Shown: positions 1 to 64,000 of the stretch, piece after piece
How the letters are laid out: each line of letters opens with the position of its first letter
Position numbering within the stretch: position 1 is the first letter of the stretch
Assembly (NCBI GenBank): GCA_026874595.1
Contig: CM049308.1
Location: 97,204,624-97,268,623 of the forward strand
DNA length: 64,000 bases
DNA from: Sipunculus nudus
Lineage: Eukaryota > Annelida > Sipuncula > Golfingiida > Sipunculidae
Reading direction: 5' to 3'
The notes under the pieces: generated by a model
What the model was told of the DNA's origin: nothing
Database searches by the model: none
What the model saw: the letters and a program-made list of their open reading frames with translations, nothing else
Program-made: the position numbers and the translations under genes

Positions 1-336
1 GGGAGGGAGCGTATGGTTTTCCATATAATAGATACACCCCTTCACTATAAGTGGACTCATTCACTTTGATAAATCACTGCCAGTGGGTCAGAGAGGAGGC
101 ATCATCACTTACTAGCTAGCGGGCCGTGGGTGTAGACCTCACCCTTTGGCTCGTAGATAAGTAGGGGTCTCCATGTATGAGGAGGTGATGGTAGTTATAA
201 GCGAAGTTGAGTAGCCCACAACCCTCTATATCTTTAGTAAAGCGTACCCCTATGCATTGACTGGCAGTATACGTTTTGGTCATTTGGTTATGTTAAAATT
301 AAATTTCTGTGTTGTTTTATATCACCTATTGGAAAA
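1..336. repeat. 336-bp direct repeat, left copy
   Basis: This segment matches 16079-16414 in the same orientation with a constant offset of 16,078 bp. By eye I count about six substitutions and no indel. Homology stops cleanly after position 336. The left copy begins at the window edge, so the repeat may extend further upstream. It does not start with TG or end with CA, has no primer-binding or polypurine site, and holds no tRNA-type A/B boxes that I can see. It could be a dispersed element of unknown class or the ends of a larger duplicated block. I cannot assign a family. Confidence 0.85.
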
Positions 337-2236
337 TTTTCGCTTATTGGGGGAGCAATGAATGACAGGTTTTATCTGATATTCAGTTTGCTTGCTTGTT
401 ACGGGGCCAAGCGGACAAGAATTCCATTCACTAAACCAGTTTGGGTGAGGCTTAGTAAAGAGCATAATATAGAATAATAATACAAAATAGGTGTATTCCA
501 CAGTTATTTAAATGCTTAAAGTCAAAATTTATAAGTTAACAAATAGCATTGATGTTAGAAATAAGACCAGTTATTTCTTATTTTAAAATGAATTTGATCA
601 ACAGGTAAAAAGCAAGCACCAAACTCAAATACAGCCATTTGTTAAAGAACAGTGGTACTTAATCTTGCAGTACAAAGTCTATGAAATAAAAAAAAAAATA
701 AAAATGAAAAACTACCAAAAAAAAGTATATTAAGTATAAAAGTATAAGGCTCAAATGGATAACTTATGGTTTAATACTATGTGCAGGTGTTGAATCTGTT
801 GTTTTAGGGCCGAGGTCAGTATTCTTTATATGTAAATCATCATTAGTATATATGTGTAGAGAAACTTAACCATCTAAGATTTTAATAAAAGCCTTAGTTG
901 ATAAATATCAAACCTGACATAGGTGCTCCGCACTGAATAATATATATTAATTAAACGTATCTATTTCTCTCTGAGATACAGTTGGTAAAGAGCTAAATTG
1001 AGAGAATCTATCGCATGGCCAGTCACATGACCATAACACAGTAAGATAATACCGGTCACCAGTTCAGGCATGTATATCTAGCGTACATACTGGTATCACA
1101 TTATTTAACACAATGGCCACAAACTCTTATGAATCCATAAACTAATAATCTCCATCCTTCATATCAGCGGCTAACATGGTCACATTATACTGTCGTGTGC
1201 ATAAAATCTGATAAACTGCCAAACTGATCATATGACCTGTCTTTCTTGCATAAGTTCTTACCGGTTCAAATGTTTATCAGATGCAGTAGCTTTGCGCATA
1301 TTTGGAATGTCAGATAAGCCTGATAAAGTTATCCTGACTGACTGACTGACGATGTTCTGCTATATCGAGCAGCTACAGATTTCTGTAGTCGGCTCCTTAA
1401 GCGTAATTTTGTTCGAGCCGATAGACGAGATGCCACACAAGCCAAGCAGTATGTCGCCAGAGCATGCCACTGTTTATCCGTACCGTTGACCGGAGAAAGC
1501 TTCAGCATCCACAGCCCCAAAGCCAAAAGGCAGGATACAAACTTGCGCCGATCCCAGCGACAAATACTAAGTCAATCCACAGAGCAGAACCCGTGCGAAC
1601 GTTAGAGTGAGCGATCATTATTTTTTCATCAGCCATAAAGTAATCCTTGATAGATTAAATCTGGCTGAGAAATATGTATGTTTGCTCAGTGTCATGTGTG
1701 TTGAAGGTTGCATTCAGGAAACATATAATAATATTTGATGCCTTAACAACCTTGGACACAGTTCAATAATACAACACATCAACAATTATAATTCAAAGCT
1801 CATTTCTCATTTCTATTTCTAGTATTACACATTTCAAATCATTAATTCAAACATTAAATGTAAGCACAAATCTATTAAAACAGACATGTTAATTCATGAA
1901 TGATACCCAATATATCATTTTTAGCTTAATATTAGTTGCTTCTCTCTCTTGCAATAAATATTTTAATAAATGGTTTGATCTTTTATTTATAATTCAACCA
2001 ACTGTTCTATTGTTCTCTCTGCAAAACTCTATTGATACAACTTACGGTTTAAAGGTATTTACTTTCTGTCTAACATTACCCCAATGCAAGAACTAATTAT
2101 GAACACATTAATTATATATTTAGTTTAATTGTTATTCATATAAGTTTGCATCCAGTTAGGTACATATAAACACTGGTAATGTATTATTATGAGCTGACTA
2201 TATTCTTCAGTCAATTGTTAAATTAACCAAATCAGC
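337..2236. other. A+T-rich intergenic stretch, no recognisable gene
   Basis: About 1.9 kb of mostly A+T-rich sequence with short A-runs (around 690-745) and a small GACT repeat near 1336-1350. The one compositionally distinct part is a GC-richer patch at roughly 1330-1600. The small open frames here, including a hydrophobic one at 1896-2096, have no recognisable domain. No RNA gene or terminal inverted repeat was seen. Confidence 0.6.
1329..1526 (-). other. 65-codon open frame in a GC-richer patch, unassigned
   Basis: This is an open frame of 65 codons on the minus strand in a patch clearly richer in G+C than its flanks. The product would be basic in its C-terminal half (many Arg, Lys and Ser) with a short hydrophobic N-terminus. 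I recognise no domain. It could be a chance frame, an exon of a gene lying beyond the window, or part of an old repeat. The frame upstream of the ATG stays open for a short distance without an obvious signal peptide or a convincing splice site. No function is proposed. Confidence 0.15.
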
Positions 2237-3525
2237 ATGCATAGCATGTCAAGATAGTCAGACCTATTAGCTTTGAGGGGTAGTCATAGCATGTCAAGTT
2301 AGTCAGACCTATTAGCTTTGAGGGGTAGTCATAGCATGTCAAGTTAGTCAGACCTGTTAGCATTAAGGGGTAGTCATAGCATGTCAAGTTAGTCAGACCT
2401 GTTAGCTTTGGGGGGTAGTCATAGCATGTCAAGTTAGTCAGACCTGTTAGCTTAGAGGGGTAGTCATAGCATGTCAAGTTAGTCAGACCTGTTAGCTTTA
2501 AAGGGTAGTCATGGCATGTCAAGTTAGTCAGACCTGTAAGCTTTCAGAGTTAGTCATAGCATGTCAAGTTAATCAGACCTGTAAGCTTTCAGAGTTAGTC
2601 ATAGCATGTCAAGTTAGCCAGACCTGTAAGCTTTCAGGGGTAGTCAAAGCATGTCAAGTTAGTCAGACCTGTTAGCTTTGAGGGGTTGTCATAGCATGTC
2701 AAGTTAGTCAGACCTGTAGGCTTTGAGGGGTAGTCATAGCATGTCAAGTAAGTCAGACCTGTAGGCTTTGAGGGGTAGTCATAGCATGTCAAGTTAGTCA
2801 GACCTGTAAGCTTTCAGAGTTAGTCATAGCATGTCAAGTTAGTCAGACCTGTAAGCTTTCAGGGGTAGTCATAGCATGTCAAGTTAGTCAGACCTGTTGG
2901 CTTTGAGGGGTAGTCATAGCATGTCAAGTTAGTCAGACCTGTAGGCTTTGAGGGGTAGTCATAGCATGTCAAGTTAGTCAGACCTGTTGGCTTTGAGGGG
3001 TAGTCATAGCATGTCAAGTAAGTCAGACCTGTTAGCTTTGGGGGGGTAGTCATAGCATGTCAAGTTAGTCAGACCTGTAAGCTTTGAGGGGTAGTCATAG
3101 CATGTCAAATTAGTCAGACCTGTAAGCTTTGAGGGGTAGTCATAGCATGTCAAGTTAGTCGGACCTGTTAGCTTTGAGGGGTAGTCATAGCATGTCGAGT
3201 CAGTCAGACCTGTTAGCTTTGAGGGGTAGTCATAGCATGTCAAGTTAGTCAGACCTGTTAGCTTTGAGGGGTAGTCATAGCATGTCAAGTTAGTCGGACC
3301 TGTTAGCTTTGAGGGGTAGTCATAGCATGTCAAGTTAGTCGGACCTGTTAGCTTTGAGGGGTAGTCATAGCATGTCGAGTCATTCAGACCTGTTAGCTTT
3401 GAGGGGTAGTCATAGCATGTCAAGTTAGTCAGACCTGTTAGCTTTGAGGGGTAGTCGTAGCATGTCAAGTTAGTCAGACCTGTTAGCTTTGAGGGGTAGT
3501 CATAGCATGTCAAGTTAGTCAGACC
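2237..3525. repeat. 45-bp satellite, array 1 (about 28-29 units)
   Basis: Tandem repeat with a 45-bp period. Core motifs are agttagtcagacctgttagc, ctttgaggggtagtca and tagcatgtca. Units differ at a few recurrent sites, such as tgttagc versus tgtaagc or tgtaggc, and ggggtag versus gagttag. The subtypes are mixed, as expected from unequal exchange. On the minus strand 45 bp equals 15 codons without a stop, which gives repetitive CYDYPSKLTGLTNLT-type open frames. I treat these as by-products of the period. The array ends abruptly at the pyrimidine-rich tail of LINE copy 1. Confidence 0.97.
3513..3525. repeat. Target-site duplication, 3' side of LINE copy 1
   Basis: The 13-bp sequence agttagtcagacc lies directly left of the LINE tail. 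It recurs directly right of the LINE 5' end at 7393-7405. It belongs to the 45-bp satellite unit, and the right-hand copy continues the unit in phase (tgtaagc follows). This is the pattern left when a LINE inserts into an existing array. Because the flanking DNA is itself repetitive, some of the match could be chance phase, but the same junctions at copy 2 support the call. Confidence 0.75.
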
Positions 3526-3851
3526 TTTTTGTTCTTCCTTTTTTTTCTCTTTTCTCAGACTCTGTTCTCTTTACTATATAGAATTTTTTAAGCCCAGGTT
3601 TTCATCACTGATGCCCTTAAAGAAAACATAACACGTAACAGAAAATGTGACGGGTAATACAAGTCTTTTGGAAACTTTGACATTGCCTAATTTGTACAGA
3701 ACTTATAACAGATACCACATTGACAAAACAATACACACAAGCAACAGCTCTTTTCTTTAATTTACTCTCAAATGGCTATTGGTCCACCTTTAAGTTTTCT
3801 GATATCATGAATGATAACAATTCTGTGCCCTTACAAGGTATTTTGTTTTTT

Positions 3852-3990
3852 TTAATATACGCACATTCATATACACACATATATCTATATACATATATAT
3901 ATATAAACACACATAATTATATATACCTCCATATACACATATATAGTTATGAACATACATGCCAACACACACACGCATACACATCCCGTT
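3852..3990. repeat. AT/CA microsatellite in the LINE 3' UTR (copy 1)
   Basis: An irregular run of alternating atat, acac and catata steps inside the LINE 3' UTR. The homologous stretch in copy 2 is about 8881-9005, and the two differ in length and in a few steps (for example atacatatatat versus atacatctatat). This is a normal slippage site and shows the microsatellite was already present before the copies separated. Confidence 0.8.
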
Positions 3991-4111
3991 TACAAATGTT
4001 TACAAATATTTCTTTTTAGATACAGGTACTTTTATTCTACCATACTCGTGTCGTTATTTGCTCTTTTTATCAAAGGCAGAAGAGGTTCCCATTTTTTGCA
4101 TATACCTTGTA

Positions 4112-5927
4112 CTATCCACATTTCCTAGCTATTATCTTCTCAATGTTTTCAATTTCTATTATCTTTTGTTTCAAGACTAAAAAGAGGTTCTCCCTTTTCT
4201 TGTCTCGTTGTTGAAATATTATTTTTTTAAACATTAAAACGATGTGATTTAGAAGTATGTTCTCTTCTACTACAGGCAATTTGCCATAGATGATATTTTC
4301 AAGTTTAAAATTCTGGCAAATCCAATTTTTCATCTCGAAGCCATCCTCCTAACTTTTTATAAAGACATTTTGCATAAACACATTAAAAAAAGAGATGGGT
4401 TATAGATTCAATGTGGGTATAACAATACGAGCACCGCGGGTTATCGCTAAGCTTCCACTTGTACAGATTCTCGTTCACTGCAAGATAATTATTAACTAAT
4501 TTGTATTGAAATTCTCTACTTCGATACATAAAACAAACAAATATGGCGCAAGTGGGTCTCCTTGGCGGACACCACTTTCCAAAGGGAAGTATCCAGATGA
4601 GAATCCATTATTTAGTATGCAGCTTTCTGATTTATTATGTAAAACTTTAATCCATTGGATAAAGGAGTCCCCGAAGCCAAATCTCACTAGAACGGCATAA
4701 AGGAATCTATGATTTATGGAATCAAAGGCAGCCTGGAGATCGGCACCAAAAACAATTCCAGGTAATTTTAATTCATAGCTGCGTTCACCTTCCTCTGTCC
4801 ATTGAGCACGAGATCGGACTATTGCACCCTTAGTTTTTGAGTCATAATAGCTTTCTAATTCCTCTTTTGTCTTTAAGTAACAGTCTTTATTGTTATCTTT
4901 TCCATTTTCAAGGTTATCAGCAAGCTTGGACATCTTTTCCTCCAGTGAATTTATATACTTTCTCCGTTCATTTGCTTTATTTTTGCAGTATCTAATGGTA
5001 AATTCACGAATACGATATTTTAGGAACTCCCATTTGAACCTTGGGTCTGTGCACGGTTCACTGCACCATGTTTCGATGTTCTTTTTCATTTTATTGACAT
5101 ATGTCTCATCCTCGACAAGCGAACAATTAAAACGCCAGTGGGAAGGGCCATATTTACCCTGTTTGGTATTTTTTAAATGAAGAATGAGGGCAGAATGATC
5201 TGTATCTACAAACGGTATAATTTTGCATTCTGCTACAATATCCTGCACAACGTCTGATACTAAAAACATGTCCAACCGGAGTTGTACTAATGGGTTAAGT
5301 GTTCGCCATGTATATTTCCTAATAGTTTCATTTCGGATTCTCCAAATATCACAAAGATGAAATTTTCCCATTATTTCTTTTACGAAGCATATACTCGTTT
5401 CCTTTAATTTTGGATTACCACCGTTTGCATCTAAACTTGAAAAGTGAAAGTTAAAATCGCCTCCCAATAAAATAGGAGTAGATTCATCTATGTAAATATT
5501 AGACAATACATTATGGAGATCTTGAAAAAATATTACCTGCTCGTTGAGATGGTTAGGTGCATACGAATTAATTAATAAGAAAGGTGCTCCTTGAATAGAG
5601 CAATGGAGAATAATATATCTGCCATTGTGATCTATATGTAAAGATATTTAAGAATAATCTAGTTTATGACCAATATGAATACTAACACCACAGCTTCTAT
5701 TAGTATTATGGGAAAAATAACTTTTTCCTTTCCACTGATTTTTTCAAGATGTCTCATCGTCTTTCGTGGAGTGAGTCTCTTGCAAAAAACTTATACCCTC
5801 TGACATCTTATGATTTACAAGCCAATTAAATACTTTCCTCCTTTTAAAATATTTTCTAAGACCTCGCACATTTAGTGTTGCAAGGGAAAAATTGTGAGTC
5901 TATTCTTCTTGTTTGTTGATAACTCAT
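4112..5927 (-). pseudogene. LINE ORF2 relic, copy 1 (endonuclease, partial RT, C-terminus)
   Basis: Decayed ORF2. The longest open piece (4496-5506, 336 codons) carries the C-terminal half of an APE-type endonuclease: GGDFN near residue 15, RLDMFLVSD near 77 and TDHS near 102. It then runs into RT motifs DLQAAFDS and RQGDPLAP. It ends by running into unrelated codons where the 1,276-bp deletion removes the FADD motif and the thumb. The endonuclease N-terminal part (LNVRGL and LQETH motifs) lies upstream at about 5750-5880 but is separated by stops and a T-run slip. The zinc-knuckle piece (CSYC...HLFF, about 4383-4519) and the C-terminal tail (4112-4333, 73 codons) survive in other frames. It cannot make an active enzyme. 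Confidence 0.9.
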
Positions 5928-6141
5928 ATCTGAGAACAAAAGTTACAATACAGATCATTAGTTTTAGAACCAACATTTGACATATTAAAGAGCTGCTGAC
6001 ATTGAGAATGACAAGGAAAACATTTAAACACAAAGAACTGACGCATGTCATCATATCTATCGTACTTCGTTTGCTCCTTTATATGAATGGTTATACTTTT
6101 TAATTTAATAATAATTTTCAGATAATAATATGTATATTCGG

Positions 6142-6585
6142 TCAAATTCCAGACAGAATGGTATCAAGTGGAACACTATACTCGATCTGGTGAATTTTCT
6201 CCTGGTTATCCTTTACATATATTTTGCCAACCCATGTCCATGATGTTGTGACTCTTGGGTCATTCTTGACACTGTTAAACAACATTTGCATATCAATTCT
6301 CATGTCATCAACAATCAGTGTTTTTGTTCCTTTGAATTTTCTACGTTCTCTCATCACCCTGATTTTGTCATCTCTCCTCATAAATTTAACAATGAAAGGA
6401 CGAGGTCCTTTTCTATCCTTTTTATTGAATGATCCAAGACGGTGTGCCACATCAATATCCCTCTCACGCAGATGTACCCCAAGTGTCCTCTCACATAATC
6501 TCAGGACTGTTGCTCTACAATCTTCGTTTCTGTCACCTTCCATCACCCCATATATTTTAATATTTGACCTACTTATAATGTTCAT
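6142..6585 (-). pseudogene. LINE ORF1, RRM / Transposase_22-like part (copy 1)
   Basis: An open frame of 147 codons resembling the RNA-binding part of L1 ORF1p. It has NIKIYGVMEG near the start, then DVAHRLG, then RPFIVKF followed by basic DKIRVMRERRKFKG. In L1 proteins this region binds the element RNA as a trimer and acts as a nucleic-acid chaperone. The ATG at 6585 overlaps the end of the upstream coiled-coil frame by 17 bp in a different frame. The family normally has both parts in one ORF, so this is most simply a broken ORF1, although an overlapping-ORF arrangement is possible. Confidence 0.8.
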
Positions 6586-6967
6586 AGTGGACAGATTTGG
6601 TCTTAGCTTCCAATGATTGATTATTTGTGTCCTTAAGCTGATCTTGCATAAGTTCAGAATCTTTCTTCAGTGTCTCTAATTCCTTTCTCAAATTTTCATT
6701 CTCTCTCTCCAGGTTTGTCACTTTATCCTCAAGTTGTAAAGTCCTTTCATCTATCTTTTTATTGATCTCAAAGATAATTTCAACTTTCAACTGGTTTAAC
6801 ATTTCTTGAATCTTAGATTCAGTGACAGAAGCCATATCTGGTTCCTCCTCCCCCTCAGTTGAGCTAATAGATAGATACTGTTTAAGTTTCTTATAATCTA
6901 GCTGTGGTGATGTAGAGGAGGATAATGGGGATGACAGGGACCTCTCTCGTTTTTTGTCAACACTCAT
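6569..6967 (-). pseudogene. LINE ORF1, N-terminal coiled-coil part (copy 1)
   Basis: 132 codons. A low-complexity Ser-rich N-terminus (residues 10-40) is followed by an acidic patch and then a long heptad-bearing helix, about residues 55-120 (for example LEDKVTNLERENENLRKEL). In L1-type ORF1p the coiled coil drives trimerisation. The frame stops just after the helix, where the RRM-like part should follow. The same break is present in copy 2, so it predates the duplication. The start ATG at 6967 is followed by basic residues and preceded by the 425-bp 5' UTR shared by both copies. Confidence 0.8.
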
Positions 6968-7392
6968 AATAAATTTTCACTTCGACCATAACAAACATTC
7001 TTTTTGGAGCAAACAAATCACACCCTTACAAACACATTACGTGCATGATGACATAACACCAACAAAAGAGGGCTCCTGGTGTAGGTTAGCATTCAATGAA
7101 GTGGAGTGCCCGGGTACTCCGGTCATCTAGTGCAGGGGCAAAGACTCTAGGCCAAGCATTTACAATGGTCTTTTATGAATTGGTCTTTGCTATTCAATTT
7201 ACAAGTTTCAGAATTATTTAGTGTCAAATTAATTTTTTGTCACAAAAAGTTTACAATTTGGTTATTAAGCAAGAAAAAAGCAAGATTTCAATTTTTTAGA
7301 CCTCACAAGCGTGTATAACCTACCATAAGTGGCGAAGACTTCAGAGCTTAACAATGTGCGTCGTGCCATTCTGCCACACCAGGGAACCTCTG
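6968..7392 (-). promoter_or_regulatory. LINE 5' UTR, copy 1 (425 bp)
   Basis: The 425 bp between the ORF1 ATG and the left edge of satellite array 2. The homologous copy-2 segment (14770-15194) is also exactly 425 bp, with only scattered substitutions and compensating one-base A/T-run differences. It contains a GC-richer patch with cccgggtactccgg around 7110-7122. In LINEs this region normally holds the internal promoter. I see no specific factor-binding site, so promoter function is inferred from position only. Confidence 0.55.
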
Positions 7393-8530
7393 AGTTAGTC
7401 AGACCTGTAAGCTTTGAGGGGTAGTCATAGCATGACAGATTAGTCAGACCTGTAAGCTTTGAGGAGTAGTCATAGCATGTCAAGTTAGTCAGACCTGTAA
7501 GCTTTTAGGGGTAGTCATAGCATGTCAAGTTGGTCAGACTAGTAAGCTTTGAGGGGTAGTCATAGCATGTCAAGTTAATCAGACCTGTAAGCTTTCAGAG
7601 TTAGTCATAGCATGTCAAGTTAGTCAGACCTCTAAGCTTTCAGGGGTAGTCATAGCATGTCAAGTTAGTCAGACCTGTAGGCTTTGAGGAGTAGTCATAG
7701 CATGTCAAGTTAGTCAGACCTGTAAGCTTTTAGGGGTAGTCATAGCATGTCAAGTTGGTCAGACTAGTAAGCTTTGAGGGGTAGTCATAGCATGTCAAGT
7801 TAATCAGACCTGTAAGCTTTCAGGGGTAGTCATAGCATGTCAAGTTAGTCAGACCTGTTGGCTTTGAAGGGTAGTCATAGCATGTCAAGTTAGTCAGACC
7901 TGTAGGCTTTGAGGAGTAGTCATAGCATGTCAAGTTAGTCAGACCTGTAGGCTTTGAGGGGTAGTCATAGCATGTCAAGTAAGTCAGTCCTGTAGGCTTT
8001 GAGGGGTAGTCATAGCATGTCAAGTTAGTCAGACCTGTAAGCTTTGAGGGGTAGTCATAGCATATCAGGTTAGTCAGACCTGTAGGCTTTGAGGGGTAGT
8101 CATAGCATGTCAAGTTAGTCAGACCTGTAAGCTTTGAGGGGTAGTCATAGCATGTCAAGTTAGTCAGACCTGTAAGCTTTGAGGGGTAGTCATAGCATGT
8201 CAAGTTAGTCGGACCTGTTAGCTTTGAGGGGTAGTCATAGCATGTCGAGTTAGTCAGACCTGTTAGCTTTGAGGGGTAGTCATAGCATGTCAAGTTAGTC
8301 AGACCTGTTAGCTTTGAGGGGTAGTCATAGCATGTCAAGTTAGTCAGACCTGTTAGCTTTGAGGGGTAGTCGTAGCATGTCAAGTTAGTCGGACCTGTTA
8401 GCTTTGAGGGGTAGTCATAGCATGTCGAGTCAGTCAGACCTGTTAGCTTTGAGGGGTAGTCATAGCATGTCAAGTTAGTCAGACCTGTTAGCTTTGAGAG
8501 GTAGTCATAGCATGTCAAGTTAGTCAGACC
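7393..8530. repeat. 45-bp satellite, array 2 (about 25 units)
   Basis: Same 45-bp unit as array 1. It starts with agttagtcagacc directly after the LINE copy-1 5' end and stops with the same 13 bp directly before the LINE copy-2 tail (8518-8530). The last units of array 2 resemble the last units of array 1, including a gtcgagtcagtcag variant and a cgtagcatg variant. This supports an origin of the whole array-LINE module by unequal exchange. Confidence 0.97.
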
Positions 8531-9140
8531 ATTTTTTTTTTTCCTTTTTTTTTCTCTTTTCTTTCTTCTTCTTCTTCTAGGCATCTCAGACTCTGTTCTC
8601 TTTACTATATAGAATTTTTAAGCCCAGGTTTTCATCACTGATGCCCTTAAAGAAAACATAACACGTAACAGAAAATGTGACGGGTAATACAAGTCTTTTG
8701 GGAACTTTGACATTGCCTAATTTGTACAGAACTTATAACAGATACCACATTGACAAAACAATACACACAAACAACAGCTCTTTTCTTTAATTTACTCTCA
8801 AATGGCTATTGGTCCACCTTTAAGTTTTCTGATATCATGAATGATAACAATTCTGTGCCCTTACAAGGTATTTTGTTTTTTTTAATATACGCACATTCAT
8901 ATACACACATATATCTATATACATCTATATATAAACACACATAATTATATATACCTCCATATACACATATATAGTTATGAACATACATGCCAACACACAC
9001 ACGCATACACATCCCGTTTACAAATGTTTACAAATATTTCTTTTTAGATACAGGTACTTTTATTCTACCATACTCGTGTCGTTATTTGCTCTTTTTATCA
9101 AAGGCAGAAGAGGTTCCCATTTTTTTGCATATACCTTGTA

Positions 9141-9344
9141 CTATCCACATTTCCTAGCTATTATCTTCTCAATGTTTTCAATTTCTATTATCTTTCTATT
9201 ATCCCTTTTCTTGTCTCGTTGTTGAAATATTATTTTTTTAAACATTAAAACGATGTGATTTAGAAGTATGTTCTCTTCTACTACAGGCAATTTGCCATAG
9301 ATGATATTTTCAAGTTTAAAATTCTGGCAAATCCAATTTTTCAT
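9141..9344 (-). pseudogene. LINE ORF2 extreme C-terminus, copy 2
   Basis: 67 codons starting MKNWICQNF. It is the counterpart of the 73-codon piece at 4112-4333 in copy 1 and similar in spacing and composition to the C-terminus of the nested LINE (13348-13785). Copy 2 has lost 18 bp in frame here: KKRDNRK replaces a longer KKRENLF...K stretch. The match to a second, independent LINE shows this is genuine ORF2 tail and not a chance frame. Function of this tail in the family is not established. Confidence 0.65.
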
Positions 9345-9393
9345 CTCGAAGCCATCCTCCTAACTTTTTATAAAGACATTTTGCATAAACACA

Positions 9394-9849
9394 TTAAAAA
9401 AAGAGATGGGTTATAGATTCAATGTGGGTATAACAATACGAGCACCGCGGGTTATCGCTAAGCTTCCACTTGTACAGATTCTCGTTCACTGCAAGATAAT
9501 TATTAACTAATTTGTATTGAAATTCTCTACTATATGGGTCTTTCGTTGTTACATATATGCCTTTATATACCTCCTCCCAAGTTATTGTGAAATTATGTTT
9601 TTGATTTAATTCCTCCAAGGATTTTTGTGTTGTAGGATTCTTTGCGACTGTTTTAATAATTTAGCTATACACCTGTTTAGAGGTAATCTTTTGTATGTCT
9701 TTCAGACCGCATATTGTAAGTACTTTGGGCGGCATATTTTCAGTTGGGCCAGTTCGCTGATTTTCTTTTATAATATCAATCCATGCCTTCGGTATTGCTC
9801 TTTTAAGTGAAAACCATGTTAAGATATCAATACTGTTTGCATTATTCAT
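9394..9849 (-). pseudogene. LINE ORF2 C-terminal domain with zinc knuckle, copy 2
   Basis: Two open pieces in different frames. The 9849-9661 piece (TWFSLKRAIPKAWIDIIKEN) is a region that precedes the zinc knuckle in L1/Tx1 ORF2. The 9618-9394 piece carries CSYCYTHIESITHLFF, a C-x2-C...H-x4-C knuckle whose final Cys lies just after an in-frame TAA. The TAA sits exactly between HLFF and the final Cys codon, so the motif is cut. The same TAA occurs in copy 1, so it predates the duplication. Confidence 0.75.
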
Positions 9850-9999
9850 TTTTAATTGTTGCCATGTTTTCAGTGAGCCATCGCCTGTATAATATCTCTG
9901 ATTTGTTTCAAATGAAATTTGTTCAAGTTACTATAATAGATTGATTTTCTGTTTACCTTTATATACACATTATTCCATAATGGTTGAATGGACACCTCC

Positions 10000-11793
10000 T
10001 CAAAGGTTTGTATATGATGCCCAGTTTTTGAAGCAATTTTTATAGAAATCTGGCAATTTAGTTGGGAGTCTTGTAACGTCAAAATTTGAACCTATGCAAT
10101 TTAATCCCCCAATGGATGATAATCTGGAATTTATTGGTGCACTGAGCTGGCTTTTTGAGTCAATAAGCAACCTCTTTACCCACATTATTCTTTGAGTACT
10201 TAAACGACATGAAAAGTCACACATTTTCAGACCTTCATCATAAAGATCTAATATTGCAGTGGAATGTTTAACCTTAGCTTTTTTATTTTTCCAAATGAAC
10301 TTATTTAGAAGAGACTTTACCTTCTCTATGATATGTGATGGAGGATCAAGAAAGTTCAAAAGATAAAGTAGTTTTGACAAGGCTAATGACCTTGCAACTT
10401 CAATCCTTCCATAAACAGATAGATTTCTGCTCTTCCAACAATTTAAAATAGTATTCAAGTTTTCAACAGCAGATTGAAAACTGTTATGTAGAATTTTTTT
10501 ATTATATGAAAATTGGATTCCCAACACTTTTATACATTCTGTTCTTAAATCAACCGACTTTAAAGTGTAGTGTGTATCTGTTCTATCTTTCCATTTCCAA
10601 ATCCACGCTATTTCAGATTTTTCATAGTTGACACTCAGTGATGAAAAATTAGCAAATTTATTCAAGACCTCAATTGTTTGTTTTAAAGAGGATATATCCT
10701 GAAGAAAAATTGTGATGTCGTCAGCAAACATACATAACTTTAAATCTACTTTTCCAAGTTTGATTCCCTGAATAACTTTACTATTTCTGATTTCGCTGGC
10801 CAATACTTCGATACATAAAACAAACAAATATGGCGCAAGTGGGTCTCCTTGGCGGACACCACTTTCCAAAGGGAAGTATCCAGATGAGAATCCATTATTT
10901 AGTATGCAGCTTTCTGATTTATTATGTAAAACTTTAATCCATTGGATAAAGGAGTCCCCGAAGCCAAATCTCACTAGAACGGCATAAAGGAATCTATGAT
11001 TTATGGAATCAAAGGCAGCCTGGAGATCGGCACCAAAAACAATTCCAGGTAATTTTAATTCATAGCTGCGTTCACCTTCCTCTGTCCATTGAGCACGAGA
11101 TCGGACTATTGCACCCTTAGTTTTTGAGTCATAATAGCTTTCTAATTCCTCTTTTGTCTTTAAGTAACAGTCTTTATTGTTATCTTTTCCATTTTCAAGG
11201 TTATCAGCCAGCTTGGACATCTTTTCCTCCAGTGAATTTATATACTTTCTCCGTTCATTTGCTTTATTTTTGCAGTATCTAATGGTAAATTCACGAATAG
11301 GATATTTTAGGAACTCCCATTTGAACCTTGGGTCTGTGCACGGTTCACTGCACCATGTTTCGATGTTCTTTTTCATTTTATTGACATATGTCTCATCCTC
11401 GACAAGCGAACAATTAAAACGCCAGTGGGAAGGGCCATATTTACCCTGTTTGGTATTTTTTAAATGAAGAATGAGGGCAGAATGATCTGTATCTACAAAC
11501 GGTATAATTTTGCATTCTGCTACAATATCTTGCACAACGTCTGATACTAAAAACATGTCCAACCGGAGTTGTACTAATGGGTTAAGTGTTCGCCATGTAT
11601 ATTTCCTAATAGTTTCATTTCGGATTCTCCAAATATCACAAAGATGAAATTTTCCCATTATTTCTTTTACGAAGCATATACTCGTTTCCTTTAATTTTGG
11701 ATTACCACCGTTTGCATCTAAACTTGAAAAGTGAAAGTTAAAATCGCCTCCCAATAAAATAGGAGTAGATTCATCTATGTAAATATTAGACAA
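10000..11793 (-). pseudogene. LINE ORF2 endonuclease C-half plus truncated RT, copy 2
   Basis: The longest LINE frame, 597 codons. Endonuclease motifs: GGDFN (residues 15-19), RLDMFLVSD (77-85), DTDHS (101-105). RT motifs: A DLQAAFDS (256-263), B RQGDPLAPYL (314-323), C FADD (356-359), then thumb and connection with WKNKKAKVKHST (501-512). Between residue 238 (EEGERSYEL) and motif A only about 18 residues remain, where related ORF2 proteins have well over a hundred (RT fingers, motifs 0-2). The finger region is therefore deleted even though the frame is open. Copy 1 shares this fusion. The frame then shifts near 10000-10080 into the piece at 9870-10082. Confidence 0.9.
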
Positions 11794-12213
11794 TACATTA
11801 TGGAGATCTTGGAAAAATATTACCTGCTCATTGAGATGGTTAGGTGCATACGAATTAATTAATAAGAAAGGTGCTCCTTGAATAGAGCAATGGAGAATAA
11901 TATATCTGCCATTGTGATCTATATGTAAAGATATTTAAGAATAATCTAGTTTATGACCAATATGAATACTAACACCACAGCTTCTATTAGTATTATGGGA
12001 AAAATAACTTTTCCTTTCCACTGATTTTTTCAAGATGTCTCATCGTCTTTCGTGGAGTGAGTCTCTTGCAAAAAACTTATACCCTCTGACATCTTATGAT
12101 TTACAAGCCAATTAAATACTTTCCTCCTTTTAAAATATTTTCTAAGACCTCGCACATTTAGTGTTGCAAGGGAAAAATTGTGAGTCTATTCTTCTTGTTT
12201 GTTGATAACTCAT
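11794..12213 (-). pseudogene. LINE ORF2 N-terminus (endonuclease N-half), copy 2
   Basis: Read on the minus strand from an ATG at 12213. One frame is open for about 20 codons, then a T-run slip moves the coding signal to another frame, which carries LNVRGL and further on FLQETHST. These are the conserved Asn and Glu motifs of APE-type LINE endonucleases that precede the GGDFN motif of the next piece. A TGA follows the HST motif, and another stop lies within the next 200 bp. About 214 bp separate this start from the ORF1 stop at 12428, a usual ORF1-ORF2 gap. Confidence 0.75.
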
Positions 12214-12427
12214 ATCTGAGAACAAAAGTTACAATACAGATCATTAGTTTTAGAACCAACATTTGACATATTAAAGAGCTGCTGACATTGAGAATGACAA
12301 GGAAAACATTTAAACACAAAGAACTGACGCATGTCATCATATCTATCGTACTTCGTTTGCTCCTTTATATGAATGGTTATACTTTTTAATTTCATAATAA
12401 TTTTCAGATAATAATATGTATATTCGG

Positions 12428-12871
12428 TCAAATTCTAGACAGAATGGTATCAAGTGGAACACCATACTCGATCTGGTGAATTTTCTCCTGGTTATCCTTT
12501 ACATATATTTTGCCAACCCATGTCCATGATGCTGTGACTCTTGGGTCATTCTTGACTCTGTTAAACAACATTTGCATATCGATTCTCATGTCATCAACAA
12601 TCAGTGTTTTTGTTCCTTTGAATTTTCTACGTTCTCTCATCACCCTGATTTTGTCATCTCTCCTCATAAATTTAACAATGATAGGACGAGGTCCTTTTCT
12701 ATCCTTTTTATTGAATGATCCAAGACGGTGTGCCACATCAATATCCCTCTCACGCAGATGTACCCCAAGAGTCCTCTCACATAATCTCAGGACTGTTGCT
12801 CTACAATCTTCGTTTCTGTCACCCTCCATCACCCCATATATTTTAATATTTGACCTACTTATAATGTTCAT
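12428..12871 (-). pseudogene. LINE ORF1, RRM / Transposase_22-like part (copy 2)
   Basis: 147 codons, the same as 6142-6585 apart from a handful of substitutions (for example RPIIVKF here versus RPFIVKF in copy 1, NRVKND versus NSVKND). It has the L1 ORF1p-type pattern NIKIYGV ... DVAHRLG ... RPIIVKF ... RRKFKGTKTLIVDD. It overlaps the coiled-coil frame upstream by 17 bp in another frame, exactly as in copy 1. Confidence 0.8.
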
Positions 12872-13089
12872 AGTGGACAGATTTGGTCTTAGCTTCCAAT
12901 GATTGATTATTTGTGTCCTTAAGCTGATCTTGCATAAGTTCAGAATCTTTCTTCAGTGTCTCTAATTCCTTTCTCAAATTTTCATTCTCTCTCTCCAGGT
13001 TTGTCACTTTATCCTCAAGTTGTAAAGTCCTTTCATCTATCTTTTTATTTATCTCAAAGATAATTTCAACTTTCAACTGGTTTAACATT

Positions 13090-13097
13090 TCTTGAAT
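13090..13097. repeat. 8-bp target-site duplication (left) of nested LINE
   Basis: The sequence tcttgaat borders the T-run end of the nested element and recurs at 14607-14614 on its other side. Copy 1 of the host LINE has this octamer only once at the homologous place (around 6808-6815). This gives the exact pre-insertion state. Confidence 0.92.
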
Positions 13098-13347
13098 GTT
13101 TTTTTTTTTTTATTGGCATAATACATATACATAAACATAGACAGAAATAGGCAACATTTATGTACATATACATACATAATTACAATATACATAGACAAGG
13201 ACAAAACAGTAACTGATACTAATGTGGTGGAAAAAAATGCCTTGTAATTCATAATTCACTTATAAAGTGCATTCATATATATTTATATCTATTTAAACAT
13301 ACATATATATATATATTTATGTAGTCATAACATTCTTACAAGTAATA

Positions 13348-13785
13348 TTACACTATCAGAGGTAATATTGGACTCCATTTCCTCAGATGGTGCGCCATCT
13401 TACATTGTTTTTTTGCAATAATGTATTCTTCCTTTTGCAGTGATTTCACATTTAATATAAAGTTGTTGAACAAAACAGAGTCAGATGAATAACATTTTCC
13501 TTTGTATACTGTGAGTTTGTACAATACTATCATTGTATTCATCAAAATATTTTTTTCAGTAACTGGAAGAATATCAAATATTATATTATTTGGGAGCATA
13601 CCTGACATATTTACATTACATGAGTTCAACCATTCACAGATCCTAAAGTACAGGTTTTTTGTGACTATACAATGACAAAAAAGATGTAATATGGTTTCTT
13701 GATACAAAAAACAATAGTCACATCTACCACTATCAACTAAATTCCATGTGAACAAATGACTGTTTACAGGTAAATAATTATTCAT
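13348..13785 (-). pseudogene. Nested LINE ORF2 C-terminus with CCHC knuckle
   Basis: 145 codons with CDYC...HLFCHC intact, followed by a tail similar in layout to that of the host LINE (for example LPVTEKNIL versus LPVVEENIL, IIAKKQC versus IIARKCG). Upstream, in the same sense direction, a stop lies between this frame and 13900-14361, so it is not translatable as ORF2. Confidence 0.8.
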
Positions 13786-13899
13786 AATTTTATATTGAAA
13801 CTCTCTTGTATACCAGTCAGATGAAATCTTATAAATTGATTGAAATCTTAATTTCTTTTCCTCATTCGTAACATTTAAATATAAATCCCATTTTATTTT

Positions 13900-14590
13900 T
13901 CAGCTCATTATTTTCTTTTCAATAAATTTATTATATAACATTTTTGAATCTAGGTTTGATATCTTAAATGGATCATTCTTAATAAACACAGGATCATCAT
14001 ATTCCTGCATATTCACAGTATGCTCATCTTCTAATATAGTACGCTGATATTTTGATATAGATGACACTATTGATTGTAACTTGAATTTATCTAACTGTGT
14101 TAAATCTCCTTTACCTAGAGTGCTCCAAGATTTTAATGACCCATCAATATTTATTAGATCATGAATGTAATTTATCCCTGCCGCTGACAATTTTTTTGTT
14201 AAAGTAAGATGCTTTGTTGACATTAAATAGTTTGTTATTCCACAATGTTTGTGATAATACTTCAAATTTAGTTGTAGGGTAGCAATCGAAAAGTTCAGCC
14301 CATGAACACAGGCATTATTTATAAAAATTTGGCAGGGAAAGTGGGATCCTCTGTATTTCAAAGTTTGATCGTATGAATGCTACTCCACCAATCTTACGTA
14401 GATAACCTGTCACCAACTTCACCCAAGGTTTATCTTTATCCGTAATTAATCGTTTTATCCATAATACACGTTGGGCTTTTAACATTGATTCTACATCTGG
14501 AACTTTAAGACCACCTTTTTCATAGGATCCAATAGCAGTACAATATTTAACTTTAGGCTTTTTATCCTTCCATATAAATAAGTAAATCAT
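13900..14590 (-). pseudogene. Nested LINE ORF2 thumb/connection fragment
   Basis: Two overlapping frames (14590-14315 and 14361-13900). The first has the IWKDKKPKVKY and KGGLKVPDVES motifs that follow RT in L1/Tx1 ORF2, ending RIPLSLPNFYK. The second continues the protein in a different frame after about residue 22. The frameshift near 14330-14345 shows the element was damaged. The RT core itself is absent because of 5' truncation. Confidence 0.75.
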
Positions 14591-14769
14591 ACTATGTTAA
14601 TCATACTCTTGAATCTTAGATTCAGTGACAGAAGCCATATCTGGTTCCTCCTCCCCCTAAGTTGAGCTAATAGATAGATACTGTTTAAGTTTCTTATAAT
14701 CTAGCTGTGGTGATGTAGAGGAGGATAATGGGGATGACAGGGACCTCTCTCGTTTTTTGTCAACACTCA

Positions 14770-15194
14770 TAATAAATTTTCACTTCGACCATAACAAACA
14801 TTCATTTTGGAGCAAACAAATCACACCCTTACAAACACATTACGTGCATGATGACATAACACCAACAAAAGAGGGCTCCTGGTGTAGGTTAGCATTCAAT
14901 GAAGCGGAGTGCCCGGGTACTCCGGTCATCTAGTGCAGGGGCAAAGACTCTAGGCCAACCATTTACAATGGTCTTTTATGAATTGGTCTTTGCTATTCAA
15001 TTTACAAGTTTCAGAATTATTTAGTGTCAAATTAATTTTATGTCACAAAAAGTTTACAATTTGGTTATTAAGCAAGAAAAAGCAAGTTTTCAATTTTTTA
15101 GACCTCACAAGCGTGTATAACCTACCATAAGTGGCGAAGACTTCAGAGCTTAACAATGTGCGTCGTGCCATTCTGCCACACCAGGGAACCTCTG
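14770..15194 (-). promoter_or_regulatory. LINE 5' UTR, copy 2 (425 bp)
   Basis: The same length as the 5' UTR of copy 1 and nearly identical. Differences include gaagcggag versus gaagtggag and ccaaccatt versus ccaagcatt. It is directly followed by satellite array 3. Regulatory role is by position only. Confidence 0.5.
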
Positions 15195-15408
15195 AGTTAG
15201 TCAGACCTGTAAGCTTTGAGGGGTAGTCATAGCATGTCAGATTAGTCAGACCTGTAAGCTTTGAGGAGTAGTCATAGCATGTCAAGTTAGTCAGACCTGT
15301 AAGCTTTTAGGTGTAGTCATAGCATGTCAAGTTGGTCAGACTAGTAAGCTTTGAGGGGTAGTCATAGCATTTCAAGTTATTCAGACTTGTAAGCTTTGAG
15401 GGGTAGTC
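15195..15408. repeat. 45-bp satellite, array 3 (about 4.7 units)
   Basis: A short terminal array of the 45-bp unit, starting with the 13-bp TSD sequence. Its first units closely follow the first units of array 2 (tgtaagc, gattagtcagacc, gaggagtag, ttggtcagactag), then it breaks off into unrelated sequence at gtctttctaac. It looks like the original right edge of the satellite. Confidence 0.95.
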
Positions 15409-16078
15409 TTTCTAACAAATTTTTATAATGACTTTAATAAAAAAGTTTTTCATGATTGATATATATTGTGATACAACTTGTGAGAATAGATACTGCTGCT
15501 TTGTTCTGCCTCCTTCTCATATCGGTATGTTCAGCAGAGCCACAACACGGGGAATATATATAACATGTATATTTAATATAATAACAGTAAAATAAATATA
15601 AATATGCTAAGGGACTTGTTACCTTTTAAGGGAAAGACATTTTACATTCAACAGTCACAAGTCTAGGCATACTGATTTATGAGTCTTGCTGTCACATATG
15701 CCACAATGCTGAAACGGTGCAGCCTATTTGAACATTATATAAAAAGAACATTTTACACACATTAGTGTACTTACTATAGTACATGTTTTGCATTTGTATG
15801 ACGTGATCACCTCATGATTATTTGATGTGTTTATTTGAATAAACTTGACACCATAACAAATTGGGGGTGAGGAACACATTAAGACATTAATGGTTATATA
15901 TGATGGATACTGCCAGATCAAAAGGAACTTTTGGGATTTGGGGGGGGGTTTTGAGTTTAATATTAACTGTCGGCCAGGTTTTCTTTCACCCGAAGGTTCC
16001 AGTGCATTTCCATCCAATTCATTGTAACCCTGATAGTATCCTTTTAGTAAAAAAAGTTTATCTTTTTTTTCGTGAACG
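15409..16078. other. Unassigned sequence between satellite array 3 and 336-bp repeat
   Basis: A+T-rich sequence with a G-run (about 15940-15950) and a T-run (about 16061-16070). Two modest open frames (15724-16017 minus, 15900-16106 plus) overlap on opposite strands and show no recognisable domain. I see no gene, RNA or mobile-element signature. Confidence 0.55.
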
Positions 16079-16414
16079 GGGAGGGAGTGTATGGTTTTCC
16101 ATATAATAGATACACCCCTTCACTATAAGTGGACTCATTCACTTTGATAAATCACTGCCAGTGGGTCTGAGAGGAGGCATCATCACTTACTAGCTAGCGG
16201 GCCGTGGGTGTAGACCTCACCCTATGGCTCGTAGATAAGTAGGGGTCTCCATGTATGAGGAGGTGATGGTAGTTATAAGCGAAGTTGAGTAGCCCGCAAC
16301 CCTCTATATCTTTAGTAAGGCGTACCCCTATGCATTGACTGGCAGTATACGTTTTGGTCATTTGGTTATGTTAAAATTAAATTTCTGTGTTGTTTTATAT
16401 CACCTATGGGAAAA
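16079..16414. repeat. 336-bp direct repeat, right copy
   Basis: Homologous to 1-336 with about six substitutions. It is preceded by a T-run and 'cgtgaac', and followed by sequence unrelated to 337 onward. The sharp 3' limit at 'ggaaaa' in both copies gives one exact end of the repeated unit. See the left copy for possible interpretations. Confidence 0.85.
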
Positions 16415-16429
16415 TCCGACAATGCCTCA

Positions 16430-16822
16430 AGACATCAAAAACCGTTTCTAAAAATCAGGCATGCTGCGGATAATAAGAAAAACATACCTGGAGAACAAAT
16501 GAAGCTTTTAAACTTGACAATCCCTTCTGGTAACCAAACTGCATAGTCTGTAAAATTTGAAAGGTAAATAGAATAGAAATAGAAAATGCGCGTCAGCAAT
16601 ACTTTTTCATACAGCTTATATTATACAGGCAGCAGAGTTTTCCCACGAAAATCATTAATATTTTTTTTTAAGTTATTTTCGGCATTCATCGCCCACAAAC
16701 AACAACCATCATGTTGCAAAGACGGAACTTCACTCATGTACCTCGAATACACGAGAGCGCCTCACTCCCGTCACATATATATAGTTTTACGTGAACACGC
16801 CAGATGGCGCCAATACACCACA
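16430..16822 (-). mobile_element. Probable 3' LTR of a Ty3/gypsy relic (left limit uncertain)
   Basis: On the minus strand a purine tract (aaaggggagaagag, plus 16823-16837 as the complement) is followed directly by tgtggtgtattggcgcc (plus 16806-16822). This is the layout of a polypurine tract abutting an LTR that begins with TGT. A TATA-like tatatata lies about 40 bp into the putative LTR (16775-16783), as in an LTR promoter. The pol relic lies just upstream in the sense direction. The other LTR end and a partner LTR were not found, so the left boundary is a guess. Confidence 0.5.
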
Positions 16823-17109
16823 CTCTTCTCCCCTTTAAAAGATTCATACTGTAAAAATTACTGGTTCATAATAAACAATACAATCAACTCTTACTGTGTC
16901 CGTAGATTGTATATCTCGCGTATGAAGTGTTAGAACTTCTAACTTCTTTCTAACCATTATCACAAGCATTTTATTTTGTATTTCCACCGTTATCATGTCT
17001 TAGAAACCTGTGGCGAGCTAGTAGCTAACCTCTGATTGTCCCACAATTTACACATTGCTCACGAACATCATTCCCTCTCTGATTAATAACAGGTTCAGTT
17101 TCTCCTTAT

Positions 17110-17906
17110 TTTCTCAAATGCGCAAAACGTTGCCTACCTCTTACCAGCACGAGATACCGCAGAGTTCCTAAACGCTTTGTAACCTTGCCTGAAATGTACT
17201 TCATCGCCTGGTTGTCACGACAACTCTTTACCTGACGATCCCATTTACTTTAAATTCACGGAACTGAGGATGTGTAATGGTTTTCTTTCCGTTAGTCTTG
17301 ATATTTCTCAACAAACTCGTTGACATCTGGCCTCAGCAATTCAAATCTGGTGCCTAACTGTCCTTTGTTTCACATCTCTCCAGACGAACGTCCTGTCACT
17401 GAATGTAGAGTTACTCTCTACACCAATAAGAAGTTAGCTAACTGGTGACTTTCTGACATATCTTTATCAGAATCAATGAAACATTTCTTTAGTATATTTT
17501 CACAGTCTGAACATAGCGTTTTGCCCGGCCATTTGTCACAGGGTGGTATTGTGGTGCTAATGTCTGCTTTACGCCATTACTTCTCAAGAATATTCCAAAT
17601 TCTGCAGATGCTTATGGTGGACCATTGTCCATTGCAGCCTCTTCAGGTTAATCATGAGTACTAACTATATTGCGTAACACTTCAATAGTCTTACTGGCAG
17701 TGGCTGTAGATCCTGAATAACTTCTGACTGATACTATCAGGTATATCTTACCTCTAAATTAACCAAAGTCGATATGGATTCTAGACCATGGTCTGTTAGG
17801 AAATTTCCACGGATACAGTTGAGACATTGGCGGATCCTTCTGTAATAAAAACAAACGTCACATTGTTTTATCTTATCCTCAATTCTCTGATCAAATTCAG
17901 GAAACC
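17110..17906 (-). pseudogene. Ty3/gypsy integrase relic (zinc finger C-half, core, C-terminus)
   Basis: Recognisable pieces on the minus strand are DQRIEDKIKQCDVC (second half of the HHCC finger, CxxC at 17851-17862), WSRIHIDF with the first catalytic Asp, TIEVLRNI, MDNGPP with the second Asp (about 17618-17635), and LAPQYHPVTNGRAKR (about 17520-17570). The position normally held by the catalytic Glu of the D,D-35-E triad is Lys here (RAKR). Further on, LHSVTGRSSGEM and a GKVTKRLGTLRYLV stretch mark the C-terminal region. Stops interrupt all parts. Confidence 0.85.
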
Positions 17907-17911
17907 AACTT

Positions 17912-19345
17912 GATGTGTCGGAACGACACGAATGCCCTAGCCTGGAGCAAATTAGAAATATTTGTTAAATTTTGTTAAATTCTTTAAGTTCAGGAGCTGT
18001 CATATGTTCAAAAGTAGATCAACCAGGACAAAATGCAAACTCGATCTGTAACGGGTCATTATCAAGCAACACACCAAAAATCAGGCCAGTATCTGCAGGC
18101 ATTTTGAAAAAAAGTCCTTACATGTGCATTTTTAAATAAAAATTTCCATTTTTTTTTCTATGAAATTTTCTATGTTCAGGATCTGTCATATGGTCAAAAA
18201 TAGGTCAACTGGGACGAAACGCGAACTTGATTTGTAAGTGGTCATTATGCGCCAACAGACCAAAATTAGGCCAGTATCGGTGAGCATTGCACTGCGAAAC
18301 TAGAATATTAGCAAAAGCTGATAATCAGTTATAAATTTAAATTGGAGAGGTATGTACCATGTTTCATAACAATCCACCAAATGCTTCCTGAGTAATAAGC
18401 TTCTTATTTTTGTTTCTATTCTAAGCTCTATGACCTTGAAAAGTAGGTCAAGATCACCCATCTTTGAACTTCACCAAGATTTTGTAAATATGCAATAGCA
18501 CTGAAGAAATGAAGTTCCTGTGTTGAATACCTTTGGAGATATTCTGCACAAAAGGCCAAATTGAAAAATCAGATAAAAATTCAATAAAAATCAGTAATTG
18601 TAGATGGCGCCACTAAAATTATGACCATCAGACCATCAGTCCCAATGACCAAAGTAAGTTTTGTGAAAATCCACACAATGGTTCCTGAGATATAAGCTTC
18701 TAAGTGTTTTTCTATAATCAGCTCTAAAACAAAGAAAAACAGGTCAAGGTCACCCATCTTCGAACTCGCCCAAGATTTTGTTGATATACATCTTCACCGA
18801 AGAAATAAAAATTCCTACGGCAAATCCTTAAGAAATATCCTGCCCACAAGGCCAAAGGTGAAAAATCAGATAAAAATTCATTAAAAATCTAAAATTGTAG
18901 TCGGCACCACCAAACTTGTGCAGCAGGTACAGACCATCAGTCCCAGTGATCATAGTAAGTTTTATGAAAATCAACCTCGATGAAACGCTAACTCGATCTG
19001 TAACTGGTCATTATCTGCCCACACAAAAAAAATCAGAGCATTATCTGCAGGCATTGTGAAAAAAGGTCCTTACATGTGCACTTGTCATGAAAATTTATAT
19101 TTTTCATGAAATTTTCTATGTTAGGGTGCTGTTAAAGTGTCAAAAGTAGGTCAATCGAGACGAAACGCGAACTCGATCTGTACTTGGTCATTATCTGCCC
19201 ATACACCAAAAATCAGCAGGAAATGTGAAAAAAACCCGTACAACTGTTTGAATTCGGAATGACGGAATGACGGGAGGACGGAAAGACGGAATGACGGACA
19301 TTGGTAAAACTATATGCCCCAGCCACTTTGTGGCGGGAACTTCAA
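17912..19345. repeat. Dispersed repeat, about 1.43 kb, inserted in gypsy integrase
   Basis: This sequence separates two halves of the integrase zinc-finger coding region. 'aactt' occurs at both edges (17907-17911 and 19346-19350) and may be a 5-bp target duplication. Internally it has four related modules with gacgaaacgcgaactcgatc followed by ggtcattat (about 18013, 18197, 18975, 19156), and two longer modules of about 300 bp starting near 18359 and 18655 with aggtcaaggtcaccc-like and gataagcttc-like motifs. Its right end has gacgg-type short repeats and a tatgcccc ending. Such sequence is common in bivalve genomes as far as I know. I recognise no coding region in it. Confidence 0.6.
19260..19302. 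repeat. Short gacggaatgacgg-type repeat
   Basis: Imperfect 8-9-bp steps (gacggaat, gacgggag, gacggaaa, gacggaat, gacggaca) near the right end of the dispersed repeat, directly before attggtaaaactatatgcccc. This combination looks like the conserved 3' end of the repeat family. Confidence 0.75.
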
Positions 19346-19439
19346 AACTTACTACGAGCCCAAGCCTTGGTCCTTACTATTCCCATGTGCTCTTGCTGAA
19401 GCTCTCTCATTCTTGAGGATTGTGCTCACTCGCATTGCC

Positions 19440-19866
19440 CATAATAAACACCCCTGATCACAAGATATCTGTGTACTCCACATGTAATATGGTTTCAGCT
19501 ATTCTGGCATAACGTACTGTCCCGCTCTTTGGTCATCCAGACATGACATACTGATAAACTCTTGACAAAACAGCATCCCAGTTGCGTCCTTGGCAAGACT
19601 CTGGGGTCCTTAACATCACCATGTGCAAGAACCGTTGTGCTAGACAATTCAGTTATGACTTGCTGAAACACATTTTCACATTCAAAATTCACATCAAATC
19701 TAGGAAATCCGTGTAATGGTACAAGTCTGGTTGCTAGGTTTGGAAAATTAATTAGTAATTAATTAGTCCCAGTTATGATTTGAGACGGGTTTGTTTTCTG
19801 GTGCTCGTGCACTGCCAATGGCTTTGATTTTGTCTTCTGAAGGATGAATACCATTAAAACTTGCCA
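19440..19866 (-). pseudogene. Ty3/gypsy RT-RNase H junction and RNase H relic
   Basis: The minus strand continues from the RT relic through a GIHPSEDKIKAIG motif typical of the RT thumb/connection. A short gap with repeated taattaatt follows, then FECENVFQQVITELSSTTVLAHGD, the start of the RNase H-like region in Ty3/gypsy pol. Beyond 'AHGD' the frame is shifted, and conserved RNase H residues appear only as scattered matches. The 65-codon frame at 19495-19692 covers part of this and is not a gene of its own. Confidence 0.75.
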
Positions 19867-20225
19867 TCAGGAAATGACATTTTGATCTTTAAGTTGTATG
19901 CTATATTGACCTAATCTCTCAAACACTGTATCTAGCCATTTTAAATGTTCCTCAGTATTTTCTGACTTCAGCAATATGTGATCAATGTATGCAGTTACTC
20001 CGGGTAGACTTACTGATACCTGGTCCATTACTTTCTGACATATGTGATATGATGTTTTGACCAAATAAGTCAACTTGTTTGACTCATACAGTCTCTTCTG
20101 TGTGTTTATTGTCAGATACATCCTGGAGGTTTCAAACACTGATAGCTGAGAATAGGCTTGACTCATATTAAATACACATATCACCTTGCCTTCAGCAAGA
20201 GTGGAAAAATATATCCTCCGAAGTA
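19867..20225 (-). pseudogene. Ty3/gypsy reverse transcriptase relic
   Basis: An open frame of 105 codons (20184-19867), with homology extending upstream to about 20225 (FSTLAEGKV). It has MSQAYSQL (motif A region), LTINTQKRLY, then QKVMDQV and LPGVTAYIDHILL, and ends ERLGQYSIQLK. The catalytic box is YIDH where active enzymes have YxDD, so the second Asp is lost. The 5' end stops at unrelated AT-rich sequence. Confidence 0.88.
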
Positions 20226-20249
20226 GGCAATGGATAAGTCACAACGGTG

Positions 20250-20315
20250 CGCAATTTATCGATATATCGGTATATCACGGTACGGTAATTGACAAATTGT
20301 GTATCGCAATATAGT
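20250..20315. repeat. tatcgatatatcggtatatc-type palindromic AT/CG stretch
   Basis: A short stretch of nested palindromic steps (tatcgata, cgatatatcg, tatatcacgg, tacggtaat). It sits exactly where the gypsy relic ends and may be a remnant of another element. No terminal repeats could be paired. Confidence 0.4.
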
Positions 20316-20512
20316 TTTTGAATATGGATATTTTTATTCACAATATTTTGTGAAAGGTGCCTATAACTGATTTCTTAAAGTAAAAATAATGTTTATGTTA
20401 CAAATTTAGTAATCTAAATGAATTGGGGTTAATGACAGTCTAAACATTAAATCCACGACGATGTGTTAAGAGGTTAAGTAGTAAATGTTCAAATGGGTCT
20501 GATATACCATAC

Positions 20513-20576
20513 ATCAAAGGCCGTCCATACATCAAAAGTCCGTCCATACATCAAAGGTCCGTCCATACAGAAAGAA
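20513..20576. repeat. Minisatellite, about 20-bp unit, three copies
   Basis: Three to four head-to-tail copies of a unit containing ccgtccatacatcaaagg with single-base differences and one 1-bp length change. Confidence 0.85.
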
Positions 20577-20610
20577 TACTTGATGCTCAGTGCATTCGTA
20601 TGTATCGGAT

Positions 20611-20990
20611 GCATCTGAACATCTTGTACTCAGGTACTCATGTGGCACGGGAATGACTACTTACTGATAACAGTACCCATCAGTATTAAATTCGGAGGCA
20701 TCTCAACATATTGTACTCTGAAGTACTCAAAAGGTTTAGACACATGAGTACTTGCTACTCAAAGTACTCGTAACTACTCAAATCTGACGCCTTTGAACGT
20801 ATTTAACTCTAAAGTTCTCATATAGTACGCGAGTGTGTACTTGCTTCTCAATTAGGACGCCTTCAAATATTCTGTATTCGTAAGTACGTATAAAGCACGT
20901 GAAAGAGTACTTAATGCTCGAAGTACTCGGGAGTACTCTAGCTGCACGGATGTGAATAAGTACTTACTGGCAAGAGTACTCGTAAGTAAA
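20611..20990. repeat. Degenerate tandem repeat with agtactc motifs, 70-91-bp period
   Basis: Four diverged units begin near 20611, 20697, 20788 and 20858 with related starts (gcatctgaac, ggcatctcaac, cgcctttgaac, cgccttcaaat). All contain multiple agtactc or gagtact motifs. Spacings are 86, 91 and 70 bp. It is far more diverged than the neighbouring 51-bp satellite and so probably older. Confidence 0.65.
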
Positions 20991-21190
20991 TCTGAGTAAT
21001 ATTGCAGGCATACTGCTCTAAACTGCTTGTATGAGTTCTGAACATGCCATGAAATCCCTTATTATAACTATCAGCTACTTAGCGTACACAAAACCTGTAC
21101 AATAGTTATAAAGCCTTTCTCTAGCCACAACGTGCCCCAGCTTCAATCTGAAGAATCCTGAACACGAGGCTGAAGCTGAAAATATCACCC
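20991..21190. other. Short unassigned spacer before the 51-bp satellite
   Basis: About 200 bp of unremarkable sequence. Homology to the satellite begins sharply at gaatccgaca (21191). No feature is seen. Confidence 0.6.
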
Positions 21191-21269
21191 GAATCCGACA
21201 AAAAATCATAACGGAAAAATTGATGTATCATCAAGTCCGTCAGAATCCGACAGTAATCACAACATAAAA

Positions 21270-23552
21270 ATGGATGTATCATCAAGTCCGTCAGAATCCG
21301 ACAGTAATCACAACATAAAAATGGATGTATCATCAAGTCCGTCAGAATCCGACAGTATCCACAACATAAAAATGGATGTATCATCAATTCCGTCAGAATC
21401 CGACAGTATTCACAACATAAAAATGGAAGTATCATCAATTACGTCAGAATCCGACAGTAATCACAACATAAAAATGGATGTATCATCAATTCCGTCAGAA
21501 TCCGACAGTAATCACAACATAAAAATGGATGTATCATCAATTCCGTCAGAATCCGACAGTAATCATAACATAAAAATGGAAGTATCATCAATTCCGTCAG
21601 AATCCGACAGTAATCACAACATAAAAATGGATGTATCATCAAGTCCGTCAGAATCCGACAGTAATCATAACATAAAAATGGAAGTATCATCAATTCCGTC
21701 AGAATCCGACAGTAATCATAACATAAAAATGGATGTATCATCAATTCCGTCAGAATCCGACAGTAATCACAACATAAAAATGGATGTATCATCAATTCCG
21801 TCAGAATCCGACAGTAATCACAACATAAAAATGGATGTATCATCAAGTCCGTCAGAATCCGACAGTAATCACAACATAAAAATGGATGTATCATCAAGTC
21901 CGTCAGAATCCGACAGTATCCACAACATAAAAATGGATGTATTTTCAATTCCGTCAGAATCCGACAGTATTCACAACATAAAAATGGAAGTATCATCAAT
22001 TACGTCAGAATCCGACAGTAATCACAACATAAAAATGGATGTATCATCAATTCCGTCAGAATCCGACAGTTATCACAACATAAAAATGGATGTATCATCA
22101 ATTCCGTCAGAATCCGACAGTAATCATAACATAAAAATGGAAGTATCATCAATTCCGTCAGAATCCGACAGTAATCACAACATAAAAATGGATGTATCAT
22201 CAAGTCCGTCAGAATCCGACAGTAATCATAACATAAAAATGGAAGTATCATCAATTCCGTCAGAATCCGACAGTAATCATAACATAAAAATGGATGTATC
22301 ATCAATTCCGTCAGAATCCGACAGTAATCACAACATAAAAATTGATGTATCATCAATTCCGTCAGAATCCGACAGTAATCATAACATAAAAATGGAAGTA
22401 TCATCAATTCCGTCAGAATCCGACAGTAATCACAACATAAAAATGGATGTATCATCAAGTCCGTCAGAATCCGAAAGTAATCATAACATAAAAATGGAAG
22501 TATCATCAATTCCGTCAGAATCCGACAGTAATCATAACATAAAAATGGATGTATCATCAATTCCGTCAGAATCCGACAGTAATCACAACATAAAAATGGA
22601 TGTATCATCAATTCCGTCAGAATCCGACAGTAATCATAACATAAAAATGGAAGTATCATCAATTCCGTCAGAATCCGACAGTAATCACAACATAAAAATG
22701 GATGCATCATCAAGTCCGTCAGAATCCGACAGTAATCATAACATAAAAATGGAAGTATCATCAAGTCCGTCAGAATACGACAGTAATCATAACATAAAAA
22801 TGGATGTATCATCAATTCCGTCAGAATCCGACAGTAATCACAACATAAAAATGGATGTATCATCAATTCCGTCAGAATCCGACAGTAATCACAACATAAA
22901 AATGGAAGTATCATCAATTCCGTCAGAATCCGACAGTAATCACAACATAAAAATGGAAGTATCATCAATTCCGTCAGAATCCGACAGTTATCAGAACATA
23001 AAAATGGAAGTATCATCAATTCCATCAGAATCCGACGGTAATCATAACATAAAAATGGATGTATCATCAATTCTGTCAGAATCCGACAGTATTCACAACA
23101 TAAAAATGGATGTATCATCAATTCCGTCAGAATCCGACAGTAATCATAACATAAAAATGGAAGTATCATCAATTCCGTTAGAATCCAACAGTAATCACAA
23201 CGTAAAAATGGATGTATCATCAATTCCGTCAGAATCCGACAGTAATCATAACATAAAAATGGAAGTATCATCAATTCCGTCAGAATCCGACAGTAATCAC
23301 AACATAAAAATGGAAGTATCATCAATTCCGTTAGAATCCGACAGTAATCACAACGTAAAAATGGATGTATCATCAATTCCGTCAGAATCCGACAGTAATC
23401 ATAACATAAAAATGGAAGTATCATCAATTCCGTCAGAATCCGACAGTAATCATAACATAAAAATGGAAGTATCATCAAATACGTCAGAATCCGACAGTAA
23501 TCACAACATATTAAATGGATGTATCATCAATTCCGTCAGAATCCGACAGTAA
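21270..23552 (+). other. Long repetitive open frame in the 51-bp satellite (probably not a gene)
   Basis: 760 codons of about 44 near-identical 17-residue units, acidic and Ser-rich (SESDS in each). The frame exists because 51 is a multiple of three and the monomer lacks stops in this frame. The opposite strand is open over the same region as well. Common variants change residues freely (Ile/Ser, Asp/Glu, Tyr/Ser, Val/Ala), so there is no sign of protein-level constraint. There is no leader, no signal peptide and no non-repeat terminal domain. If it were translated, the product would resemble an acidic phosphoprotein with CK2-type SESD sites, but I think this unlikely. Confidence 0.1.
22086..22850. 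repeat. Pentamer higher-order repeat (255 bp x 3)
   Basis: Classifying monomers by their first residues gives the order D-I, E-I, D-S, E-I, D-I (D/E from gatgta/gaagta; I/S from aattcc/aagtcc). This runs three times head to tail at 22086-22340, 22341-22595 and 22596-22850. An 11-monomer (561-bp) repeat lies just left of it (21270-21830 and 21831-22391). The pentamer is the smallest higher-order unit I can see. Confidence 0.75.
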
Positions 23553-26500
23553 TTACAACATAAAAATGGATGTATCATCAATTCCGTCAGAATCCGACAG
23601 TAATCACAACATAAAAATGGAAGTATCATCAATTCCGTCAGAATCCGACAGTAATCACAACATAAAAATGGAAGTATCATCAATTCCGTCAGAATCCGAC
23701 AGTTATCAGAACATAAAAATGGAAGTATCATCAATTCCATCAGAATCCGACGGTAATCATAACATAAAAATGGATGTATCATCAATTCTGTCAGAATCCG
23801 ACAGTAATCACAACATAAAAATGGATGTATCATCAATTCCGTCAGAATCCGACAGTAATCATAACATAAAAATGGAAGTATCATCAATTCCGTCAGAATC
23901 CGACAGTAATCACAACATAAAAATGGAAGTATCATCAATTCCGTCAGAATCCGACAGTAATCACAACATTAAAATGGAAGTATCATCAAGTCCGTCAGAA
24001 TACGACTGTAATCATAACATAAAAATGGATGTATCATCAATTCCGTCAGAATCCGACAGTAATCACAACATAAAAATGGAGGTATCATCAAGTCCGTCAG
24101 AATCCGACAGTAATCATAACATAAAAATGGAAGTATCATCAATTCCGTCAGAATCCGACAGTAATCATAACATAAAAATGGAAGTATCATCAAATACGTA
24201 AGAATCCGACAGTAATCACAACATATTAAATGGATGTATCATCAATTCCGTCAGAATCCGACAGTAATTACAACATAAAAATGGATGTATCATCAATTCC
24301 GTCAGAATCCGACAGTAATCACAACATAAAAATGGAAGTTTCATCAATTCCGTCAGAATCCGACAGTAATCACAACATAAAAATGGAAGTATCATCAATT
24401 CCGTCAGAATCCGACAGTTATCAGAACATAAAAATGGAAGTATCATCAATTCCATCAGAATCCGACAGTAATCACAACATAAAAATCGATGCATCATCAA
24501 TTATGTCAGAATCCGACAGTGATCATAGCATGAAAAATGGATGTATCATCAAGTGCGTCAGAATCGGAGAGTAATCATAACATAAAAATTGATGCATCAT
24601 CAAGTCCGTCAGAATACGACAGTAATCATAACATAAAAATGGAAGTATCATCAATTCCGTCAGAATCCGACAGTAATCACAACATTAAAATGGATTCATC
24701 ATCAATTCCGTCAGAATCCGACAGTATTCACAACATAAAAATGGATGTATCATCAATTCCGTCAGAATCCGACAGTAATCATAAACTAAAAATGGAAGTA
24801 TCATCAATTACGTCAGAATCCGACAGTAATCACAACATAAAAATGGAAGTATCATCAATTCCGTCAGAATCCGACAGTAATCACAACATAAAAATGGATG
24901 TATCATCAAGTCCGTCAGAATACGACAGTCATCATAACATAAAAATTGATGCATCATCAATTCCGTCAGAATCCGACAGTAATCATAACATAAAAATGGA
25001 TGTATCATCAAGTCCGTCAGAATCCGACAGTAATCACAACATAAAAATGGATGTATCATCAATTCCGTGAGAATCCGACAGTAATCATAACATAAAAATG
25101 GAAGTATCATCAATTCCGTCAGAATCCGAAAGTTATCACAACATAAAAATGGATGTATCATCAAGTCCGTCAGAATCCGACAGTAATCACAACATAGAAA
25201 TGGATGTATCATCAAGTCCGTCAGAATCCGACAGTAATCATAACATAAAAATGTAAGTATCATCAAGTCCGTGAAATTACGACAGTAATCATAACATAAA
25301 AATGGAAGTATCATCAATTCCGTCAGAATCCGACAGTAATCACAACATAAAAATGGATGTATCATCAATTCCGTCAGAATCCGACAGTATTCACAACATA
25401 AAAATGGATGTATCATCAATTCCGTCAGAATCCGACAGTAATCATAAACTAAAAATGGAAGTATCATCAATTCCGTCAGAATCCGACAGTTATCAGAACA
25501 TAAAAATGGAAGTATCATCAATTCCATCAGAATCCGACGGTAATCATAACATAAAAATGGATGTATCATCAATTCTGTCAGAATCCGACAGTATTCACAA
25601 CATAAAAATGGATGTATCATCAATTCCGTCAGAATCCGACAGTAATCATAACATAAAAATGGAAGTATCATCAATTCCGTTAGAATCCAACAGTAATCAC
25701 AACGTAAAAATGGATGTATCATCAATTCCGTCAGAATCCGACAGTAATCATAACATAAAAATGGAAGTATCATCAATTCCGTCAGAATCCGACAGTAATC
25801 ACAACATAAAAATGGAAGTATCATCAATTCCGTTAGAATCCGACAGTAATCACAACGTAAAAATGGATGTATCATCAATTCCGTCAGAATCCGACAGTTA
25901 TCAGAACATAAAAATGGAAGTATCATCAATTCCATCAGAATCCGACGGTAATCATAACATAAAAATGGATGTATCATCAATTCTGTCAGAATCCGACAGT
26001 ATTCACAACATAAAAATGGATGTATCATCAATTCCGTCAGAATCCGACAGTAATCATAACATAAAAATGGAAGTATCATCAATTCCGTTAGAATCCAACA
26101 GTAATCACAACGTAAAAATGGATGTATCATCAATTCCGTCAGAATCCGACAGTAATCATAACATAAAAATGGAAGTATCATCAATTCCGTCAGAATCCGA
26201 CAGTAATCACAACATAAAAATGGAAGTATCATCAATTCCGTTAGAATCCGACAGTAATCACAACGTAAAAATGGATGTATCATCAATTCCGTCAGAATCC
26301 GACAGTAATCATAACATAAAAATGGAAGTATCATCAATTCCGTCAGAATCCGACAGTAATCATAACATAAAAATGGAAGTATCATCAAATACGTCAGAAT
26401 CCGACAGTAATCACAACATATTAAATGGATGTATCATCAATTCCGTCAGAATCCGACAGTAATTACAACATAAAAATGGATGTATCATCAATTCCGTCAG

Positions 26501-28800
26501 AATCCGACAGTAATCACAACATAAAAATGGAAGTATCATCAATTCCGTCAGAATCCGACAGTAATCACAACATAAAAATGGAAGTATCATCAATTCCGTC
26601 AGAATCCGACAGTTATCAGAACATAAAAATGGAAGTATCATCAATTCCATCAGAATCCGACGGTAATCATAACATAAAAATGGATGTATCATCAATTCTG
26701 TCAGAATCCGACAGTAATCACAACATAAAAATGGATGTATCATCAATTCCGTCAGAATCCGACAGTAATCATAACATAAAAATGGAAGTATCATCAATTC
26801 CGTCAGAATCCGACAGTAATCACAACATAAAAATGGAAGTATCATCAATTCCGTCAGAATCCGACAGTAATCACAACATTAAAATGGAAGTATCATCAAG
26901 TCCGTCAGAATACGACTGTAATCATAACATAAAAATGGATGTATCATCAATTCCGTCAGAATCCGACAGTAATCACAACATAAAAATGGAGGTATCATCA
27001 AGTCCGTCAGAATCCGACAGTAATCATAACATAAAAATGGAAGTATCATCAATTCCGTCAGAATCCGACAGTAATCATAACATAAAAATGGAAGTATCAT
27101 CAAATACGTAAGAATCCGACAGTAATCACAACATATTAAATGGATGTATCATCAATTCCGTCAGAATCCGACAGTAATTACAACATAAAAATGGATGTAT
27201 CATCAATTCCGTCAGAATCCGACAGTAATCACAACATAAAAATGGAAGTTTCATCAATTCCGTCAGAATCCGACAGTAATCACAACATAAAAATGGAAGT
27301 ATCATCAATTCCGTCAGAATCCGACAGTTATCAGAACATAAAAATGGAAGTATCATCAATTCCATCAGAATCCGACAGTAATCACAACATAAAAATCGAT
27401 GCATCATCAATTATGTCAGAATCCGACAGTGATCATAGCATGAAAAATGGATGTATCATCAAGTGCGTCAGAATCGGAGAGTAATCATAACATAAAAATT
27501 GATGCATCATCAAGTCCGTCAGAATACGACAGTAATCATAACATAAAAATGGAAGTATCATCAATTCCGTCAGAATCCGACAGTAATCACAACATTAAAA
27601 TGGATTCATCATCAATTCCGTCAGAATCCGACAGTATTCACAACATAAAAATGGATGTATCATCAATTCCGTCAGAATCCGACAGTAATCATAAACTAAA
27701 AATGGAAGTATCATCAATTACGTCAGAATCCGACAGTAATCACAACATAAAAATGGAAGTATCATCAATTCCGTCAGAATCCGACAGTAATCACAACATA
27801 AAAATGGATGTATCATCAAGTCCGTCAGAATACGACAGTCATCATAACATAAAAATTGATGCATCATCAATTCCGTCAGAATCCGACAGTAATCATAACA
27901 TAAAAATGGATGTATCATCAAGTCCGTCAGAATCCGACAGTAATCACAACATAAAAATGGATGTATCATCAATTCCGTGAGAATCCGACAGTAATCATAA
28001 CATAAAAATGGAAGTATCATCAATTCCGTCAGAATCCGAAAGTTATCACAACATAAAAATGGATGTATCATCAAGTCCGTCAGAATCCGACAGTAATCAC
28101 AACATAGAAATGGATGTATCATCAAGTCCGTCAGAATCCGACAGTAATCATAACATAAAAATGTAAGTATCATCAAGTCCGTGAAATTACGACAGTAATC
28201 ATAACATAAAAATGGAAGTATCATCAATTCCGTCAGAATCCGACAGTAATCACAACATAAAAATGGATGTATCATCAATTCCGTCAGAATCCGACAGTAT
28301 TCACAACATAAAAATGGATGTATCATCAATTCCGTCAGAATCCGACAGTAATCATAAACTAAAAATGGAAGTATCATCAATTCCGTCAGAATCCGACAGT
28401 TATCAGAACATAAAAATGGAAGTATCATCAATTCCATCAGAATCCGACGGTAATCATAACATAAAAATGGATGTATCATCAATTCTGTCAGAATCCGACA
28501 GTATTCACAACATAAAAATGGATGTATCATCAATTCCGTCAGAATCCGACAGTAATCATAACATAAAAATGGAAGTATCATCAATTCCGTTAGAATCCAA
28601 CAGTAATCACAACGTAAAAATGGATGTATCATCAATTCCGTCAGAATCCGACAGTAATCATAACATAAAAATGGAAGTATCATCAATTCCGTCAGAATCC
28701 GACAGTAATCACAACATAAAAATGGAAGTATCATCAATTCCGTTAGAATCCGACAGTAATCACAACGTAAAAATGGATGTATCATCAATTCCGTCAGAAT
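22981..28800. repeat. 2,910-bp higher-order repeat, two tandem copies plus a partial third
   Basis: Copy 1 is 22981-25890 and copy 2 is 25891-28800, with a constant offset of 2,910 bp. All recognisable variants line up: the tattaaatgg 1-bp insertion at about 23511 and 24228 recurs at about 26421 and 27138; the catgaaaaatgg insertion recurs; the stop-bearing ccgtgagaatcc monomer recurs. 2,910 equals 57 x 51 plus 3, and the three extra bases are these three 1-bp insertions. A partial third copy runs from about 28903 to about 30690 with an offset of 2,297 bp (45 x 51 plus 2). Confidence 0.88.
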
Positions 28801-31800
28801 CCGACAGTAATCATAACGTAAAAATGGATGTATCATCAATTCCGTCAGAATCCGACAGTAATCATAACATAAAAATGGATGTATTATCAATTCCGTCAGA
28901 ATCCGACAGTTATCAGAACATAAAAATGGAAGTATCATCAATTCCATCAGAATCCGACGGTAATCATAACATAAAAATGGATGTATCATCAATTCTGTCA
29001 GAATCCGACAGTAATCACAACATAAAAATGGATGTATCATCAATTCCGTCAGAATCCGACAGTAATCATAACATAAAAATGGAAGTATCATCAATTCCGT
29101 CAGAATCCGACAGTAATCACAACATAAAAATGGAAGTATCATCAATTCCGTCAGAATCCGACAGTAATCACAACATTAAAATGGAAGTATCATCAAGTCC
29201 GTCAGAATACGACTGTAATCATAACATAAAAATGGATGTATCATCAATTCCGTCAGAATCCGACAGTAATCACAACATAAAAATGGAGGTATCATCAAGT
29301 CCGTCAGAATCCGACAGTAATCATAACATAAAAATGGAAGTATCATCAATTCCGTCAGAATCCGACAGTAATCATAACATAAAAATGGAAGTATCATCAA
29401 ATACGTAAGAATCCGACAGTAATCACAACATATTAAATGGATGTATCATCAATTCCGTCAGAATCCGACAGTAATTACAACATAAAAATGGATGTATCAT
29501 CAATTCCGTCAGAATCCGACAGTAATCACAACATAAAAATGGAAGTTTCATCAATTCCGTCAGAATCCGACAGTAATCACAACATAAAAATGGAAGTATC
29601 ATCAATTCCGTCAGAATCCGACAGTTATCAGAACATAAAAATGGAAGTATCATCAATTCCATCAGAATCCGACAGTAATCACAACATAAAAATCGATGCA
29701 TCATCAATTATGTCAGAATCCGACAGTGATCATAGCATGAAAAATGGATGTATCATCAAGTGCGTCAGAATCGGAGAGTAATCATAACATAAAAATTGAT
29801 GCATCATCAAGTCCGTCAGAATACGACAGTAATCATAACATAAAAATGGAAGTATCATCAATTCCGTCAGAATCCGACAGTAATCACAACATTAAAATGG
29901 ATTCATCATCAATTCCGTCAGAATCCGACAGTATTCACAACATAAAAATGGATGTATCATCAATTCCGTCAGAATCCGACAGTAATCATAAACTAAAAAT
30001 GGAAGTATCATCAATTACGTCAGAATCCGACAGTAATCACAACATAAAAATGGAAGTATCATCAATTCCGTCAGAATCCGACAGTAATCACAACATAAAA
30101 ATGGATGTATCATCAAGTCCGTCAGAATACGACAGTCATCATAACATAAAAATTGATGCATCATCAATTCCGTCAGAATCCGACAGTAATCATAACATAA
30201 AAATGGATGTATCATCAAGTCCGTCAGAATCCGACAGTAATCACAACATAAAAATGGATGTATCATCAATTCCGTGAGAATCCGACAGTAATCATAACAT
30301 AAAAATGGAAGTATCATCAATTCCGTCAGAATCCGAAAGTTATCACAACATAAAAATGGATGTATCATCAAGTCCGTCAGAATCCGACAGTAATCACAAC
30401 ATAGAAATGGATGTATCATCAAGTCCGTCAGAATCCGACAGTAATCATAACATAAAAATGTAAGTATCATCAAGTCCGTGAAATTACGACAGTAATCATA
30501 ACATAAAAATGGAAGTATCATCAATTCCGTCAGAATCCGACAGTAATCACAACATAAAAATGGATGTATCATCAATTCCGTCAGAATCCGACAGTATTCA
30601 CAACATAAAAATGGATGTATCATCAATTCCGTCAGAATCCGACAGTAATCATAAACTAAAAATGGAAGTATCATCAATTACGTCAGAATCCGACAGTAAT
30701 CACAACATAAAAATGGAAGTATCATCAATTCCGTCAGAATCCGACAGTAATCACAACATAAAAATGGATGTATCATCAAGTCCGTCAGAATACGACGGTC
30801 ATCATAACATAAAAATTGATGCATCATCAATTCCGTCAGAATCCGACAGTAATCATAACATAAAAATGGATGTATCATCAAGTCCGTCAGAATCCGACAG
30901 TAATCACAACATAAAAATCGATGCATCATCAATTATGTCAGAATCCGACAGTGATCATAGCATGAAAAATGGATGTATCATCAAGTGCGTCAGAATCGGA
31001 GAGTAATCATAACATAAAAATTGATGCATCATCAAGTCCGTCAGAATACGACAGTAATCATAACATAAAAATCGATGCATCATCAATTCTGTCAGAATCC
31101 GACAGTAATCATAATTTAAAAAGTTGATGTATCATCAAGTCCGTCAGAACCGACATAAATCATAACAGAAAAATGGATGTATTATCAAGTTCGTCTGATC
31201 CAGCACTAATCATAACAGAAAAATGGATGTATTTTCAAGTCCATCAGAACCGACACTAATCATAACAGAAAAATGGATGTATTATGAAGTCCGTCAGAAC
31301 CGACACTAATCATAACAGAAAAATTGATGTATTATCAAGTCCGTCAGATCCAACACTAATCATAACTAAAAAATGGATGTTTTATCAAATCCGTCAGATC
31401 CAACACTAATCAAAACATAAAAATGGATGTATTATCAATTCCGTCAGAACCCGACAGTAATCATAACAGAAAAAATGAATGTATCATCAAGTCCGTCAGA
31501 ATCCGACAGTAATCATAACATAAAAATTGATGCATCATCAATTCAGTCAGAATCCGACAGTAATCATTACAGAAAAATTGATGTGTCATCAAGTCCGTCA
31601 GTATCCGACAGTAATCATAACATAAAAATTCATGCATCATCAAGTCCGTCAGAATCCGACAGTAATCATAACAGAAAAATGGATGTATCGTCAAGTCCCT
31701 CAGTATCCGACAGTAATCAGAACATAAAAATGGATGTATCATCAATTCCGTCAGAATCCGACAGTAATCACAACATAAAAATGGATGTATCATCAATTCC

Positions 31801-34800
31801 GTCAAATAACGACAGTAATCACAACATAAAAATGGATGTATCATCAATTCCGTCAGAATCCGACAGTAATCATAACATAAAAATGGAAGTATCATCAATT
31901 CCGTCAGAATCCGACAGTAATCACAACATAAAAATGGAAGTATCATCAATTCCGTCAGAATCCGACAGTAATCACAACATAAAAATGGAGGTATCATCAA
32001 CTCCTTCAGAATCCGACAGTAATCATAACATAAAAATGTAAGTATCATCAATTCCGTCAGAATCCGACAGTAATCATAACATAAAAATGGATGTATCATC
32101 AATTCCGTCAGAATCCGACAGTAATCACAACATAAAAATGGATGTATCATCAATTCCGTGAGAATCCGACAGTAATCATAACATAAAAATGGAAGTATCA
32201 TCAATTCCGTCAGAATCCGAAAGTAATCACAACATAAAAATGGATGTATCATCAATTCCGTCAGAATCCGACAGTAATCACAACATAGAAATGGATGTAT
32301 CATCAAGTCCTTCAGAATCCGACAGTAAACATAACATAAAAATGTAAGTATCATCAAGTCCGTCAGAATACGACAGTAATCATAACATAAAAATGGAAGT
32401 ATCATCAATTCCGTCAGAATCCGACAGTAATCACAACATAAAAATGGATGTATCATCAATTCCGTCAGAATCCGACAGTAATCATAAACTAAAAATGGAA
32501 GTATCATCAATTACGTCAGAATCCGACAGTAATCACAACATAAAAATGAAAGTATCATCAATTCCGTCAGAATCCGACAGTAATCACAACATAAAAATGG
32601 ATGTATCATCAAGTCCGTCAGAATACGACAGTCATCATAACATAAAAATTGATGCATCATCAATTCCGTCAGAATCCGACAGTAATCATAACATAAAAAT
32701 GGATGTATCATCAAGTCCGTCAGAATCCGACAGTAATCACAACATAAAAATGGATGTATCATCAATTCCGTGAGAATCCGACAGTAATCATAACATAAAA
32801 ATGGAAGTATCATCAATTCCGTCAGAATCCGAAAGTAATCACAACATAAAAATGGATGTATCATCAATTCCGTCAGAATCCGACAGTTATCACAACATAG
32901 AAATGGATGTATCATCAAGTCCGTCAGAATCCGACAGTAATCATAACATAAAAATGTAAGTATCATCAAGTCCGTCAAATTACGACAGTAATCATAACAT
33001 AAAAATGGAAGTATCATCAATTCCGTCAGAATCCGACAGTAATCACAACATAAAAATGGATGTATCATCAAGTCCGTCAGAATACGACGGTCATCATAAC
33101 ATAAAAATTGATGCATCATCAATTCCGTCAGAATCCGACAGTAATCATAACATAAAAATGGATGTATCATCAAGTCCGTCAGAATCCGACAGTAATCACA
33201 ACATAAAAATGGATGTATCATGAATTGCGTCAGAATCGGACAGTAATCATAACATAAAATTCGATGCATCATCAATTCCGTCAGAATCCGACAGTAATCA
33301 TAACATGAAAATTGATACATCATCAAGTACGTCAGAATCTGACAGTAAACATAACATAAAAATTGATGCATCATCAATTCCGACAGAATCCGACAGTAAT
33401 CATAACATAAAAATGGATGTATCATCAATTCCGTCAGAATCCGACAGTAATCACAACATAAAAATCGATGCATCATCAATTCTGTCAGAATCCGACAGTG
33501 ATCATAGCATGAAAAATGGATGTATCATCAAGTGCGTCAGAATCGGAGAGTAATCATAACATAAAAATTGATGCATCATCAAGTCCGTCAGAATACGACA
33601 GTAATCATAACATAAAAATCGATGCATCATCAATTCTGTCAGAATCCGACAGTAATCATAATTTAAAAAGTTGATGTATCATCAAGTCCGTCAGAACCGA
33701 CATAAATCATAACAGAAAAATGGATGTATTATCAAGTTCGTCTGATCCAGCACTAATCATAACAGAAAAATGGATGTATTTTCAAGTCCATCAGAACCGA
33801 CACTAATCATAACAGAAAAATGGATGTATTATGAAGTCCGTCAGAACCGACACTAATCATAACAGAAAAATTGATGTATTATCAAGTCCGTCAGATCCAA
33901 CACTAATCATAACTAAAAAATGGATGTTTTATCAAATCCGTCAGATCCAACACTAATCAAAACATAAAAATGGATGTATTATCAATTCCGTCAGAATCCG
34001 ACAGTAATCATAACAGAAAAAATGAATGTATCATCAAGTCCGTCAGAATCCGACAGTAATCATAACATAAAAATTGATGCATCATCAATTCAGTCAGAAT
34101 CCGACAGTAATCATTACAGAAAAATTCATGCATCATCAAGTCCGTCAGAATCCGACAGTAATCATAACAGAAAAATGGATGTATCGTTAAGTCCCTCAGT
34201 ATCCGACAGTAATCAGAACATAAAAATGGATGTATCATCAATTCCGTCAGAATCCGACAGTAATCACAACATAAAAATGGATGTATCATCAATTCCGTCA
34301 AAATCCGACAGTTATCATAACATAAAAATGGATGTATCATCAATTCCGTCAGAATCCGACAGTAATCACAACATAAAAATGGATGTATCATCAATTCCGT
34401 CAGAATCCGACAGTAATCATAACATAAAAATGGAAGTATCATCAATTCCGTGAGAATCCGACAGTAATCACAACATAAAAATGGAAGTATCATCAAGTCC
34501 GTCAGAATACGATAGTAATCATAACATAAAAATGGATGTATCATCAATTCCGTCAGAATCCGACAGTAATCACCACATAAAAATGGATGTATCATCAATT
34601 CCGTCAGAATCCGACAGTAATCACAACGTAAAAATGGATGTATCATCAATTCCGTCAGAATCCGACAGTAATCACAACATAAAAATGGAAGTATCATCAA
34701 TTCCGTCAGAATCCGACAGTAATCATAACATAAAAATGGATGTATCATCAATTCCGTCAGAATCCGACAGTAATCATAACATAAAAATGGATGTATCATC

Positions 34801-37128
34801 AATTCCGTCAGAATCCGACAGTAATCACAACATAAAAATGGATGTATCATCAAGTGCGTCAGAATCGGACAGTAATCATAACATAAAATTCGATGCATCA
34901 TCAATTCCGTCAGAATCCGACAGTAATCATAACATGAAAATTGATACATCATCAAGTACGTCAGAATCTGACAGTAAACATAACATAAAAATTGATGCAT
35001 CATCAATTCCGTCAGAATACGACAGTAATCATAACATAAAAATCGATGCATCATCAATTCTGTCAGAATCCGACAGTAATCATAATTAAAAAGTTGATGT
35101 ATCATCAAGTCCGTCAGAACCGACATAAATCATAACAGAAAAATGGATGTATTATCAAGTTCGTCTGATCCAGCACTAATCATAACAGAAAAATGGATGT
35201 ATTTTCAAGTCCATCAGAACCGACACTAATCATAACAGAAAAATGGATGTATTATGAAGTCCGTCAGAACCGACACTAATCATAACAGAAAAATTGATGT
35301 ATTATCAAGTCCGTCAGATCCAACACTAATCATAACTAAAAAATGGATGTTTTATCAAATCCGTCAGATCCAACACTAATCAAAACATAAAAATGGATGT
35401 ATTATCAATTCCTTCAGAATCCGACAGTAATCATAACAGAAAAAATGAATGTATCATCAAGTCCGTCAGAATCCGACAGTAATCATAACATAAAAATTGA
35501 TGCATCATCAATTCAGTCAGAATCCGACAGTAATCATTACAGAAAAATTGATGTATCATCAAGTCCGTCAGTATCCGACAGTAATCATAACATAAAAATT
35601 CATGCATCATCAAGTCCGTCAGAATCCGACAGTAATCATAACAGAAAAATGGATGTATCGTCAAGTCCCTCAGTATCCGACAGTAATCAGAACATAAAAA
35701 TGGATGTATCATCAATTCCGTCAGAATCCGACAGTAATCACAACATAGAAATGGATGTATCATCAAGTCCTTCAGAATCCGACAGTAAACATAACATAAA
35801 AATGTAAGTATCATCAAGTCCGTCAGAATACGACAGTAATCATAACATAAAAATGGAAGTATCATCAATTCCGTCAGAATCCGACAGTAATCACAACATA
35901 AAAATGGATGTATCATCAATTCCGTCAGAATCCGACAGTAATCATAAACTAAAAATGGAAGTATCATCAATTACGTCAGAATCCGACAGTAATCACAACA
36001 TAAAAATGAAAGTATCATCAATTCCGTCAGAATCCGACAGTAATCACAACATAAAAATGGATGTATCATCAAGTCCGTCAGAATACGACAGTCATCATAA
36101 CATAAAAATTGATGCATCATCAATTCCGTCAGAATCCGACAGTAATCATAACATAAAAATGGATGTATCATCAAGTCCGTCAGAATCCGACAGTAATCAC
36201 AACATAAAAATGGATGTATCATCAATTCCGTGAGAATCCGACAGTAATCATAACATAAAAATGGAAGTATCATCAATTCCGTCAGAATCCGAAAGTAATC
36301 ACAACATAAAAATGGATGTATCATCAATTCCGTCAGAATCCGACAGTTATCACAACATAGAAATGGATGTATCATCAAGTCCGTCAGAATCCGACAGTAA
36401 TCATAACATAAAAATGTAAGTATCATCAAGTCCGTCAAATTACGACAGTAATCATAACATAAAAATGGAAGTATCATCAATTCCGTCAGAATCCGACAGT
36501 AATCACAACATAAAAATGGATGTATCATCAAGTCCGTCAGAATACGACGGTCATCATAACATAAAAATTGATGCATCATCAATTCCGTCAGAATCCGACA
36601 GTAATCATAACATAAAAATGGATGTATCATCAAGTCCGTCAGAATCCGACAGTAATCACAACATAAAAATGGATGTATCATGAATTGCGTCAGAATCGGA
36701 CAGTAATCATAACATAAAATTCGATGCATCATCAATTCCGTCAGAATCCGACAGTAATCATAACATGAAAATTGATACATCATCAAGTACGTCAGAATCT
36801 GACAGTAAACATAACATAAAAATTGATGCATCATCAATTCCGACAGAATCCGACAGTAATCATAACATAAAAATGGATGTATCATCAATTCCGTCAGAAT
36901 CCGACAGTAATCACAACATAAAAATCGATGCATCATCAATTCTGTCAGAATCCGACAGTGATCATAGCATGAAAAATGGATGTATCATCAAGTGCGTCAG
37001 AATCGGAGAGTAATCATAACATAAAAATTGATGCATCATCAAGTCCGTCAGAATACGACAGTAATCATAACATAAAAATCGATGCATCATCAATTCTGTC
37101 AGAATCCGACAGTAATCATAATTTAAAA

Positions 37129-40100
37129 AGTTGATGTATCATCAAGTCCGTCAGAACCGACATAAATCATAACAGAAAAATGGATGTATTATCAAGTTCG
37201 TCTGATCCAGCACTAATCATAACAGAAAAATGGATGTATTTTCAAGTTCGTCTGATCCAGCACTAATCATAACAGAAAAATGGATGTATTTTCAAGTCCA
37301 TCAGAACCGACACTAATCATAACAGAAAAATGGATGTATTATGAAGTCCGTCAGAACCGACAGTAATCATAACATTAAAATGTAAGTATCATCAAGTCCG
37401 TCAGAATACGACAGTAATCATAACATAAAAATGGAAGTATCATCAATTCTGTCAGAATCCGACAGTAATCACAACATTAAAATGGATGTATCATCAATTC
37501 CGTCAGAATCCGACAGTATTCACAACATAAAAATGGATGTATCATCAATTCCGTCAGAATCCGACAGTAATCATAAACTAAAAATGGAAGTATCATCAAT
37601 TTCGTCAGAATCCGACAGTAATCACAACATAAAAATGGAAGTATCATCAATTCCGTCAGAATCCGACAGTAATCACAACATAAAAATGGATGTATCATCA
37701 AGTCCGTCAGAATACGACAGTCATCATAACATAAAAATTGATGCATCATCAATTCCGTCAGAATCCGACAGTAATCATAACATAAAAATGGATGTATCAT
37801 CAAGTCCGTCAGAATCCGACAGTAATCACAACATAAAAATGGATGTATCATCAATTCCGTGAGAATCCGACAGTAATCATAACATAAAAATGGAAGTATC
37901 ATCAATTCCGTCAGAATCCGAAAGTAATCACAACATAAAAATGGATGTATCATCAATTCCGTCAGAATCCGACAGTTATCACAACATAGAAATGGATGTA
38001 TCATCAAGTCCGTCAGAATCCGACAGTAATCATAACATAAAAATGTAAGTATCATCAAGTCCGTCAAATTACGACAGTAATCAAAACATAAAAATGGAAG
38101 TATCATCAATTCCGTCAGAATCCGACAGTAATCACAACATAAAAATGGATGTATCATCAATTCCGTCAGAATCCGACAGTATTCACAACATAAAAATGGA
38201 TGTATCATCAATTCCGTCAGAATCCGACAGTAATCATAAACTAAAAATGGAAGTATCATCAATTACGTCAGAATCCGACAGTAATCACAACATAAAAATG
38301 GAAGTATCATCAATTCCGTCAGAATCCGACAGTAATCACAACATAAAAATGGATGTATCATCAAGTCCGTCAGAATACGACGGTCATCATAACATAAAAA
38401 TTGATGCATCATCAATTCCGTCAGAATCCGACAGTAATCATAACATAAAAATGGATGTATCATCAAGTCCGTCAGAATCCGACAGTAATCACAACATAAA
38501 AATGGATGTATCATGAATTGCGTCAGAATCGGACAGTAATCATAACATAAAATTCGATGCATCATCAATTCCGTCAGAATCCGACAGAAATCATAACATG
38601 AAAATTGATACATCATCAAGTACGTCAGAATCTGACAGTAAACATAACATAAAAATTGATGCATCATCAATTCCGACAGAATCCGACAGTAATCATAACA
38701 TAAAAATGGATGTATCATCAATTCCGTCAGAATCCGACAGTATTCACAACATAAAAATGGATGTATCATCAATTCCGTCAGAATCCGACAGTAATCATAA
38801 ACTAAAAATGGAAGTATCATCAATTACGTCAGAATCCGACAGTAATCACAACATAAAAATGGAAGTATCATCAATTCCGTCAGAATCCGACAGTAATCAC
38901 AACATAAAAATGGATGTATCATCAAGTCCGTCAGAATACGACGGTCATCATAACATAAAAATTGATGCATCATCAATTCCGTCAGAATCCGACAGTAATC
39001 ATGACATAAAAATGGATGTATCATCAAGTCCGTCAGAATCCGACAGTAATCACAACATAAAAATGGATGTATCATGAATTGCGTCAGAATCGGACAGTAA
39101 TCATAACATAAAATTCGATGCATCATCAATTCCGTCAGAATCCGACAGTAATCATAACATGAAAATTGATACATCATCAAGTACGTCAGAATCTGACAGT
39201 AAACATAACATAAAAATTGATGCATCATCAATTCCGACAGAATCCGACAGTAATCATAACATAAAAATGGATGTATCATCAATTCCGTCAGAATCCGACA
39301 GTAATCACAACATAAAAATCGATGCATCATCAATTATGTCAGAATCCGACAGTGATCATAGCATGAAAAATGGATGTATCATCAAGTGCGTCAGAATCGG
39401 AGAGTAATCATAACATAAAAATTGATGCATCATCAAGTCCGTCAGAATACGACAGTAATCATAACATAAAAATCGATGCATCATCAATTCTGTCAGAATC
39501 CGACAGTAATCATAATTTAAAAAGTTGATGTATCATCAAGTCCGTCAGAACCGACATAAATCATAACAGAAAAATGGATGTATTATCAAGTTCGTCTGAT
39601 CCAGCACTAATCATAACAGAAAAATGGATGTATTTTCAAGTCCATCAGAACCGACACTATTCATAACAGAAAAATGGATGTATTATGAAGTCCGTCAGAA
39701 CCGACACTAATCATAACAGAAAAATTGATGTATTATCAAGTCCGTCAGATCCAACACTAATCATAACTAAAAAATGGATGTTTTATCAAATCCGTCAGAT
39801 CCAACACTAATCAAAACATAAAAATGGATGTATTATCAATTCCGTCAGAATCCGACAGTAATCATAACAGAAAAAATGAATGTATCATCAAGTCCGTCAG
39901 AATCCGACAGTAATCATAACATAAAAATTGATGCATCATCAATTCAGTCAGAATCCGACAGTAATCATTACAGAAAAATTGATGTGTCATCAAGTCCGTC
40001 AGTATCCGACAGTAATCATAACATAAAAATTCATGCATCATCAAGTCCGTCAGAATCCGACAGTAATCATAACAGAAAAATGGATGTATCGTCAAGTCCC

Positions 40101-43100
40101 TCAGTATCCGACAGTAATCAGAACATAAAAATGGATGTATCATCAATTCCGTCAGAATCCGACAGTAATCACAACATAAAAATGGATGTATCATCAATTC
40201 CGTCAAAATCCGACAGTTATCATAACATAAAAATGGATGTATCATCAATTCCGTCAGAATCCGACAGTAATCACAACATAAAAATGGATGTATCATCAAT
40301 TCCGTCAGAATCCGACAGTAATCATAACATAAAAATGGAAGTATCATCAATTCCGTGAGAATCCGACAGTAATCACAACATAAAAATGGAAGTATCATCA
40401 AGTCCGTCAGAATACGATAGTAATCATAACATAAAAATGGATGTATCATCAATTCCGTCAGAATCCGACAGTAATCACCACATAAAAATGGATGTATCAT
40501 CAATTCCGTCAGAATCCGACAGTAATCACAACGTAAAAATGGATGTATCATCAATTCCGTCAGAATCCGACAGTAATCATAACATAAAAATGGAAGTATC
40601 ATCAATTCCGTCAGAATCCGACAGTAATCATAACATAAAAATGGATGTATCATCAATTCCGTCAGAATCCGACAGTAATCATAACATAAAAATGGATGTA
40701 TCATCAATTCCGTCAGAATCCGACTAATCACAACATAAAAATGGATGTATCATCAAGTGCGTCAGAATCGGACAGTAATCATAACATAAAATTCGATGCA
40801 TCATCAATTCCGTCAGAATCCGACAGTAATCATAACATGAAAATTGATACATCATCAAGTACGTCAGAATCTGACAGTAAACATAACATAAAAATTGATG
40901 CATCATCAATTCCGTCAGAATACGACAGTAATCATAACATAAAAATCGATGCATCATCAATTCTGTCAGAATCCGACAGTAATCATAATTTAAAAAGTTG
41001 ATGTATCATCAAGTCCGTCAGAACCGACATAAATCATAACAGAAAAATGGATGTATTATCAAGTTCGTCTGATCCAGCACTAATCATAACAGAAAAATGG
41101 ATGTATTTTCAAGTCCATCAGAACCGACACTAATCATAACAGAAAAATGGATGTATTATGAAGTCCGTCAGAACCGACACTAATCATAACAGAAAAATTG
41201 ATGTATTATCAAGTCCGTCAGATCCAACACTAATCATAACTAAAAAATGGATGTTTTATCAAATCCGTCAGATCCAACACTAATCAAAACATAAAAATGG
41301 ATGTATTATCAATTCCGTCAGAATCCGACAGTAATCATAACAGAAAAATGGATGTATCGTCAAGTCCCTCAGTATCCGACAGTAATCAGAACATAAAAAT
41401 GGATGTATCATCAATTCCGTCAGAATCCGACAGTAATCACAACATAAAAATGGATGTATCATCAATTCCGTCAAAATCCGACAGTTATCATAACAGAAAA
41501 ATTGATGTATTATCAAGTCCGTCAGATCCAACACTAATCATAACTAAAAAATGGATGTTTTATCAAATCCGTCAGATCCAACACTAATCAAAACATAAAA
41601 ATGGATGTATTATCAATTCCGTCAGAATCCGACAGTAATCATAACAGAAAAAAATGAATGTATCATCAAGTCCGTCAGAATCCGACAGTAATCATAACAT
41701 AAAAATTGATGCATCATCAATTCAGTCAGAATCCGACAGTAATCATTACAGAAAAATTCATGCATCATCAAGTCCGTCAGAATCCGACAGTAATCATAAC
41801 AGAAAAATGGATGTATCGTTAAGTCCCTCAGTATCCGCCAGTAATCAGAACATAAAAATGGATGTATCATCAATTCCGTCAGAATCCGACAGTAATCACA
41901 ACATAAAAATGGATGTATCATCAATTCCGTCAAAATCCGACAGTTATCATAACATAAAAATGGATGTATCATCAATTCCGTCAGAATCCGACAGTAATCA
42001 CAACATAAAAATGGATGTATCATCAATTCCGTCAGAATCCGACAGTAATCATAACATAAAAATGGAAGTATCATCAATTCCGTGAGAATCCGACAGTAAT
42101 CACAACATAAAAATGGAAGTATCATCAAGTCCGTCAGAATACGATAGTAATCATAACATAAAAATGGATGTATCATCAATTCCGTCAGAATCCGACAGTA
42201 ATCACCACATAAAAATGGATGTATCATCAATTCCGTCAGAATCCGACAGTAATCACAACGTAAAAATGGATGTATCATCAATTCCGTCAGAATCCGACAG
42301 TAATCACAACATAAAAATGGAAGTATCATCAATTCCGTCAGAATCCGACAGTAATCATAACATAAAAATGGATGTATCATCAATTCCGTCAGAATCCGAC
42401 AGTAATCATAACATAAAAATGGATGTATCATCAATTCCGTCAGAATCCGACAGTAATCACAACATAAAAATGGATGTATCATCAAGTGCGTCAGAATCGG
42501 ACAGTAATCATAACATAAAATTCGATGCATCATCAATTCCGTCAGAATCCGACAGTAATCATAACATGAAAATTGATACATCATCAAGTACGTCAGAATC
42601 TGACAGTAAACATAACATAAAAATTGATGCATCATCAATTCCGTCAGAATACGACAGTAATCATAACATAAAAATCGATGCATCATCAATTCTGTCAGAA
42701 TCCGACAGTAATCATAATTTAAAAAGTTGATGTATCATCAAGTCCGTCAGAACCGACATAAATCATAACAGAAAAATGGATGTATTATCAAGTTCGTCTG
42801 ATCCAGCACTAATCATAACAGAAAAATGGATGTATTTTCAAGTCCATCAGAACCGACACTAATCATAACAGAAAAATGGATGTATTATGAAGTCCGTCAG
42901 AACCGACACTAATCATAACAGAAAAATTGATGTATTATCAAGTCCGTCAGATCCAACACTAATCATAACTAAAAAATGGATGTTTTATCAAATCCGTCAG
43001 ATCCAACACTAATCAAAACATAAAAATGGATGTATTATCAATTCCTTCAGAATCCGACAGTAATCATAACAGAAAAAATGAATGTATCATCAAGTCCGTC

Positions 43101-46100
43101 AGAATCCGACAGTAATCATAACATAAAAATTGATGCATCATCAATTCAGTCAGAATCCGACAGTAATCATTACAGAAAAATTGATGTATCATCAAGTCCG
43201 TCAGTATCCGACAGTAATCATAACATAAAAATTCATGCATCATCAAGTCCGTCAGAATCCGACAGTAATCATAACAGAAAAATGGATGTATCGTCAAGTC
43301 CCTCAGTATCCGACAGTAATCAGAACATAAAAATGGATGTATCATCAATTCCGTCAGAATCCGACAGTAATCACAACATAAAAATGGATGTATCATCAAT
43401 TCCGTCAAAATCCGACAGTTAGCATAACATAAAAATGGATGTATCATCAATTCCGTCAGAATCCGACAGTAATCACAACATAAAAATGGATGTATCATCA
43501 ATTCCGTCAGAATCCGACAGTAATCACAACGTAAAAATGGATGTATCATCAATTCCGTCAGAATCCGACAGTAATCATAACATGAAAATGGAAGTATCAT
43601 CAATTCCGTGAGAATCCGACAGTAATCACAACATAAAAATGGAAGTATCATCAAGTCCGTTAGAATACGATAGTAATCATAACATAAAAATGGATGTATC
43701 ATCAATTCCGTCAGAATCCGACAGTAATCACAACATAAAAATGGATGTATCATCAATTCCGTCAGAATCCGACAGTAATCACAACGTAAAAATGGATGTA
43801 TCATCAATTCCGTCAGAATCCGACAGTAATCATAACATAAAAATGGAAGTATCATCAATTCCGTCAGAATCCGACAGTAATCATAACATAAAAATGGATG
43901 TATCATCAATTCCGTCAGAATCCGACAGTAATCATAACATAAAAATGGATGTATCATCAATTCCGTCAGAATCCGACAGTAATCACAACATAAAAATGGA
44001 TGTATCATCAAGTGCGTCAGAATCGGACAGTTATCATAACATAAAATTCGATGCATCATCAATTCCGTCAGAATCCGACAGTAATCATAACATGAAAATT
44101 GATACATCATCAAGTACGTCAGAATCTGACAGTAAACATAACATAAAAATTGATGCATCATCAATTCCGTCAGAATACGACAGTAATCATAACATAAAAA
44201 TCGATGCATCATCAATTCTGTCAGAATCCGACAGTAATCATAATTTAAAAAGTTGATGTATCATCAAGTCCGTCAGAACCGACATAAATCATAACAGAAA
44301 AATGGATGTATTATCAAGTTCGTCTGATCCAGCACTAATCATAACAGAAAAATGGATGTATTTTCAAGTTCGTCTGATCCAGCACTAATCATAACAGAAA
44401 AATGGATGTATTTTCAAGTCCATCAGAACCGACACTAATCATAACAGAAAAATGGATGTATTATGAAGTCCGTCAGAACCGACAGTAATCATAACATTAA
44501 AATGTAAGTATCATCAAGTCCGTCAGAATACGACAGTAATCATAACATAAAAATGGAAGTATCATCAATTCTGTCAGAATCCGACAGTAATCACAACATT
44601 AAAATGGATGTATCATCAATTCCGTCAGAATCCGACAGTATTCACAACATAAAAATGGATGTATCATCAATTCCGTCAGAATCCGACAGTAATCATAAAC
44701 TAAAAATGGATGTATCATCAATTCCGTCAGAATCCGACAGTAATCATAACATAAAAATGGAAGTATCATCAATTCCGTCAGAATCCGACAGTAATCATAA
44801 CATAAAAATGGATGTATCATCAATTCCGTCAGAATCCGACAGTAATCATAACATAAAAATGGATGTATCATCAATTCCGTCAGAATCCGACAGTAATCAC
44901 AACATAAAAATGGATGTATCATCAAGTGCGTCAGAATCGGACAGTTATCATAACATAAAATTCGATGCATCATCAATTCCGTCAGAATCCGACAGTAATC
45001 ATAACATGAAAATTGATACATCATCAAGTACGTCAGAATCTGACAGTAAACATAACATAAAAATTGATGCATCATCAATTCCGTCAGAATACGACAGTAA
45101 TCATAACATAAAAATCGATGCATCATCAATTCTGTCAGAATCCGACAGTAATCATAATTTAAAAAGTTGATGTATCATCAAGTCCGTCAGAACCGACATA
45201 AATCATAACAGAAAAATGGATGTATTATCAAGTTCGTCTGATCCAGCACTAATCATAACAGAAAAATGGATGTATTTTCAAGTTCGTCTGATCCAGCACT
45301 AATCATAACAGAAAAATGGATGTATTTTCAAGTCCATCAGAACCGACACTAATCATAACAGAAAAATGGATGTATTATGAAGTCCGTCAGAACCGACAGT
45401 AATCATAACATTAAAATGTAAGTATCATCAAGTCCGTCAGAATACGACAGTAATCATAACATAAAAATGGAAGTATCATCAATTCTGTCAGAATCCGACA
45501 GTAATCACAACATTAAAATGGATGTATCATCAATTCCGTCAGAATCCGACAGTATTCACAACATAAAAATGGATGTATCATCAATTCCGTCAGAATCCGA
45601 CAGTAATCATAAACTAAAAATGGAAGTATCATCAATTTCGTCAGAATCCGACAGTAATCACAACATAAAAATGAAAGTATCATCAATTCCGTCAGAATCC
45701 GACAGTAATCACAACATAAAAATGGATGTATCATCAAGTCCGTCAGAATACGACAGTCATCATAACATAAAAATTGATGCATCATCAATTCCGTCAGAAT
45801 CCGACAGTAATCATAACATAAAAATGGATGTATCATCAAGTCCGTCAGAATCCGACAGTAATCACAACATAAAAATGGATGTATCATCAATTCCGTGAGA
45901 ATCCGACAGTAATCATAACATAAAAATGGAAGTATCATCAATTCCGTCAGAATCCGAAAGTAATCACAACATAAAAATGGATGTATCATCAATTCCGTCA
46001 GAATCCGACAGTTATCACAACATAGAAATGGATGTATCATCAAGTCCGTCAGAATCCGACAGTAATCATAACATAAAAATGTAAGTATCATCAAGTCCGT

Positions 46101-49100
46101 CAAATTACGACAGTAATCAAAACATAAAAATGGAAGTATCATCAATTCCGTCAGAATCCGACAGTAATCACAACATAAAAATGGATGTATCATCAATTCC
46201 GTCAGAATCCGACAGTATTCACAACATAAAAATGGATGTATCATCAATTCCGTCAGAATCCGACAGTAATCATAAACTAAAAATGGAAGTATCATCAATT
46301 ACGTCAGAATCCGACAGTAATCACAACATAAAAATGGAAGTATCATCAATTCCGTCAGAATCCGACAGTAATCACAACATAAAAATGGATGTATCATCAA
46401 GTCCGTCAGAATACGACGGTCATCATAACATAAAAATTGATGCATCATCAATTCCGTCAGAATCCGACAGTAATCATAACATAAAAATGGATGTATCATC
46501 AAGTCCGTCAGAATCCGACAGTAATCACAACATAAAAATGGATGTATCATGAATTGCGTCAGAATCGGACAGTAATCATAACATAAAATTCGATGCATCA
46601 TCAATTCCGTCAGAATCCGACAGAAATCATAACATGAAAATTGATACATCATCAAGTACGTCAGAATCTGACAGTAAACATAACATAAAAATTGATGCAT
46701 CATCAATTCCGACAGAATCCGACAGTAATCATAACATAAAAATGGATGTATCATCAATTCCGTCAGAATCCGACAGTATTCACAACATATAAATGGATGT
46801 ATCATCAATTCCGTCAGAATCCGACAGTAATCATAAACTAAAAATGGAAGTATCATCAATTACGTCAGAATCCGACAGTAATCACAACATAAAAATGGAA
46901 GTATCATCAATTCCGTCAGAATCCGACAGTAATCACAACATAAAAATGGATGTATCATCAAGTCCGTCAGAATACGACGGTCATCATAACATAAAAATTG
47001 ATGCATCATCAATTCCGTCAGAATCCGACAGTAATCATGACATAAAAATGGATGTATCATCAAGTCCGTCAGAATCCGACAGTAATCACAACATAAAAAT
47101 GGATGTATCATGAATTGCGTCAGAATCGGACAGTAATCATAACATAAAATTCGATGCATCATCAATTCCGTCAGAATCCGACAGTAATCATAACATGAAA
47201 ATTGATACATCATCAAGTACGTCAGAATCTGACAGTAAACATAACATAAAAATTGATGCATCATCAATTCCGACAGAATCCGACAGTAATCATAACATAA
47301 AAATGGATGTATCATCAATTCCGTCAGAATCCGACAGTAATCACAACATAAAAATCGATGCATCATCAATTATGTCAGAATCCGACAGTGATCATAGCAT
47401 GAAAAATGGATGTATCATCAAGTGCGTCAGAATCGGAGAGTAATCATAACATAAAAATTGATGCATCATCAAGTCCGTCAGAATACGACAGTAATCATAA
47501 CATAAAAATCGATGCATCATCAATTCTGTCAGAATCCGACAGTAATCATAATTTAAAAAGTTGATGTATCATCAAGTCCGTCAGAACCGACATAAATCAT
47601 AACAGAAAAATGGATGTATTATCAAGTTCGTCTGATCCAGCACTAATCATAACAGAAAAATGGATGTATTTTCAAGTCCATCAGAACCGACACTATTCAT
47701 AACAGAAAAATGGATGTATTATGAAGTCCGTCAGAACCGACACTAATCATAACAGAAAAATTGATGTATTATCAAGTCCGTCAGATCCAACACTAATCAT
47801 AACTAAAAAATGGATGTTTTATCAAATCCGTCAGATCCAACACTAATCAAAACATAAAAATGGATGTATTATCAATTCCGTCAGAATCCGACAGTAATCA
47901 TAACAGAAAAAATGAATGTATCATCAAGTCCGTCAGAATCCGACAGTAATCATAACATAAAAATTGATGCATCATCAATTCAGTCAGAATCCGACAGTAA
48001 TCATTACAGAAAAATTGATGTGTCATCAAGTCCGTCAGTATCCGACAGTAATCATAACATAAAAATTCATGCATCATCAAGTCCGTCAGAATCCGACAGT
48101 AATCATAACAGAAAAATGGATGTATCGTCAAGTCCCTCAGTATCCGACAGTAATCAGAACATAAAAATGGATGTATCATCAATTCCGTCAGAATCCGACA
48201 GTAATCACAACATAAAAATGGATGTATCATCAATTCCGTCAAAATCCGACAGTTATCATAACATAAAAATGGATGTATCATCAATTCCGTCAGAATCCGA
48301 CAGTAATCACAACATAAAAATGGATGTATCATCAATTCCGTCAGAATCCGACAGTAATCATAACATAAAAATGGAAGTATCATCAATTCCGTGAGAATCC
48401 GACAGTAATCACAACATAAAAATGGAAGTATCATCAAGTCCGTCAGAATACGATAGTAATCATAACATAAAAATGGATGTATCATCAATTCCGTCAGAAT
48501 CCGACAGTAATCACCACATAAAAATGGATGTATCATCAATTCCGTCAGAATCCGACAGTAATCACAACGTAAAAATGGATGTATCATCAATTCCGTCAGA
48601 ATCCGACAGTAATCATAACATAAAAATGGAAGTATCATCAATTCCGTCAGAATCCGACAGTAATCATAACATAAAAATGGATGTATCATCAATTCCGTCA
48701 GAATCCGACAGTAATCATAACATAAAAATGGATGTATCATCAATTCCGTCAGAATCCGACTAATCACAACATAAAAATGGATGTATCATCAAGTGCGTCA
48801 GAATCGGACAGTAATCATAACATAAAATTCGATGCATCATCAATTCCGTCAGAATCCGACAGTAATCATAACATGAAAATTGATACATCATCAAGTACGT
48901 CAGAATCTGACAGTAAACATAACATAAACATTGATGCATCATCAATTCCGTCAGAATACGACAGTAATCATAACATAAAAATCGATGCATCATCAATTCT
49001 GTCAGAATCCGACAGTAATCATAATTTAAAAAGTTGATGTATCATCAAGTCCGTCAGAACCGACATAAATCATAACAGAAAAATGGATGTATTATCAAGT

Positions 49101-52031
49101 TCGTCTGATCCAGCACTAATCATAACAGAAAAATGGATGTATTTTCAAGTCCATCAGAACCGACACTAATCATAACAGAAAAATGGATGTATTATGAAGT
49201 CCGTCAGAACCGACACTAATCATAACAGAAAAATTGATGTATTATCAAGTCCGTCAGATCCAACACTAATCATAACTAAAAAATGGATGTTTTATCAAAT
49301 CCGTCAGATCCAACACTAATCAAAACATAAAAATGGATGTATTATCAATTCCGTCAGAATCCGACAGTAATCATAACAGAAAAATGGATGTATCGTCAAG
49401 TCCCTCAGTATCCGACAGTAATCAGAACATAAAAATGGATGTATCATCAATTCCGTCAGAATCCGACAGTAATCACAACATAAAAATGGATGTATCATCA
49501 ATTCCGTCAAAATCCGACAGTTATCATAACAGAAAAATTGATGTATTATCAAGTCCGTCAGATCCAACACTAATCATAACTAAAAAATGGATGTTTTATC
49601 AAATCCGTCAGATCCAACACTAATCAAAACATAAAAATGGATGTATTATCAATTCCGTCAGAATCCGACAGTAATCATAACAGAAAAAAATGAATGTATC
49701 ATCAAGTCCGTCAGAATCCGACAGTAATCATAACATAAAAATTGATGCATCATCAATTCAGTCAGAATCCGACAGTAATCATTACAGAAAAATTCATGCA
49801 TCATCAAGTCCGTCAGAATCCGACAGTAATCATAACAGAAAAATGGATGTATCGTTAAGTCCCTCAGTATCCGACAGTAATCAGAACATAAAAATGGATG
49901 TATCATCAATTCCGTCAGAATCCGACAGTAATCACAACATAAAAATGGATGTATCATCAATTCCGTCAAAATCCGACAGTTATCATAACATAAAAATGGA
50001 TGTATCATCAATTCCGTCAGAATCCGACAGTAATCACAACATAAAAATGGATGTATCATCAATTCCGTCAGAATCCGACAGTAATCATAACATAAAAATG
50101 GAAGTATCATCAATTCCGTGAGAATCCGACAGTAATCACAACATAAAAATGGAAGTATCATCAAGTCCGTCAGAATACGATAGTAATCATAACATAAAAA
50201 TGGATGTATCATCAATTCCGTCAGAATCCGACAGTAATCACCACATAAAAATGGATGTATCATCAATTCCGTCAGAATCCGACAGTAATCACAACGTAAA
50301 AATGGATGTATCATCAATTCCGTCAGAATCCGACAGTAATCACAACATAAAAATGGAAGTATCATCAATTCCGTCAGAATCCGACAGTAATCATAACATA
50401 AAAATGGATGTATCATCAATTCCGTCAGAATCCGACAGTAATCATAACATAAAAATGGATGTATCATCAATTCCGTCAGAATCCGACAGTAATCACAACA
50501 TAAAAATGGATGTATCATCAAGTGCGTCAGAATCGGACAGTAATCATAACATAAAATTCGATGCATCATCAATTCCGTCAGAATCCGACAGTAATCATAA
50601 CATGAAAATTGATACATCATCAAGTACGTCAGAATCTGACAGTAAACATAACATAAAAATTGATGCATCATCAATTCCGTCAGAATACGACAGTAATCAT
50701 AACATAAAAATCGATGCATCATCAATTCTGTCAGAATCCGACAGTAATCATAATTTAAAAAGTTGATGTATCATCAAGTCCGTCAGAACCGACATAAATC
50801 ATAACAGAAAAATGGATGTATTATCAAGTTCGTCTGATCCAGCACTAATCATAACAGAAAAATGGATGTATTTTCAAGTCCATCAGAACCGACACTAATC
50901 ATAACAGAAAAATGGATGTATTATGAAGTCCGTCAGAACCGACACTAATCATAACAGAAAAATTGATGTATTATCAAGTCCGTCAGATCCAACACTAATC
51001 ATAACTAAAAAATGGATGTTTTATCAAATCCGTCAGATCCAACACTAATCAAAACATAAAAATGGATGTATTATCAATTCCTTCAGAATCCGACAGTAAT
51101 CATAACAGAAAAAATGAATGTATCATCAAGTCCGTCAGAATCCGACAGTAATCATAACATAAAAATTGATGCATCATCAATTCAGTCAGAATCCGACAGT
51201 AATCATTACAGAAAAATTGATGTATCATCAAGTCCGTCAGTATCCGACAGTAATCATAACATAAAAATTCATGCATCATCAAGTCCGTCAGAATCCGACA
51301 GTAATCATAACAGAAAAATGGATGTATCGTCAAGTCCCTCAGTATCCGACAGTAATCAGAACATAAAAATGGATGTATCATCAATTCCGTCAGAATCCGA
51401 CAGTAATCACAACATAAAAATGGATGTATCATCAATTCCGTCAAAATCCGACAGTTAGCATAACATAAAAATGGATGTATCATCAATTCCGTCAGAATCC
51501 GACAGTAATCACAACATAAAAATGGATGTATCATCAATTCCGTCAGAATCCGACAGTAATCACAACGTAAAAATGGATGTATCATCAATTCCGTCAGAAT
51601 CCGACAGTAATCATAACATAAAAATGGAAGTATCATCAATTCCGTCAGAATCCGACAGTAATCATAACATAAAAATGGATGTATCATCAATTCCGTCAGA
51701 ATCCGACAGTAATCATAACATAAAAATGGATGTATCATCAATTCCGTCAGAATCCGACAGTAATCACAACATAAAAATGGATGTATCATCAAGTGCGTCA
51801 GAATCGGACAGTTATCATAACATAAAATTCGATGCATCATCAATTCCGTCAGAATCCGACAGTAATCATAACATGAAAATTGATACATCATCAAGTACGT
51901 CAGAATCTGACAGTAAACATAACATAAAAATTGATGCATCATCAATTCCGTCAGAATACGACAGTAATCATAACATAAAAATCGATGCATCATCAATTCT
52001 GTCAGAATCCGACAGTAATCATAATTTAAAA
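37129..52031. repeat. 8,036-bp higher-order supra-unit and shortened second copy
   Basis: The spacing of 50-bp blocks from 37129 is 2394, 1473, 1729, 1526, 914 (sum 8,036). From 45165 it is 2394, 1473, 1729, 1271, ending at 52032. The second copy lacks 255 bp (five monomers) in the fourth interval and the whole 914-bp fifth interval. Private differences are few, for example cataaaaatgg near 38754 versus catataaatgg near 46790, and ccgccag near 41837 versus ccgacag near 49873. Confidence 0.88.
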
Positions 52032-55000
52032 AGTTGATGTATCATCAAGTCCGTCAGAACCGACATAAATCATAACAGAAAAATGGATGTATTATCAAGT
52101 TCGTCTGATCCAGCACTAATCATAACAGAAAAATGGATGTATTTTCAAGTTCGTCTGATCCAGCACTAATCATAACAGAAAAATGGATGTATTTTCAAGT
52201 CCATCAGAACCGACACTAATCATAACAGAAAAATGGATGTATTATGAAGTCCGTCAGAACCGACAGTAATCATAACATTAAAATGTAAGTATCATCAAGT
52301 CCGTCAGAATACGACAGTAATCATAACATAAAAATGGAAGTATCATCAATTCCGTCAGAATCCGACAGTAATCACAACATTAAAATGGATGTATCATCAA
52401 TTCCGTCAGAATCCGACAGTATTCACAACATAAAAATGGATGTATCATCAATTCCGTCAGAATCCGACAGTAATCATAAACTAAAAATGGAAGTATCATC
52501 AATTTCGTCAGAATCCGACAGTAATCACAACATAAAAATGAAAGTATCATCAATTCCGTCAGAATCCGACAGTAATCACAACATAAAAATGGATGTATCA
52601 TCAAGTCCGTCAGAATACGACAGTCATCATAACATAAAAATTGATGCATCATCAATTCCGTCAGAATCCGACAGTAATCATAACATAAAAATGGATGTAT
52701 CATCAAGTCCGTCAGAATCCGACAGTAATCACAACATAAAAATGGATGTATCATCAATTCCGTGAGAATCCGACAGTAATCATAACATAAAAATGGAAGT
52801 ATCATCAATTCCGTCAGAATCCGAAAGTAATCACAACATAAAAATGGATGTATCATCAATTCCGTCAGAATCCGACAGTTATCACAACATAGAAATGGAT
52901 GTATCATCAAGTCCGTCAGAATCCGACAGTAATCATAACATAAAAATGTAAGTATCATCAAGTCCGTCAAATTACGACAGTAATCATAACATAAAAATGG
53001 AAGTATCATCAATTCCGTCAGAATCCGACAGTAATCACAACATAAAAATGGATGTATCATCAATTCCGTCAGAATCCGACAGTATTCACAACATAAAAAT
53101 GGATGTATCATCAATTCCGTCAGAATCCGACAGTAATCATAAACTAAAAATGGAAGTATCATCAATTACGTCAGAATCCGACAGTAATCACAACATAAAA
53201 ATGGAAGTATCATCAATTCCGTCAGAATCCGACAGTAATCACAACATAAAAATGGATGTATCATCAAGTCCGTCAGAATACGACGGTCATCATAACATAA
53301 AAATTGATGCATCATCAATTCCGTCAGAATCCGACAGTAATCATAACATAAAAATGGATGTATCATCAAGTCCGTCAGAATCCGACAGTAATCACAACAT
53401 AAAAATGGATGTATCATGAATTGCGTCAGAATCGGACAGTAATCATAACATAAAATTCGATGCATCATCAATTCCGTCAGAATCCGACAGTAATCATAAC
53501 ATGAAAATTGATACATCATCAAGTACGTCAGAATCTGACAGTAAACATAACATAAAAATTGATGCATCATCAATTCCGACAGAATCCGACAGTAATCATA
53601 ACATAAAAATGGATGTATCATCAATTCCGTCAGAATCCGACAGTATTCACAACATAAAAATGGATGTATCATCAATTCCGTCAGAATCCGACAGTAATCA
53701 TAAACTAAAAATGGAAGTATCATCAATTACGTCAGAATCCGACAGTAATCACAACATAAAAATGGAAGTATCATCAATTCCGTCAGAATCCGACAGTAAT
53801 CACAACATAAAAATGGATGTATCATCAAGTCCGTCAGAATACGACGGTCATCATAACATAAAAATTGATGCATCATCAATTCCGTCAGAATCCGACAGTA
53901 ATCATAACATAAAAATGGATGTATCATCAAGTCCGTCAGAATCCGACAGTAATCACAACATAAAAATGGATGTATCATGAATTGCGTCAGAATCGGACAG
54001 TAATCATAACATAAAATTCGATGCATCATCAATTCCGTCAGAATCCGACAGTAATCATAACATGAAAATTGATACATCATCAAGTACGTCAGAATCTGAC
54101 AGTAAACATAACATAAAAATTGATGCATCATCAATTCCGACAGAATCCGACAGTAATCATAACATAAAAATGGATGTATCATCAATTCCGTCAGAATCCG
54201 ACAGTAATCACAACATAAAAATCGATGCATCATCAATTCTGTCAGAATCCGACAGTGATCATAGCATGAAAAATGGATGTATCATCAAGTGCGTCAGAAT
54301 CGGAGAGTAATCATAACATAAAAATTGATGCATCATCAAGTCCGTCAGAATACGACAGTAATCATAACATAAAAATCGATGCATCATCAATTCTGTCAGA
54401 ATCCGACAGTAATCATAATTTAAAAAGTTGATGTATCATCAAGTCCGTCAGAACCGACATAAATCATAACAGAAAAATGGATGTATTATCAAGTTCGTCT
54501 GATCCAGCACTAATCATAACAGAAAAATGGATGTATTTTCAGGTCCATCAGAACCGACACTAATCATAACAGAAAAATGGATGTATTATGAAGTCCGTCA
54601 GAACCGACACTAATCATAACAGAAAAATTGATGTATTATCAAGTCCGTCAGATCCAACACTAATCATAACTAAAAAATGGATGTTTTATCAAATCCGTCA
54701 GATCCAACACTAATCAAAACATAAAAATGGATGTATTATCAATTCCGTCAGAATCCGACAGTAATCATAACAGAAAAAATGAATGTATCATCAAGTCCGT
54801 CAGAATCCGACAGTAATCATAACATAAAAATTGATGCATCATCAATTCAGTCAGAATCCGACAGTAATCATTACAGAAAAATTGATGTATCATCAAGTCC
54901 GTCAGTATCCGACAGTAATCATAACATAAAAATCCATGCATCATCAAGTCCGTCAGAATCCGACAGTAATCATAACATAAAAATTGATGCATCATCAATT

Positions 55001-58000
55001 CAGTCAGAATCCGACAGTAATCATTACAGAAAAATTGATGTATCATCAAGTCCGTCAGTATCCGACAGTAATCATAACATAAAAATTCATGCATCATCAA
55101 GTCCGTCAGAATCCGACAGTAATCATAACAGAAAAATGGATGTATCGTCAAGTCCCTCAGTATCCGACAGTAATCAGAACATAAAAATGGATGTATCATC
55201 AATTCCGTCAGAATCCGACAGTAATCACAACATAAAAATGGATGTATCATCAATTCCGTCAAAATCCGACAGTTAGCATAACATAAAAATGGATGTATCA
55301 TCAATTCCGTCAGAATCCGACAGTAATCACAACATAAAAATGGATGTATCATCAATTCCGTCAGAATCCGACAGTAATCACAACGTAAAAATGGATGTAT
55401 CATCAATTCCGTCAGAATCCGACAGTAATCATAACATAAAAATGGAAGTATCATCAATTCCGTCAGAATCCGACAGTAATCATAACATAAAAATGGATGT
55501 ATCATCAATTCCGTCAGAATCCGACAGTAATCATAACATAAAAATGGATGTATCATCAATTCCGTCAGAATCCGACAGTAATCACAACATAAAAATGGAT
55601 GTATCATCAAGTGCGTCAGAATCGGACAGTTATCATAACATAAAATTCGATGCATCATCAATTCCGTCAGAATCCGACAGTAATCATAACATGAAAATTG
55701 ATACATCATCAAGTACGTCAGAATCTGACAGTAAACATAACATAAAAATTGATGCATCATCAATTCCGTCAGAATACGACAGTAATCATAACATAAAAAT
55801 CGATGCATCATCAATTCTGTCAGAATCCGACAGTAATCATAATTTAAAAAGTTGATGTATCATCAAGTCCGTCAGAACCGACATAAATCATAACAGAAAA
55901 ATGGATGTATTATCAAGTTCGTCTGATCCAGCACTAATCATAACAGAAAAATGGATGTATTTTCAAGTTCGTCTGATCCAGCACTAATCATAACAGAAAA
56001 ATGGATGTATTTTCAAGTCCATCAGAACCGACACTAATCATAACAGAAAAATGGATGTATTATGAAGTCCGTCAGAACCGACAGTAATCATAACATTAAA
56101 ATGTAAGTATCATCAAGTCCGTCAGAATACGACAGTAATCATAACATAAAAATGGAAGTATCATCAATTCCGTCAGAATCCGACAGTAATCACAACATTA
56201 AAATGGATGTATCATCAATTCCGTCAGAATCCGACAGTATTCACAACATAAAAATGGATGTATCATCAATTCCGTCAGAATCCGACAGTAATCATAAACT
56301 AAAAATGGAAGTATCATCAATTTCGTCAGAATCCGACAGTAATCACAACATAAAAATGAAAGTATCATCAATTCCGTCAGAATCCGACAGTAATCACAAC
56401 ATAAAAATGGATGTATCATCAAGTCCGTCAGAATACGACAGTCATCATAACATAAAAATTGATGCATCATCAATTCCGTCAGAATCCGACAGTAATCATA
56501 ACATAAAAATGGATGTATCATCAAGTCCGTCAGAATCCGACAGTAATCACAACATAAAAATGGATGTATCATCAATTCCGTGAGAATCCGACAGTAATCA
56601 TAACATAAAAATGGAAGTATCATCAATTCCGTCAGAATCCGAAAGTAATCACAACATAAAAATGGATGTATCATCAATTCCGTCAGAATCCGACAGTTAT
56701 CACAACATAGAAATGGATGTATCATCAAGTCCGTCAGAATCCGACAGTAATCATAACATAAAAATGTAAGTATCATCAAGTCCGTCAAATTACGACAGTA
56801 ATCATAACATAAAAATGGAAGTATCATCAATTCCGTCAGAATCCGACAGTAATCACAACATAAAAATGGATGTATCATCAATTCCGTCAGAATCCGACAG
56901 TATTCACAACATAAAAATGGATGTATCATCAATTCCGTCAGAATCCGACAGTAATCATAAACTAAAAATGGAAGTATCATCAATTACGTCAGAATCCGAC
57001 AGTAATCACAACATAAAAATGGAAGTATCATCAATTCCGTCAGAATCCGACAGTAATCACAACATAAAAATGGATGTATCATCAAGTCCGTCAGAATACG
57101 ACGGTCATCATAACATAAAAATTGATGCATCATCAATTCCGTCAGAATCCGACAGTAATCATAACATAAAAATGGATGTATCATCAAGTCCGTCAGAATC
57201 CGACAGTAATCACAACATAAAAATGGATGTATCATGAATTGCGTCAGAATCGGACAGTAATCATAACATAAAATTCGATGCATCATCAATTCCGTCAGAA
57301 TCCGACAGTAATCATAACATGAAAATTGATACATCATCAAGTACGTCAGAATCTGACAGTAAACATAACATAAAAATTGATGCATCATCAATTCCGACAG
57401 AATCCGACAGTAATCATAACATAAAAATGGATGTATCATCAATTCCGTCAGAATCCGACAGTATTCACAACATAAAAATGGATGTATCATCAATTCCGTC
57501 AGAATCCGACAGTAATCATAAACTAAAAATGGAAGTATCATCAATTACGTCAGAATCCGACAGTAATCACAACATAAAAATGGAAGTATCATCAATTCCG
57601 TCAGAATCCGACAGTAATCACAACATAAAAATGGATGTATCATCAAGTCCGTCAGAATACGACGGTCATCATAACATAAAAATTGATGCATCATCAATTC
57701 CGTCAGAATCCGACAGTAATCATAACATAAAAATGGATGTATCATCAAGTCCGTCAGAATCCGACAGTAATCACAACATAAAAATGGATGTATCATGAAT
57801 TGCGTCAGAATCGGACAGTAATCATAACATAAAATTCGATGCATCATCAATTCCGTCAGAATCCGACAGTAATCATAACATGAAAATTGATACATCATCA
57901 AGTACGTCAGAATCTGACAGTAAACATAACATAAAAATTGATGCATCATCAATTCCGACAGAATCCGACAGTAATCATAACATAAAAATGGATGTATCAT

Positions 58001-59565
58001 CAATTCCGTCAGAATCCGACAGTAATCACAACATAAAAATCGATGCATCATCAATTCTGTCAGAATCCGACAGTGATCATAGCATGAAAAATGGATGTAT
58101 CATCAAGTGCGTCAGAATCGGAGAGTAATCATAACATAAAAATTGATGCATCATCAAGTCCGTCAGAATACGACAGTAATCATAACATAAAAATCGATGC
58201 ATCATCAATTCTGTCAGAATCCGACAGTAATCATAATTTAAAAAGTTGATGTATCATCAAGTCCGTCAGAACCGACATAAATCATAACAGAAAAATGGAT
58301 GTATTATCAAGTTCGTCTGATCCAGCACTAATCATAACAGAAAAATGGATGTATTTTCAGGTCCATCAGAACCGACACTAATCATAACAGAAAAATGGAT
58401 GTATTATGAAGTCCGTCAGAACCGACACTAATCATAACAGAAAAATTGATGTATTATCAAGTCCGTCAGATCCAACACTAATCATAACTAAAAAATGGAT
58501 GTTTTATCAAATCCGTCAGATCCAACACTAATCAAAACATAAAAATGGATGTATTATCAATTCCGTCAGAATCCGACAGTAATCATAACAGAAAAAATGA
58601 ATGTATCATCAAGTCCGTCAGAATCCGACAGTAATCATAACATAAAAATTGATGCATCATCAATTCAGTCAGAATCCGACAGTAATCATTACAGAAAAAT
58701 TGATGTATCATCAAGTCCGTCAGTATCCGACAGTAATCATAACATAAAAATCCATGCATCATCAAGTCCGTCAGAATCCGACAGTAATCATAACAGAAAA
58801 ATGGATGTATCGTCAAGTCCCTCAGTATCCGACAGTAATCAGAACATAAAAATGGATGTATCATCAATTCCGTCAGAATCCGACAGTAATCACAACATAA
58901 AAATGGATGTATCATCAATTCCGTCAAAATCCGACAGTTATCATAACATAAAAATGGATGTATCATCAATTCCGTCAGAATCCGACAGTAATCACAACAT
59001 AAAAATGGATGTATCATCAATTCCGTCAGAATCCGACAGTAATCACCACATAAAAATGGATGTATCATCAATTCCGTCAGAATCCGACAGTAATCACAAC
59101 GTAAAAATGGATGTATCATCAATTCCGTCAGAATCCGACAGTAATCATAACATAAAAATGGAAGTATCATCAATTCCGTCAGAATCCGACAGTAATCATA
59201 ACATAAAAATGGATGTATCATCAATTCCGTCAGAATCCGACAGTAATCATAACATAAAAATGGATGTATCATCAATTCCGTCAGAATCCGACAGTAATCA
59301 CAACATAAAAATGGATGTATCATCAAGTGCGTCAGAATCGGACAGTAATCATAACATAAAATTCGATGCATCATCAATTCCGTCAGAATCCGACAGTAAT
59401 CATAACATGAAAATTGATACATCATCAAGTACGTCAGAATCTGACAGTAAACATAACATAAAAATTGATGCATCATCAATTCCGTCAGAATACGACAGTA
59501 ATCATAACATAAAAATCGATGCATCATCAATTCTGTCAGAATCCGACAGTAATCATAATTTAAAA
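52032..59565. repeat. 3,818-bp higher-order repeat and shortened second copy
   Basis: Intervals 2394 + 1424 (52032-55849) are followed by 2394 + 1322 (55850-59565). Matching landmarks are offset by exactly 3,818 bp, including the ccatgcatc variant and the 'caggtccatcag' variant in the 50-bp block. The second copy is 102 bp (two monomers) shorter. The 2,394-bp segment is the same unit that opens each copy of the 8,036-bp repeat. Confidence 0.88.
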
Positions 59566-60888
59566 AGTTGATGTATCATCAAGTCCGTCAGAACCGACAT
59601 AAATCATAACAGAAAAATGGATGTATTATCAAGTTCGTCTGATCCAGCACTAATCATAACAGAAAAATGGATGTATTTTCAAGTCCATCAGAACCGACAC
59701 TAATCATAACAGAAAAATGGATGTATTATGAAGTCCGTCAGAACCGACACTAATCATAACAGAAAAATTGATGTATTATCAAGTCCGTCAGATCCAACAT
59801 TAATCATAACTAAAAAATGGATGTTTTATCAAATCCGTCAGAACCGACACTAATCAAAACATAAAAATGGATGTATTATCAATTCCGTCAGAATCCGACA
59901 GTAATCATAACAGAAAAAATGAATGTATCATCAAGTCCGTCAGAATCCGACAGTAATCATAACATAAAAATTGATGCATCATCAATTCAGTCAGAATCCG
60001 ACAGTAATCATTACAGAAAAATTGATGTATCATCAAGTCCGTCAGTATCCGACAGTAATCATAACATAAAAATCCATGCATCATCAAGTCCGTCAGAATC
60101 CGACAGTAATCATAACAGAAAAATGGATGTATCGTCAAGTCCCTCAGTATCCGACAGTAATCAGAACATAAAAATGGATGTATCATCAATTCCGTCAGAA
60201 TCCGACAGTAATCACAACATAAAAATGGATGTATCATCAATTCCGTCAGAATCCGACAGTAATCATAACATAAAAATGGATGTATCATCAATTCCGTCAG
60301 AATCCGACAGTAATCACAACATAAAAATGGATGTATCATCAATTCCGTCAGAATCCGACAGTAATCACCACATAAAAATGGATGTATCATCAATTCCGTC
60401 AGAATCCGACAGTAATCACAACGTAAAAATGGATGTATCATCAATTCCGTCAGAATCCGACAGTAATCATAACATAAAAATGGAAGTATCATCAATTCCG
60501 TCAGAATCCGACAGTAATCATAACATAAAAATGGATGTATCATCAATTCCGTCAGAATCCGACAGTAATCATAACATAAAAATGGATGTATCATCAATTC
60601 CGTCAGAATCCGACAGTAATCACAACATAAAAATGGATGTATCATCAAGTGCGTCAGAATCGGACAGTAATCATAACATAAAATTCGATGCATCATCAAT
60701 TCCGTCAGAATCCGACAGTAATCATAACATGAAAATTGATACATCATCAAGTACGTCAGAATCTGACAGTAAACATAACATAAAAATTGATGCATCATCA
60801 ATTCCGTCAGAATACGACAGTAATCATAACATAAAAATCGATGCATCATCAATTCTGTCAGAATCCGACAGTAATCATAATTTAAAAA
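58244..60888. repeat. 1,322-bp higher-order repeat, two copies
   Basis: 58244-59565 and 59566-60888 are tandem copies with landmarks offset by 1,322 bp. Each contains one 50-bp block and one open run of 340 codons, nearly identical in sequence. A further shorter repeat with offset 1,015 bp follows (61189 versus 62204). Confidence 0.88.
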
Positions 60889-63800
60889 GTTGATGTATCA
60901 TCAAGTCCGTCAGAACCGACATAAATCATAACAGAAAAATGGATGTATTATCAAGTTCGTCTGATCCAGCACTAATCATAACAGAAAAATGGATGTATTT
61001 TCAAGTCCATCAGAACCGACACTAATCATAACAGAAAAATGGATGTATTATGAAGTCCGTCAGAACCGACACTAATCATAACAGAAAAATTGATGTATTA
61101 TCAAGTCCGTCAGATCCAACATTAATCATAACTAAAAAATGGATGTTTTATCAAATCCGTCAGATCCAACACTAATCAAAACATAAAAATGGATGTATTA
61201 TCAATTCCGTCAGAATCCGACAGTAATCATAACAGAAAAATGGATGTATCGTCAAGTCCCTCAGTATCCGACAGTAATCAGAACATAAAAATGGATGTAT
61301 CATCAATTCCGTCAGAATCCGACAGTAATCACAACATAAAAATGGATGTATCATCAATTCCGTCAAAATCCGACAGTTATCATAACAGAAAAATTGATGT
61401 ATTATCAAGTCCGTCAGATCCAACACTAATCATAACTAAAAAATGGATGTTTTATCAAATCCGTCAGATCCAACACTAATCAAAACATAAAAATGGATGT
61501 ATTATCAATTCCGTCAGAATCCGACAGTAATCATAACAGAAAAAATGAATGTATCATCAAGTCCGTCAGAATCCGACAGTAATCATAACATAAAAATTGA
61601 TGCATCATCAATTCAGTCAGAATCCGACACTAATCATTACAGAAAAATTGATGTATCATCAAGTCCGTCAGTATCCGACAGTAATCACAACATAAAAATG
61701 GATGTATCATCAAGTGCGTCAGAATCGGACAGTAATCATAACATAAAATTCGATGCATCATCAATTCCGTCAGAATCCGACAGTAATCATAACATGAAAA
61801 TTGATACATCATCAAGTACGTCAGAATCTGACAGTAAACATAACATAAAAATTGATGCATCATCAATTCCGTCAGAATACGACAGTAATCATAACATAAA
61901 AATCGATGCATCATCAATTCTGTCAGAATCCGACAGTAATCATAATTTAAAAAGTTGATGTATCATCAAGTCCGTCAGAACCGACATAAATCATAACAGA
62001 AAAATGGATGTATTATCAAGTCCATCAGAACCGACACTAATCATAACAGAAAAATGGATGTATTATGAAGTCCGTCAGAACCGACACTAATCATAACAGA
62101 AAAATTGATGTATTATCAAGTCCGTCAGATCCAACACTAATCATAACTAAAAAATGGATGTTTTATCAAATCCGTCAGATCCAACACTAATCAAAACATA
62201 AAAATGGATGTATTATCAATTCCGTCAGAATCCGACAGTAATCATAACAGAAAAATGGATGTATCGTCAAGTCCCTCAGTATCCGACAGTAATCAGAACA
62301 TAAAAATGGATGTATCATCAATTCCGTCAGAATCCGACAGTAATCACAACATAAAAATGGATGTATCATCAATTCCGTCAAAATCCGACAGTTATCATAA
62401 CAGAAAAATTGATGTATTATCAAGTCCGTCAGATCCAACACTAATCATAACTAAAAAATGGATGTTTTATCAAATCCGTCAGATCCAACACTAATCAAAA
62501 CATAAAAATGGTTGTATTATCAATTCCGTCAGAATCCGACAGTAATCATAACAGAAAAAATGAATGTATCATCAAGTCCGTCAGAATCCGACAGTAATCA
62601 TAACATAAAAATTGATGCATCATCAATTCAGTCAGAATCCGACACTAATCATTACAGAAAAATTGATGTATCATCAAGTCCGTCAGTATCCGACAGTAAT
62701 CATAACATAAAAATTCATGCATCATCAAGTCCGTCAGAATCCGACAGTAATCATAACAGAAAAATGGATGTATCGTCAAGTCCCTAAGAATCCGACAGTA
62801 ATCATAACAGAAAAATGGATGTATCGTCAAGTCCCTCAGTATCCGACAGTAATCAGAACATAAAAATGGATGTATCATCAATTCCGTCAGAATCCGACAG
62901 TAATCACAACATAAAAATGGATGTATCATCAATTCCGTCAGAATCCGACAGTAATCACAACATAAAAATGGAAGTATCATCAATTCCGTCAGAATCCGAC
63001 AGTAATTATAACATAAAAATGGATGTATCATCAATTCCGTCAGAATACGACAGTAATCACAATATAAAAATGGATGTATCATCAATTCCGTCAGAATCCG
63101 ACAGTAATCACAACATAAAAATGGATGTATCATCAAGTCCGTCAGAATCCGACAGTCATCATAACATAAAAATTGATGCATCATCAATTCCGTCAGAATC
63201 CGACAGTAATCATAACATAAAAATGGATGTATCATCAAGTCCGTCAGAATCCGACAGTAATCACAACATAAAAATGGATGTATCATCAATTCCGTGAGAA
63301 TCCGACAGTAATCATAACATAAAAATGGAAGTATCATCAATTCCGTCAGAATCCGAAAGTAATCACAACATAAAAATGGATGTATCATCAATTCCGTCAG
63401 AATCCGACAGTAATCACAACATAGAAATGGATATATCATCAAGTCCGTCAGAATCCGACAGTAATCATAACATAAAAATGTAAGTATCATCAAGTCCGTC
63501 AAATTACGACAGTAATCATAACATAAAAATGGAAGTATCATCAATTCCGTCAGAATCCGACAGTAATCACAACATAAAAATGGATGTATCATCAATTCCG
63601 TCAGAATCCAACAGTATTCACAACATAAAAATGGATGTATCATCAATTCCGTCAGAATCCGACAGTAATCATAAACTAAAAATGGAAGTATCATCAATTA
63701 CGTCAGAATCCGACAGTAATCACAACATAAAAATGGAAGTATCATCAATTCCGTCAGAATCCGACAGTAATCACAACATAAAAATGGATGTATCATCAAG

Positions 63801-64000
63801 TCCGTCAGAATACGACGGTCATCATAACATAAAAATTGATGCATCATCAATTCCGTCAGAATCCGACAGTAATCATAACATAAAAATGGATGTATCATCA
63901 AGTCCGTCAGAATCCGACAGTAATCACAACATAAAAATGGATGTATCATGTATTGCGTCAGAATCGGACAGTAATCATAACATAAAATTCGATGCATCAT

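Follow-up and report, generated by a model that had tools for sequence, protein, structure and literature searches.

The 51-bp tandem array that fills the right part of the window, a 64,000-nucleotide stretch of the chromosome-sized contig C3 of Sipunculus nudus, is probably a very large locus-specific minisatellite that grew in place by repeated in-register block duplication. Our best reading is that the array is exceptionally large, young and locus-specific, and of a kind already known. TRF analysis of the window revealed a single array with a period of 51 bp, 840.8 copies and 90% matches, and wraparound decomposition yielded a matching count, which bears out the first-pass annotation of about 840 monomers. 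As that annotation had also claimed, the array continues beyond the right edge of the window: reading along the contig takes it to ~C3:97,340,035, giving 114.2 kb and 2,245 monomers at ~0.6-0.7 Mb from the contig end. The coordinates are collected in Table 1.

Table 1. Features in the window (position 1 is its first nucleotide)
Feature	Position	Strand	Basis or detail
Neighbouring private minisatellite, 45-bp unit	2240..3526; also 7393-8530, 15195-15408	+	TRF
Left flank, with decayed scattered 35-bp direct repeat at 20651-20988	20561..21190	.	Similarity search
51-bp tandem array, 841 monomers in window	21191..64000	+	TRF, monomer decomposition, contig extension read
Left array edge, 46 monomers, frame near-unbroken, 255-bp and 561-bp sub-periods	21191..23549	+	ORF scan, decomposition
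2,910-bp block, tandem duplication, 2.11 copies, 99.5%	22778..28910	+	Core: 0 mismatches in 2,784 bp
8,036-bp block, tandem duplication, 1.84 copies, 99.7%	36973..51792	+	Core: 4 mismatches in 6,284 bp
3,818-bp block, tandem duplication, 2.03 copies, 99.6%	51104..58841	+	Core: 0 mismatches in 3,496 bp
16,437-bp tandem duplication, first part	55210..64000	+	Core: 6 mismatches in 15,558 bp
1,322-bp block, tandem duplication, 2.39 copies, 98.8%	58088..61248	+	Best run over whole array

Further decomposition of the whole array revealed 196 distinct monomer types. Most monomers (1,773 of 2,245) are exactly 51 bp long, and all range from 49 to 53 bp with the exception of the rightmost pair (57 and 8 bp). 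The array has a G+C content of 0.342 and a strand-asymmetric composition, and no inserted element interrupts its 114 kb. The first 100 monomers are nearest to the consensus (0.955). The order of the monomers is clearly non-random, with a longest fixed-shift run of 243 identical monomers (at a shift of 323) versus at most 4 in 20 monomer-order shuffles. A structure-forming monomer was rejected, as both strands fold no better than shuffled sequence (z-scores of 0.35 and 0.25). The viral contigs contain no exact monomer core, and the open literature searched holds no paper on a 51-bp bivalve satellite DNA, a scope too narrow to call the monomer undescribed. Two of nine high-scoring COX1 loci, as well as a third oxidase locus, proved bacterial, and relatives of one of these, among 80 loci retained from a contig set, were at most 58% identical; a search with the mollusc haemocyanin domain gave no match, nor did its controls. 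In the left flank, the 35-bp direct repeat has four copies, three of which are 66-77% like the first; the flank has no second match among the matches listed (150 of 364, with 40 of 75 candidates scored).

The array is organized into nested blocks of many different sizes, and 91% of it has a partner block at an identity of at least 99%. The first-pass annotation had proposed a hierarchy of higher-order units, of which the 1,322-, 2,910-, 3,818- and 8,036-bp units are real; they are, however, essentially single tandem duplications and not a homogeneous higher-order repeat. Among the smaller units of that hierarchy, the 561-bp unit (11-mer) does recur, in 15 runs over the whole array with ~2.3 copies at best, and the 255-bp unit is found in three runs, chiefly at 21,944-23,031 (4.3 copies), whereas the 2,394-bp unit is weak, with six runs and at best 885 bp matched. 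Four further units escaped the first pass, as each extends beyond the window or lies entirely outside it: the 16,437-bp duplication, which has two copies and ends at around position 87,670 in window-extended coordinates, an 8,644-bp unit in two copies (core with 1 mismatch in 8,338 bp), a 7,380-bp unit in 2.8 copies (7 mismatches in 12,779 bp) and a 4,729-bp unit (1 mismatch in 4,598 bp). The largest units are present in 1.8-2.8 copies. Recent block-wise amplification, another claim of the first pass, has good support if the assembly is taken as it stands, the multi-kb cores differing by 0-7 bases.

All 168 near-identical blocks keep the monomer register, with the same monomer offset, in a list restricted to blocks that are at least 1.2 kb long, are separated by shifts of 200-70,000 bp and reach an identity of at least 98.5% in 400-bp windows. 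Since the high-identity criterion in part imposes this count, the real evidence for register is the lack of partial monomers where blocks join. The 168 in-register blocks, together with the last monomer as the only partial one, point to homologous unequal exchange or template switching. We propose that one 51-bp sequence was tandemly duplicated at a single site of C3, and that successive duplications then lengthened the array in blocks of increasing size, each in register, starting with one monomer and reaching 16.4 kb. Sister chromatids, homologues or a restarted replication fork would misalign by whole monomers and then recombine, which would keep the growth in register. The engine would be homologous misalignment, resolved by unequal exchange or by break-induced/template-switch replication; the process is perhaps still ongoing, and the array may have no selected function of its own.

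A genome-wide search for a 34-base core pattern of the monomer, with at most three mismatches, returned 1,720 forward and no reverse matches. The same pattern gave 1,720 forward and no reverse matches in a 144-kb stretch of the contig, all of them inside the array. The identical counts, in one orientation, therefore indicate that, with up to three mismatches allowed, the 51-bp family occurs at one locus only; more diverged copies, gaps and some stretches lie beyond this scope. This claim is based on the pattern counts, not on the DNA similarity searches, for which 150 of 162 and 150 of 364 matches were listed and 8 of 13 and 40 of 75 candidates scored. A general chromosome-end satellite is rejected for the 51-bp unit, the core pattern matches being confined to one array. 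Satellites of 180 bp and 376 bp are common to the ends of several chromosomes.

The first-pass annotation had called the array a very large satellite, which holds by copy number, since classical satellites comprise hundreds to thousands of units, located in constitutive heterochromatin, and the present array has 2,245; by unit length and one-locus distribution it matches a minisatellite. Minisatellite units measure ~10-60 (or 10-100) bp, a range that includes 51 bp, and minisatellites occupy one locus only, as does this family at the stringency searched. Minisatellites are also polymorphic in copy number among individuals, and their arrays are typically short and euchromatic; the present array, at 114.2 kb, is far longer, although shortness is a usual trait and not a strictly defining one. 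In mammals, minisatellites cluster towards the chromosome ends. Compared to VNTR loci, the array is similar in having a unit within 11-60 bp, one locus per family, strand-asymmetric composition and internal variant repeats, as well as in lying among unrelated families clustered near a chromosome end. The VNTR class includes the hypervariable minisatellites of subtelomeric heterochromatin, according to a passage of PMC5615363, and usual minisatellite arrays span a few hundred bp, according to one of PMC12692304; passages of both sources draw the boundaries loosely. The 114-kb length and the nested duplications of up to 16 kb set the present array apart from usual minisatellites. In a satellitome account of Pontastacus leptodactylus, given in part of PMC12692304, 240 of 258 tandem families are minisatellites. 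Both genomes harbor many short-unit families, which were counted genome-wide in P. leptodactylus and are concentrated locally in one terminal zone here.

This distal zone of C3 (96.5-97.6 Mb) contains ~20 mutually unrelated minisatellite families, with no similarity between them at E <= 1e-3 except for neighbouring probes; the families are private where tested and fully listed. Among one-kb probes, 13 of 21 in the zone are at least half minisatellite, compared to 3 of 47 internal ones (Fisher p = 2.3e-6), for an interval picked after the first probes had been seen and with just 2 of the 21 probes within 96.5-97.0 Mb. The 13 positive probes correspond to 11 distinct arrays, two pairs sharing an array. 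The counts omit the 300-bp probes (L008-L026), the 10-kb pieces, the contig ends (L027, L067), L084 (all N) and L085, and two separate groups stand outside the test, namely L044-L047 (0 of 4 minisatellite) and L064-L066 (1 of 3). A general enrichment of minisatellites at chromosome ends is not supported, with 7 of 59 probes versus 3 of 47 internal ones (p = 0.51). The G+C content of the cluster probes is 0.396 (n=21) versus 0.359 (n=47) for the internal probes (p = 0.002), whereas the 51-bp array shows no increase of the kind that recombination would drive.

It is conceivable, though unlikely, that the whole zone is a minisatellite nursery of chronic breakage or crossover. The ~20 unrelated private arrays would each have originated separately from single-copy DNA at the site, in-register duplication of blocks would still be enlarging them, and they might play a part in the pairing, recombination or centromere of that chromosome. 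In kind, such a zone would resemble a pseudoautosomal region rich in minisatellites. The mo-2 minisatellite has a unit of ~31 bp. The present family shares with it the occurrence of short-unit arrays within a terminal domain. In contrast to mo-2, to which a role in meiotic recombination is ascribed in the mouse pseudoautosomal region (in a passage of PMC9575207), the 51-bp repeat occupies a single locus and is described here at the sequence level.

We consider it rather unlikely that the array, or the whole zone, represents the centromere or pericentromere of an acrocentric chromosome, with the private satellites as chromosome-specific centromeric DNA. Such a role would fit the dense packing of long tandem arrays on a single chromosome, the ends of the others showing no significant enrichment, and the homogenised multi-kb blocks; by contrast, the zone carries ~20 unrelated families instead of one dominant array, and the 51-bp unit is confined to one locus. 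As the unit was found nowhere else at the stringency searched, it is not a general centromeric satellite. Moreover, a search of the 114 kb with a CENP-B box consensus returned no similar site at 0-1 mismatch and 177 sites at two mismatches, on the + strand only; the missing site is weak evidence, since the box is absent in many animals. Alpha-satellite has a monomer of ~171 bp that is common to all chromosomes, and its units are repeated hundreds of times. The present array resembles alpha-satellite higher-order repeats in that multi-monomer units were amplified as blocks at very high identity, but it differs in the 51-bp monomer, the single locus and the mostly ~2 copies per unit. Alpha-satellite-like arrays share their monomer family among many centromeres, repeat one unit many times at 95-100% identity and carry the CENP-B box, and the 51-bp array does none of these, its largest units reaching only 1.8-2.8 copies and the box being absent at 0 or 1 mismatch. 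Centromeric arrays of that type are further characterized by CENP-A chromatin. The alpha-satellite likeness drawn in the first pass thus fails on the copies at one locus only (1,720 of 1,720), on the ~2 copies of the large units and on the lack of a CENP-B-box-like motif at that stringency.

It is less probable still that misassembly produced the long near-identical blocks, through false duplication of haplotypes or of reads inside the array. A false tandem expansion by the assembler would be most conceivable for the several blocks with 0-1 differences over 3-8 kb; however, the blocks are nested and of many sizes, and several cores carry 1 to 7 differences. An artefact would therefore require more than one assembly error, which is an argument rather than a test. 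The 51-bp array itself is independent of the blocks.

The repeat could also be viewed as a present or recent exon for a 17-residue repeat protein (consensus ESDSNHNIKMDVSSIPS), with the left edge maybe a remnant, a reading that we regard as highly improbable. The 51-bp period is divisible by three, and the left edge has a 790-codon stop-free stretch from 21180, within which the minor frequency in the 46 monomers, a small and related sample, is highest at the third codon position (mean 0.058 versus 0.014 at the first and 0.031 at the second). The third position is also the most variable, more weakly, in the 1,771 indel-free monomers (0.078 versus 0.035 and 0.060), and the whole 790-residue frame scores above the Pfam cut-offs for DUF4946 and DUF7765, both of unknown function. 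However, none of the four Pfam matches has a single stretch that passes alone, as expected when weak scores sum over a repeat, and the opposite strand likewise has long open stretches. Across all 2,245 monomers, the second codon position is the most variable (0.040, 0.088 and 0.077 for positions 1-3). A coding origin for the array as a whole is disfavoured by these Pfam results, by the 471 frame-changing monomers among 2,245, and by the variant classes, with 21 synonymous, 81 non-synonymous and 6 stop variants observed versus 30, 115 and 8 possible, in proportion to what is available. For the left 46 monomers, the choice between coding and non-coding is ambiguous.

Returning to the locus-specific minisatellite, the array would, if the assembly is right, be a clean and fully readable record of tandem-repeat growth: the copied blocks, 1.3 to 16 kb long, stayed in monomer register and have hardly mutated since, and the 114 kb are free of inserted elements. 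In a short-unit repeat, multi-kb units that are nearly identical are not necessarily centromeric, which calls for caution in their interpretation. With many unrelated arrays in ~1.1 Mb, the C3 zone allows a test of whether minisatellites originate at the sites of most frequent chromosome breakage or recombination.

The assembly holds 1.427 Gb in 153 contigs, of which C1~C17 measure 61-111 Mb each and sum to ~1,397 Mb; the present contig, C3, is 97,945,123 bp long and holds the window at 97,204,624-97,268,623. TRF analysis of the window revealed a single 51-bp array reaching the window edge, beyond which the next 80 kb of the contig were read. The array does continue rightward, as the first-pass annotation had predicted, and totals 114.2 kb with 2,245 monomers of 196 distinct types, a mean pairwise identity of 0.88 and zero gaps between monomers. 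A short GT-rich spacer separates its right end from a different array of 31-bp units. The last 45 monomers are the most diverged, with an identity to the consensus of 0.886, compared to 0.92-0.955 per hundred monomers elsewhere, as is typical where the margin of an array decays.

The strongest repeat shifts, in monomer space, are 323, 145, 170, 93 and 158 monomers, corresponding to large tandem blocks (see table). The cores of each tested block differ at only 0-7 bases, which, on the assembly as given, bears out the earlier claim of recent block-wise amplification. The blocks are nested, with the 8,644-bp unit composed of the 4,729-bp and 3,915-bp shifts. As they sit inside one another in few copies each, the array seems to have passed through successive nested tandem duplications, not through many rounds of copying a single higher-order unit. 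Of the hierarchy previously described, the blocks of 1,322, 2,910, 3,818 and 8,036 bp are real, but they are not a repeated higher-order unit.

Monomer length stays within 49-53 bp apart from the final two monomers, and in-register blocks were found in 168 of 168 cases. At a fixed shift (323 monomers), up to 243 consecutive monomers are identical, whereas 20 shuffles of monomer order reached no more than 4. Random end joining would give partial monomers, whereas whole monomers and in-register blocks are expected from recombination of misaligned homologous copies. We propose that the array would have started by local tandem duplication and then grown via in-register unequal exchange or template-switch replication; this is the best-supported account, and the data fit exchange and template switching equally. 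Passages of one source state that unequal crossing-over may drive local repeat growth (PMC5615363). Several blocks of near-zero divergence, together with the lack of inserted elements, suggest that array turnover is recent and perhaps continuing, provided that the assembly is correct here. The CpG observed/expected ratio of 1.31, compared to 0.49 in the left flank and 0.62 in 46 internal probes, indicates no depletion, in keeping with youth, no methylation or mere monomer make-up.

A genome-wide pattern count with a 34-base core at up to three mismatches gave 1,720 matches, on one strand only. The contig stretch read around the array also gave 1,720, every one inside the array; therefore, at that stringency and in the sequence searched, the core is found at one locus only. 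By unit length and single-locus distribution the array is a minisatellite, and by copy number satellite DNA; the two classes overlap, and minisatellite arrays usually span a few hundred bp, according to parts of PMC12692304, in contrast to 114.2 kb here. The size and nested blocks are striking, yet the kind of repeat is already known, and the 51-bp monomer may well be undescribed.

The unit equals 17 codons, and at the left edge one reading frame runs without a stop for 790 codons. Synonymous, non-synonymous and stop variants across the array match the available proportions, and a fifth of the monomers are frame-changing, which speaks against coding constraint over the array as a whole. Third codon positions are most variable in the left 46 monomers (21191-23549), more weakly so in monomers without indels. 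The 790-codon frame scores above whole-protein cut-offs for two Pfam families of unknown function, with zero single stretches passing. Given the third-position variation and the two whole-protein scores, the left edge may be a coding remnant. Monomer folding is no better than that of shuffled sequences, no CENP-B-box-like site at 0-1 mismatches occurs in the array, and no function is indicated.

Left of the array lie a LINE and a private 45-bp minisatellite in tandemly duplicated segments, and ~1 kb from the array a further reverse-transcriptase fragment.

Tandem blocks and other features (bare positions are window coordinates)
Feature	Position	Detail
51-bp array	21191 to ~C3:97,340,035	
16,437-bp tandem block		about 2 copies
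7,380-bp tandem block		2.8 copies
8,644-bp tandem block		2 copies
4,729-bp tandem block		about 2 copies
8,036-bp tandem block		1.84 copies
3,818-, 2,910- and 1,322-bp tandem blocks	inside window	
LINE with reverse transcriptase, plus 45-bp minisatellite	2240-15408	
LINE stop-free stretch	4499-5647	minus strand
LINE stop-free stretch	10003-11934	minus strand
Duplicated segment	4517-6811 vs 10804-13097	99.3%
Duplicated segment	2387-4520 vs 7393-9531	94.4%
Reverse-transcriptase fragment	19870-20238	Pfam RVT_1, E 4e-7
45-bp unit	C3:97.197-97.220 Mb	60/60 genome matches to core pattern
48-bp unit	C3:96.498-96.508 Mb	35/35 genome matches
39-bp unit	C3:97.59 Mb	both of 2 genome matches
31-bp array, stretch L028	C3:97,340,100-97,348,623	
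27-bp minisatellite (L052)	C3:96.94-97.00 Mb	
TTAGGG array	C2:404120-404828	among matches listed

The array belongs to a distal zone of C3 (96.5-97.6 Mb) that probes found dense with arrays of short units (~21-66 bp). Among 35 repeat-bearing sequences compared, including the 51-bp and 45-bp ones, similarity at E <= 1e-3 occurred only in four pairs from neighbouring places, giving ~21 groups by similarity count, a few known only as short or partial arrays. The 45-bp matches occupy a 22-kb stretch that includes the LINE segments. The 31-bp unit (292 forward, 0 reverse genome matches) and the 27-bp unit (1,111 forward, 0 reverse) are each consistent with one site, judging from the first 100 matches listed. 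The 31-bp array extends roughly 35 kb judging from probes (L008-L010, L028-L030). The 92-bp trimer of 31-bp units is a truer higher-order repeat than the 51-bp array. Higher-order repeats are described in parts of PMC5615363 as amplification units made of smaller monomers. The 27-bp array may span 60 kb or more, since its listed matches start at 96.9397 Mb and the unit still fills a probe at 97.000 Mb.

The ~180-bp satellite near the ends of C3, C6 and C8 (L047, L173, L235) and the ~376-bp satellite near those of C7, C8 and C9 (L174, L176, L185, L216, L241), each 74-94% identical within its group, are common to several chromosomes' ends, unlike the private families of the zone. Both C3 ends (first 1 kb, L067; last 2 kb, L027) have A+T-rich repeats that are related to each other and contain CTTAAGTTGAATA-like motifs; TTAGGGTTAGGG is absent from these stretches on either strand. 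C2 has a TTAGGG array not at its end but 404 kb within the contig: either the block is interstitial telomere sequence or the contig was misjoined. Elsewhere in the assembly, COX1 gave nine matches of near-equal score in eight contigs (C60, C61, C62, C66, C72, C74, C75, C89). The two loci read (L086, L087) are bacterial, with 37-38% G+C and at most 58% identity to the 80 loci kept from the contig search, and the assembly may contain several strains of a bacterial associate.

At least half of the sequence was minisatellite in 13 of 21 one-kb zone probes (15 at 97.36-97.59 Mb, six at 96.5-97.2 Mb), representing 11 distinct arrays, compared to 3 of 47 internal probes (2/11 on C3, 1/36 on other chromosomes). 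The p value for this contrast (2.3e-6) is too favourable, because the zone was picked once the first probes had been seen, few probes fall in its left half and some positives share an array. Among probes 0.3-1.2 Mb from other chromosome ends, 7 of 59 were at least half minisatellite. Minisatellites are common in pericentromeric and subtelomeric heterochromatin, as parts of PMC5615363 note. The cluster could be the pericentromere of an acrocentric chromosome, or could mark a recombination- or breakage-prone domain.
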